A DNA stretch of 64,000 nucleotides. Source: Thysanoteuthis rhombus (taxonomy: Eukaryota > Mollusca > Cephalopoda > Oegopsida > Thysanoteuthidae). The stretch's first letter is position 1. Each line of letters starts with the position of its first letter. Positions 1 to 64,000 of this stretch are shown piece after piece. Where the stretch lies: positions 3,190,322-3,254,321 of the forward strand of contig OY735237.1 of assembly GCA_963457665.1 (NCBI GenBank). Reading direction: 5' to 3'. The position numbers and the translations under genes were made by a program. The notes under the pieces were generated by a model, which did not search any database, had not been told where the DNA came from, and worked only from the letters and a program-made list of their open reading frames with translations.

Positions 1-1711
1 TGACTTGATTATTTAAATAAAAAAAAGTGTCAGGGGATTAGTTGGACTCAACTGGGTCCCTGTACCTAAAAGAAAAACTTCCAAAGAACTATAACCAAAA
101 ATATTATAGAAATATTTTTGAACATTTTTTTTTCACCAAATCAGTATGTTTAACTGTTCAGCAATGTTACATTCAATTGGGTAAGGAATGTGGAAGAATA
201 AACAAGTATTTTGAAAAATAATTTAATGGAAATACTTTTGAAAAAAATCATAACAGAAAATCTCAATCTTGATATTTGCTCCATTTTACAGAACACAGTC
301 GTGATATGTAGGTACTTTCAAGATTTGAAACAAATCAGAACTAATTAAAAATTCATGGATTCATCTTGACAAAATTATCAAGCTTAGCAATGCATTTACA
401 ATAGAACTTGGGCAAAAATAGTATATTCTTTTATTGATTGGTTTTTTATAACCAGTTTTGAAAGTATTGCTCTTATTTTTATAACAAGCATCTTTTCGCT
501 AAAGATGGCTGATTGAAGTTGGATCTTTCATAATTATTTGTTTATCAATGAGTCTCATGTAACTAGTTTTGAAAGCATTTTTTTCATTTTCATACTGAGT
601 ATCTTTTTTCTGATTCAAGTTAGATCTTTTAGAATCACTTATTATTTCATTGATGGCCTCATAACCTGTTTAAAAGGCATTGTTTATATTCTTATATCAA
701 GTATCTTTTTGTTAAAGACAACTGATTGATGTTGGATCTTCTATAATTGCTTTTCTTTTGTTCAAAAGTTTATTACTTCTGATGTTTATTGCTGACCATT
801 TTATTCCAGATCATGAATGAGAAATATTGTTTTTTTTCTGATTAACTATTGTCCAAATTGTTTGCATCTGTTGGCAAAGTTATAGTAAATAGCACATGGA
901 TGTGGCTTAGATTTAAACAATGGAAATATCTTAATCACTTTACAGATCAGGTGTAGCTATTCCATATACATTGCTCTGAAAATTGCCTAAAATGGTGTTG
1001 CGCACTTTGAGAGCAGTGCATTCAAAGAGTATACTGGATAAAGCCCTCATAGTCTTTTCTCTGTCATAACATATTAAGTCAAGTTTATACAGTAGCCATA
1101 TTGATTACTGCTGCAGGAATGTCAGGATAAATTAAATGTCCTCAAAATTGCCTATTTTCCTGTCCTAATTTCAATATTTTCATTTTTCTAATGCATATTG
1201 GGGTTGCTCAACTGATTACATCTTTCAATCTTGCAGAAAAAATAGTCTTAGTCATAAAGTTTCAAAGCTTTACATACCATATCAAAGGAGCTGTGAATTT
1301 CAGAAGGCTTATTGAGCAATTCATAAGATTGAGTAAAATTTCAAAACTATTCAAGATATAGATCAAATGTTTGGGATTTCTTGATAAGTTTGGTGGATGA
1401 GTGTTTATGATTTTTTTTTCTTTTCAGAGAAATCTGAGAGGGTGACCTGGGGAAATTTTTTCCTAAATTTGGGTGACTTGATATTGAATGACCCAGAGGA
1501 TTTATCAAAGACAAATAAAAGTTTTACCCTGTTCAATTGTATTAAAGATATATAACAGAAATTATTTCTTGGACAACATTATTGTCTATATCATAATAAG
1601 ATCTTTAAATAGAATTGGATGTTACCAATCTATTGAAATATGAACTTATATAATATAATCTTTTTTTTAATTACTACATCATATTTGAAGTTTTATATCT
1701 TTTTTTTACAG
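1..1711 (+). other. Presumed intron 1 (3' part) of ZNF-1
   Basis: This stretch has no credible coding region. It ends in a T-rich tract and CAG acceptor directly before the exon that carries ZNF-1. Several blocks are clearly similar to the matching part of the ZNF-3 intron. About 430-750 matches about 31525-31650, and about 1260-1510 matches about 33330-33570, including a shared 'ggtgacctggggaa' run. That supports an intron copied together with the gene. The first exon and promoter would lie left of the window. Confidence 0.6.
431..752 (+). repeat. Three tandem copies of a ~105-bp intronic repeat
   Basis: Three units start near 431, 541 and 643. Each contains a 'gttttgaaag' or similar start, then 'tatcaagtatctttttg' or a close variant, then 'ttagatctt' or 'ttggatctt'. 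One copy of the same unit lies in the ZNF-3 intron near 31525-31640. The tandem expansion is therefore specific to the ZNF-1 intron. Confidence 0.7.
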
Positions 1712-2008
1712 ATGATCCAGCTAGAAAAATATTATCATTCAATTTTGATAAATCAAAAACTATCACTGGATTCTTGTGAACTGTGCGGATCTTCCTATTT
1801 TTCATCAAGTCAAGGATAACATTTATGAGTCAAACCATTTTCTGTGAAGTGTGTGAATCTTTCTTTTCGATGGAGGAACTGGGCAAAAATGATTGATATT
1901 CATCAATAGTGTGTAGTTATTCCTTTTCATGAAAATCCCGTAAACATTATTTGTGGATTTTGAATGTTTCATCAGATTTCTTTTTGTGGGCTCAAAAAAA
2001 GGTAAAAT
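1712..2008 (+). other. 5' part of ZNF-1 exon 2 with a decayed finger
   Basis: The exon probably starts after the acceptor at 1710-1711. The first bases, ATGATCCAGCTA, match the start of the ZNF-3 exon and resemble that of ZNF-4. A finger remnant (S-C-E-L-C-G-S-S) reads at about 1772-1800 and runs into a stop. No single frame crosses to the main ORF, and a TAA at 2003-2005 lies in frame just before the ATG. I read this as 5' UTR made from decayed leader and finger sequence. Confidence 0.6.
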
Positions 2009-2776
2009 ATGAAAAACTGCTCAGAAAGAAACTGTTTGGAAACTTTGGGATGTGAATCATCTCCTAACTCAAATTTTGAAAAAAACTTGGAAACCCAAAC
2101 CAGAATGAAACCACATTCTTGTGAAGTATGTGGATCTTCTTTTTCACAGAAGTGTACTTTAAATAGACATATGCGGACACACACTGGAGAGAAGCCATAT
2201 TCTTGTGGAGTGTGTAGTTCTTCCTTTTCACGGAATTCACATTTGATTGAACACATGCAAACACACACTGGAGAGAAACCATACTCTTGTGGAATCTGTG
2301 GTTCTTCTTTTTCACGAAAGTCACATTTGAATAAACATGAGCGAATACACACTGGAGAGAAGCCATATTCTTGTGAGGTGTGCCATTCTTCCTTTTCCCA
2401 AAAGACACATTTGAATAAACATAAGCGAATACATACTGGAGAGAAGCCATATTCTTGTGAAGTATGTCACTATTCATTCTCGGACAATTCTGATTTGATC
2501 AAACATATCAGAACACACACTGGAGAGAAGCCATATCCTTGTGAGGTGTGTGGCTCTTCTTTTTCTCGAAAATCATATTTGATTGAACATATGCGAACAC
2601 ACACAGGGGAGAAACCATATTCTTGTGAAGTGTGTACCTCTTCCTTTTCACAGAAGTATGCTTTAACCCAACATATGCGAACTCATACTGGAGAGAAACC
2701 ATATTCTTGTGGAGTGTGTGGCTCATGTTTTTCTCAAAAGTCACATTTGAATAAACATAGACGAATACACACTTGA
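2009..2776 (+). CDS. ZNF-1: C2H2 zinc-finger protein, 8 fingers
   Basis: This is a 255-residue protein with a 32-residue Cys-bearing leader (C4, C9, C15) and then eight C2H2 fingers at a strict 28-residue pitch. The first ligand is C38 and the last His is H254. Linkers are TGEKP. All CCHH ligands and the core Phe/Leu are present. Helix positions -1, 2, 3 and 6 read QCTR, RSHE, RSHK, QTHK, DSDK, RSYE, QYAQ and QSHK, so the fingers differ in predicted base contacts. No effector domain is visible; sequence-specific nuclear DNA binding is inferred from the family. The ATG has A at -3 and an in-frame TAA at -6 to -4. The array stops right after finger 8 because the linker Gly codon (GGA) reads TGA. 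Partners and targets are unknown. Confidence 0.88.
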   Translation: MKNCSERNCLETLGCESSPNSNFEKNLETQTRMKPHSCEVCGSSFSQKCTLNRHMRTHTGEKPYSCGVCSSSFSRNSHLIEHMQTHTGEKPYSCGICGSSFSRKSHLNKHERIHTGEKPYSCEVCHSSFSQKTHLNKHKRIHTGEKPYSCEVCHYSFSDNSDLIKHIRTHTGEKPYPCEVCGSSFSRKSYLIEHMRTHTGEKPYSCEVCTSSFSQKYALTQHMRTHTGEKPYSCGVCGSCFSQKSHLNKHRRIHT

Positions 2777-3400
2777 GAGGGACCTTATTCTTGTAAAGTA
2801 TGTAGCTTTCCTTTCTTACTTTGAAGAAACATGCTAACACAATGTAGAGAAACTGCATTTTTGTCAAGTGCGTGATTCTTTCTTGTAGCATGCTTGTGAA
2901 GTGTGTGAATCTGCTCATTTGTGTTATCTTATTTAGCATAACTTATCGAAATACACACTGTACAGAGACCAATCTCTTGTAGAGTGTCAGCATTTATTTT
3001 TTCATCCAAGTCAAATGGGACCAATGCGAGCACACGATAGTAACTATATTCTTTCATTGTATGTGGATCTGAATTTTCATGAATATCTCACTAGTTGCAA
3101 CGTATGGAAACACTTACCAAAGAGAAAACATATTTTCATGGCATGTATGAATCAAATTTAGTGCAACATATGCAAATACATACTGAAAAGATGCCATGAT
3201 CATTTGGAAATGAGAATCTTCATTCACAGAAATTAAATAGAAAATTATTTGCGAAGTATTTGACGGTGTAAATAAGAGAACACATACTGGAGAGAAATCA
3301 TAATTTTTTAAAAAAATGCGGTCTTTCATTTTCAATGATATCTGATTTGAAAAGACAATGCAAATACACCAGGGAGATTATAAATGCTCTTGAGATCTCA
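2777..3400 (+). pseudogene. Decayed fingers downstream of the ZNF-1 stop
   Basis: After the stop the next finger is still legible (P-Y-S-C-K-V-C), but it soon hits stops and frame changes. Further remnants of the 84-bp period, with 'acacactg..gagaga' linkers and His-containing ends, can be followed to about 3370. The ancestral array was therefore several fingers longer at its C-terminus. This is probably now 3' UTR. Confidence 0.75.
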
Positions 3401-3419
3401 GCGGCTATAATTTCTTACA

Positions 3420-4030
3420 GATGTCACTGTTTATATTCAGGGAAAATCATGTTGATGAGAAACCATAATCTTGTGATGCAATTTATATGTAAATGAAATG
3501 GCATATAGATATTTCTCTCCATCTGACTTTTTATGTTCAACTTTGAGAATTTCCTTTTGAGCCTCTCCTTTGATAAATATTTCCATGATGGTTGAGGATC
3601 TGTATCTTCAGATTGTACACAATTTCAAAGGAAGTTGTGAAATTTCCTCATTTTCATTTAGTGAAATTCTTTTATCTTTTGATGAAATGAACTGAACTCC
3701 TGTGGAGGGTTATATCTTAGAAATATTATTTCTGTATATTTGCTCTTACAAAGTGAATTTTTTTCTTGCTAATTTTATTGAATAGTCTTTATTATGTTAT
3801 AAAGATACATATCTCAATACAATTCTTGAAGCTTGGTTGAAATTTACAGAAGAGCAATGTATCTAAAATGTTTTTGTACATTTGCTTAATCAGAGATTAG
3901 TATGAATCGATGTTTGTTAACTGACTAAGAGGTAATTCAAGTTTGGTTATTGAAAGAAATGCATGAATTTTTTCTAATAAAACATGTTGAAGCAATTGAG
4001 ATTTAAATGTTTCTGAATTGAATCATTGTA
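3420..4030 (+). other. 3' flank/UTR of ZNF-1, homologous to ZNF-3 and ZNF-4 flanks
   Basis: There is no ORF here. The block 'attcagggaaaatcatgttg' and onward matches 36670-36690 downstream of ZNF-3. The block around 3830-4020 (gaaatttacagaagagcaat, atgtttttgtacattt, gatttaaatgtttctgaatt) matches the 3' flank of ZNF-4 (- strand, about 49400-49220). AATAAA at 3977-3982 is a candidate poly(A) signal. This is inferred to be 3' UTR or conserved flank carried along in the duplications. Confidence 0.6.
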
Positions 4031-6269
4031 TGTGATTAGTTTTGACTTATTTTTTCACCTTTGTTTGTTTTTGTTTTTCTCAACATATTGGTCATGTGCC
4101 TTGGAGCCTTCTTTCAGTGTCTGTTGTGTTCTTGAATGTGTCTCAAATCTTGCTCAATGGTGCATCCCTTCTCATATAAATCACATCCAATTTTTTCAAA
4201 GTTTAATTCTCACCAAGGATCGCCTATTTCAATGTGATCTACAGGAGAAAAACCAGTCCACAACTCTTTGACTGGAATTAAATGTTTTTGTCACTTGAAA
4301 TATATCAACATTTCAAGTCTTGATTCAAAATTCTTTTATTTGTCTAAAACTGAACGTAATTTCTGAATTTTCAATCTTTACAAATAGATTCTACTTGAGT
4401 ATACCACTTGCTATATGTATGTAATCCTGAAAAGTCTTTCTTTCTTTCTTTAAAATATCAACAAAAAAAATTTAAAGAAAAGATTTTCCAAGATATTTTC
4501 ATTTCCTTCATCAGTCAAATTTTTTATGAAATACTTTCATCATATATTTGGGCAAAAAAATTTATGGTTTTGAAATTTTGATTTTCTTTAGTATTTTATT
4601 TTCCTTTATCCCCTCTATGGAAAGCATAGAATTTCCTTTCTAATGACATATGCCCATATTGGATGAAATCTTTTCTTTCTGTCTTAAGTGTCGCAGTGAA
4701 AATATGCCATAATGAAAAATGGTACTATAATCTTCATGCTAGATCTAAAAGTCTTACCCAAGTTACTTTGACTCACTAAATGTCCCTCTAGTATATCCAA
4801 TTGGTTTCATTAGTCAATTGATGAATCCCTACAGAACCTTATTACAATGTCAGCGCTATCATTCTTGCAGTCATCAATGCCACCTTAAACAATGAATTTT
4901 TTGGTACAATATCTAATGACAAACATATAAAACAGGGTAGAAAACAACATCAATAACTTGAAACTTATTAAAAGATTTTATCTCCCAGTTATGAATTCAA
5001 ACATGGGGTATAGTTCAATTAAATCAGATTATCTAAATGGGGATAAACCTTTATATTCTTCATCATAAAAAATGTGTGAATCCTCTATGATGACTGTTTG
5101 TTGGGTTTTTTTATGTCAGGGGTTCAAAATACTTAAAAGATAATCAATGACATTAATTTGATCAAAGAGATATGTAAAATGGGTTACTTATGTCAGTAGT
5201 CACAATACTTTGAAAACATTGATGACATTCAACAAGAGCGCATATGATTTTTTATATATGAAATGTTGTTTTTTGAATTGTGAGGTTAAGTATGATAAAA
5301 ACAAAAAACAATGAATAATCACGCAAAATATGATCCATTTGGAGGAATGACTTTTTTCAACTATTAGTACCAATTATGGCTTCCCTATTATTCAAACTTT
5401 TCTGATAAATATGTTCTCTAAATGTAGAACCACAAACTTCTCAAAAAGTATGAATTTGGGCTAAAATTTACCTTCATCTTAATTCTTTAGTTGTTTTTTA
5501 TCACAACTCAATTTGAGCTATCAGTCTACAGCATGAGCAAACTCGATCAGAAGTAAAGAGTAAGCTTCCAGTAAGATTTGATTTTATGATCATTTGTAAA
5601 ACACAAATGCCTATATTTCATCTGAATCTGCTTTCTTTCCTGATTCTTTTATTTGACAATGAATTGATGATTATAGTTTGTTTATGGCAGTTGGATGATT
5701 TCATTGATTTTTTTTTTTTTTTTTCTATTTTTTTTACTTCAAGTGATTTCTATGAAAGGAGAAAAAAATCAAGAAAGAAAATATCAGTTATCACTTGACA
5801 TTTGCAGGTTCTCCGTATACAGTTTCAATAGTGTGCAGTTCAGTCTTGTATAATTCAATAGGAATATTTTGGAGTTTTGCTGCATACTGCAACAATCTGC
5901 ATTGTAGAAAATACACTCTACAGTATAAACTTGTTTACCCTTGAGAACTGTTTAGTTGAATTGTATTTTTGACTTGGAAGTTTTTTCCAATTCACTGTAC
6001 CCGCAACAAATTTATTTATACACTTTTTAGTACATAAAGTATTATAAATCATTATCACCAATCTTTTTCAATTTTATTCTAATATTTACCTTCATCTTGG
6101 TATTTTTGTTGCTATTTATAGCAACTTTTTTCAGACCAGGTAAATTGTTGCATAAAAAAGAAAAAAAATTGTTATTAATCACCACACTTTAGTTTTATCA
6201 AATTTATGGTTTTCATGGATTAACTGTATTTTTTTTACTTGCATCTACCCTGCACTTTGTTAACACTTT

Positions 6270-6670
6270 TTTAAAACATTGCAATAATCAAATATCCTAA
6301 GTTCAATTTAGGTTTCCAACTGCAAGAAAATATAATGAACTTAGTTATAAAAAAGAAAAAAATACTTTCGTGTACTCGCAGAGGATTCATGAGCAGATCA
6401 AAACCATTTTTGTTTTTGAAAAAAAAATATTGATTCTGCCATAATTGACAGATTTGTCCCCAGAAAAAAAGTCGAGTTTTATTATTTAAAATTTTCACTG
6501 TATGCTCTATTATATTCATTTATCTATTTGTACATTTACAATTTAGGAATTATAAATTGTTTATCAAAACGTTTATGGTCCAGAAGGATTGTAGGAGGGT
6601 CAGCAAAAATCAATCCGGGATTTAGTGCATTCATATTCATGACTCTAGTACCCCCAACTCCTGTGAAGTA
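6270..6670 (+). repeat. Dispersed repeat family R1, copy 1
   Basis: It shares ordered blocks with 14410-14640, 39185-39330 and 54780-55115. These are 'aactgcaagaaaat', 'gagcagat..', 'attgattc..ccat', 'tttgtacatttacaatttagg' and 'ggtccag..agcaaaaat'. No ORF and no clear terminal repeats were seen. The class is unknown, perhaps a nonautonomous element. Confidence 0.55.
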
Positions 6671-7239
6671 TTAATATGCATGAAAAAATATAAGTCAAAC
6701 TTAGATAATAATGTTTGAATAGAAATAGGGATGAATTGATGCAGACAGGCCTTCAAATAGATATACAAGTTGATTTGTACCCATGATCTGAAAAATATGC
6801 GCATCTTTCAATGAATCTCAGCAACTGCTCTGTTGAATTTAGTGGGGAAAATCCTTGTTTTGATGGTTGAATATATTAACCAATCAGAGAACGGGTTAGA
6901 GATTAGGTTTCTTAGAAAACATGATGTCTATAATTTTTCATCTTTATGCTTTTATCACCATGCACATCTACTTGGCACTGGAATTTGAATGCCAACTTCT
7001 TGATGCATGACTACTAGGCACAAGGATAACTCAGCATATGATAACTGAGTGTATCTTATTGCAAGGACCTAATAAGAACAAACTGTAGAAATGAAACAAT
7101 TTATTGAGATTCAAAGATTAGAATTATTATTTTGAGTTGATTTATTTTATTGAATTGATTTACTTCTGTAGTTCAATTTTATAACTTATCGGAGGAAAGC
7201 AAATATCTTCTCATTAACCCATTTAGCACCATTTGCAGT

Positions 7240-7790
7240 TTCTTCCAAAGAAGTTGCCTTAGAGATCATCCAATTGAGCTGAAATTTTGTATTGGAAATT
7301 TTTGGACCGAGGTGCAACTTATGTATACATTGAACTATAAGAAGTGCCTTGATTCTGGCTTTTGCTACAATCATTCCCACTTAAAAAACTTATCTACCAG
7401 TATTTCAAGTGCAAAGACTTTAAAAAAAGTCTAAACCGGCTTTAAGTATGCTAAAATATTTGAAAGTATAGAGATAATTAAAAGACATTCCCTTTAAAAT
7501 TCATTATAGGGGCTAAAAATTTAATTTATGCAAATTAGTTGACTCCACCTCTTTGATGTAAATGGAATTTTTACTATATAATGGATTGTTTGATTAATTT
7601 TGTTAATTGGGTTTTATTTGGGTGAGCAAAGTGAACATTTACCCTAGTATTCGATTTTGGCAACAAGCTTGCAGCATTCACAGATTTTTGTGCTGAAATT
7701 TATTTCTAGAGACTTTTGGACCGAGGCACAAATTTTGCATACACCTAAAATAAAAGTGCCCTTGTGCTGACCATGGATGTTAAACCCAGA
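7240..7790 (+). repeat. Two diverged direct copies of a ~150-bp repeat
   Basis: About 7270-7360 and 7690-7770 share 'gctgaaattt', 'tttttggaccgagg', 'catacac' or 'tatacat', and 'aagtgcc'. The copies are about 420 bp apart and in the same orientation. No coding content is visible. The class is not identified. Confidence 0.55.
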
Positions 7791-9159
7791 AACCTATATG
7801 GGGATTCATTTAAAAAAAAAAAAAATTTTTCTCCCCCTTTCATACAGCAATGTTAGAAATATAAATGCAAATAACCTCATAAAAAGAAATGAATAATGTT
7901 GTTAATTTTTCTTTAATGTAAATAATTCATTTTTGATATTTTTGTAAAATGAAGTTATTAAAGATTTTCTCTCGTTATTGCTAAAAACGGCTAGATTTTT
8001 AATTTCTGATCCATACATTGTATAATTATTCATTTATTTTCATTATTGTGTCAATTTCTGATCAATATATCCCTTTTGAAGACTTTGTATGAATTAACGA
8101 GTGTACTTGATAATTCAGGAGCCACGAACAGCCATAAAGGGAGATAACTTATTGCAATATTTACACTAGTCGATTGAATATTTGGTTTTACGCGTTTAAC
8201 CAAAATTGAGTGTTGAATGAAAGGAATTAACACCAAAACATTGTATGTTGTATTATTGGTTGATAGACATTTTGGCTGAGTCGCCTGCAGCCATTTTAAA
8301 CTTTGAAAATTTTTTCCCTTGGACAATTTAGGCGCATTTTGTTTTTTAAAGGCGAAAATTACCAAGTAGATGGGATTTAAAATGATTTAATGTAATTTAC
8401 AATGGTCATAAATAATTCATGTTTGTTTTATAAATCTTCGTAATTTTTCAACTTTTCATTGTAAATTTAATATTTGCTTATTTATCAATTTTTCAATTAT
8501 TAGTTAAGCTTTTTTGATTAAATCAAAATTGTTTGCGTCGAATAACTTTCGTCTATTCTATAGAAAATATTTGAGTATATAAGATCCTGAACGTAAAACA
8601 TTTCAATTAAATAAAAAAAAAAGCTCCAATAGCAGAACACTTACAGTCATACAAAAACTCAAAAGTCTCCATAGAAAGGGAAGCAAAGGTCTCTACTTGA
8701 GAAAAAATAGCTTTGAAAAGCTGGAACAAAAATTTATAAAACTAAAGAACGAACATGAATAAATCTGCTATCATCATAAATTGTATTAGATCAGTTTAAA
8801 ATCCATTTGATAAGGTTTGCCTTCAAAAACAAAACGCAGACAATTTTTCCGGGGTCGAAAATCTGCAGCTAAAATATCTGCGGTCGACTTGTCCAGGTTG
8901 AATTGTTCGGGAGTCGGTATCACTTTTTAATTGTTGGAGGCGTCAAAATAAGATTAAAAAAAAACTCTAAGTGTAGAATATGAGTCATGATAGAAATAAA
9001 TAAAACATTCTGTCATCATGAAATTACTGTAATATTTTGTTTTTATTCGTTTAAATAGTGAAATAGACTTAGACAAACAAATGATTCCTGCTTTTATATA
9101 TTGTAAGTGAAAGAATTTTATATCATTTTTTCTATTCGAACTCTTCTTTTTTATGAAAT

Positions 9160-9346
9160 GAATTCAAATGAAATTCATGAACAGCTATAGTCTTCGACGT
9201 CACTTCCTTTTGTCAACTTCCGCAAAATGGACGCCTGAATGAAGACTACCAGAAGCATCCAACAGATTATCACCGTAAATCCTAATCCATCCTATCTTCT
9301 TCAAATACACAAATCACCAAAGTTTATGCAGTCGATCATCTTGTAA
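9160..9346 (+). promoter_or_regulatory. Shared promoter and exon-1 module, copy A (ZNF-2)
   Basis: This is one of four copies of the same ~190-bp module. It holds a CRE-like CGACGTCA (9195-9202), an overlapping CACTTCCT ETS-like site, a second ACTTCCG site, and a YY1-like CAAAATGG. The presumed exon 1 ends at the donor CTT|GTAAGT (exon end 9341 or nearby). A conserved ATG lies 17 bases before the donor. No TATA box is obvious. Copies B, C and D are at 27.9, 43.6 and 58.0 kb. It points toward ZNF-2, about 5.7 kb away. The promoter role is inferred from the motifs and from conservation in front of paralogs. Confidence 0.65.
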
Positions 9347-9414
9347 GTATTTAAAGCTTTATTTTTTTTGATTGACTTCAAGAAATAGTCACAAGTTCAG
9401 TCTTTTTGATGTCC

Positions 9415-9600
9415 GCTTCATATTCGATCGTAATTAACTCATATTTAACGCATTTATTCACTCACTCCAAAGTTTATCGTTATTATCCATGTTGAATAAT
9501 TGAATACAATTTGTTGGCGATAGTTTGATAATTCGGTCAGTAAGTTTTCTATTCATTTTTTCTTATTGAGTTCTATTTTGTTTGTGGACATGAGAAATCT
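9415..9600 (+). promoter_or_regulatory. Conserved intronic block downstream of copy A
   Basis: It contains 'tattcgatcgtaattaactc', 'tccatgttgaataat', 'ttgttggcgatag' and 'ataattcggtc..taagttttctattca'. The same ordered blocks occur at about 28170-28330 and on the - strand at about 57810-57650. They are absent beyond the orphan copy C. This may be an intronic enhancer or simply recently duplicated DNA. Confidence 0.5.
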
Positions 9601-11899
9601 GTAATTGATATATATTCAAACGGCACAAACTGGGCCACTGAGAATACCTAATATAATGAAGCGGTGTCGACTATTTTGACTTCATGTGGCAAAAAAATAA
9701 AGTAAATTATTAAAAAATAAGTAAATTATTTTCAGCGACACCAATTCTTTTAAACAAGGCAACAAAATATGTCGCGTCTATCATTAATTGAATTGGAAAA
9801 AATGCTATTCTATACCTTCTTTTACTTTTGACTTGTGTGAGTGAAAATGTCCCCTGCTCAATTATCTCACACTCAAATGCCGGCCAGTAACCCAAATGTC
9901 ACTTGACACTATCATGATGCAAGATCAATCATCCTGTTAATGAAACTTAAATTACTGAAAAGTTCATGGAAAAAAATATCAAATCTTACCAAAATCTTTG
10001 ATATTTTGAGTGTAACATTGTGGCAATCAAGAACTACTAACTTCCAAAGTGCAAGAATTTAGAAATTTTTAGGTGATACTAGAAACTGACAAGCTTGGCT
10101 GCACTAAGGTCAAACTCCCTTGGTTCATTAAAGTCTAAAAAAGTATATAAAACAGAATTCATTTCTCCGTACAGTATTATTCCAAAACTATGTATCCCAT
10201 TCCAACTCTCTTATTAATATCTCCTGAAGATGGGATTTGCAAACTTTGGCTGAACAAGTCAACTTGAGTTAGGCTCTACAAGTGGGGGTGAATTAGTCAT
10301 CAGTTTTTGTGTATGTCATTACTCATTTTCCTTCTGATCATTGTCATCCATCATTATTACAAAAATAAGTCAAAACTCGGTAGTGAAAGTTTGATAAAAG
10401 AAAAGCCTACTCAGCCTAATGGTTTGTCCAACACTAGCGTCAAAAGCAAGAAAGAAAGGAAAGGCCTACTCTGCTAAATTGTTAATCTGCCACCAACCTC
10501 AAAAACAAGGGGGGAAAAAATTAAAAAAAATTTGCTCCTTGTTGGATTCAATCCCAAAATTTACTGATGTCCGGCAGAATGCCCAAGACCACTGTGCCAT
10601 GGAAACACTACTGAACATTGTAATTTATTTGTAATCATAAATAATATAGTTAGATGAAAACCTCAAATCACAGACGATTATTTACTGCCTCCTTAAAATG
10701 GTTTTTATATTGTTTAATGATTTTATTATTATGTTAACTGTTTTAATGACATCCTTACTGGCAAGGTGATTTTCCCCGAAAACAAAAAGATATATGTATT
10801 TTTGTTATCATATGAAAATATTTTTCATAACACAAATTCAATGTTCATAGAAAGAGAATACTGAAAACTAGGAAGTAACAGTTGACACTACACGACTTCA
10901 CTGAATCACTCTCTCTTTTCCACTTTCTATCAATTCTTTCGAGCATTGTTATAGTTGACTTTTGTATTCTGGGCTTTCTTTATAAGGTTATCATCTGGTT
11001 GCCAGTTATGAAATGGGATCTCAGACTCCTTGAATCTTGACTTCCTGGCTAAAATCTCATCTAAGATCATTGAAATTGTTTTGAATGGTCATTCTTTGCA
11101 ACAAAAATTTTGAAAAGCATGTGAAATGAACATGGAATCGTGATTACTAAAATCGGATTAAAAATTGTGTGGTATGACAAAATTGGGAGTTAAAAGGTCA
11201 GGGCAGTCGTAAATCAAATGAGTGGAGATTGGTTTTTGTGACCTGGAAATGATTTCTCTCACCACCCAGATATTTTTGCATCTTCATTCATGTATTATCA
11301 AACTTCAGTCCAAGTCTAGTGTTGACTTTGTTTCCATCTTATCATAACAACAAGAATAATCCTTGCCAAATTTAGAGGAGTAGACTCTTCCCTAATTGTC
11401 TCCAGTGTCATGTTTAAACCTGCCCGACTCATAAAATGAACATTTCCCTATCGTGATTTAAAATCACAATCAAGTGATTGATGGGTTGCTCTCTTACCGA
11501 CTTAGCCAAACTGACAAGGCTCGAAGAAATTTTATGATACAAATACACAAGAGCTTATTCCATTCTAGTATATAAATACATTTAATCATTAATTTGTCAG
11601 CCCCTTTCTCTGCGCGAGATCAAGTTCTGAAACAGCAAATCAGCAGTGAGAACCAGTTTTAATTTGTCATAATTGCATTTACTTTTGATTCTCCACTAGA
11701 TCAATATGCAATCCTGTAACAAAGGCATTCCCTTAGAGTTTCCAATATTCCAGGTTTTTTTTGGGGGGGGTTCTGTGCTTTCACTTGTTTTCTTCATACC
11801 AAGTGTGACAGATGGAATGACCCGCCAGTCATCCCTCCTGAATACCATTGAGCATAGCATGTGTTCTGTCTGAAATCTCTGGAAAGATAGATTTGAAGT

Positions 11900-12960
11900 T
11901 TGCAGTGTCACTCTGAGGAAGCTTCTTCTTGACCCTTCTCTCTAGTTTCTCCTTTTGTTTCTGCTACTTGATCCTTGCTAGGCTATCTGTATCTGAACTT
12001 CATGAATGAGCTTCAATCTATTTGACTTTTGTTTCTGCCTTACTCTTGAGTTGGTCTAGGTTATTATGCTTTCTTTTTTTTCATGTGCATATTTTCTAGC
12101 CATGAATGAACTTTCTAATCAGTCCAAGAAACTGCATTTGAAGGACTGCAGATTTGCTTGTAAATTCGTTCTTCAATCTTGCTGCAAGACTTCCATTTAA
12201 GAGCTATCTGTTTTCAAAGAAATCCAGGAAGAGGTCATGGTATTCATACAACTTACCCCATTTGTGAAACAGCTCATGTAGATAATTTGCCATATGCAAT
12301 GATACTTTGAGGAATTTTTGCCTCATCTAAAAAGGTTTTGAACACTTTTGGATCACTTATGTCATCTTTATAGTACAGTTTGTTAACAACTGGCACAATA
12401 TTTCCTACAAGGCAGTCCTTCCCAAAAGTCCCATCCCTTGCAGTGTCATTCTGTATGCACTTGCAGTAGTGACAAGACAGTGCAAGTGACAGTTGAACTC
12501 ATTCAATGTTTTACTTGAGGACTTCGCATTTGCTTCAGTAGCATTATTCACACCTGCTCAATCAATGAGGGTATTAGCTATGTAGTCAATGATTGTGGTG
12601 CCAAGAAACTGGTACTCCTCCTGATGAAAATCAATATACGTTTCAGCCAAGTGATCTATGGATGAAGTGATATAGCAGTGGTAATCATCTGCTATGCCTC
12701 CTGTAAGTTTGTTGATAGCAACATCATATTCTACTTCTGTGGTTAAATGAATACTGTCGATGTGGAACTCTTCTTGAGTGGTAGCGTCAAATTGAAAATT
12801 AGATTTTTCATGTCAGTTTGAGATTCTGCATTTTTAGATCCATGATGATATCTCATTTGTATGCCATCTGCTCTACTGTTGTTCACCTTAATCCTCATGT
12901 TGGTGATGTAGATTTTTTCACCCCATCTTTGCTCTCTTCTCATCTTCTGTTTTACTTTTC
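11900..12960 (-). pseudogene. Broken copy of a repetitive protein family (LTTE / GGxADDY type)
   Basis: Reading leftward, about 12755-12480 gives LTTEVEYDVAINKL, then GGIADDYHCYITSSIDHLAE, then YIDFHQEEYQ, then TLNEFNCHLHC. From about 12435 it reads FGKDCLVGNIVPVVNKLYYK. I recognise this order of motifs from uncharacterised, multicopy proteins in cnidarian, molluscan and fish genomes; that is from memory and not checked. Several interruptions show it is not functional. It lies antisense inside the ZNF-2 intron. The family is probably carried by a mobile element, but its function is unknown to me. Confidence 0.6.
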
Positions 12961-14409
12961 AAATCCTCCAGCTTATCATGCAATTTGCTTATTTCATTTT
13001 CATGCATTATTATCGTAATTCCCCATATATAATCCACTACCATAGATAATCAAAATTTTGATCTGATCGTTTTTTTCAAAGTGTCGGATATTTTGTAGCA
13101 ATATTTTTCATTCTCTAATGTACACAAGTTATGAGTGAGCATAGCAATTCCATTGAAATGACATATATCTGTTCTCATGGGAGTTAGGATAAATAGAGAC
13201 ATGTATGAAAGAAATTGATAGCAGCATAACTGACTATAAGCAGAATGTAGGGTAGGGGGAGTCAATGAGTTAATTGAATGAATGAACAGATTTGTTTTAA
13301 TATTAAAAAAATCTTGTGCTCTTTTAACCCTTAGCATGCCATCAGGACGTGTATAATTCCTCTTAGCTAAATTCGCATACATTTTCTTTTTTTTGTCTTT
13401 TATATAAAAAAAGTGAAGCAAATATCACCACAAGTGCCTTCTCTTGATAGTTGTTTTTAAAAGTTAGATGAGTTATTTACCTTTTGTATATCTCTTTTTT
13501 TTGTTTGTGAAAACAGATTTATTTGATTCATAAACTGTCCAAGTGGTACATAGTAGATACCTGCACACTTATGAAATCAAGCTGATTACATGTTTGTAAA
13601 TATAAAGCTCAAACTTCATGAAATATTGATGTTATGAGAAAAAAAATGTGGTAAAGAGAGAGAGATTGGAGAAAAATTCAAATATAAAATTATTTGTATA
13701 AACTATCCAAATTGTCAAATGTTAGTGTTTGAAAATTTGCTTCACATGAAAACCATAAGCTACAGATTTATGCACAAATGCTGCTTTGTAGTTTGAACAG
13801 ATTTTAAAACTGTTTCATCTTCAGTTCTGTACAGTTTATTCATATGAAGTTTATCGTATATTTTTCACCAATCCTTCCTCTCAGCAGTGTTACAAAAATA
13901 CATTTGAAAATTTTTGTACATCTATTTAAAAATGTGCTGTAACAATGATTGCTATCCCATATATTTGTGTTTCTTTCTCCTTCATTTCTAACTGTATATT
14001 TTTCCATTATTTTTCACTATAGATGGAATATTCATTAGTTGTTCTTCCATTTGATTTATATACTTTTATGGGTTTAGTGTAAATACATTGGAAATTATGA
14101 CGATGAGAAAATAGTAGCATGAATTTTTGGATCAGGTCAAAAATTTCCCTAGCTTAAAGCATGGGAAAATCTAGCAACAGGCTGGGGATAAAAGATTTTT
14201 TCAAATGATTGAATATCTGTAAAAGTTTGATAAGGAGTCATGGTCTGTATAACAGAGTAGTGGTCCAAGTCTCAAAGAGTCATCCAAATAACAAGATGGC
14301 ACTACCATTTAGACTTTCACAACCTCCTGTCTGGAGAGCACTTCTGTGAACTAGATGGCCTCTCTCATTATTGTCAACCCTGCTCTTTTTTTTTGGGGGG
14401 GGGGTACTT

Positions 14410-14640
14410 CCCTTTGAAACATTACAGTCATAACTGCAAGAAAATAGCATTAAGTTGCTTGTAAAAAAAAAAAAAAAAGATATGGTGTACTAATAGAAGA
14501 TTTCTGAGCAGATGAAGCTGTGTTTATGTTTTCAATAAAAAAAATGTTGATTCCACCATTCATTGCCTTTATTTAATCTTTTAGAGCCAGATCTATGTAA
14601 TTTTTTGTGCATTTATCCCTTTAGTTTCTATCTACTTTTT
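14410..14640 (+). repeat. Dispersed repeat family R1, copy 2
   Basis: It shares 'ataactgcaagaaaatag', 'agaagatttctgagcagat', 'ttgattccaccat' and 'gtgcatttat' in order with the R1 copies at 6.3 and 54.8 kb. It is shorter than those copies. Confidence 0.5.
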
Positions 14641-14879
14641 AGGTCTTATTCAATTCATCAAACCTTTCTTCTTATTTGTAGAGCAGGATATTTAGCTTCT
14701 GTTTGTGCAATTTATTTTCATTTAGATGAATGAATATTTTTCTGTCATTTACGAAACCAGTTTTAGTCGACTTAATCAAAATGTTTTCTCAAAAGTCTGT
14801 TAGAGTAGTTTCCCTTTATTGATGAAAAAAGTTCTGCAAATAATCAAGTTCATGAAATCGGACAGACTACTGTACTTGT

Positions 14880-14960
14880 CAAGGTATGATGGTTAAGCGA
14901 TCTTATCTTCCAAGCTCTCAGCCAATGTAATGAGTTTGATTCTCACTGAGTGGTTCATTA
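14880..14960 (+). repeat. tRNA-like SINE fragment (weak)
   Basis: A box-A-like TGGTTAAGCG (about 14890) and a box-B-like AGTTTGATTCTC (about 14933) are spaced roughly as in tRNA-derived SINEs. Both boxes deviate from consensus. No tail or target-site duplication was defined. Confidence 0.35.
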
Positions 14961-15089
14961 TTGTAGCCGTGTGCCAGACTAAACAAAACTTGGTAAAATA
15001 AAACTACATGTATCTTTTGCAATCTAATCTGAGTTCATATAATGTTAAATGTCTCCATTGACATATTTTCCATTGCTTTTCATTCACAG

Positions 15090-15366
15090 ATGTTCTGACT
15101 GGGGAAAAAACGTTTTGTGGTGTATGTATAAATCATTTAACTTCAAGACTGTCGACCTTGCATCAAAAACTTAGAATCACATTTGGAAAGTATTCTCCAT
15201 TCTCTAAAGTAGCTGTTAAAATTACACATGCAAATAAGCACTGGAAATGGGCATCATCTTCTTCACTGAAAGCATATTTAGGGGAATACAAATGCAGACA
15301 CCGGACAAAAACTATCTTTGTGACGTTTGAGAATTTTTTTTACACAAGTCATATTTTGTGGATGAC
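15090..15366 (+). other. 5' part of ZNF-2 exon 2 with decayed fingers
   Basis: The exon probably starts after the CAG acceptor at 15087-15089. It reads D-V-L-T-G-E-K-T-F-C-G-V-C at the start, a clear finger remnant with its linker. Further decayed finger-like pieces follow. An in-frame TGA at 15328-15330 separates this from the open array. It is likely 5' UTR. Confidence 0.6.
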
Positions 15367-16311
15367 ATGCTAGGAAATATGGGGGAGAAACCATATTCCT
15401 GTGAAGTCTGTGGATTAGCATTTGCAAGCAATTCAGCTCTAATGCGCCACATGCGAACGCACACTGGAGAGAAACCATACTCTTGTGAAACGTGTGGATC
15501 TACCTTTGCTGAAAAGTCAAATCTGGTGCGTCATATTAGAACACACACTGGAGAGAAACCATATTCTTGTGAAGTTTGTGAATTCTCTTCTGTAGGTATG
15601 TCAACTTTGGTGCACCATATAAGGGCACACAATGGAGAGAAAGCATATTCTTGTGAAATTTGTGGATATTCATCCGGAAGTAAATCACATTTTGTGAATC
15701 ATTTGAGAACACACACAGGAGAAAAACCATATTCTTGTGAAATATGTGGATCTACTTTTGCTGAGAAGAGAAATTTGGTTGATCATATGAGAACACACAC
15801 TGGAGAGAAACCATATTCTTGTGAAATGTGTGGATCTACTTTTGCACAGAAGTCCCACTTAGTGAGGCATGAGAGAAGACACACTGGAGAGAGACCATAT
15901 TGTTGTGAGACGTGTGGATCTAGGTTTGCAGATGATTCAGATTTAAGGAAACATAAGAAAAAACACACGGGAGAGAAACCATATTTTTGTGAAACGTGTG
16001 GATTTTCTTCTGCATGCAAATCACATTTGGTAAAACATATACGAACTCACACTGGAGAGAAACCATTTTCTTGTGAAATGTGTGGATTTTCTTCTGCTTA
16101 CAAATCAAGTTTGGTGTTACATATGCAAAGACATACTGGAGAAAAACCATACGTGTGTGAAGTGTGTGCATCTACCTTTTCACAGAAGTCAAATTTGTCA
16201 CAACATATGAGAAAACATACTGGAGAGAAACCGTATTCTTGTGAAATGTGTGAATCTTCTTTCGCAAAAAGATCTACATTGGTGAATCATATGAGAACAC
16301 ACACTCGTTAG
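15367..16311 (+). CDS. ZNF-2: C2H2 zinc-finger protein, 11 fingers
   Basis: The frame is open from 15331, but its first ATG is at 15367 (M-L-G-N-M-G-E-K-P), giving 314 residues. A GTG at 15358 is not a plausible start in an animal. Eleven fingers run from C12 to H312 at a 28-residue pitch. Fingers 3, 4, 8 and 9 have Ser at the usual core-Phe position and an aromatic residue two places earlier (G-F/Y-S-S), the arrangement known from ZFY-type fingers. Helix positions -1, 2, 3 and 6 read SSAR, ESNR, GSTH, SSHN, ERND, QSHR, DSDK, CSHK, YSSL, QSNQ and KSTN. It is the most divergent of the four paralogs (A-for-S after the core Phe, E-T-C or E-M-C knuckles). The array ends two residues after finger 11, where the linker GAG reads TAG. 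It has almost no leader. DNA binding is inferred; targets are unknown. Confidence 0.88.
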
Positions 16312-16720
16312 AAACCATAAACTTATAAAACTTGTGGATCATCTTTCACTCAAAAGTCAGGTTCGCTACATCTTAAGCAGAAACACTTGTAAGAAACCAC
16401 ATTCTTGTCAAGATTACAGATCACATATTTGCGAAAATCAAGTTTAGTGCAACGTGACAATGCATAGTGGACAGAAACCAAATTCTGGCAAAACTTGCGG
16501 ATCTTCCTCTGAGTCAAGTTTGATGCAACATATAACAACGCACTCTGTGAAAGAACTCTATTCTTGTGAAACGTGGATCTTTTTGTGCACCATAATGCAA
16601 AGACACTTGAAGAAAGAACTTATTCTTGAATAAATTGAAGGGTTATATTTGTGGGGGAAAAAAAACTGGTTTAATCCACCATATACAAACACTCACTGGA
16701 GGAGACCAATATTGGATTTT
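16312..16720 (+). pseudogene. Decayed fingers downstream of the ZNF-2 stop
   Basis: Right after the stop the sequence reads T-C-G-S-S-F-T-Q-K-S-G, a legible finger. At least three or four more degraded 84-bp units follow, with 'cttgtgaaacgtgg' knuckles and 'caacatat' helix ends. They fade by about 16710. The ancestral array was therefore longer. Confidence 0.75.
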
Positions 16721-17013
16721 GTCTTTTTGTTTGACTGCTAACATGGTTGATATCAAGAAGAAATTTCCTCATCATATAAGACGTGTCTCTGTTGAGACCA
16801 GATGGCCCCTTGTTGCCAAAGACTATTTCTACTTAAACCCCACAAACCCTGAAAATCTGCAACCTGAATCATTCATTGAGAGGTTTTAGAAAAATGCAAC
16901 ACAATTTAATGGACCAAAATTAATTTTTACTATTCACAATAATGAAATATAAACGTATTAAATGATATGAAAATTAGCAAAGTGATTTATGACTTGATAA
17001 TTGAATATTTAGA

Positions 17014-17016
<3 letters not shown>

Positions 17017-17066
<50 letters not shown>
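17017..17066. repeat. (TA)25 microsatellite
   Basis: A pure run of 50 bases of alternating T and A. Confidence 0.97.
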
Positions 17067-17068
<2 letters not shown>

Positions 17069-17542
17069 ATATATTTTTCCTTTTATCTTTATTGGTAAGT
17101 AATTTACTTGACACTTTTCCTGAAAATCCCATATACTGCTGATTGCTTGATAAAAACAAACATATGTATAATTTTCTCAGTTTTTTATGTTCTACACATT
17201 TTCATTCAGAAAATAATTTAAAATCTGTTCCTATATATACAGGCATCTCACCTGTCAGAGAGATTTACAAATTGTCTAGGAGTTTTGGAGATTTTCAAAA
17301 TCGTCCAAAATGTTAGGGAATTTTGTATATTGTTGGAAAAATCATCCCTCTTTTATATCCAACTGTCAAATCCTTCACATATATAAATTTTGAAAAAAAA
17401 ATTTTTTTTCATCGAATAAAACTGAAAAATTTTTTACATTTCCCTAACAATCTCATTGTGACCAGTGAGAGAGCTTCTCAACAATATTATGGAATGCACA
17501 TTAGTTCAATGCACTTCAGGTTTTCAATTCTAGTAATTTTGG

Positions 17543-17543
<1 letters not shown>

Positions 17544-17584
<41 letters not shown>
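17544..17584. repeat. (TA)n microsatellite
   Basis: A pure alternating TA run of about 41 bases. Confidence 0.96.
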
Positions 17585-17587
<3 letters not shown>

Positions 17588-17713
17588 TTCATATATATTT
17601 CAACACATCTGGATTTTGGCACATGTTTTGGACTTTTAGAAAAGCCTTTCGTAGCTTTGCTTTTTGCTGTCAAGTATATTTTTCAGAATCACTGGTTGTT
17701 GATATTTTTTATG

Positions 17714-17718
<5 letters not shown>

Positions 17719-17752
<34 letters not shown>
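17719..17752. repeat. (TA)n microsatellite
   Basis: A pure alternating TA run of about 34 bases, only 135 bp from the previous tract. Confidence 0.96.
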
Positions 17753-17755
<3 letters not shown>

Positions 17756-20602
17756 AATATAAAGAAGACTAGGGGTAACTGTATGGGGAGTAGAAAGCCA
17801 TCAATTTTCCTTTTGTTGATTTATCTATTGTTAGGGAAATTTGGAAAATGTCAAATTTGAACAAGCAAATTGATGAGAACCCTGTTGAAAATTAACAAAA
17901 AATGTAAGTCCAACTGACATGATGATACTTGCTTTGTTACTGCAAATAATATTTCTTATACATTTTTTTATTGATTCATTTTTAGTAGATGAAGTATTAG
18001 AAAATTTTTAGATAATGATGATTTATGACTTTTTAAAACTTTTATTCTAGGTTTGAGCGATTTGGTAAATAATACACATCCAGATATTGTCGGTTGAAAA
18101 CCGACATACATTATATATCCCAGTATTTTCATATGCCCAATTGCAAGTCAAATTTAGGTGAGATTTCACAAAAACTTTTATCAAAATCAAAATTGATAAA
18201 AGATAGGCATATCTCTAGGAATTCTGCTTTTTCGATTATAAGAAGAACATAGAATACTCTGAATATCAGAAACAAAAGATAAACATGTTAATAGAAAAAA
18301 AGAATAGTTTTCTAGTGAGGTAGACATTTGAAAGAACTGTGTAGGAGAGGAGGTTGGGTTTGGTAGTGTGTATGCATAGAGGAAGAGTGGGGCTGGGATT
18401 ATGGGGACAGACAATGAAAAAATATAGCTCCAGAATAGCTAAATCGGCATGATTGTAGCTACATTGGTGTAAACAGAATTGTTCAGTCTTAAACCATGCT
18501 TGAAAATATATTGGTATTTTGAATAAAGTTGACAGACCGCCAAGCCCTACTACATCCTAATTACGTTAATTGCTTTTTTTATTCAATCAGCCAAAAAATT
18601 ATAAGCTACTAATAGAATTAAGATGAAAGTGGAAAGTAGTCATAAATATTTGAAATGATGATATTTCTCACATTTTTCCACAATGAAACGGACTTTTCTT
18701 TTTCTGATAGATAGAAACTGAGGCAAAACTAGGAAAATAACTGATCCAAATCATTTTTTCAGTCAGGTTTGTTTGAAGAACGATAGTGTATCTATTGAAT
18801 TCATTGAAGTTTAAGAAACGCTGGTGTTTATTGATATTTTGAAATGATTTATTGTAATCTAAAGGAAAGATATAAGTAAATATAAAAGTTTGCTTGGTTT
18901 TACATGTATATAAAAGCTGATGAAGTGCAAGAGAGGATATAAATTATAATTGTTCATTAAAAAAACATACTATGTAAATACCATAGATACATATTATCCT
19001 TGGTTGTAGCCAAATTGTATATTTTTTATATTTCACTGATTAAATCCACAATGATAGAGTGAAATAGGTTAAATCTTAAAATGGAGAATGTTATGTTTAA
19101 TACATATTCTTCCAATGAATCCCTTTCCTGAAACTTTTTTTTTTCCTGAAAAATATGTTGTTTTTTAAAAAAATCCTATTATGTATTTGTTTTTCTATTT
19201 TATTTTTTTAAATTGTTGGGGAATAAAAGCAATGTTACCGATTTAAATGTTTTTTGTTTTGTTTTTTTGTTTTCCCAGTTCAGTGCTGCCAATTAAGATG
19301 TTCTATTTTATTTTTTCATTTTTCAAATTTGAGAGTAATCTCCAGAATTGAAAAAATCCTGTTTGATTTAGCAACACTGAATAAAAGAGTAAAGATGACC
19401 ATGCAAAAGATTTTTATGGTGAGGCATAGCGTACAAACGCTTAAGAAAAAAAATTTCCCTGACTTACAACAGTTCTGTGATACGACCTTCCAGTCAGAGA
19501 CTACCTATATATATATATAAGCCAGGGACTACATAAATGTGTGGATATAAACAGAAAAAACATGTTCTTTACAAAATGTTTTCTCACATAGCACAATACG
19601 GTGTTGTACTAACTTGCAGGTAGTGTGATCAAATCTTGGCATGGCTGTAACGCACACAATCCTGGGCACACGTGGACAGGTCAACAAGTCTGCACAGATT
19701 TTGTGTCACCGTTATTAGGATATTTGAATGCAGAAGTTTGGGTTCAAGATTCTGATAATATGAAATTTATAAAACAGTTTGTTTCCACCTAAATGATTTT
19801 TTTTTTTTTTTGATGTAGTTAAGCATTATAGTTTATAATGTGAATAAAAATTACAAAACTTCCTGAAGGTTTAAAAAAAAAAATTGTAATCTAATATTTT
19901 TGGATAAGTCAAAAACTTAATCTAGATAAATTTTCAAAGAGCAGCTTTGTTGATATCAGTCTAAATTACATTTGTTAAACTGAATCGTAACCATAAAAAG
20001 AAACATTTTTAACAATGAATATCAACTTAGCATTGAAAATAAATAAGTTCATAAAAAAGGTAAATTTAATTGAATGTTTAACCAAACCCACTATGCTTAT
20101 AGATTTTTTATTAGATAAATTGAAAGAAAATCGGCCAGATTAAAGTAATCCAGCTGATCTGCTTTTTGCCCACCCCTTCTGGACCATTAGCCAGGCTTGT
20201 TCTTTTTTGTATACTCTCTCAGGATTGCCAGCTAGGCTTGTCAAAGCCATCCTTTCCCCGTCAGTGAAGGAGTATATATAAATATGAAAAATACAAGTAT
20301 CAGCCAAGAAATCTAACCGTACTTTTTATGTTTGCGTCTGTTTGACAGTAGTTAGAATGCTCAACTTTCATCAAATCTGTGTGCAATCATGAAGATTTTA
20401 AAGAATCTCTTTTCACACATACCAACAGGCAACCAAATTCATATATACAAATAGTTGTTGCGTATTTGTTGGAAATACATAGTGGTCCATATTTTAGAAA
20501 AGGATTAAGGTAATTAACATTAATTCAATAAAACAAGAGCTTATGATAATTGATAATGGGTTACAGTTGTAGTGTAACTCATATAATAAAATTATTAATG
20601 GT

Positions 20603-20629
20603 TATATATATATATATATATATATATAT
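20603..20629. repeat. (TA)n microsatellite
   Basis: A pure alternating TA run of about 27 bases. Confidence 0.95.
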
Positions 20630-21013
20630 GGACCTAAAAGTAATAAAACAAAGCTTATTATCAAAATCATAGCTTGAAGGGATGTAGTGTTTAATCAATT
20701 CTGATAGGGAATCACAATTATATAGCTGTTTTGTTTTCAAATCCCCAAAACGGTTACATGGTTAACAAGTGATGATCCCAACAAAAAATTCACGTACAGT
20801 ACTATATCTATTTAAAACATAAAATGCTTTGAAAATTTTACTTTAATTGCATCATGATACTTGCAAATAAAATACTGAAATGATATGAATTTAAAAAAAA
20901 AAATGTATATCTTTCATGTTCAGAGCTATAGACTTATATATATTTAAAAAATTGAAATGATTTGTAGTATGAAATAACATTCATATACAGTGTTTGAAGC
21001 TAAAAAGCTTTCC

Positions 21014-21017
<4 letters not shown>

Positions 21018-21062
<45 letters not shown>
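21018..21062. repeat. (TA)n microsatellite
   Basis: A pure alternating TA run of about 45 bases. Confidence 0.96.
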
Positions 21063-21068
<6 letters not shown>

Positions 21069-22129
21069 TAAGATAATCATTGATTTAGTGTTGAATATAT
21101 GAATCACAGAAACAATTATATTCACATGAAATGCTGTAATTTGCATTCAAGAGTAAATCTTGAAAATTAAAACTTCCCTAAATAGAAAGATCAAACATAT
21201 TCTTTTGCAGAGCATATATATACCATTGAAGGGGTAGTTAACATCTAAAGATAATCAAGAAAACACACCCTACAGAGGAGCTATATTCTTGCTGTTTTCT
21301 AGGTTGATTCCAACTTGGCAAATTACACCATGGTGCAATTTTGTCTTTGTTTATGTAAAAAAAGCCAACCAGAATTAAGCTTGCTATACAAACAGCCCCC
21401 TTTCTTTTTAGTTTAAATTCACTTTAAGGGAACTCATCACCTGGGAATCTAAGATCTACTAAAAAAAATGTAATTTGACATCCCACATAAATGGGCCAAA
21501 AAAAATCTTTTAAAAAAGAAAAAAAAATTTTGTGTCTATTATATTCTGAATGAGAGAAAAAAAGGCTACAAAAATCGGATGAAGAGAAAATCCTGAGATT
21601 TAAAATGGCCACCATCCACCCCAAAGGCAATAATAGTCACTGTGTTGAAATTTGGTGTGTGCAGTGTTGAGTTTCAAGCTATTTCTTAAGAAAGCTGCTA
21701 TTAATCGGCACAGGAAAAAGTCTAATGTGCTGTCCCTTAGAAGTCACTATCCAAATGAAAAGTTGTTTGTGATCTGTTTCTGATTGGGGATAAACAATGC
21801 AAGTCAAGACATTTTAGAGTAAAATTTGTTATGTAGCTAATATATGATAATTTAAGGGTGTGGATTCAAAATCTGAAGTTTGATTTTCATCATTCTTTTT
21901 TGGTTCATTCAAAATCAGAACCAAAATTACATTTGCCAAAGACTAAGAGTGATAATGTAACTCAAGAATTATACAATATGACCCATGAAATTTTCTGAGT
22001 ACTGAGGACACCCTTGGGCAAGTTAGTTCTCAAAAGAAATTTTTATCATAAAAGTGGTGAAGTTATTTCTGGAAAATCTTGTTTAAAAACCTTTTAAAGA
22101 ATTTTTAAAAAAATGAGAAGTGTTCTATG

Positions 22130-22617
22130 TATAAGTATGTATCCCCTTTGCTCTAGAGCCCCTAAATAAGATCAGATGAAACAAATAACCTTCATGTTTC
22201 ATATAATTAGTTGAATAATGTCCAGTGTGCAATCTGAATGTCCCATGATCTCAGTATATATGCACCTGCTTTCAAAGACCCAAGAATCTGCAACACTACA
22301 AAACAATGGATAACAACAAGCAAGCCAACATCATGAATAGCAGGGAATTCTCCAAAAAGGACAGAGACAAAGTTGTGGAGAAATGTAGATCGGGATTGGG
22401 TCATAGGAGAAAATCCCTAAGTTGGAGCATTATAAAATTCATTTTAAATCATTATCAGAAAATGGAAACATTGTGGTACCATAACAAACCAGCCTAGAGA
22501 CGGCTACTCCCCAAAACTGGCAGATCCAGCAAGGTGATCAATCAGAGAGGCAACAAATTGACCAAAGATAGCCCTAAAAGGTCTGCAAAGTCCCTCTGTG
22601 GTGATTTGTGTAACTTT
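22130..22617 (+). mobile_element. Tc1-like transposon fragment, 5' UTR and start of transposase
   Basis: The segment runs from 'atgtatcccctttgctct' through 'gatctcagtatatatgcacc' and 'caacactac' into a transposase start. The reading is S-R-E-F-S-K-K-D-R-D-K-V-V-E-K, then a G-L-G-H motif, then a decayed helix-turn-helix region. The later part 'aatcagagaggcaacaaa' matches the same transposase further in. This order is what I remember for a Tc1 lineage common in teleosts and lampreys. Only the 5' third is present, and the reading frame is interrupted after W-Y-H-N-K-P-A. Confidence 0.8.
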
Positions 22618-22641
22618 TCATTAAACTACTTTAAGTATTAA

Positions 22642-22840
22642 ACTACAGTGTCATACAAAAGTATTCAACCTTTTGGCATTCTTTCTATTTTGTTGCATTA
22701 CAACTCATAATGAGAATGGATTTCTAAAAGAAATTGTTGTTGGCCTACTCAAAATAATCCAAATTGGTGAAAGGAATTATTTTTTAGATTTGAAAGAGTA
22801 AAAATTGAAAAAAAATTTTGTGTGTCCAATTATCTACTCT
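22642..22840 (+). mobile_element. Tc1-like left terminal region, displaced
   Basis: It begins TACAGTGTCATACAAAAGTA, a Tc1-family terminal repeat start, followed by 'ctattttgttgcattacaac' and 'aatccaaattggtgaa'. In the family as I recall it, this left end precedes the piece found at 22130-22617. Here it follows it, in the same orientation. It is either a rearranged copy or the truncated start of a second insertion. Confidence 0.75.
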
Positions 22841-24858
22841 ACTGCACACCACAGGACTTCAATAGATTTGCCAAGCCTTTAGATGATATTGATTGTTGTT
22901 TTTACAAAGTGCAAACAGCATTCTGATTTGTCTTTGGCTTGGAACACACTTTTGTCCACACTTTCTGACATGCTGAGGAGACAAATTTTTGCAGTATTTC
23001 AGTTTCTTCTCAATGATGAATACATTTCTCCTTGATATTCCCACTTTTTTGCTATTTAACTTAAGTATCTTTCAGATAAGCTTTCAATTGGCCCCTTTTC
23101 CTTGGGCTCAAATCTTCACCAAATTCCAAGATGACAATATTGAACAAACATGCATGGTAATCACAATTACAAGAGTAACAGCTTTGATTTGAGACCTGTT
23201 TCTATCAATGAGATTACATGGAAACAAGGTAAGTACCGGCATATCTGAAAAGGGCCTCTTCCAAATCAGCATGCCAAGTTGGCTGGAGGTCACATGAGGT
23301 CAACTATGGTTTAAATTCTCCTTGTACAAAATATTGAAATGAATGCAGAGTCCCAAATGCATAAGAACATGTACTACTGTTTACATATTTATAGTTTGAA
23401 TAGGGTTTAAAGATGAAATGAGTCAATTTTGAAAAAAGTGCACCATAATTTTGACAGTTTTTTAGATGTGAGAAACCTTGATTAGTAAAGAGATCTTATC
23501 ATATTAGCTGTGTCCTTGGCAACAGAACAAATGTAAGAGTCCCATTTCAAATCAGGTGTGAATTTGAAACCCAGAAGTTTATATCCTTCAATTAAAGCCA
23601 TTCATATAGATAGTTGGAAAGTCAGGTTTTACACCTGTATAATTATATGATTTTTCATTCCTCTCTGATACAGGATCTGATTTATTTTTATTCATTTTTT
23701 TTTTTTGATACAGTAGTAAGGGATTTTTACGCACAAAAACAGTTTCAACAAATCTTGATGCATAATTCCAATGAGTTGCTGACAATTTTGGAAGTTTTTC
23801 CCCAGTCATTTCTCAATTTAGAGGATGTCTTTTTTTTTTTCTGTAGATTTACTGAAAAAGTTGACAATCCATTCACGGTCATGAAAGATACTTTGCATTG
23901 ACTTATTTTTGACACCGCTTGTGGTAAAAGTAAATTTAGTCTGTTGGTAAAACTTAGTATAAATAGAGCAGTTGGATAAATTTCCCCAACTCTTGACAGC
24001 ATCATCATCATCATAGATCTGAGCAACTATTTTGCTCTCACATTCATATTTTTGCCCAAGATTTGTAGCAGATGTATAAAATATTTCTGCTGTCCTATCT
24101 GAAGAGATGTATTCAAACCCTGAGGACCATTCATATACGTACCTTGTTGGGTTTGCAAATTAGAGACATTACTAATTCCAGTGAATTACTGATGGAAATT
24201 CTAAATATGGGATTTTAGGGGGTTTTTTGGGGGGTTTTTTAGGTGGCATTGACAGGACCTTTTGTGATCACTGATTGCCGTTAGATGTACGCTTTTTAGA
24301 AATTTCTTGTTGCCCACTTGGCAACATTCAGCGTATCATTCATTGTTATCCTCTTCTTACATGCTTTTAGAGAAAACATCGTAAAATCAGAGATGTCACC
24401 ACGATTTCCTTAAGGAAGGGTTGGATAAATCATCTGGCACCCATTTAGTGGTGGGTTGACCATGGGCGTACACCTGAACTGGCGTAAAAAATTGTCAACA
24501 TTTAACTAGGGACAACAAACAAAAATGTTTGTGTGGGAATTGTTTCAGTTTCAGGGAGTTGTCAGGTCGGGTTGGGGATTCAAATTACTAAGGAGGACAT
24601 ATGATGGAGCAGAGAGAATGTACAGATATAGTATTTGAAGGTTGGGGTTAAAAAAAGGGAGGGATGACTATATAAAGTCAAGAGAGAAAAAGACCTTAGT
24701 GTGAGAGAAACAATAAACAGACATAGAATGTAAAAGAAGAGAAATTTACAAATATTTAATATAAGGCCTCATCTGCCTGTTGATTGACGTTGAATTCTAA
24801 TAATAAAAAACAAAAGCAAAACAAAACATTAAAAGAGTACTAAGAACATTCAATTGCA

Positions 24859-24865
24859 CTCTCTC

Positions 24866-24896
<31 letters not shown>

Positions 24897-24898
24897 CC
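24859..24898. repeat. (CT)n microsatellite
   Basis: About 40 bases of CT repeats with one interruption. Confidence 0.95.
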
Positions 24899-26499
24899 TT
24901 CTAACTACTCATTTTTTTAAAGTACACATAATTCATTTAGTCCATACCATTAAAAGTGTCTGTTACATTTTTTAAAGAAAAACGAATCCCTCTTTTGGAA
25001 TGAAAGGGTTGTTACCATTTCATAATTTTTATTTCATGCTTTTAGGGTGGGGAGTAGGTTGAGAAGGTAGTGATCACGACACATATACTTTTTTTATAAA
25101 ATCTCATATTTAATATTTTTTAGAATATTTCCAGATGTTTTCAAAAATTCTTTATTCAAGTGGATCTCCTTGTTGAGATATTTCTAGTTTAAGCCTTGAA
25201 AGTTAATGAGGAAAACTCAAAAAAACAGTATTGGTGTTTTGGTAATGGTATTGCTCCCAAATAAATAAAAAAAACTATTTATTGGTATTTAAATACTGGT
25301 GAGCAAACCCTAGTACTTTGTTATCCTATGAATAATGAAATACATATGACAACTAACATAAATTGGTAATGTCGGTCACTTTGTCAGGCATAACTGAAAT
25401 TAATTTCTCATATTGGATCTCTTTTTTAATTTCATCCAGTGTAACATATGATTGAACAGATTCTATGAGTTTGTTCTGTGTCTAATTGGACTATCTGGTG
25501 AAATTTGTAGCATTGTCAAGGAAGCCTCTTCACTTTCTATCAAACTCACTTTTCATGTCGATAAATTCAACATAGTTACCTCTTTTTGCCAAACTAGTAG
25601 CTTAATTATGACCTCTTGAATGCTTGCTCTGTTTCTGCTCAGTAACATACTGTATTGATTCATGAATTCTTTGTTTCTTTAAGCAAGCTGATTATGCTGA
25701 TTTTCACAAACTCTCTTTTGATTGCTCAACATGTGTTCAATCCTAGCTCCATTGAAAGTTTTTCTAGAAGTGTCGAGTCTTATTACAGTAGGTATAACTT
25801 CATTGGTATCAGTTCTGAGAGTGACCTTATTGCTATGAATTGAATAAACAAAAGAGAAATTGTGTTGATTGACCAAGGATTCCTAAAGAACCAACCAAAT
25901 GCAAAAACCCTTGAAAGACTCTGAATTGTTTGTAGACAGAGACAGAGCAAGAGAGAGAGAGAGTCATTATTGTTATGAATCGAAGAAACAAACGAAAAAT
26001 TGTCTTGATTGACTGAGAAATCTTGATGAACCAACCGAATGTAAACAACACTTAAAAGACTGAAGAATTGGATAGAGACAAAATTATGCCATAATTTCTA
26101 AATTTTTCTTTTGCTCTAATTGTCAAATTTTTAGAAGTATTTATTCCATGCAACTCCTGAAATACTGAAATTGTTTAACATAAGGAAAATGTCACAAATA
26201 GTTCTGACGTATATTTCAATTTTACTTTAATTAGTTCTAACAAAAATTTCAAAGTATCTTTTAACTGTATTTCCTATTTTTGTGGAAAGAAAACTATCAA
26301 AAGTTTGTTTCATTCATTTTGTCATCCCTAACAAGAATTTGTTTTATTTATAGAGTGAAACATTTATAGTTAGAAGTATTATTTTAGTATTATGAATTAT
26401 ATAAATTGAAATATCTCTTCATTTATTTTAAAGATTATTTGTTTTATTTCTATAATATTACTCATTTTATCTAAAATATTACTTTTTATATTTAAATAG

Positions 26500-26850
26500 A
26501 AAAGGGGGTTCGGTAGTTTTTAGGCCAGGGTAGCAGAAGAAAGGCGGGGGAGAAAAGGTAATTAGGTAGTTCAATAAGAGGGTATGAAAAAAAGAAAGGG
26601 AAGAAATTCAGTGTACTAAGGGGGTACGATGTAAGAGGGGAGAGAAAAGAAATCTAAGTAGTTTAATTAGTTGGTAGGAAGAGAGTGAGCAGAGATAAAA
26701 GGTAGTTTACTGAAAAGGTAGGAAAATTCAAACATATGAGACTAATGCTAGTTTATATGATATTTAGATAGTATCATGGACCAGCAATGAAAATTAGAAG
26801 GGATAAGGGAGAGAATGTGACAATGCAGGTATAGGGTGAGAGAAGAGTAG
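26500..26850 (+). other. Purine-rich (G/A) stretch
   Basis: The + strand is dominated by A and G with motifs such as 'gaaaaggtaattagg', 'gtagtt..aataagagggta' and 'ggtaggaa'. A loose repeat of 'aggtagtt' recurs at about 55-85-bp intervals. No coding content is seen. Confidence 0.45.
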
Positions 26851-27914
26851 AAAAATGAAATAATGGATCCGTAGAATTTCAACTGGTGCAACCAGTTAGA
26901 TTTCATTTTGAAATGGGCACCAAAAGTTGTCAATCGTTTTCTACAAAAGCCTGGTACATATGGGCTTCTATATAGGCTAAATTATTTCACTCTAACAAAG
27001 TTTTGCTGATAAAAATATCACCTACCCTCCATTTGAAACAATGGGCACTTCCACTTTTCTTACGTAAAATTTCAGATGAAATTGCTGAGACTTAATCATT
27101 CATATTAAAAGCTTTGCATAGGGAACCATCAAGTCTTTTAAGTAAAAAGAATGTGGAAAAAGTTTTCAAATTCAACAGAAATACAGAAAAATATTTTTTA
27201 CCAAAAACATTATACTCTACTGTAGACCTAAGGGCAGATTCAGGATTTTGAATGGGGGTGCAATTTCTTTTTTTTACTGTATATATTAGACAATGGATGT
27301 AATGGTTTTTTTTTTTCATTTTGATTAGTTGCTTGGAATTATTTTGGGTTTGTATTTTTTCTTAATTTCATAATTAGAAAAAAGTTTTAATTGTATGCTA
27401 ATCAAACAGAGTGATGCATGTTTAGTTTCTTTTCTGAAAAAAAAAATTAATTTCATAGAAATTTGAGTATATCCATAAATTCAATCAAAGGGGATAGTCA
27501 CATTGATATATTTTATGATTATGAAACACCTTTTTTCAAATATTCAACTCTGCTATATAGGTACACAATCTTGAAGAAAGCAAAAATTTAAATTCATTTT
27601 TAAATATTCAAATAATTCTTTGTACAATTTAGTATAGAATATTTGAGATAATTTTCTTTTTACATAATAAGTCTGGAACATAGTTTAGTAAATTATGAAT
27701 TATAAGTTTAAAAAAACGGTTCGGGTTATCCGTCTCTGCACTTAAATTTAGCGGAATTTTGTCGGGGGAGGGTTGTCGAAGAAGGGTTTATTAGCCCTGA
27801 AAATTTTCCTATTGACTTGGTTTGTTTCACAAATTTTAACAATTTTCAAAAACAAACAATTCCGTTCTTTTACTTTATTTCTTTTCGAATTCTCCTTTTT
27901 GATGAAATATTTTT

Positions 27915-28096
27915 TATGAAAATTGATTAAAGCTTTAATCATGACTGACGTCACTTCCTTTTTCAAACTTCCGTAGAATAGATGCAATGTAAACAAGACT
28001 GTCTGGAAGCATCGAACAGATTATCGCAGTATATCCTAATCCATCCCATCTTTTTCAAATACACAAACCATCAAAGTTTATGCATTCGACCATCTT
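27915..28096 (+). promoter_or_regulatory. Shared promoter and exon-1 module, copy B (ZNF-3)
   Basis: It contains a perfect CRE TGACGTCA (27946-27953), an overlapping CACTTCCT, a second ACTTCCG, and a forkhead-like TGTAAACA (27989-27996). Exon 1 ends at 28096 before GTAAGT. The conserved exon-1 ATG is at 28080-28082. Upstream is a TGATTA..TAATCA inverted homeobox-like pair, also partly kept in copy D. It points at ZNF-3, about 6.7 kb away. The transcription start is not defined from sequence alone. Confidence 0.68.
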
Positions 28097-28169
28097 GTAA
28101 GTATTTAAAGCTTTATTTTATTTATCAACTTCAAGGTATAGTAACCAAGTCAATCTTTTCCATGATCGC

Positions 28170-28420
28170 TTCTTATTCGATCGTAATTAACTCATATTTT
28201 ATACATTCATTCAGTCACTTTATTGTTTATCGTTATAATCCATGTTGAATAATCGAATGAAATTTGTTGGCGATAGTCTGATAATTCGGTCTGTAAGTTT
28301 TCTATTCAATCTCTCCCTATTGTGTTTGTTTCATTTGTAGACATGAAAAACCTTGACTTCTCAGTCCTTCCAGGGTTTAGTAGCAAATTTTAACTAATTA
28401 GAAATCCATGAACTCATTAG
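28170..28420 (+). promoter_or_regulatory. Conserved intronic block downstream of copy B
   Basis: It matches the block after copy A and, more extensively, the - strand block after copy D (about 57810-57560). Matches include 'gacatgaaaaa', 'acttctc..gtccttcc' and 'tagtagcaaatt'. Shared length beyond the donor is about 320 bp for B versus D. It could be regulatory or just duplicated intron. Confidence 0.5.
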
Positions 28421-29919
28421 AAAATTTGAATTATGATTCTTCACTTCTGTTATTCCTTGGTTTGTAGCAAATTGGAAATCCATAGATTCATTATTACAAA
28501 ATCATTAAGCTTTACTAAGAAGTAAACAATACAATTTTCTTCTTTTTTTTCTCCGCAAAATGTTTTACCGTCCTGGGAGGTAATATCGGCCTCCTCCTAA
28601 CACCGGCCACCCGAGGTTTTGGATGTTTTAGGACTTGTAACATTTAAATAAGATTAATTTATTCAAGATGCCAGTCAAGGGGTCTTATTTTACAGGAAAA
28701 ATCGGATCTCTTTGTTCATAACGATCAACAATGATATCACTCAATGGAAATCGTTAAACAGTAACTATTCCCCTCTTTAAGTAAGGATTGTAGCTTGTAA
28801 CTTCAGAAAGTTGAATTTATTATCACAAACTACAAACCATATACTCATATTTGTGTTGATATTTTTTCCTGAGAGCCAAACCCAAATTCATAAAATCATT
28901 TTTTTTTAATTAATTATTAAGTGACACAAATATCAGCATAATTTAGTAGAGGTAAAATCGGTACTTTTTATCTTTGAAAGGCGATTTTATGAATTTTGGT
29001 GAGAGTTTTTGAGAAAAAATATCAACATGAATCGAGTATATGGGTACTATTTTGAATCAATGAATTCAATTTTTCAAGTTACACTCTATAATACTGCAAC
29101 ACTTACCTTCCAAGAGGAGAGATGTTATTGTGTCGCGATTAGAGATGAGTGACACTAAACAAGCGATCACTGTAAATTGTTGTTAACACAAACATAACAA
29201 TAGTCCCATTAAATAACACTTGACTAGTAGCTTGAATAAATTACTATCATCCCCAAAATATGATTACATTTTAATGTTCATTTTTTAATCTATAATATTA
29301 TGGATGTGGTGAAACTTTTGAAATCCATATATTGTCACTAATTGATTTTATCCTAAAATCACTCATGAATGTCCTTGATATGGTACCTACCATAGTCCAG
29401 CTGTTAAAGGTCACATATTGTGAGAATTATACAAAATTATGAAAGTATCAGCCAATGAACCATCATATGTCAAGATCAATATAAGATAAGACGACATTTG
29501 ATCTGATGCATGTTTCCCATTTTTGATGGGCTTCTGTATTTTTCTGTAATTTGCATTAAACACGTATGAATGTAAAACAATGTAACCTTTTTTAAGAATT
29601 TTTTAAATGTATAGAATCTTAATTCCAAGTATCAAATTCAAGTATTAATATTTACGTGTTTGATGTCACATTTGAAATTTTATTTACTCATGTATTTAAA
29701 AATCGAATTTTTAGAAAATGTTGCCATAAAAAAAGTTTGTAGGAGTTATCTCCTTTCGATTGGTTTTCAATTATAAAAAAAATGTCTTGAGTATCAAGTT
29801 ATAGTTCAAGAAGTACGGTTTGGAGTTAGTGCTATACATAGGCCATAAAAAGATTTTGTCTCACCACGATTCTATATACATGTAAATCTTGGCTCAGCTA
29901 TACCAGAACCGAAAGTAAC

Positions 29920-31175
29920 CCCAATCCACGTTTTCAAACTAATCCAAAGGACCAGCTAATAGAATGGCTTTGTGAGGTGAAAGTCTTGTTTCAAAAGGAT
30001 TCCTGTGAAGATGATGAATTTATTTCAGGCCACAAAAAGTCCTCAATCTATCCCATGAGCACTTTGCTTCTATTGCCTCTGAAAGTGTTCTCACAGAACT
30101 GATGATGATTCATGCATTGAATGTAATTGCAATGACTATCAATCATCTAAATCCCACTCAAGCCTCTGCATTCTTTTATGACCAGCTACTGTTTGCCGTA
30201 TCAAATTATCTGCAATGGAAACACTTGGAAACTCATGACAAAGATTTTGGATATGATTGGTGGTCTGCACATTGAAATGAATTCTGGGAGATCTGCTAAT
30301 TGATAGAGGGTGGACAATAGCCCTTGTGCAGGCAAAACTGACTACATCTGGTCACTACAGAAGCATTGGGCATTCTGTGTTAGATGGCACATGTAGCATA
30401 CATTGAAACCAATTCTGACAACCTGACTTTCAGTGGCAGAAAGGAATGATACATGAAGAGCCTGATGAAAATATCTTGTATTCATGTAGTTGTCCTTGCT
30501 GTGATTTTCTTTGATAGATTGAATTTTGAAGAGGTGCGGATAGCTTTTGGGATTAAGAAGAATTACAGGTATATCTCAGTCAATGATATCTGTACAAAAC
30601 TTGGTAGTCTAAAAAGCAAAGCTATACTGATGTTTGATGTGCCATTGGAGTGTGATTTGCATCATTCTTCTATGGAAAAGGGGGAAAAATCAGCATGGGT
30701 GGTGTATGTTCCACTTGGAGATCCATTCGTAGCACTCTCTGAAATGCCAAATGATGTGAGTGATACTCTGCCAGATAAGATTGAAATATATGTCATGTAC
30801 AATGAAACATGTTCCTTGAGTTGGGTTAATGGAGCTAGGAATAAGCTATTTGGTCATGGATCGCATTTCATTGAAAATATTCCACCAACTCAAGCAGCAT
30901 TTTCACTGCAGATCAAATGTTTTGTGTATCAGCTGTATGGTGCGAAATTCATACTGCCCAGTCAGTCCTCCTTGACTCATCCAACTGGGGCTTGCTGTAC
31001 AGTGACTCAACATGGTAACCACACTGGACCAACCTCCCAGGAGCATTTGGAACAAAAACTTCTCTGGTGGCTGCAGAGGTTGCTGTGAGTGTGAAGAGGC
31101 TCAGTAACAGTGCATTGAACTTTGTTTCTGTCAAGGAGCTTGCTAGTATGTGAAGAAATTGATCACATATGTAAA
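29920..31175 (+). pseudogene. Broken copy of a repetitive protein family with a PIN-like GCDT region and Cys-rich tail
   Basis: About 30140-30450 reads L-N-P-T-Q, then Q-W-K-H, then the region matching the G-G-L-H-I-E-M motif, then A-L-V-Q-A. From 30453 a 211-residue frame reads RLNFEEVRIAFGIKKNYRYI, then KSAWVVYVPLGDPF, then IENIPPTQAAF. Past it, about 31060-31150 reads G-G-C-R-G-C-C-E-C and C-I-E-L-C-F-C, a Cys-rich tail. I recall this motif order from multicopy uncharacterised proteins of many invertebrates and fish. The usual T-G-C-D-T site is eroded here (L-E-C-D-L). Multiple interruptions show it is a relic. Function is unknown to me; PIN-like is only a suggestion. Confidence 0.62.
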
Positions 31176-31524
31176 CATGACAAGATGAAAATATATAGTT
31201 ATCATAAAATAAAATGATATTTTAAACCAATGGTTTGGCCATGAAACACTGTCTGGTCATTTGTCTTCTCTTATTGGATTCAGCATATCTTAGAATGGTT
31301 TAACAGCTGGACTATCAGACAAAATAGAAAAAGTTGGATTCTGCATATCTTAAAATGGTCTCTTTGATGCTTTAGTCAAAACTTACATGAATTTTCTCTC
31401 AACAGCTGGACTAGAAAAAATAGATTTTCTTTCCTTGAAATATTTCTCTCCAGTGTTTCTAGAAGCAAAAAATTCATCATTAAAAAATTATCAAACTTCA
31501 AGTAAAAGAATTTTGAAAAGATGT

Positions 31525-31650
31525 GTATATTCTCTTATTGATGGGTCTCATATGACTAGAAAGCAAAACTCAACTAGTTTTGTTTTCATTTTTATATCAA
31601 GTATCTTTCTGTTAAAGACGTCTGATTGAAGTTGAATCTTGTTCATCTTT
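31525..31650 (+). repeat. Single copy of the ZNF intronic repeat
   Basis: It contains 'attgatgggtctcatatgac', 'tatatcaagtatctttctgt' and 'gattgaagttgaatctt', matching the three units at 431-752 in the ZNF-1 intron. Confidence 0.65.
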
Positions 31651-32726
31651 TGTCCAAAACTTCTTTTCTTCTGATGAACTTTTGGTTTCATTATTGTCGG
31701 CAAGTATGGCTTCTCATTTCATTTCAAAGAAATTATTTATTTTATTTCCACTTACTAAGTATTTGAGGTATTTTGTGTCTCTTAACAAAGTTGTAGTGAA
31801 GAGCTCTAAGATAACGCTTAAATTTATACAAGAGAAATGTCTTGATCATTACATTGCTGCAGACATCAATAAATGTGGGTTTTGTCACTTACCCACCGAT
31901 ATAAAACATTTTAGCGGTGTTAGATTTCATTTTTTTCATGTTTTTAGTGAACGTCAAAAAAAAATATGACAATCTTCCAAATAGCTAAACCCTCAGGACA
32001 CCATAGCAAATAGAAAAATACAACTAGTAAATATTTTTCCCTCTCATCAATATATTTATTTATTTAGCATAGCAGTTTAATAATTTTTTAGTCAAAACAC
32101 AGAAGAATGAATAGAAAATATCCATTCAAAAAATACTGATTTAATCAAAATAATTGATTTAGAAAAAAATCTTTAAAATGACTATTGATTGAAAAAAAAT
32201 TTTTTTTCCAGATCAAAAGCCTAAACTATTATCAAATAAGATTGAAAAATTGCCTGATAAAAAAATTTACTTAATTTTCCTGTTTTTTTATTTGTTTTTT
32301 ATTCTAAAGTGAGAGCTCTGTTCAAGCAGTTCAAGAATTTTCTTGCAAATCAAGTGATTTATCTGTAATATATGTTGAGAAAAAAATCAATGAAGGCACC
32401 CATGTAAAAGTAGAATGATAAATTGAATTATTGAATGGTGGGTTTGGAATCATTATTCTCTGGAATTTGATAGCAAGAATTCTTCAAAAAGATTCTGATG
32501 AATTGACTACAAAATTATTTTTATTCAAGCCTCAGACATCTTTTTCTCAAATGATGATTTCACACCAAAATTTTTGTTCAGTCCTAGTAAATTTGAACCA
32601 TCTTAATGTTGGATAGTTACTTAAATTTGATAAAGACAATATTTTCCTAATATTTCAACAAAAAAATTGTTTTTGGTCATTGTATAAATCATTTTGTGAC
32701 TAGGATGCAATTCTGAATATTTAATA

Positions 32727-32945
32727 TGAGAGGGGTGCTGAAAAATTATCACCCCAACCAAGAAGGAAATAAGATAGAAACAAATTTTTAAAAAAATACA
32801 AGAATCCTGCAATTTGGCACTTTAGAATATTTAAGAAAAAACTCTCTTTCCAGCTACACTCACAAGATGATGCTGAGATTCAGCAGAATTGGTTGGGCTG
32901 AAAACTAACATCGTTTCTCAAGCCAAGAACTTTTCAGCACTCCTG
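32727..32945. mobile_element. Mariner-like MITE, ~219 bp
   Basis: Left end GAGGGGTGCTGAAAAATTAT and right end (reverse complement) CAGGAGTGCTGAAAAGTTCT form terminal inverted repeats. TA dinucleotides flank both ends (32725-32726 and 32946-32947). The interior has no ORF. This suggests a Tc1/mariner-type nonautonomous element inside the ZNF-3 intron. Confidence 0.7.
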
Positions 32946-33329
32946 TATATATTAAAATCATAACTTTAGAAGGAAGTTCAGCTCCTTTTCAAACATACAA
33001 GAATATAAGGTAAAAATATGAAAATGATGGATAACTACCTACATGGTCAATAAGGACATGAAAAGGGGCTATCGTCAGAAAATTTAAAAATCAAGCACAT
33101 TTCAAGCAATTATATTGACACTCCTATAACAGCATAAGTAAGGTTACTACATACACATTGCTCAATATGTTATAAATGATCGAGAAAAAAACTCTTCTTT
33201 ATCTAGCATATTGTTTGAGTCAAAGGGGGCGATACTTTTTTACATTTTGGATTTTCAGACATCTTTTAGAGCTTTGTTGGAGGAAAAGTACATGATACAT
33301 TTTTGAATTCTACAGAAAAGTTTAGCCAT

Positions 33330-33570
33330 AGGCACACAATCTCAAAGCTATACATACTATGATTGTCGGAAGTTGAATCAAAAGGTTTGTTTGGCAAAAT
33401 GCATAAAATTTAGTAAAATTTCAAAATTAGTTTCAAAACTATCTGAGATACAGACCTAACATTTGAGATTTCCCCATAAGTTTGGTATAGGAGCACCTGT
33501 GATTGGGGGGGATCTGTAAAGGTGACCTGGGGAATTTTTCTTTAAATGAGTGATTTGATATGGAAGAAAC
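33330..33570 (+). repeat. Intronic block shared with the ZNF-1 intron
   Basis: It shares 'taaaatttcaaaa', 'aaaactat..gagatac' or 'aagata', 'agtttggt', and 'ggtgacctggggaa' with about 1310-1480. This is evidence that ZNF-1 and ZNF-3 introns derive from one ancestor. Confidence 0.6.
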
Positions 33571-33944
33571 CCATTGTAAATTTTGCTTTTTTGTGTATAC
33601 CTGGGCAATGCTCATTCCTAAGGTGCATGGAAGGGCCCAGAGTGTAGAGTAGCCTGCCAAAATCACTATGTGAAATAATTTGCCGTTTGTTTTATGAAAC
33701 TATGGCTTCAAATTATGTTGGTCACTTCTTCAAGTGTTGCCAATTTAGATATTTTATTTGTAAGTTTAGATCAAAAAGATCTTTAGTTTGTATTTTTTAT
33801 TCATTTTAAATTTCTTGAGAACTGCTCATCAGAACAACTTCAAACTCAACACTGCAATTCCTTGTGTGCTAATATATCTGGCAAATGTCAACTTGCCAGT
33901 TGTTGTGCAAAAGCCTCCTCCCACGCAGAGATTTATTTGTTGTC

Positions 33945-34030
33945 AGATGTTGGTGCTCCAGCCTAATTGATAAGACTGTTGGATTATTGTCTTTGAGAAA
34001 ATGAATAATAGATCAGTTCTCCACTCAAGA
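33945..34030 (+). repeat. Possible tRNA-like SINE head (weak)
   Basis: 'ggtgctccagcctaattgat' followed about 55 bases later by 'gatcagttctccactc' resembles a degraded tRNA-derived head. A related start, 'ggtgctccaccctaatt', occurs at about 34480. The box motifs are poor. Confidence 0.25.
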
Positions 34031-34761
34031 GAAAACGGATAGTTTTTTAGCTAAATTTCCAACATATATGTGTGTGTTATTTCTAACCATATAATGAGCT
34101 TATATACAATTTTTATTTCTGTACATTCGTTTGTCGCTGATGTATCTCATTGGTTAATTTACCTTCCAATTATAACATAACAATCATATAATAGATTACG
34201 TCTTAGGAACTCTCAAAACGTCTGATCACACGTCAATAGCTTGAGTTGAGACTTTATGAAAACTTGAAAAAGCTAACTTGAATTATTGAAAAAGAAATTA
34301 CCCGATAACTTTAGGCTCCTTAGAGCTGATTCATACAACAATCAAACTTTTATTTTGGATGGGTATATTCTTACATAAACAATAATAAAAGAAACATAAT
34401 TATGAGTCAAGTCTAATGAAATTGCTGTATGGTGTCCTTCAAAATCTTGCTGATTCCTATTTGTAAATTTTACTTTTTGGTGCTCCACCCTAATTAATTT
34501 TCATCTGGTAGAGGTACGTCTCCTTGCTGTATTGGCTTTTGCTGTTATAACAATGTATTCATTTTCTACAACGTTTGATTATATCAAAGTCTCAATCTAT
34601 GTGAGAGATATTTCTTAAAGAGCATTATATCATAATGAAAGAAATTTATAAAAAGAAATCAGATGCTATTAAGCCTATTGAAGTATAAAGTGATTTCATA
34701 TAGTCTAATAATTTTTTGAATTACTATATGTTTAAAGTTTACTTTCTTTTTCTTTTTACAG

Positions 34762-35061
34762 ATGATCCAGCTAAGAAAGAATATTGTGTAATAGTTCAAT
34801 TTTTAAAAACTCAAAAACTCTCACTGGGGAGAAAATATATTTTCTTGTGAACTGTGTGGATCTTCCCTTTTTTTCCGTTAAATCAAGAGCAAAATTTGTT
34901 CAAAAACACGCTGGGGACAAACCATATCTTGTGAAATTTGAGGTGATGTATGGAACTGAAAATGAATTATTTTCATCTGTAGTTTGTAGATCTCCATTTT
35001 CATGGAATATTTCATGAACTTGAATTATTCGGTGAATTAGACTTTCATCATAAAGTGAAGT
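34762..35061 (+). other. 5' part of ZNF-3 exon 2: decayed leader and fingers
   Basis: The exon begins GATGATCCAGCTAAGAAAG after the acceptor. Across frames it reads D-P-A-K-K-E-Y-C, then S-S-I-F-K-N, then T-L-T-G-E-K, then S/C-E-L-C-G-S-S. That is the same order as the leader and finger 1 of the intact ORF that starts at 35062. The leader-plus-array unit therefore seems duplicated in the exon, with the first copy decayed. A TGA at 35056-35058 is in frame before the ATG. Confidence 0.6.
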
Positions 35062-36126
35062 ATGGAAAACTGCCCAGAAAAAGAATATTGTAGATGTAAA
35101 TTGTCTAGTTCAAATTTGAAAAAACTTACTGGTGAGAAACCATATTCTTGCAAACTGTGTGGGTTCCCCATTTCGCAGAAATCAGATTCGGTGATGCATA
35201 TACGTACACACACTGGAGAAAAGCCAAATTCTTGTAAAGTTTGTGGCTCTTCCTTTTCAAGGAATTCAACCTTGAAACGACATATGCGAATACACACTGG
35301 AGAGAAACCATACTCTTGTGAGGCGTGTGGATCTTCTTTTTCACAGAAGTCACATTTGGTGAGGCATATGCGAACACATACTGGAGAGAAGCCAACTTTG
35401 AGTCAGCGTAAGGGAACACATACTGGGGGTAAACCTTATCTTTGTGAAGTGTGTGGCTCTTCCTTTTTGCAGAATTCACATTTAATCCAACATATGCGAA
35501 CACACACAGGAGAGAAGCCATATTCTTGTGAAGTGTGTGGTGCCTCCTTTTCACAGAAGTACAATTTGAACCAACATAAAAGAACGCATACTGGAGAGAA
35601 ACCATATTCTTGTGGAGTGTGTGCCTCTTATTTTTCAGACAATTCGTGTTTGATCCGACATATGCGAACACACACTGGAGAGAAGCCATATTCCTGTGAA
35701 TTGTGTGGCTCTTCCTTTTCACGAAAGTATACTTTGACCCGACATTTGCGAACGCACACAGGCAAGAAGCCATATTCTTGTGAAGTGTGTGGCTCTTCCT
35801 TTTCAGAGAATTCAGATTTGATCAAACATATGCGAACACACACTAGAGAGAAGGCATATTCTTGTGAAGTGTGTGGCTCTTCTTTTTCACGAAAGGAACA
35901 TTTGTTGTGGCATATGCGAATACACACTGGGGAGAAGCCATATTCTTGTGAAGTTAATAGCTCTTCTTTTTCACAGAAGTCCAATTTGATCAAACATATA
36001 CGAACACACACTGGAGAGAAACCATATTCTTGTGGAGAGTGTTATTCTCCCATAGACAAGTTGAATTTAAAGCAACATATGCTCTCAAACACTGGACAGA
36101 AATTATATTCATCTGTAGCATACTAG
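35062..36126 (+). CDS. ZNF-3: C2H2 zinc-finger protein, 9 intact fingers with internal damage
   Basis: The protein has 354 residues. A leader (C4, C10, C12) leads to finger 1 at C30. Fingers 1-3 start at C30, C58 and C86. A fourth has lost 14 residues, leaving only its helix end at residues 112-120, with the frame kept. Fingers resume at C128 and run at a 28-residue pitch to the one at C268. The next (C296) has Asn for its second Cys. The last (C324) has a shortened loop and Asn for its final His. Nine fingers keep all CCHH ligands. Helix positions -1, 2, 3 and 6 of these read QSDM, RSTR, QSHR, QSHQ, QYNQ, DSCR, RYTR, ESDK and REHW. One linker is TREKA and one TGGKP. The ATG has A at -3 and G at +4. 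It is probably expressed but eroding at the C-terminus. No effector domain is visible. Confidence 0.86.
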
Positions 36127-37750
36127 TGAAATATGTGGACTTACTAATTTATTGGAATTTTTTTAGCTCAACATATGCAAATCTAGACAAGAACTATACT
36201 TTTATAAAATGTGCTGAAAAAATACTTAATTTGCCTATAACTGATTTTTTTTTTCTTCAAAATGTCATAAAAACTTTATTTTTATAGTAAATACAGATTT
36301 TATTGTTCCTAGATGAATTTAGGTATTGGATGATACAAAAAATACTTCAATATTTCATCGCTAATTAAATATAAGAATAATTGAGAATAATTTGTTGCAA
36401 AAATCCATTTATTTTTTATCATTCATTTTTCACCATATTTGATGGGATTGGAACTGTACTCAATATTTTTGATTTTGAGATACCTGCAGCAAATTTCCGG
36501 TGGTTTTTTTTTTGTTTTTTTCCAGACTCATAAAATATCAAAATATTTTATGCCGCCTTGGGAGAATTAAAAAAAATTTTTGTATTGTCTTCGAAAATAA
36601 ATTCATCCAGAATATGCCAATCTTTTGCCTAATTCTTTTTTCATATATTATAGAAATGTCAAGGTTTATATTCATGAAAAATCATGTTGATAAGAAAACA
36701 TGATCTTTTGTTGTAATGTGCTCAATGAAATCACATGTGGATGTCCTACTCATACTTTTAATTTTTTTTTATTGAGTTTTTATCTTTGAAAATCCATTTT
36801 TGAGCACTTTTCTAATTAATATTCCAAGATGAGTGGGGATTTGTATTCTGAGGAAGTTGAGAAACTTCGACTTATTCTACGAGTTTTTTTTTTAGTGTTC
36901 TGCTGAAGTGGACTAAAATATTGTGCAGGGTGATATCCATGGAATATGAGGTTATTCCGAAAACAATGGCCAATTTTAATAGCCAAGTTATTCGGGGTGA
37001 TTGAAAAAATTGAAATTCATTTGTGAAGGATCCAGGGAGTATGATGGATAACACTTAAGTCAGTGAGTTTCTGCATTGTCATCTATACAGTATGGTCAAG
37101 CATCATCTTGAAGCATTTTTGGACTCCATCGATTGACCAATTCTAGTTGTATTCTGCTAAAGTTATCATGCATTCCGTTCAGTTGTTGCTCTTACCAGAG
37201 TTAAGGAAGCTGTAATGGATGACACCAATTGCAAACCACCATACTGTCACCATAATCTCCCGTTGGTGCAACTTCAGTTACTTCATGACTATATTGTCAT
37301 ATAGAATCCACTTTCCATCACAAGTTTGGATTTTATCAAGAAGAGGACTGTTTCTACTCCACAGATGTAGCATAGAACTTCAATCATTGAAGCCTGTAGT
37401 TTTTGTTGTGTCCATGTGAAACCCACTTATCAAGATGTACAATCAAGGCTGGTTCGTTCAACCCATGCTAGGTTAATATTTACGGCTGTTTGAGATGCAC
37501 TGAGCAAGTTTTACCCATACGAAAGGATTATATGTAACTCGGTTTCTCCCATCTTTGGATTTATGGGTCAACACTGAAGATAACTTTAAACTGTTTTTAT
37601 TACAACTTTCCATCTTTAACATTTTTCAATACAAAGATATGGATATTATCACTGAAACTCTGGAAGCTGGACTGAAATTTACAGAAAAGCAATACTTGTA
37701 GCGTTGACAAATGAAACCAATTGGACATGTAAGTGGGACCTTCAGTGAGT
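36127..37750 (+). other. Decayed finger tail and 3' flank of ZNF-3
   Basis: About 36160-36240 still shows a decayed finger (L-A-Q-H-M-Q-I). From about 36665 the flank matches that of ZNF-1 ('atattcatgaaaaatcatgt'). From about 36890 it matches that of ZNF-4: 'ttttagtgtt', 'aagt..actaaaat', and 'gtgcagggtgatatc' correspond to the - strand at about 49590-49540. Near 37640-37690 'aagatatggatatta' and 'actgaaatttacagaaaagc' match the - strand at about 49430-49370. This is likely 3' UTR or flank. Confidence 0.6.
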
Positions 37751-39184
37751 AAGAATATATTGATAGACATTCCAGATCAGTTGCAGAAAACTTTTAGCAC
37801 TACTTTTCATAATGGTGGATTTTCACTTGTGCTCGGGTCTTGAAAAAAAAACCTTTTTCATCAAATATGGATGTATTGTGTGACATTGATCTACATTGAT
37901 CCACTCCAAAATTCAATCACTCCTTTTTTTTAATCTATTGCCTACTCTGCCACAAAGTCTCATTGCAATCCATTGAGAACTTCATGTGATATTGTGTGGA
38001 TAGACTGAGAATTATTTTAGATATTTTGTGGTTGTTGACGGAGAAACTCCTGCATGGATCTACTCTAAAACTTTGTGACATCTTCAAAGTCTATTGCCCT
38101 CTCTCAAGGGAGTAAATTTAGGCACAATTTCATCCCCTGCTTTGTAGTAAACTCTCCGAACCACAAAATACCTTCAAAATTTCTCTTGTCTGTCCATGTT
38201 GCATATCCAATAATTTTCAATGAAATCCTATGGAAGAATGAGCGAAAGGTCACAGAAGGAATCAGGAAATCTTCAAGTGGATACAGGATTATCTCCCTTA
38301 CATTCAAGCTAACTGTTGAAGACCACAAAATATCACAAAAATTCTGTCAATCCATATATGTGTTAGAGTTCCCAATGAATTTCAATAAAAGTGTGTGAAT
38401 GATAGGACAATAAATAGGAAAAGAAATGATTGAATTCTGGAGCAGATTGATGCACAATTACCTCCCCTAAATTGTTGCTATCTGTTCACACCTAACTATC
38501 TTTGAATTTTCTCAATCTGTACATACAATATCCCCTCAAGTTCTGGGGATTAAAAAAAACTATGCTTTGCGATACTTTCTCAGAAATGATTTGGCATTAA
38601 TTCTGGTTTTTTTTACCATTCTTTCAACTTCATTAAACAAGCAATATAGAAACTGGGTGAAATTGTAAGAAATCCTGACTAAGAAACTTTATTCAGAAGA
38701 AAAATATGAATAATATAAAATATAAGATTGGGAGAGCCAAGGGCCTGTAAAGATTGAATCCTACATCATTCTTCTTTGTGATGCTTTCAGAATGTTAATT
38801 TTTCTGTAATTTTTCACTGTAGTAAATCATTTATTCTTGCTTTTTATAATTCCCTCTATTCCTGCCAGCTAGAACCAAATCTTACCGCTATAAAATCGAA
38901 AATTTTCTCTGTATCTTTCATTCTTTCTCTGCTTGATCCATCCTTGCGATGTATTTAACAAGGGTGAAATTAGAAGAAAGTGCTTCCACTAGAAAGCTTA
39001 GTTGAGAGTGTTTGCAGTACCAAGTCAGTTGGAAACCCAAAATCAAATTAAAGGCTAAAGCCTATTTTGATTACTCCCATGTCACAAGTCTGGAGCCTGA
39101 AAATATTATGTTATAGACAGGGCTGAATTTAACATTGATGGGGCCCAATGCATAACATCACATACTATCATACATTTTTAATGC

Positions 39185-39330
39185 TCTTTTGAAACCTCAC
39201 AATAATTGAATATCCTCTTTAAAATTTCAATTTAGATTATAATTGCAAGAGATAACTCAGGGTGGATAAAGGTCATGTTTACATTTATGACTGAAAGGTA
39301 TTGATTTTTCTATCAGAAAATTCTTTTAAA
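39185..39330 (+). repeat. Dispersed repeat family R1, partial copy
   Basis: It shares 'caataattgaatatcc', 'tcaatttag.t' and 'aattgcaagag' with about 6285-6340. Confidence 0.4.
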
Positions 39331-39720
39331 ACTCAAATTGAATCAAATTTTTTAGGGATCAAGAAAAATTAGTTGATTTATGATGAATTGACTGGATTTT
39401 AGGAAAACACCGCTTACTTTCCACAGAAAACTCAATGGAAAATATATTTATATACCAGGTATAAAGGTGAATTTTCTACTATCCTTATACCATAAAACAG
39501 GGTAGCATTGAACTACAAATGAAAAAAAATTTTCAGCCCAATAGCTGGTATTATTATTGAAGAATAGCATTATTTTCTTTTGGTATCCAAATTGGTTTAA
39601 ACTGATTCTTCGAGCACCTAGTTGATAATCAAATTTCTGAATTACACACTACCATACATAATGAAATATGTGGTATGTATCTGAACAAAAAATAATCTCA
39701 TCATACTTTGTTTATATTTA

Positions 39721-39790
39721 TCAATAAGCAGTCTTAATAGGACTCTGCTCTACCAACGATGCAATCAGTACCTTCAGCAAGCAGGAGTTT
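39721..39790 (-). repeat. tRNA-like SINE fragment, inverted copy
   Basis: Read on the - strand it gives 'aaactcctgcttgctgaagg', then a D-arm-like GTTGGTAGAGCAGAG, then 'attaagactgct'. It matches the + strand copy at 39907-39970 through most of its length. Confidence 0.6.
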
Positions 39791-39904
39791 GTACATATCA
39801 TTAGATTAGGGATATTTCAGTCGCCAAAATGGGAACACACATATATGTAAATATCTATGCCTATGACTGCAGAGGAGAGAGATGGGTGCTTCAAGGGTGC
39901 TATT

Positions 39905-40000
39905 TTAAACTCCTGCTTGCCAATGGTGCTGTTAGCTCCATCAATAGAGCGGAATCACATTAAGACTGCTCCCTGGAGGACTTGGGCTTGAATCATACGC
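39905..40000 (+). repeat. tRNA-derived SINE head
   Basis: A box-A-like GTTAGCTCCATCAATAGAGC (39931-39950) resembles a tRNA D arm. A box-B-like GGGCTTGAATC (39984-39994) follows about 50 bases later. It is preceded by the same 'aaactcctgcttgc' as the inverted copy 115 bases to the left. Confidence 0.6.
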
Positions 40001-41471
40001 ATTATTTTCTTTATTCATTTACAATCAGCTGTTCGATTTGCTACTCAATTGATTTTGGTACTGAACAAAATGTCTCTGAAGAAGTTGTCTCTGTAATTAT
40101 TGCATTGTAGGGCATAAACTGTCCAATCTAATAATAAATACATACTGTTGGCAAAATGGGAACACACACATTTCGTATTGATAAAACATGGCCAGGAGTG
40201 CTGGAACACTCAAGTATAGAAAAAGGGAAGAACCGTTCACCCCCTTTGATGGCTATGGTTGTTTAATAATAGTACTGATAATAATAATGAAATTTGTGTT
40301 TTATAAACATTCCTTTCAGGCTTTAAATCAAAGGTAAAATCCTACTTGTATTTTTTCCAAAATTTTCAGAAATGTTTCGCAGTTCCAGCAAAACTCAAGA
40401 GTTCTGTTTAAGGTATTTAACCATAAAGAATAATTAACCAAATACTTAATCTACACTATCTTCTCTAAAGTATTTCCTTTTCTGAATCAGCACCCTGCCT
40501 CACACAGAATGGCAGTAACATTCTGTTAATGTGCATTGGCTATGATTATTTAGAGATGTGGTGACTAACTAAAAATACCCATCATTTTTTTTCAAGAGGG
40601 ACAATAAGATATTTTACTGGGAAAAATAAAGCAGAAATTCAATACAAATTTAGTTTTCCTTTTCCATATCGTTGTTCATCAACACAAATGATCCATTCTT
40701 CAGGTTTATAATCTGTAAGAAAAGAGGAAAAATCTCATTTCTTCAGAAAAGGAACGGATCAGGGAAACATCCTGCTAATGATGTCAAGAAAACAAAGAAG
40801 AAAGAGTTCAATCGTCCAAATAAAATTCATTTGGTATGTGAATGACTCTTTTCAAAGTCAAAGACAATAAAATGCTACTAATATGATGTATGTCATGAAC
40901 CGGGTTAAGAAACAAACAATTGTTGAATGATAAAGAAATAATTTTATTTTACAAGAAAACATACAATCTCTGTAAGTCACTCCATTGTAATATTCTGCTT
41001 TGAATATTTAAACACGTCAATAGGATATTATCGTATACCCAGAATTGAATGTGGATCTGTCTAGTTATGTTTGACAAGTGATAACTTGCCTTGTCTTAAA
41101 AAAAAGTTGAGTTTACAATTGTTTTTAAAGATTTGTGTATAGTCAATGACAAGAAACTCAATGATGTTTTTTCAATGGATAAGTTTTGATGTTTGAAAAA
41201 GACCTTGTACTTGAAAAAACTAAAGAGAAGAAATATTTTTTTATCAGAAAAGAAAATTAAAAAAACAAAAAAAATCACTAGAGGTTTTGTGGTGTGAAGT
41301 GTGAAACCTGTCCAATTCAATTGTGAAAGAGAACTTAGAAGACTTTATGTAAAAAATTTGGGAATGATTTTTCGATGGACAAGTTAATGTTGAAAAAACA
41401 AGAACCATGAGTTCAATGAAGTGCTCACCGTCCTTATGTCCATATTCCAAAGAGATTCTAAACATAGCAGC

Positions 41472-41700
41472 ATTACTAGTGGTAGTAATAGCAGGATGAA
41501 GAGGAAGATGAGGATGCTTCACCTGAAGGTCTAGACTGAATTTCATATCAATCTGACATATGGCCCAGAAAATTGATATTCAGTATTACTAGTTATGGTA
41601 GTTGTAGCAGGGGAGGAGGAGGAGGAGAAGGATGATTCACCCAAAGGTCCGGACAAGGTTTTATATCCAACACAATACAGCTGAGAAAACTGATATTTGA
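41472..41700 (+). repeat. Tandem duplication of a ~113-bp purine-rich unit
   Basis: Units 41472-41583 and 41585-41700 share 'attactagt', 'gtag..gcagg', a GA-rich run, 'gatgcttcacc' or 'gatgattcaccc', 'aaggtc', and 'gaaaa.tgatatt'. Flanks at about 41175, 41370 and 41740 share 'tggacaagtt'-like motifs, suggesting an older, larger repeat. Confidence 0.6.
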
Positions 41701-43559
41701 CATAATCAGGACTGACTGACTGATGAGTGCCTTAGAGAAATTCATGGACAAATCTAAAGAAAGCCTCTTGAAAAAACAAATGCTTAACATATGACTCATT
41801 TTTATTTATTTTGAAAATCAATTGAATATTCTATAAATGATTGCAAAGCAGTTGACAAATGAATCACATAACCTTTTTCCTTCTGCTTTCTGTCCTTTAA
41901 CATATTGGGAACCAACCAACTGAAAAGTGTCTTATAGAGATACTTATTTTGTTTCTGTTCATCTTGATGTTCATGTGTCAAAGACTGGATTAATGATAAC
42001 TTTTGTGTGAAAAATGATCCATAATATTATTCAGCTAGTTCCAATCAATCAAAGGATGCAATCAGGCAAATATTTACATAGTAAATTACACATCGGTTGT
42101 TGTAAAGACACACAAATTAGGGGTACAGAAGGCATGACAGTTGGCCTACAGACCAAAGAACCTGTATGTATACTGTGCGGAAAAAGATCATAATAAAAAT
42201 AATTATAAGGTTTCGGTTTAAAAAGCCTAAATTTGAAACTAAGAAAGTAAAACTTTGGGCATCACAGATCCAGACATTTCCAAATGTAGTAAAAAAAAAT
42301 CCTTCTGAGTAGTTCTTTTGTTAGTGACTTCATATCTTTGTGAAGTAGGATTTTCATACCTACTTCATAAAATTCTTCATGAAACTGGTGCCTGCAGACC
42401 TCTTGGGGTCCATAAAAATGCTCAGGGGGTTCACATTAGTATTCCGTCTCAACTCACATTGTGAATCTTATGGCTGAGAAACATAATCCATCGTGAATGA
42501 AAAATATAATTTTACACAGCCTTGAACTCAAATAAAAGTAATCCATTTAAAACAAAGGACTAAGATTGGTTTTCATGGTAGTTCATGAGGTAATTGTTTG
42601 GAGTGAGAGAAATATTTGCACACATGGATATAAATTAGATTTTTCCATTTTTCATTTCTAGCTACTTTCAACTAACTTTATAGCTAAAAAATATTGAGTA
42701 CGATTGAAAATACTGAAATATATAGATATTTGAATTTTATATTCATAAATATATCATTTAACAGCTATTAAGTACGCTCAAAAACATGATGGCTCCTGAA
42801 ATCTTGGAAAATTTGAACATTAATTATAATTGATTATTAATTATGATTTATCATAATTTTTTTGAGTTTGCTTGACATTGATTAGTATGATCAAGAATAC
42901 ATACAAAGACTTCAATGAATGATGAAAGTAAAGTATTATTGATCTGGTCTTTCAATGATATATCTTTCTATTAAAATTTGAGCGTAAATAATTATTGGAG
43001 CCTTTGCATGATTTTTCGACCGTATTTAATATTGAGTGGTCACAAATTAACACAATGAGAAAATTTAAAAACTGTTTTATTAAATTCAAGAAAGTATATG
43101 ATTAAGGGTTGGATTTTAAGATTGCAGTTACCAGTATGAGATAATTATTCATTCATCCCAAAACCGTAACTCCAAACCTACCAACTAAATTTAAAACTAA
43201 ACTATTGAAAATAACCATATTTCAGCATCGGTGAAAATCTAGCCATTTAAAATGGCTAATTACAAAATTTGCTCTTAGTTCAACGGTAGCAGCAGCTTAA
43301 GCGTCTATCTTGATTATCTCTCCTGCAAAATATCGGCATCTTCTTTAATCTTATCAATGACAAACTATTATCAGTCATTAATTAATTACTTTGAAAATGC
43401 AATGATAAAAATAGATTATTCCCTTCATAGAAGTGATCCTTGAATTTTTTTGGAACCATTAGCCAAGATGTTCAAGATGACATGCGAATAGCACCAATTC
43501 GAATTGTTACATTTTGTACAAGTTAATAGATAAATAAAACTTTGAATACTTATAAGATG

Positions 43560-43720
43560 GTGGAATGCATAAACTTTGGTGGTTTGTGTATTTAGAAAAG
43601 ATGGGACGGATCAGGATTTACGGTGATAATCTGTTTGACGCTTTAATCCTGTTTACATAGCGTTCATTTGGGTGAAATTGAAAAAGGAAGTGACGTCAGC
43701 TATGATTGAAAGTTTGATAA
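43560..43720 (-). promoter_or_regulatory. Shared promoter and exon-1 module, orphan copy C
   Basis: On the - strand it has a perfect CRE TGACGTCA (43691-43698) overlapping CACTTCCT, the TGTAAACA motif, and the exon-1 body including the conserved ATG ('agtttatgcattccacc'). At the exon end the donor reads CTT|ATAAGT instead of GTAAGT. Homology stops about 45 bp further on, and the conserved intronic block is missing. No finger exon follows on the - strand within 7 kb. It may be a broken gene remnant or a promoter now driving an unspliced transcript. Confidence 0.65.
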
Positions 43721-45556
43721 ATTTTCCTAAATTTTATATCAGTAAGAATAAGGATTCGAAATTGGAAAATATATAAAATTCATTTCCATGTCATTTATGA
43801 ATACAGGGTTACTTGTTTTCAGAATTTCTGTCAATTTTTACTTACAAAAAATAGTCAGAAGGAAAATTTTCAGTGGTAGATATGGGTCCAGACAACACCC
43901 TTACAGGGCAAAACACCCCCACCCCATCCTAACCAGACAAATAACGATTCCAAATTCGGATAATCAATCACCAACCAAACTCAGACAAAAATCCCAAATG
44001 AATTGAAACATGAAAAAAATCAAGTGATTTGTGACCGTACTACAATGGTAGATTTTTCAATTGAAGCACTTGAAAAAAAAGTACTGATAGCCTAAAAAAA
44101 GCTCCAGTCGGCCCAAAATGGATTGTATGGTGTGCAAAATTAACAAGTGCTTCTCCCTTCCGCAAAAGAAATTCTATATTTGTTCTCACCCCAATAATAA
44201 TGATTTGATTTATATCTATTTCTATAAGGTCTGATTATTCGCCTGACCAAATTTGGCATGCATACTCAATTAATCGACCTTTGGGTAGGTTTTAAAGTAA
44301 ATATATATGACAGCAGAAGGCCTTTTTATTCTTACTTAAAATGTGTTGTGGTGTCCCCTTTACTCTCAAGCTACTTACTTTCAAATACGAGACCCTATTC
44401 TTGGCTAAATATCCAAGGCATCACTTCTGATGAAGACTTCCTATAAAAGGTCTAAACACACCAGTTCATTTGCTAATTAACCCTGGCTCTGTTAGTCAGA
44501 TACTCTTTCTCTCTGGGATCGGTATAATTTCGCCAGCACCACGGTTGATCTAAACTTGACCTTTTTTCCACCGTTACCAATCATTTTTCGTTACCCATTT
44601 TATTTCACAAATGTCGAGGCATCTATCTTACGCTCAGCTTCTCAATCGTGTTGTGACCGCAAGATCAAAATGCATATACATCTCCATTTCTCATGAATGA
44701 AAAGGCAATGCATTCATTACACAACAGATACAATAATCGGTTTTCTAATTCACCTCATTTTGGGTTAAATCTTATGTGTTCTTGTGTCTTACATACTTTG
44801 TCTGTGGTGTTTTTTTAAGTTTCTGGGAATGGCCTCTAAGTTGCTCATACGTCCCAACAACTTGGCAGTTAGGCATATACACTGATCTTTGATCACCATG
44901 AGCATTCCATGGTCCTCTTCAAACCTTATGGATTCATAGAATTTCAGTCACCTCTACTTCATTAACCCACGATTACTACTACGAATTGACACAGAGCTCC
45001 TATCTGAAGCTATCACCTATCGTTCTCTCCTCTTTACGATATTGCCAATGTTTTTTCATATGTATAGTTTTCCTGTCTTGTATTGTCATAAATGTTCATG
45101 CATTAAATATATATTTTACTTGTTTGTCAAAATACTTGTACGTGTCACTTTTATAATCCTTTGTTTAATCTGTGTCTACACTCAAACTTGGTGCGCATAT
45201 TCTCCATTCTATCATGGCAACTATTGTTCTCCCTTTCCTTGCTCAACATTTCCAGTGATGTTAGTGTGTAACATTGAAAAAACAAAAAAAACCCCGCTTG
45301 GGTGCAAAAATACTTTGTCCCCTACAACAACATCTTGCTACGCATAATCAACTGCCATTGTAACTCTTCCTCACACAATATAGGACCTAAAGTGTTTACC
45401 TAGCCTCGTATTCATTATTGTTCATACATGGAAGGATGGATCCATCTGGAGCAAACAATGCCCTGGGAGTCAGAGTAAACTTGTAGTAAGTGACTACATT
45501 CTTCAGATCTATATCCTGGTTTGATTTGGTTGGAACCATAAACCGACCATAGAGCT

Positions 45557-45822
45557 CTATTTATTTCTATTATTATTTGGACTATCCTCATCTTGGTTGT
45601 TTTTCATACGTTTCGGCCGTTGTACTCTATGGCTTTCATCAGGTATCATCTGGTAGGTGTGGGGAAGTAACGAACCGAACCCTTTATTTAACCGACAGGG
45701 GTATATTGACCGCACTCCCCTCTTAGCAGTAGTAGTGTTTTTTGAATTATTGTCTCACACTGGGATTGAACCTAGAACTACAACCAAGATGAGGATAGTC
45801 TGAATAATAATAGAAATAATAA
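45557..45822. mobile_element. Foldback element with ~44-bp terminal inverted repeats
   Basis: Left arm 45557-45600 ends 'ggactatcctcatcttggtt'. The right arm 45781-45822 starts with its inverse, 'accaagatgaggatagtctg'. Both continue into matched TAT/ATA-rich runs. On the - strand the interior has 'tgatgaaagccatagagtac' and 'aacggccgaaacgt', a motif I associate with 3' regions of LINE- or Penelope-like elements. It also has a tRNA box-B-like GGTTCAATCCC. This may be a composite nonautonomous element. Confidence 0.6.
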
Positions 45823-46104
45823 TAGTACCTCATCTCAAAAATTCAGAGAAACACTTCTATTTTAGTTCTACCGTTTGATTGTGTGCCTTGACAGTTTGTT
45901 TCTTGTTTCCTAATGTTGTTCTACTTTTTGGCTGGTGCCAACAGACAGACGTCTCCATTGATAAGTACTCTTCAGACAATTTCTAGCCATTCTCATCAAC
46001 ATTCAAAATCTGTGGCACACTCTCCTCAGAGTTGTATAACTGATTGCCTTCTGTATCAGTATAGTAGCTGTTGACGGCAGTGGGCTCTTTCCTTAATGGA
46101 CTCC

Positions 46105-46260
46105 CAGGGGTTTGCAGACCAGTTTTAAAACCACTAATAGATAGATGAAATGAAGTGGAAAGTCTTCAATTTGCACTAAATGCATGTGTACTAGTGTTGA
46201 TTATGTTCCAGAAAGTCAAAGTTTCAGAATATTTATGTACCAAAAAAATGTTTATTAACC
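46105..46260 (+). repeat. Repeat R2, copy 1 (possible hAT-like end)
   Basis: It begins CAGGGGTTTGCAGACCAGTT, and the same start occurs at 58524. It continues with 'aaaccactaatagatag', 'cttcaatttg' and 'gtcaaagtttcag'. The opening resembles hAT terminal repeats, but no partner end was found. Confidence 0.45.
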
Positions 46261-46861
46261 ATGCTCTAGAGAAGAGGTTTGAGGGCACAAAGCAGGTTCC
46301 AGGAACAAGTTTAAGCTACATAATGAAACAAGAGTTGCAACTAAAAGCTACAGTGAAAATTAAGTTCATGAGATCATACACTAGTTATACATGATTGACA
46401 ATATCATGCCAATTCCTATTTCTCCATTTGATTATGATGCCTGTGTATATAATCATAAATGGTGGATTCACCTTGTAATGCAGAAAGATGAAGAACATTT
46501 GGATGTTATGATCAAATTCATGCATCTTTGTTGCCTAGGGTGATCCTTACATTGGCCTCTTGATGGATGATACTTTTGGGGTCCAAGAACCAACCCTGAT
46601 ACGAGCAATCAACACACTAGACACAGCGCGAGGAAGACAGTATAAACTTCATGGCAGTGACATTAGAAAAAAAAACTTTCAGAAATAAAGTGATATCATG
46701 TGATCCAATTTTTAATATGTTATGTGACCCAAGTTTAGATAATATAGATAGATAGGTAGGTAGATAGAATGTGAAAAGTCCTCATTTAAAAAAAAATGCA
46801 TATACAATTATATTCATCTTATTTTAAGTTTCAGATGATGTTTATATTTATGTAATCACAA

Positions 46862-47010
46862 TGGGCCACGGAGCCCAACTTTGAAACCACTGATAGATGA
46901 ATAAAAGTAGAATGTTTTCAATTTGAAATAGATGCACGTACACTGGTATTAATTGAGTCCTAGAAAGCTCAACTAAGTTTCAGATGATGTTTGTGCAATA
47001 AAAGAATCAT
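46862..47010 (+). repeat. Repeat R2, copy 2
   Basis: It shares 'gaaaccactgatagatga', 'tttcaatttg', 'agatgcacgtacactggt' and 'agtttcagatgatgtt'-like blocks with copy 1, about 755 bp upstream. Confidence 0.5.
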
Positions 47011-48726
47011 GTTGGGAATGCCCAGAAAATTGACTGTTCAAAAAAGCGAAAATGACAAACATTTAAATGTTATCATTCCAGGATCTACTTCTTGAACAAT
47101 CTCCAAACTTCGTAATTTTTTCAACAGAAGCATAAATTTTCTGTTCTGTTTGTAGGGGAGAGGGGGCTACTGACCATCTAACTAAATTATGTTTGAACAA
47201 AAATACAGGGTAAACCTGGCAGTGTAAAATGTATATTTTATGTGATAAAGTTATACCAGAAATGTAAAGATTGTGGTTTCAAATAACTTTTCATTTCATT
47301 GATTTTCTATAATTCTGAACACTATTTTCAAGCCTTTATTGGGTTCCTTGAGCTGCCTAGAAGCAGAAATGGTGCAAATCATGTATTATAGTGACCATTT
47401 TGAAAATCCAAAACGGCAGTCATTTTTGTTTTCCAATTTCAACATATTGAAACAAACCATACGTAGAAGAAAATGGTTGCACCTACAATTCAAGAAACAT
47501 CATATTCACAGTAAAGTATAGAGTTCGGAATGTAATGGAATAGGGTTGTTTTCTTCAAATGGCATTGGAACACTTCATATGATTGAAGGTAGAGTGATTG
47601 TCTACAATCTTCAAAGACCAGAGATCAAATGACAAACAGTTTGAAGAAAAAACAGAAGGTTCCTGTAGGTAATAAAAATAGACGCCAGAAATATTTTATG
47701 GCCTATCAGAAACTCTGTTGAAGACCTCAATTAGAACTCTTGTCTCGGTCACTTTTCACCTATACATTCACAGGCACATGAGAGTTAATGAAATTTTTTT
47801 TTTACCATCGCAGCACCAGGCAGATGTCTCCAGAACTATATCCTGAGTAGGGGAATCAACACTATATTTCCTTTCACTAAACACTAAATGTGACTGCCAT
47901 CTCACACCAAAATCTGACTTTGCTCATAAGGACTCTGTCATTGCTGATGATAAATTTAGCAGAAGATGAATAATCACCACACAAAGTATCTCTAGTAAAA
48001 TACTTATTGAAAATAGTCAACAAAAAAGTACTGGAATGAGCTTTTTTGTAACCTTCACTTTCAGATCAAATAATTTCAAATGTTTGTTTTTTAAAATTAG
48101 ACATTCAAGTTAAATCAGGGCTTAGCAAAAACATTTACTTTCAGTCAAAAAGATTTGAACCTGCTCCCCACCAGCTCCATTTTAATTTTTCATGGAACAT
48201 CCATCTGTTTTAATATAGCATCCGTAGTACTTTAAATGAGGATTTAACTTTTCCTTTGAAGAAAAGAAAGGCAAATCTTCTCAATACATGCAAAACAAAG
48301 AAAACACAAGGAAATATAAAGCCTAATTAAACAACAAATCCACTTCAGACAAATATAACTTGATTGATGAAACAAACTGTTTGCTTTCTTCTGATGCTTA
48401 ACCAGGCTAAAAATGTTTAAACCATTTCATATGGTTTGTTTGGACTAAGAATAGACTGAATGATATGGACCCATATCTCCCCTTTCAGTTTTTTTGTGGA
48501 AAACCTATAATTTTCAAAATAGAACATTCTTAGTGGATTACATGAGAATTTGATTTGCGGAAAAAATAATTTCATAGGATAAACAAAACAAAAACACTAA
48601 CGTATAAGTATAAACCAAAATCAAATAACAACTTTAGATAGAGATTTGAACTTATTTCGATGAAGCAAATTATTTATTCTCTTATGCTTATGATAAAATT
48701 TTGTCAGAATTTAAAAAAAAATCTTT

Positions 48727-48795
48727 GAAAATTACAAAATTTGGAAATTTACCCATACAAACCTTGTGAACAAATTTCCAATTTTTGTAATTTTC
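48727..48795. repeat. Compact hairpin, 24-bp arms
   Basis: Arm 48727-48750 (GAAAATTACAAAATTTGGAA plus 4 bases) and arm 48772-48795 are reverse complements with one mismatch. The loop is 21 bases. There is no terminator-type role to expect in this genome. Confidence 0.75.
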
Positions 48796-49199
48796 AAATT
48801 TGGCTGAGCACTGACTAGTCCTGAGGAAAAGGAGTATACGCCGAACTTTATGCAATGAAGTCATAATCAGACAGGGAGAAATACAGGTGAATACGAAAAT
48901 TGAAAGAAACTTTCAGAAAACTCAATCGTCAGACTGAATATCAATAGCTAGTAAAAAAACACTGACTTGGAAGCATTGTGGGTATAACCTGTGAGTTGAG
49001 ATCAAGTCCAAAGCTCAACCAAAGGTCAGAGATCAGGAGGAGACATCCTGAAGAACAGGAAGATGGAAAAGAAATGCGACATGTATGAGAGATGTGTTTT
49101 CTCCCTCCAGAATACAGCAGACACCTAAGGGAGGCCGGAAAGTACACAACCAAAACATAGTGAAAAAAAAAAAAAACAAATAAAAAAATAAAAGACATG

Positions 49200-51189
49200 A
49201 AAATTAATCAAAACCAAATACAATAATTCTATTCATAAACATTTAAATCCCAGCTGCTTAACATGCATTTCTTTTGATAAGAAAACCATATTCACTACAA
49301 ACAGACATCAACATGTACTGTATTCTCTGGGAAAGAAAATGTACAAAAACATTCTTAATATATTGCTTTTCTGTAAATTTCAGTCCAACTTCCAACAGTT
49401 TTATTAATATCCATATCTTTTCAGTACAATGTCAGAAATTAAAAACATTATGATAGAAATTGTTAACTAAAATCTGTAAAAAAAACATTCATAGACATAG
49501 ACTGTGATTTTAGTGAGAGCCAATTCACAGAAATAACATTTCAAAGATATCACCCTGCACAGGATTTTAGTTTACTTCATAATAACACTAAAAGATTTCA
49601 TAGAATAAAAAGTGGAAGTTTTCCAGCTTTAAAACTGCGCAATATCTAAAAATACTTATACACACCCATTGTATTGGGTTGGTGCAAAAATAATGGTGTT
49701 CATTGTTATTGTAAACTTTGATGCTTATTTTGGACAGAATTGTTATTTAACTATGTTCATAGAATTGAGCAATTTAAAGTATGGATTTCATTATTCATTT
49801 AGCTGACCGTTTTCTTCTCACAATTCATTCTGGTTTATTTGAGGCTGTCAAATCAAACGATGGAAAAAGAGCAAATTTGTGCAACAAATTCAAAATGAGA
49901 CATGAAGCAACAGAAACTGCTTGCAATATCTATCAAGTATCAGCTCAAGGGACTGTCAACAAATGTACTGTTCAACATTGTTTCTAGAGATTTCAAAATG
50001 GAGATAGACCCACACAAAATGATCAAAAGGTTGCAAAGGTGGTAAATTTCAACCATTCAAGAGTTTGACATTTGTACCAAATTGAAAGAGAAAAAAGCTT
50101 GATGTATTGCATGAATGACAAGCCAAAAAACTCGCAGAAATTGAACGAACTATGAAACTATCTTGCTTACTCCTCTCCGACCAACCACCACTTTTTCAAG
50201 CATTTTGACCATTTCCAGCCAGGGAAACAAATTGGCAGAAATGTGCAGATTCTGAAGGTTTTTATTTTGATTATTAACTGTTTTGAAGTTGGTGGAAACC
50301 ACTATTATTTTTGTAACAACCTAATATAAATGACATTTATGAAAAGAGAGCCTCACAAGTGTATTTCCAAAGGTAAACACACTAAAAAATACAATAGAGT
50401 AAAATATCAGCAAAAAATTTTATTCAATACATATAGATTACAGCATCATGAGTTTCCCATGAATATATACAATGACTTCTGTAAAAGATAATAGCCACGA
50501 AGATCATGAGAGCTTTTATAGTTTCTTGGTTGTATTTGCAAGTCTTTCCAAATCAGATATCATTTTTTTACATTATGACTTCTATCTAGTATGTGTGTGC
50601 ATAAGGGTAGGTCAATTTTGAACTTTGGCCTTAGACAAGTCTAGATAGTTGAGATTTGACATAATAAGAAATTGACTGTCCTATCCAAGTGGTGGGATGT
50701 TATTTCAGTGTTACCCGAAACAAAAATTGGGCAAAAGTATTTGTGTTACAATGTAACTTAGCATATATATCTCAAAATAATTGTCTCAGTTTCTATATAT
50801 TTTTCTCTTGACTATCTGATAAGGATATCATCTTATGTATGTTTAGTTTTCTAACCATTTCTTTATTCTCATATTGTGAATCATCTTTTTCCATTCCTCT
50901 TCCCATTCATTTATTCCCATTCATTTATTCAGTAGATAAGGCCATCCTTTGCTTCTAGGATCATCTTATGGTTTAAATATCTCAATTTGAATCTGTCCTT
51001 TATTCATCATAATTTCAAAAATAAAATAGGAACCTTTGCTGGATTCATTGTTTGAATAGCACATTTTAAATCTTGTGAAAATGAACATGCAAAAGTTTGG
51101 CATTAGTTCTTTTTCTCAAACTCCAACTATCTAGACTTGTATAAAGATGACATACAAAAAAATCAAAAATAGATTAAGAAAAATGAATC
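49200..51189 (-). other. 3' flank/UTR of ZNF-4
   Basis: Reading leftward, the parts about 49630-49220 match the 3' flanks of ZNF-1 and ZNF-3 ('ttttagtgtta', 'gtgcagggtgatatc', 'gaaatttacagaaaagcaat', 'atgtttttgtacatttt'). A candidate AATAAA (reverse complement at 49400-49405) lies in a matching position. A mariner copy interrupts the flank at 49674-50324. There is no coding region. Confidence 0.6.
49674..50324 (+). mobile_element. Internally deleted mariner element, 651 bp
   Basis: Terminal inverted repeats are TTGGGTTGGTGCAAAAATAA on the left and, inverted, TTAGGTTGTTACAAAAATAA on the right. TA flanks both ends. Across frames the left part reads like the mariner transposase start ('cgaaacag..gaaactgcttgc', N-C-x-Q-Y-L). 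The right part reads N-W-Q-K-C-A-D-S-E-G-F-Y-F-D, the usual mariner C-terminal motif. Full-length mariners are about 1.3 kb, so half the interior is missing. The TIRs look like the cecropia/Hsmar1-type group. It sits in the ZNF-4 3' flank, antisense to that gene. Confidence 0.85.
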
Positions 51190-51369
51190 AATCTACCCTC
51201 GTGTGCATATGCATGAAAGGGAAGAGCACACATCATGAGAATATGGTTTAATTCAAATGTGTGTTCTTCCATGCTGTGTGAAAGTCGCCTTTTAACCTGT
51301 GATTGTATATGCTACAATAAATGTGACTTTTCTGAAAAGAGCCAATTACTTGACAAAGTACAGCTTCTC
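51190..51369 (-). pseudogene. Decayed fingers downstream of the ZNF-4 stop
   Basis: Past the stop the frame continues E-K-L-Y-F-V-K, then F-R-K-V-T-F-I, then G-x-K-A-T-F-T-Q-H-G-R-T-H. These are two clear finger remnants at the 84-bp period. Then homology fades. Confidence 0.75.
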
Positions 51370-52476
51370 TCAAGTGTGTACACACGTATGCCTCACCAAA
51401 TAGGACTTCCGTGAAAAAGAAGACCCACACACATCACAAGAATATGGTTTCTCCCCAGTGTGTGTTCGTGTATGTTTAATCAAATGTGACTTCTCTGAAA
51501 AGGAAGAGCCACACACTTCACAAGAATATGGCTTCTCTCCAGTATGTGTTCGCATATGTCCTGACAAATGTGATTTTCGCGAAAAAGATGAGTGGCACAC
51601 TTCACACGAATGTGGCTTCTCCCCAGTGTGTGTTCGCATATGCCTTACCATGTGTGACTTCACTGAAAATGAAGAGCCACACACTTCACAAGAATATGGC
51701 TTCTCTCCAGTGTGTGTTCGCATATGTACCACAAAATCTGACTTCCGTGAAAAGGAAGAGCCACACATTTCACACAAATATGGTTTCTCTCCAGTGTGTG
51801 TTCGCACATGCTCCAACAAATGTGTCTTTTGTGAAAAAGAAGAGCCACACATTTCACAAGAATATGGCTTCTCTCCAGTGTGTGTTCGAATATGTTTGAT
51901 CAAGGCTGAATTTACTAAAAAGGAAGACGCACACACTTCACAAGAATATGGTTTCTCTCCAGTGTGTGTTCGCAAATGTTTGTTCAATGTTGACTTCTGT
52001 GAAAAGCAAGAGCCACACACTTCACAGGAATAGGGCTTCTCTCCAGTGTGTATTCGCATATGTTTGATCAAATCAGAATTCCCAGAAAAAGCAGACCCAC
52101 ACACTTCACAGGCATACGGTTTCTCTCCAGTGTGTATTCGCATATGACGAATCAAGTCTGAATTACCTGAAAAAGAAGACCAACATACTTCACAAGAGTA
52201 TGGTTTCTCTCCAGTGTGTGTTCGCATATGTTTATTCAGGCTTGACTTTTGTGAAAAAGATGAGGCACACACTTCACAAGAATATGGCTTTTCTCCAGTG
52301 TGTGTTCGCATATGCACAATGAAATAAGACTTCCGTGAAAAGGAAGAGCCACACACTTCACAAGGATATGGCTTCTCCCCAGGATGAGTTTTCAAGTTCT
52401 TTTTGAAATTTGAACTATTAGAAAATTTACACCCGCATGTTCCAGAACAACAATTTTTTTCTGAACATTTTTCCAT
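51370..52476 (-). CDS. ZNF-4: C2H2 zinc-finger protein, 12 fingers
   Basis: The protein has 368 residues and is the best preserved of the cluster. A Cys-rich leader (C4, C9, C10, C14, C16; then N-S-S-N-F-K-K-N-L) is followed by twelve CCHH fingers from C39 to H367 at an unbroken 28-residue pitch, with TGEKP linkers. All zinc ligands are present. Helix positions -1, 2, 3 and 6 read RSYV, QSSK, GSDR, GSDK, QSTK, VSAK, QTHE, RSDV, VSHR, RSHG, ESHK and RSYR. The ATG has A at -3 and G at +4, and TAA lies in frame at -6 to -4, as in ZNF-1. The stop is the linker Gly codon read as TGA, the same position in the linker as in ZNF-1. A nuclear DNA-binding role is inferred. No repression or activation domain is visible. 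Confidence 0.9.
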
Positions 52477-52786
52477 ATTTTACTTCTGTGCAGCCACGAA
52501 AAAAAAAAACAAACTAAAATATTCAAATTCAACAGATTGTTCAAATTCATGAAATATTTCACGAGAAGGAAAATCCATTCAGACCAGTTGAAGATAGCAT
52601 GTTTTGTTCAAAACTTGACTTCAGTAAAGTCATATTCCTCACAAGAATATGGGTTGCCTCCAGTGTTTTTTTTTAACAAATGCTGCCCTTGACTTCATGA
52701 AAAGGAAGATCTACAGTTTATGAGAATTCAATTTTTTTTTTCAAATTCATCTATCAGACAATACAATTTCAACCTAGCAGGAACAT
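52477..52786 (-). other. 5' part of ZNF-4 exon 2, decayed
   Basis: It starts after the acceptor TTCTATTTACAG (reverse complement at 52787-52798) as GATGTTCCTGCTAGG. It matches the ZNF-3 exon start block by block ('gatcttcc.tttt', 'gtcaag.gcagcatttgtt', 'ccatattcttgtga', 'gaaatatttcatgaa'). It is too decayed to code and is likely 5' UTR. Confidence 0.6.
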
Positions 52787-53040
52787 CTGTAAATAGAATA
52801 AAAATTTAACTTCAAATATGATAATTTGATAAATTAATTATATTATATCATGAACTCACTTTATATTTTGATAGACTCTGTAATATCAAATTTTTATACA
52901 GTAATTCCCATTATTATGAAACAGACCCTCAAAAGACTGAAAAATGAAGGTTTGGCAGGAGAAAAATTAAAAGTTCAATGTTATAGACTTAGTCTTTAGT
53001 TTTCAATAATGAGTGCATGAATTAAAAATGGTCAATATTG

Positions 53041-53470
53041 GTCTCTTCAGTTTTCAAAGTGGTCTGGCTCGCTATATATTCATATATGATGCGCACAGGC
53101 TGTACTCATGCACTTTGGGGGCTTAAAATTCAAACATTTACTCCTTACGTCTAGAGAAAAAAAAAGTTTCTTATTCTTTGGAAATTCCTGCATAAATAAG
53201 TCAATTTAAAATGCTAAATTGATCCTTCAGTTTGCGCCCGGCAGCATTCACACTTCTTTTTTGAAAATTCAGACTCTTTAATAATCATTACCCAACAAAA
53301 TTGAAAGAGAAAAAGTCATTAATCAGCTGCATCATTTGCACAGTTTGTAAGAGCAGGACAGTTCAACTGAATTTTTAAATTTTTAAAAGTCGTAATCATT
53401 TTATTGATTTTTCATTTTTTCCATCAGAAACTTTCAGCAGATGCCAAACAGACTTGATAACAAAGCCACA
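53041..53470 (+). repeat. Dispersed repeat family R3, copy 1
   Basis: It shares 'ttcagttttcaa.gtgg', 'tggct.gctatatat', 'gggctgaaaattt.aacattt', 'ctccttac..ctagagaaaa', 'aaattgatcc' and 'caacaaaa..gaagaa' with copies at 59276-59700 and 60010-60440, in the same order and orientation. Confidence 0.65.
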
Positions 53471-54779
53471 TTTCATCAATAAAATGCCTTAGACTAGAAA
53501 CGTTAATTTTGTGATTATCTGTTACTGAAAAAAATGATTGCAGGAAATTTTCCTCTAAAAATTATTTGCCTAAACAGTATAAACTGAGACATGTGTTTGA
53601 AAACTTATGTTTACACTTAAAAAAACTGGTGTAACATAATAGTTAACTTAGCATATTTAGTCCAAATCACAGGCCTTGAATTTAAAAAAAAAAAAAAAGG
53701 ACTAAATACCTACCCAAAAAAGGAATTTATAAAATAGAAAGAAAGCTACATGGAAATCAATGGGAATTAATCTGCCCGTTACGTATTTAGTCTAGTGAGG
53801 AAAAAAAAAAAAAAATGTGTCATCACATAAAAAAACTGTCCCTCATAAATTTGGAATTGAAAAATATTCTATGATAAAAGTACCAAAAATGTTGTGAAAA
53901 TCAATGGATATCCGATTTTTCATAAAACTTTAGGAATTTATTTTTTTTGCTGTTGAAATTCAGAAAATTTCCAAATGCAAATCAGAACATGTTTTGATCA
54001 CACTGCTACAGCTTTTTGCATAATATTTCATCAAAATATCTGTTTCTATAAGCAGAACACAAATAATTTTTATCTCAGATTTTTTCCCAATCTTTCGTCT
54101 TACTACCGCAACAAACATTCCAAAAAATTAAATTTTCTTCAATTTTTTTGTAAAGTGTCTATTTCAGGTAAATTTTTTAGCAAAGTTTATAGGTCTACCT
54201 TTTCAAAAGTGAAACCAAATAAAACTGTACATAAGACTCAAAGTTTGGAAAGATTAAACAACAATTTTGATACAAGTTTACTCGCATAATTAAGTTAATT
54301 TGGAGTAAATTCAAAAGTAGAACGCTTAAGAATTGATTTTTATGATTTATTGTAACGACTAAATATCTTGTGTCGTTTCAATTTTGGCTTTAATTACAAC
54401 AAAATAGCATTAAAAAGGAAACAATATTTTTGGTATTTGAAATTGGTTTTAGATTGTTTTAAAATGCTTTTACATTTCTAGCAACAAATTACTTTGAATC
54501 CATGGTGATGAATATGTCATCAGGAGAATGAAAGTGCTTTTGAAAAAATTATTTAATGTTTGATTGGCAGGAATTTGGAGAAATAATGCTGACATTTTAC
54601 TTGAAATATAGTGAAAATTACATTTGTCGACAGGATTTGTCTGTTTACCTGTTAACACAGTTCAAAAGGTCAAGTAGTAGTTCAACTTCCCCTGCTTATG
54701 GCCAAAACAAATTGATATCACAGGAAATTGTTCATAAACAGCAACAACAGAAATGTAGGCTTTTCAGTTTCTACTTGTA

Positions 54780-55115
54780 AGAAAGAAAAAAAAATCTTTG
54801 CATATTCACAGAAGATTTCTGAGCAGATTGATGTTGTTTTTACTTTTTTTGATTGAAATTAGTATCGATTCCACCATAAATGAAAGATATGTGATCAGAA
54901 AAAATGAAGTTCTAAAATGTTAGATTACCATATGAATTACTGCATTCACTCATTTATTTGCACATTTACAATTTGGGGATGGCAAAATGTTTGCTTATTG
55001 TTTATTGTGTATGATTTATAGGTTTTTGGGGTGGAGAGTGAGGGGTCCAGCAAAAATTATTCATTGATTTTTGTATTCACGGATCCTTAGTGTGCTTGAC
55101 TCCTACAATAACCAA
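54780..55115 (+). repeat. Dispersed repeat family R1, copy 3
   Basis: It shares 'agaagatttctgagcagatt', 'attccaccataa', 'catttatttgcacatttaca' and 'ggtccagcaaaaat' with the copies at 6.3 and 14.5 kb. Confidence 0.6.
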
Positions 55116-55204
55116 GAGATAACCCTATATATTTTTTCATCAACAACTTGAGCCAAAATTGGAAACAAAAAACAAAATAAGGCAAATAAAAAAAAAATAA
55201 ATGG

Positions 55205-55680
55205 TAATCCTTGGTTTGCAGAGCCAAAATTTTAGTTGGCTATAAAATGGCTATTTCTGGTTTTAACATAAGACTCCATCTAAACCCCACAGACAACATT
55301 ATTAGGGAGGGGAGCAGGATTAGGCCTAGAGTTAAGTTACTTCTTCAAATGAAATCTTAAAAAAAAAAAAAGAAAAAAAAGAAGAAAGTCATCACATTGT
55401 TTCTTCTTTGACTGGAAATTGAATAAATTTCTTTTTTCTCTTGCAATGATTTTGTCTTGCTATTTAAAATTAAATCTTTCATAATGAAAAGAACTAAGCC
55501 TAAACCCTACCCTACCAACCAATATATCACCATGCAGTCCTCAACCTAATTGTGACCCCACCTAAATCATATGCTGTCTGCTTGGTTTAGATCTAATCAA
55601 ATGTTAAAACCAGAAATGGCCAATTTTATACCCAAAGTTATCCATAAATGGCCTTTTTATAGCCAACCAAAATTTATGGA
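55205..55680. mobile_element. Foldback element with ~80-bp inverted arms
   Basis: The left arm 55210-55290 has 'ttagttggctataaaatggc', 'tatttctggttttaacata' and 'tctaaacc..cagac'. The inverse of 55560-55680 repeats these in order ('ttggttggctataaaaaggc', 'atttctggttttaacattt', 'tctaaaccaagcagac'). The interior of about 280 bp has no ORF. Similar 'gggctattttatggcca' wording occurs at about 63877-63895. Confidence 0.65.
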
Positions 55681-57559
55681 TAAATCAAAATGGAACTAAT
55701 CCTATTTTTCCGTCTTCTGTAACAGAGTGGTGAAGTTGTGACCAAACTTCCGATTCCAGTTGGGATTCTAAATTAGTACAAGGAGAATCATACTTGTTTC
55801 TTTTTATGTTGTTTTCTAGGTTATTTTGATTTTAATTTTGCGTAATTTGCCCGTATAGGGCATACTAGATGAAAAATCAAAAACTTTTAGAGATTTTTCA
55901 TCGATTTTACCGCCAGAGAGCTGACAACAGAGGCGTAACAAAGCCAAGCAAGTACACAGCCAGCATGGTTCAATGTTTGGTAGCTAATTGCAATCACAGA
56001 TCTGATCGTAACTGTTGCAAATATTACAGATTTTGTAGAGAGGAGAGACAATTTCAGCACCAGTTATACAGCCTTATAACTTTGAAGAAATATTTCTAGG
56101 CTAAAATAGAAGCTTGTAGGTGTCATAGCAACAACAAAACCTGACCAAGTTAGTTGTACATTATGAGCTAATAAGAGTCTGTGTTTAGCATACGTCATGT
56201 TAAAATAGGACCTAAATTTAAAAAGGAAAAAAAAAAAAGATACAGTAATTAGAACATGAATTTTTAACTTGTATAGTTAATTAACCGATTTGAAAAAAAA
56301 AATGTTCTACACAGCCAGGTAATTTGACAGATGTCTGACATGCAAACTTTATTTAGCTACAACTTTTTTGACAAAAATCAAAACATCAGAAAAGAGTGAT
56401 CTTACTGTAATAAACTTTGTATAAATCATGAAGAATGATTATAGAGAGTTTTCGTGCGGAAGTCATTTCTGTGAACAGGCAAATTCTGATAAACCAGTGT
56501 TTTGAAACATGACATTTAGGAAGAGACAAAAAAAAAAAAGAAAAAAACAACAAAAAAAAACACTTGATGTGTCAATTTGCATTCATTGAAAAATATATTG
56601 CCCAGTCAGAACACAGATTCTGCATTCATTACAAGAGAAGATCAGATCTTCGCAATCGGTAACAAAACATTGAACCATGATGGTTGTATGCTTGTTTTGC
56701 GACACCTTTGTCTTCTATTTTCTGATGGAAAAATGGAGAGAAAAAAAAATTTTTTTCAATATCAATAAAAAAAAATATCACTGAACATCATCAAATTAAA
56801 GCTGAAATGACCCTGAAGACCCCCCCCCCCCAAAAAAAAGAGCAAATTTCTCCTAGTACTACTTAGGTAGGGATTGAATTCCAGCTGGAACCGGAAGTTT
56901 GTCAAGACATCAGACTTTTTCACTCTACTATTTTCAATTCATCATTTAGATAAAAAAAAAATACATGCATACAAGTAGATATATCCAACACAGACCAATC
57001 ATTGCATGATCCCCCACCAAAAAAATTCCAAGTGCTGGGAGGAAAATCGGGGAGGGGGGGGGCTTTCAAGCGGGTCTGGCAGCATGGTTCCCGAGAAAAT
57101 TTTGAAAATTACGTATTCAAGATTAATGATTTGCGTTTCTAGGGTATTTCACTGGATTCGAGCGGTCTAATTAAAACATTTTTTCAATATCTAAGATAAG
57201 ATTTTCAACAAGAATCTAAACCAATCAAATAAACCTAACAATTTTTGTTAAATGCGCGAGATTTTTCCTTTCGTGCATTTGAGTGTATCTCAAAATGTGT
57301 ATGTCAATGGTATTCCCGTTTCTAATATTCAATTTAATAGTAAACAATTCAACATTTTCTGCAGTTTTTCCATTCTTATATTTTTCGGCGTATTTAGATA
57401 TTTCAACCCTACTGCAGTTGATTTCGGTGATGGTTAGTTCAGCTGGCGATGTTTTTCGAAAAAATTGCCAAGCAGACACCAAGTCCATTGCCGATACGGG
57501 CTTTGAGAATTTAAAAAATAATCCATGTTCACTAATTTGTGAAACTTTATAATTCAGTA

Positions 57560-57810
57560 ATGATAAGCCCAATAATTTCCAATTGGTTCGAATTTGCTAC
57601 TAAAACCTAGGAAGGACCGAGAAGTAAAAATTTTTCATGTCCACAAATGAACAATTAAACACAATATGAAAGAAATAAAAAGAAAACTTACAGACCGAAT
57701 CATTAATCTATGAACAACAATTTTTTTTCAATTATTCAACATGGATTTTAACGATAAACAATGAAGTAACTGAATGAATGTATAAAATATGACTTAATTA
57801 CGATCGATTA
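57560..57810 (-). promoter_or_regulatory. Conserved intronic block downstream of copy D
   Basis: On the - strand it matches the blocks after copies A and B: 'cgatcgtaattaa', 'tccatgttgaataat', 'cattcggtctgtaagttttct' style, then 'gacatgaaaaa' and 'tagtagcaaatt'. The same caveat applies as for the other copies. Confidence 0.5.
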
Positions 57811-57887
57811 TGAAGCGGTCATCGAAAAGACTGACTTTGTTACTATTTGTTGAAGTTGATTAATAAAATAAAGCTTTAAATACTTAC

Positions 57888-58075
57888 AAAATGATCGAAT
57901 GCATAAACTTTGGTGGTTTGTTTATTTGAAAAAGATGGGATGGATTAGAATTTACAGCGATAATCTGTTCGATGCTTCTGGCCATCTTGTTTACATAGCG
58001 TCCATTTTGCGGAAGTTTAAAAAAGGAAGTGACGTCAACTATGATTTTAGGTCTAATCAATTTTCATAGAATTTA
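57888..58075 (-). promoter_or_regulatory. Shared promoter and exon-1 module, copy D (ZNF-4)
   Basis: On the - strand: CRE TGACGTCA (58030-58037), overlapping CACTTCCT, ACTTCCG, CAAAATGG and CAAGATGGCC (YY1-like), and TGTAAACA between them. Exon 1 runs to 57888 before GTAAGT and contains the conserved ATG 17 bases upstream of the donor. It points at ZNF-4, about 5.1 kb away. It is the most motif-complete of the four copies. Confidence 0.68.
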
Positions 58076-58567
58076 TTTAATTTAAAAAGAGAATTGGAAG
58101 AAAATCTGACATAAAAATTGCCTTATATGAAAATGGAGTTATTCGTTTTGCAATTGTTTTGTTTGGATTTGTAAACAAAAAAACGCACAGTTCTCGATAT
58201 GGTGTCAAGACAAGACCGTGGTTTTGAAACTTCGAAAAAAATCAAGTGAATATTCTAGCAGAACCTTATTTTCAACATTCAGTTTTAAAAATATAAGGAA
58301 CTACATAAAAAGCAATTTTTTTACCTTTAATACCCATCTTAAATGAACTCCGTTAATTCAACTCCATTTATTCAAATTCTAATATATGGTACTAGTCTGT
58401 GTACAATTATTATTTTTTGATAGCTGTGCAATGGATATAATATTGTTCCTATGCCACAACATTCACTATGTCAGGTTCACTGGGAAACAATTCTACTGAC
58501 CTCCAAGCATCATTTAATCAATCCCCAGGGGTTTGCAGACCCAGTTTCAAACCCACTGCCCTTGAAC

Positions 58568-58930
58568 AATACCTGTTAAAGTGCAAAGTGGGACAGAACC
58601 CCTCGTTAAAATAAAGCATGACAAAAATTTAAGTAATTGGTTCAAGTTACAAGGATAGACTAGAAAAGTTGGGCATGACTACATTGTTTGAGAGTAGGGC
58701 AACTGGAGACTTAATTGAAACTCTCAATATAATAAATGGCTTTACAAATTACAGAATTCTAATGTTTAATAAGTCAGATAATAAAGGTAATTCACTAGCT
58801 TGGTATATTACGAAAACGAAGTCATAAAAACAAGTTGATTTTTTTCTCCTAAAGAATTTTGAAATTCCAGATTAGTTTATTATCTTATGTAAAAAAAAAA
58901 TTGAACTTGTAAGAATAATTCTTAGAATAA
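58568..58930 (+). mobile_element. CR1/jockey-like LINE, 3' end of reverse transcriptase ORF
   Basis: From 58648 to 58827 the frame reads YKDRLEKLGMTTL, then E-S-R-A-T-G-D-L-I-E-T, then N-I-I-N-G-F-T-N-Y. This is the familiar R-L-x-x-L-G-L and G-D-L-I-E-T-x-K-I-x-N-G signature that ends non-LTR reverse transcriptases. The frame then stops, and degraded continuation can be followed to about 58930. Most of the element is absent, as expected for 5'-truncated LINEs. Confidence 0.75.
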
Positions 58931-59275
58931 CTTAGATCCTATGAGATAGAACATAAATTCCTAGGGCAGTGTGAAGGGTTATCAACAGAAATATTCAGAC
59001 AAATTTAGGAAAAATGAATAAATAAAATGTGTCTCATTATTATTCGTTAGTACTGGTTAGATTGGGAAAATCTTTCATCAAGTTTCAAATATTTTTATTG
59101 CTTGAATGAATGTATATCTCAATGTTGAATAAGTATTTATAATGCAAATTATTAAGGAGAGGCATTTTTTTAAATAATGATAGAAAAAAATTGTTGACTG
59201 CATAAAACACTCATGCTTTAGATAACAAAAATGGGATGTCAGTCTTACTGTATAGGTTTCATATCATAAACTGTC

Positions 59276-59700
59276 AAAATAAGTTTCGTCAGTTTTCAAG
59301 TTGGTGCAGCTGGCTGGCTATATATACATGTATGTATTACATGTATAGGCCTCAACAAAAGAACTAGAGGGCTGAAATTTTCAACATTTACTCATTATGT
59401 TTGCAGAAAATATTTTTTTTGCTTTTAGTGAGAGATTCAATTTGCAGTGTAAGTTTTTACTAAATTGATCCCCAGTTTGTGCTTGCATTCATGCTTGTTT
59501 TTCCGATATTCAGACTTTCTTAATGATCATTGCCCAACAAAAGGCAAGAGAAGTAACTAATACATTGATCATCTCTTTTTCAAATTTGTTAATTGATCAC
59601 TTTCAGCATGATTTGCTGATGAAAGATGTTGGTCATATGATGGTTTCTATTGAGTGACTAACCAGACCCGTTTTACTTTTGAATGAAACCCATGTTAATT
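59276..59700 (+). repeat. Dispersed repeat family R3, copy 2
   Basis: It contains 'gtcagttttcaagttggtgc', 'ctagagggctgaaattttca', 'actaaattgatcc', 'aaaaggcaagagaagtaact' and 'gatggtttctattgagtgac', all shared with copy 3. Confidence 0.75.
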
Positions 59701-60009
59701 TTTCCCTCATACTGTGAAAGGAAAATTGTAGGGAAATTCATTTAAATAGCCTTTGCAAATGTTGCATTGTATTTTTCTTTCACAAAATGTCAGAAAATAA
59801 GTGCCTAATTTAGCACTATTGTTATATTTTGGATAAAACCTCTCTTCTACTTGTTTGAAAATTTTTTCCTCCAAAGACTAACAAAAAATGGGAATGGTTC
59901 GAAGATCTAATGGAATGAAAGCATCTGAGATTTGGAGAAATTCTGTTTGTTTCTTGAAAAACAATGATGCAAGTGAAACCAAATCTTTAACCCTATTAAA
60001 AACTGTCAC

Positions 60010-60440
60010 CAGAACTGTCAACATATTTTTTTTCCTGTTTTTGAATTGGTTCGGCTGGTTGGCTATGTATGTATGCATGTATCATACGTACAGGCTACAA
60101 CAATGGAGCTAGAGGGCTGAAAATTTGAACATTCACTCCTTATCATGTCTACAAAAGATGTTTTTGTTTTCTTCGAATTCCTCTTCCCTCAAATAGGTAC
60201 TTAGTGCGGGATTTAATTAACAATGTAAGTCTAAGCTAAATTGATCCCTTTTTTTATGCTTGCTTGCTTTTGGAAAATTCAGAATTTTTATCTTTTTTTT
60301 TTATTTTTTTTGATCACTGCCCAAATAAAAGGCAAGAGAAGTAACTTATTCATTGATCACCTCTTTTCAAATTTTGAATTGATCACTTTCAACAAGGTAT
60401 GCTGCCAAAAGATGGTTTCTATTGAGTAACTAATTTCTCT
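60010..60440 (+). repeat. Dispersed repeat family R3, copy 3
   Basis: It contains 'tttttgaattggttcggctg', 'ctagagggctgaaaatttga', 'ctaaattgatcc', 'aaaaggcaagagaagtaact' and 'gatggtttctattgagtaac'. It lies about 730 bp after copy 2 and is the closer relative of it, so these two look like a local tandem duplication. Confidence 0.75.
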
Positions 60441-61162
60441 GGAAACCCAATTCCTTTCAACGTTTTTATTCATCTTTTATTTTCAATTGATATGAATTTA
60501 TTTTTGCTAACAGTTCAATTGAGCAAAGTTCAAAAACCCAACACAAAACGGATATGTACAAGTCGAATCTATTTATTGATTTATTTTATCAGATGAAGAA
60601 TTGTAAATCAGTGAACAGCCTTAGCCATCGAAGAAGCCGAAAAGTTTTTTCCTTTTTTTTAATATGTGTGTGAATTTGTGTGTTTTTTTATTCCAGTGCT
60701 CCTGATTATCTACTGTTATGTCTACAGACTTGAAGATTGGCATCAGGACTCAACTAGATCCCCTTCAAGAATATTTTTATGAATTTTCAAAAAACCCTTT
60801 TCCTGACTGGTTTATCAATAACATTTAGATTCTCCAAAAGTTTTTTTACTCTATTCTAAATGTTTTCTACTGAAGAACACTGGTAATGCCATACATAGAA
60901 TTTACTCTGACCAAATTTATTTTCCGATGGAATTTTTTCACATGGCTCCAAATTTTAACGCTGTGGTTGTTAACTTATTGACTGTGATTGTAAATTGTTA
61001 TTATTGATTTTTTGCTACTATTTACCTCCTTCTCAATTTTTGTTGCTTTTAATCACAACTAAACTCAGGCCAGTTTCCCCTCGGTAGTGAGTTATTATTC
61101 TAACAATGCAAATCAGAATAAAAGATGAGTTCTCAGCAAAATTCTAACTCACAACCCTCTAG

Positions 61163-61250
61163 GCGGGAGGGTGGCTCAGTTGATGCCTGACCGCTCTTAC
61201 CACTGAGCTACAGGAACTAGTTGCGAATGAGGGTTCAAATTACACCTTCA
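61163..61250 (+). repeat. tRNA-derived SINE head
   Basis: Box A TGGCTCAGTTGATG (61172-61185) and box B GGGTTCAAAT (61231-61240) are spaced about 50 bases apart with a tRNA-like middle. No intact cloverleaf or CCA end was seen, so I call it a SINE and not a tRNA gene. Confidence 0.6.
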
Positions 61251-61374
61251 AACTTATCTCTGATCCCAATCTCTTCTGTGTCATGTTTGTGATAAACTGG
61301 TAGTTCAGTATTGGTAATTCAATTTATTTATTTATCTATTTATTTATTTATTTAAATGGATTAAGTATTGTAAA

Positions 61375-61515
61375 TCATTATTACTAATCTTTTGCTGCAA
61401 TTCATTATCATCTCTTTTCGATCTTTATTGCATCTAAAAGGAAAACCACCGTGAGTTTAGTTGCGATAACATAGAGATCAACATAAATAGTAGCAAAAAA
61501 TGATTGATAATGAAA
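61375..61515. repeat. Small foldback; arms also occur at ~61000 and ~6050
   Basis: The left arm 'aatcattattactaatctttt' with 'gctgcaattcatt' pairs with the inverse of 'aaatagtagcaaaaaatgat' with 'tgataatg'. A third, direct relative, 'attattgattttttgctact', lies at about 61000. A fourth is near 6045-6115. It is possibly a MITE family. Confidence 0.45.
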
Positions 61516-62717
61516 TATGGGTCTGGTTAGTCACCCAATAGAAGCCACCATATGACCAACATGTTTCAATATTAATATATACATAAAATAATGAGATTTA
61601 ATTCATTCTAGTTCATTCAATACATCTTTTTATCTTTTAGATTGTGTTTCATCTTGCATTTTTTTTAGATTTAAAAAAGTGAGCAGATAAAACACTTTTT
61701 AATTCCAGTAATAAGTATTATTCTTTGTGAGTTTTAGAAAGAATTCCTCAGTTTCAGATAATAAACAAAAAAGCTGTAATGCAAAATTGCAAATGCCCCC
61801 CCCTCCTTAGCACATTTTGTTGGAGTGATTTTCAGAAACTAATCAGCTGAAAATCTTTCCTGTGGTCACATTTGTACACACAGAAATGTTCATGGTGCTA
61901 TGTTTTATAAAATAAAGAATTTTTTTATTTACCATTTGAAAAAAATATTCCTCTTACTCTCAGCTCCCTTCTAGTCTTCCAACTTTGACTCTCGCTGAAA
62001 AAAACAGCAGTCAACATGAATTGAAAGAAGTCCAGCACAAAAGAATGTGTTCATTTCAAGATGAATTTTTATTGTAAATTGATCATCCCGCTAAAAGCAT
62101 ATTGGTGGGGAATGATTTTCAAAAACTAATTTGCTAAAACCATATCCAGGGTCTCACCTGTATCCATAGAAAAGTTTGTAGATTGATGTTGTGTAATTTT
62201 TGCAGTAGACAAGTACATGCAGACGGACAGAGTTTGGGCAAATTATAATAATAATTATGAATTCCCTCAATCTTGATATTATGGTTTTTACCTCTTACAT
62301 TAAGTGGTGGTGAAATTAAGTTAAGAAAAATACTACTTGAATGGTTTGAAATATAAGTTTATGTTCTAAAAAAAAAGACAGCCCTTGTCAGTTGCACAAT
62401 AGGATGGATGATCAATTAAAAAATTGAAAAAAAAAAGGGTGATAAATGAATAAGTTACTTTTCTTGCCTTTCCTGGGCTGTGACCACTGAAAAATACAAA
62501 TTTTTCAAAAACAAGCGTAGAAGCTGCTGGACACAAACCACGGTACCAATTTAGAATACACTTTCATTATAAATTGAACACCCCTCTCCCATAAAAACCT
62601 ATTCAAAGAAGGGGAATTTAAAAAAACAAACAAAACATTTTCCCTACTCATTCAGTGGGGAATGCAAAATTTCAAGTACGCACTACAAACGCTAAGGGCT
62701 GGGCGAAATCCGGTTTT

Positions 62718-62781
62718 TAGATAGATAGATATAGAAATAGACTGGAATAGATAGATAGATAGATAGATAGATAAACAGAGG

Positions 62782-62816
<35 letters not shown>

Positions 62817-62817
62817 A
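62718..62817. repeat. (GATA)n microsatellite
   Basis: About 100 bases of TAGA/GATA repeats in two main runs, with short interruptions near 62735 and 62775. Confidence 0.95.
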
Positions 62818-63524
62818 TACATGGAAAAACATAAATATCATAACATGAATAACATAATTACAAAAGTCTGTTGGAGATTGAAAAGATCAACTAAATCCAA
62901 CGAAGGCACATAAATACCCTGAACTTGTATTTGATTAGCTCCCCCCCCCCATAGAGAGGTGATTAAAAACCCTGACCTTGTGTTGGATTTGCCTCCCAAC
63001 AAGGCAAATAGAAAAACCCAACCTTGTGTCGAATTTGCCCTTGAGGGGGAAGAAAATGAATACCATGAAAATGTGATGGTAAATTATTTCTTTTTATTTG
63101 TACGCCATATTTAACATCGAGTGAGTGAAGGTATGAAACTTTTCAATTTACAATTGGGATCACCTTCACTACACTGCCAAAAAATATGATAAAAACAAAT
63201 GAAAAAAAAAACAAAACAAAAAACCGCCAGATTAAAAGTACGGGTTCTGTTTAACATTATAGTCATCATAAATGTATCGCTTCCTAAAAAATTGCGTTGA
63301 CGTGTGTAGATCAGATACTAGACATTGATCCTTGAATTAAAGGCCGCGAAAAGCACATTCCGATAAGGCCCCCACTGTTACTATTGTGTCTTTTTTTCAG
63401 GTAGTTATAACAGTTGATAAATAGACGGTTTTAAAAATTTGGATTGAAATTAATGTCACAGGAATTCATGCCTGAGAAGTCGTAAAGAAAAAGGCATTAA
63501 TCGAAGTACGAAAATGAGCCTTTC

Positions 63525-63865
63525 AAGGGTTGTAGTGTCACCAACTTCACTTTTCTTTTACATCTAAAATTGTGTAAAAAAATTAAAAAAATCCATCTAA
63601 AACACCTTGAAACATCTAGATTCTTCAGATCCAAAATATAGTAAATAGATTACTTACCAATATTGGATTGAATGCTACTTCAAGATTTACTTTTTTGAGA
63701 TATTCTTCCAGTATCACTTATCTTATTGTTATAGATTGAATAAAATATTTCTTATTTTATCAAAAATCGTCTAAATAACAATTTATGACATCTAGACGCA
63801 ACCTGAAACATCTAGATTTAGATTGAAAACATCTAAATTGGCAACACCGCTTTTTTCGGGAGGTG
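63525..63865. mobile_element. Possible element with inverted ends and repeated 'acatctaga' words
   Basis: The left end 'gtagtgtcaccaacttcact' is similar to the inverse of the right end, 'gcggtgttgccaatttagat'. The word 'acatctaga' or 'acatctaaa' recurs at least five times inside. The ends match imperfectly and no TSD was fixed. Confidence 0.35.
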
Positions 63866-64000
63866 ACCAGGGTTGCCATTTGGGCTATTTTATGGCCAAA
63901 TTTGACAAATCTGCTATTTTTGAAAAGTATTTGGCCATAAACTTTTTGGTCTTTTTTTAAAAAAAAGATCAAACTGAACCGAACTGCAATGGAACGAAAC

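Follow-up and report, generated by a model that had tools for sequence, protein, structure and literature searches.

Do clustered C2H2 zinc-finger (ZNF) genes share a single promoter and first exon, and has that module been held by selection or merely copied recently? The question is raised by a 64,000-nucleotide stretch of the squid Thysanoteuthis rhombus (the window, C42:3190322-3254321), for which an earlier note had proposed such a module. We followed the module through the window and through the 2.73-Gb, 514-contig assembly. Our preferred reading, to which we give a probability of about 0.75, is that the module represents the promoter, a non-coding exon 1, its donor and the first ~260 intron bases of a multiplied C2H2 family, and that it is kept by selection.

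Modules and finger genes in the window

The 17-mer TGACGTCACTTCCTTTT is found at 9195-9211 (plus strand, one mismatch; module m1), 27946-27962 (plus; m2), 43682-43698 (minus; m3) and 58021-58037 (minus; m4), compared with a mean of 0.28 and a largest count of 3 in 100 dinucleotide shuffles. At each site a CRE overlaps an ETS word (CGACGTCACTTCCTTTT in m1). A profile of 29 copies, built with m1-m4 among them, matched all four modules at E ≤1.1e-30; its next match had E 1.3, and no fifth module was found in the window with this profile. All four copies proposed earlier are therefore present. When aligned, m1, m2 and m4 are 80-82% identical to each other over ~480-570 bases, and m3 is 71-77% identical to the others over shorter stretches. 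In the four-copy alignment no invariant run is longer than the 16 columns of the CRE/ETS word, which end at 27962; column shuffles reached this length in 2.8% of cases over 240 columns and in 0.005% over the upstream 110 columns.

Downstream of this word we placed a putative exon 1, whose 5′ end is provisional in each case, at 9220-9342 (plus) in m1, 27971-28096 (plus) in m2 and 57888-58012 (minus) in m4. Each exon is followed by the donor GTAAGTATT, at 9343, 28097 and 57887 (minus), and the conserved block continues ~260 bases into the intron (9343-9606, 28097-28357 and 57622-57887, respectively). The orphan module m3 (43545-43698, minus) has the CRE/ETS word and the exon body but reads ATAAGTATT at the donor place (43553); its GT donor is lost, and fingers are likewise absent, as none were found downstream on its own strand. 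The expected exon body with its usual donor was thus seen in three of the four modules.

All four ORFs with fingers in the window match PF00096 and PF13465 far above cut-off, identifying them as C2H2 poly-zinc-finger genes, and no KRAB- or ZAD-type N-terminal domain is present among their Pfam matches. By a strict pattern, gene A has 8 fingers (finger exon 1712-2776, plus; proposed acceptor 1712, ORF from the ATG at 2009), gene B 11 (15090-16311, plus; acceptor 15090, ATG 15367), gene C 9 (34762-36126, plus; acceptor 34762, ATG 35062) and gene D 12 (51370-52786, minus; acceptor 52786, ATG 52476). A pyrimidine-rich acceptor lies upstream of each, reading ACAG|ATGATCCAGC in A and C, ACAG|ATGTTCCTGC in D and ACAG|ATGTTCTGAC in B. 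By eye, remnants of degenerate fingers can be made out between acceptor and ATG in three of the genes (A, B and C). We find a module upstream of all four finger exons, that of gene A lying just outside the left end of the window (C42:3187688, donor at window position -2506). Splicing from donor to proposed acceptor would remove introns of 4,218 bases in A, 5,747 in B, 6,665 in C and 5,101 in D, and the last three agree with the proposal that three modules lie 5 to 7 kb upstream of a finger exon. Two further features lie in the intron of gene C: an old palindromic element of 600 bases (28648-29250), which aligns at 62% when compared with itself in reverse complement, and a 212-codon open frame (30450-31088) for which Pfam gives nothing at E 0.001.

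Copies across the genome and their finger arrays

An exact search of the genome for the 17-mer gives 37 occurrences, 4 of which are on C42, against 2 for the reversed control. With module sequence as the query, we observe copies at at least 63 places on 8 contigs, 34 of them on C42, with the best ~40 matches of each search scored and ten of the 63 places coming from the intron-block query alone. Of two short patterns, one has 18 matches, 12 of them among the 63 places, and the other 13, with 7 among the 63; neither reversed control has any. From such candidate places a crude recapture puts the copy number at about 95-117, or at about 58 if the first pattern is scaled by its 9/29 frequency.

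We tested 31 copies for downstream fingers: the four of the window, L009-L028, the copies on C47, C17 and C10, L033-L035 and the minus-strand copy on C5. Altogether, 29 of the 31 have a C2H2 array on the same strand, beginning ~2 to 9 kb downstream, including three of four in the window, all 20 of L009-L028, all three of L033-L035 and those on C47 and C17. L033-L035 were draws 2-4 of ten made at random from 34 then unexamined places, the first draw having been left out because its array was already listed. Two of these arrays are degraded: that of L033 is broken, with two strict fingers, and that of the C5 minus copy, assigned by position, holds two stops. The C10 copy has no finger array within 9.5 kb downstream, and the C5 plus copy, outside the 31, has none within the 5 kb examined. 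Six further copies beyond the 31 have an array by position alone. The earlier note had reasoned that a module found genome-wide with no ZNF link would be just a repeat, and these counts show the link instead.

The arrays are also co-oriented with the modules. No opposite-strand array was found at the 20 top non-window copies, and for 14 of the 63 modules a co-oriented array is listed in the next 10 kb downstream, compared with none in opposite orientation and with a mean of 2.6 (largest 8) in 1000 trials in which positions were shifted by 20-100 kb and strands randomized. Since the copies descend from one another, the shared orientation of the 29 does not amount to 29 independent events. Viewed from the fingers, where the best 111 of 9,004 first-look candidates were scored, 14 of 108 arrays have a module within 12 kb upstream among the matches listed for both, and 10 of 13 on C42. 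The other 94, again among the matches listed for both, have none, which counts against our model; outside C42, either many finger genes are without a module or their module lies beyond the matches listed. Many of the listed finger arrays fall at ~48-62 Mb of C17, in a cluster that is larger than that of C42 and that contains few of the best-scored modules.

Splice words accompany the modules in most cases. A GT donor is present in 28 of 29 copies and GTAAGTATT in 24, and 17 of 25 module-bearing finger genes have an acceptor with a matching exon start (ATGTTC or ATGATCC), giving putative introns of 1,534-8,735 bases; the remaining 8 have no acceptor word.

Further side observations concern other parts of the assembly. 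On C5, two modules lie in head-to-head orientation, separated by little sequence (L029:4616-5220, C5:9299048-9299652); the CRE is absent, and the ETS-like word ACTTCCGC occurs on both sides as an inverted repeat, making a two-way promoter possible. The assembly encodes haemocyanin domains of mollusc type, with 52 matches compared with none in any of 14 control genomes, and rhodopsin exons with 94%, 88% and 79% identity to a squid rhodopsin matching PDB 2z73, which fits a squid. At C25:56607734-56625492 we found nine equal-score haemocyanin-domain matches at ~2.18 kb spacing; these could be a tandem array of recent origin or an artefact of the assembly.

Selection, copying and other explanations

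Similarity among the modules is sharply concentrated. In 29 copies, the mean frequency of the commonest base is 0.91 for the last 85 exon bases and 0.93 for the 20 bases that open the intron. It then declines through the intron start (0.80 and 0.75) to 0.47 at +300 to +400, and upstream, over the CRE/ETS stretch, it is 0.67. For the 17 genes with both module and exon-2 ends, mean pairwise identity reaches 83-89% from -80 to +20 around the donor, drops to 64-77% as far as +260 and is 34-53% further on. Near the finger exon, values are 53-69% for the 140 bases that precede the acceptor and 47-75% for the opening 200 bases of exon 2. The mean p-distance in these genes is 0.17 for exon 1, 0.31 for the first intron bases and 0.36 for the exon-2 acceptor region, which agrees with the earlier claim that the finger part has diverged more than the module. 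It is mildly surprising that a non-coding leader should be better kept than the start of the finger exon. Rate variation among sites is stronger in exon 1, where the gamma shape is 1.75, than around exon 2, where it is 4.7. The intron block has been retained in L014 and L031 but sits deeper in the intron, by ~0.85 and ~1.9 kb respectively.

The earlier note left a choice between constraint and recent copying, and the latter is the alternative that survives best. If the modules were alike through recent copying or gene conversion among paralogs, selection would not be needed, and closer copies on C42 are indeed more similar (Mantel r 0.32, p 0.0096, 21 copies). Local conversion could also cause the disagreement that we observe between module and finger-exon trees: when each topology is fitted to the other data, label-shuffled ones do as well or better in 93 and 95 of 100 cases, although both trees are star-like and weakly supported, giving the comparison low power. 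Module and exon-2 distances likewise show no clear correlation (Mantel r 0.21, p 0.17), so that a single, always co-inherited unit does not emerge from these data. However, copying does not readily explain a sharp peak of similarity on the exon core and donor in place of a plateau, nor an exon core that is 82-84% identical between copies on different contigs, nor the rest of the intron, which in the 17 genes is mostly unalignable or 66-80% identical in patches. The most diverged copy of the window is m3, the one without donor and fingers. Taken together, the conservation profile, the displaced intron block and the lack of both codon periodicity and RNA pairing favour selection, and we regard copying or conversion as an unlikely sole cause, while the likeness of neighbouring C42 copies still fits some of it.

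Another possibility is that exon 1 codes for a conserved piece of protein N-terminal to the fingers, in the manner of KRAB or ZAD. This would be consistent with the few indels in the last 93 exon bases and with the one frame that is stop-free there in 16 of 29 copies. However, the remaining 13 copies have a stop in this best frame, and the minor-base frequency is the same at the three codon positions (0.101, 0.099 and 0.094; 29 copies), revealing no codon periodicity in the exon core. Additionally, reading by eye, we found that in genes A and C the frame hits a stop directly past the proposed junction, and that in A, C and D the ORF with fingers has an ATG of its own, placed just after a stop. 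A coding exon is thus very improbable. A structured RNA leader was also rejected, as no pairs are predicted for the 29-copy exon alignment and no Rfam family reaches its gathering score within the window. Finally, a dispersed repeat or mobile element lying near finger genes by chance would suit the ≥63 copies on 8 contigs, the finger-less m3 and C10 copies and the head-to-head pair, but it has very little credence against a co-oriented array at 29 of 31 tested copies; together with the modules of all four window finger exons and the acceptors of 17 of 25 genes, this link points to a putative promoter and first exon, not a free repeat.

A putative shared leader with a variable promoter

We therefore return to the reading of a promoter and non-coding leader kept by selection. 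The C2H2 family would have multiplied by duplication of the whole unit, often in tandem. Transcription would begin in the ETS/YY1-like stretch or shortly before it, and splicing would join a leader of ~110-125 bases, across 1.5 to 8.7 kb of intron, to a single finger exon that contains the complete array, its start codon and a short 5′UTR. Purifying selection would keep the leader core and donor, and the intron start less strictly, whereas the upstream promoter, the bulk of the intron and the finger exon would have changed.

The promoter words are indeed far less constant than the exon. We find a promoter CRE in 15 of 29 copies, a count that leaves out L009 and L021, whose match is the exon word GGACGTCA, and the exact ETS/CRE overlap GACGTCACTTCC in 12 of 29, including all four of the window. 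The overlap therefore holds for every window copy as first described, but with a commonest base of 67% at the CRE/ETS word against 91% in the exon core, the CRE was rejected as a constant of the family. Further factor words also fit the window better than the family, with forkhead words in 9 and AA[AG]ATGG in 18 of 29 copies, and are patchy even within the window, where TGTAAACA occurs in m2, m3 and m4 and the AA[AG]ATGG word in m1 and m4 only. A TATA word is present in 4 of 29 copies (120 bases scanned), which does not fit a TATA-type finger-gene promoter. In five copies (L009, L019, L021, L026 and L030), none of which has a promoter CRE, GGCNACACTG or a close variant stands at a similar position upstream of exon 1; these five may simply be related to one another. 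GGCNACACTG resembles what we take to be a Drosophila promoter motif (Motif 1). In sum, the ZNF link and the less diverged module proposed in the earlier note stand, and the CRE as a feature common to all copies does not.

Comparable arrangements exist elsewhere. In clustered protocadherin genes a shared promoter element is present separately at the start of every tandem paralog, and the module family appears similar in this respect. The overlap of ETS and CRE recalls the motif G/CCGGAAGTGACGTCA in the available part of PMC3464117: its reverse strand here is GGAAGTGACGTCA, with the same overlap, but the core 11-mer CGGAAGTGACG is absent, the window copies reading AGGAAGTGACG with an A before GGAAGT, and the motif is found in about half of our family only. 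Clustered finger genes of zebrafish likewise are paralogs with a common promoter type; however, in the portion of PMC10547256 available, those of the early wave have a clear TATA box, whereas the constant of the squid family is the leader exon. We found no paper on a shared leader of this type in a literature search of partial coverage.

Very large, clustered C2H2 families are described for coleoid cephalopods in the accessible parts of PMC12513265 and PMC13218726, the largest family of the latter being confined to decapods. These expansions were described there by protein trees and expression and not by a shared leader exon or promoter. According to the same part of PMC12513265, paralogs of one expansion clade are spread over different co-expression modules, which speaks against simple co-regulation, and a switch in the regulation of duplicates is predicted. 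A more speculative and rather doubtful extension of our reading is that the core, donor and intron start form a family-wide handle that is read at the DNA or RNA level, perhaps by finger proteins of the family, with the variable promoter setting the place of expression of each gene. If so, the output of dozens of finger genes would be set together. Whether cephalopod C2H2 duplicates share or switch regulation is the question posed by PMC12513265, as far as its available text goes, and the leader makes it directly testable. As a defined element with dozens of copies, a constant core and a variable promoter, the leader also helps in placing the 5′ ends of such genes during annotation.
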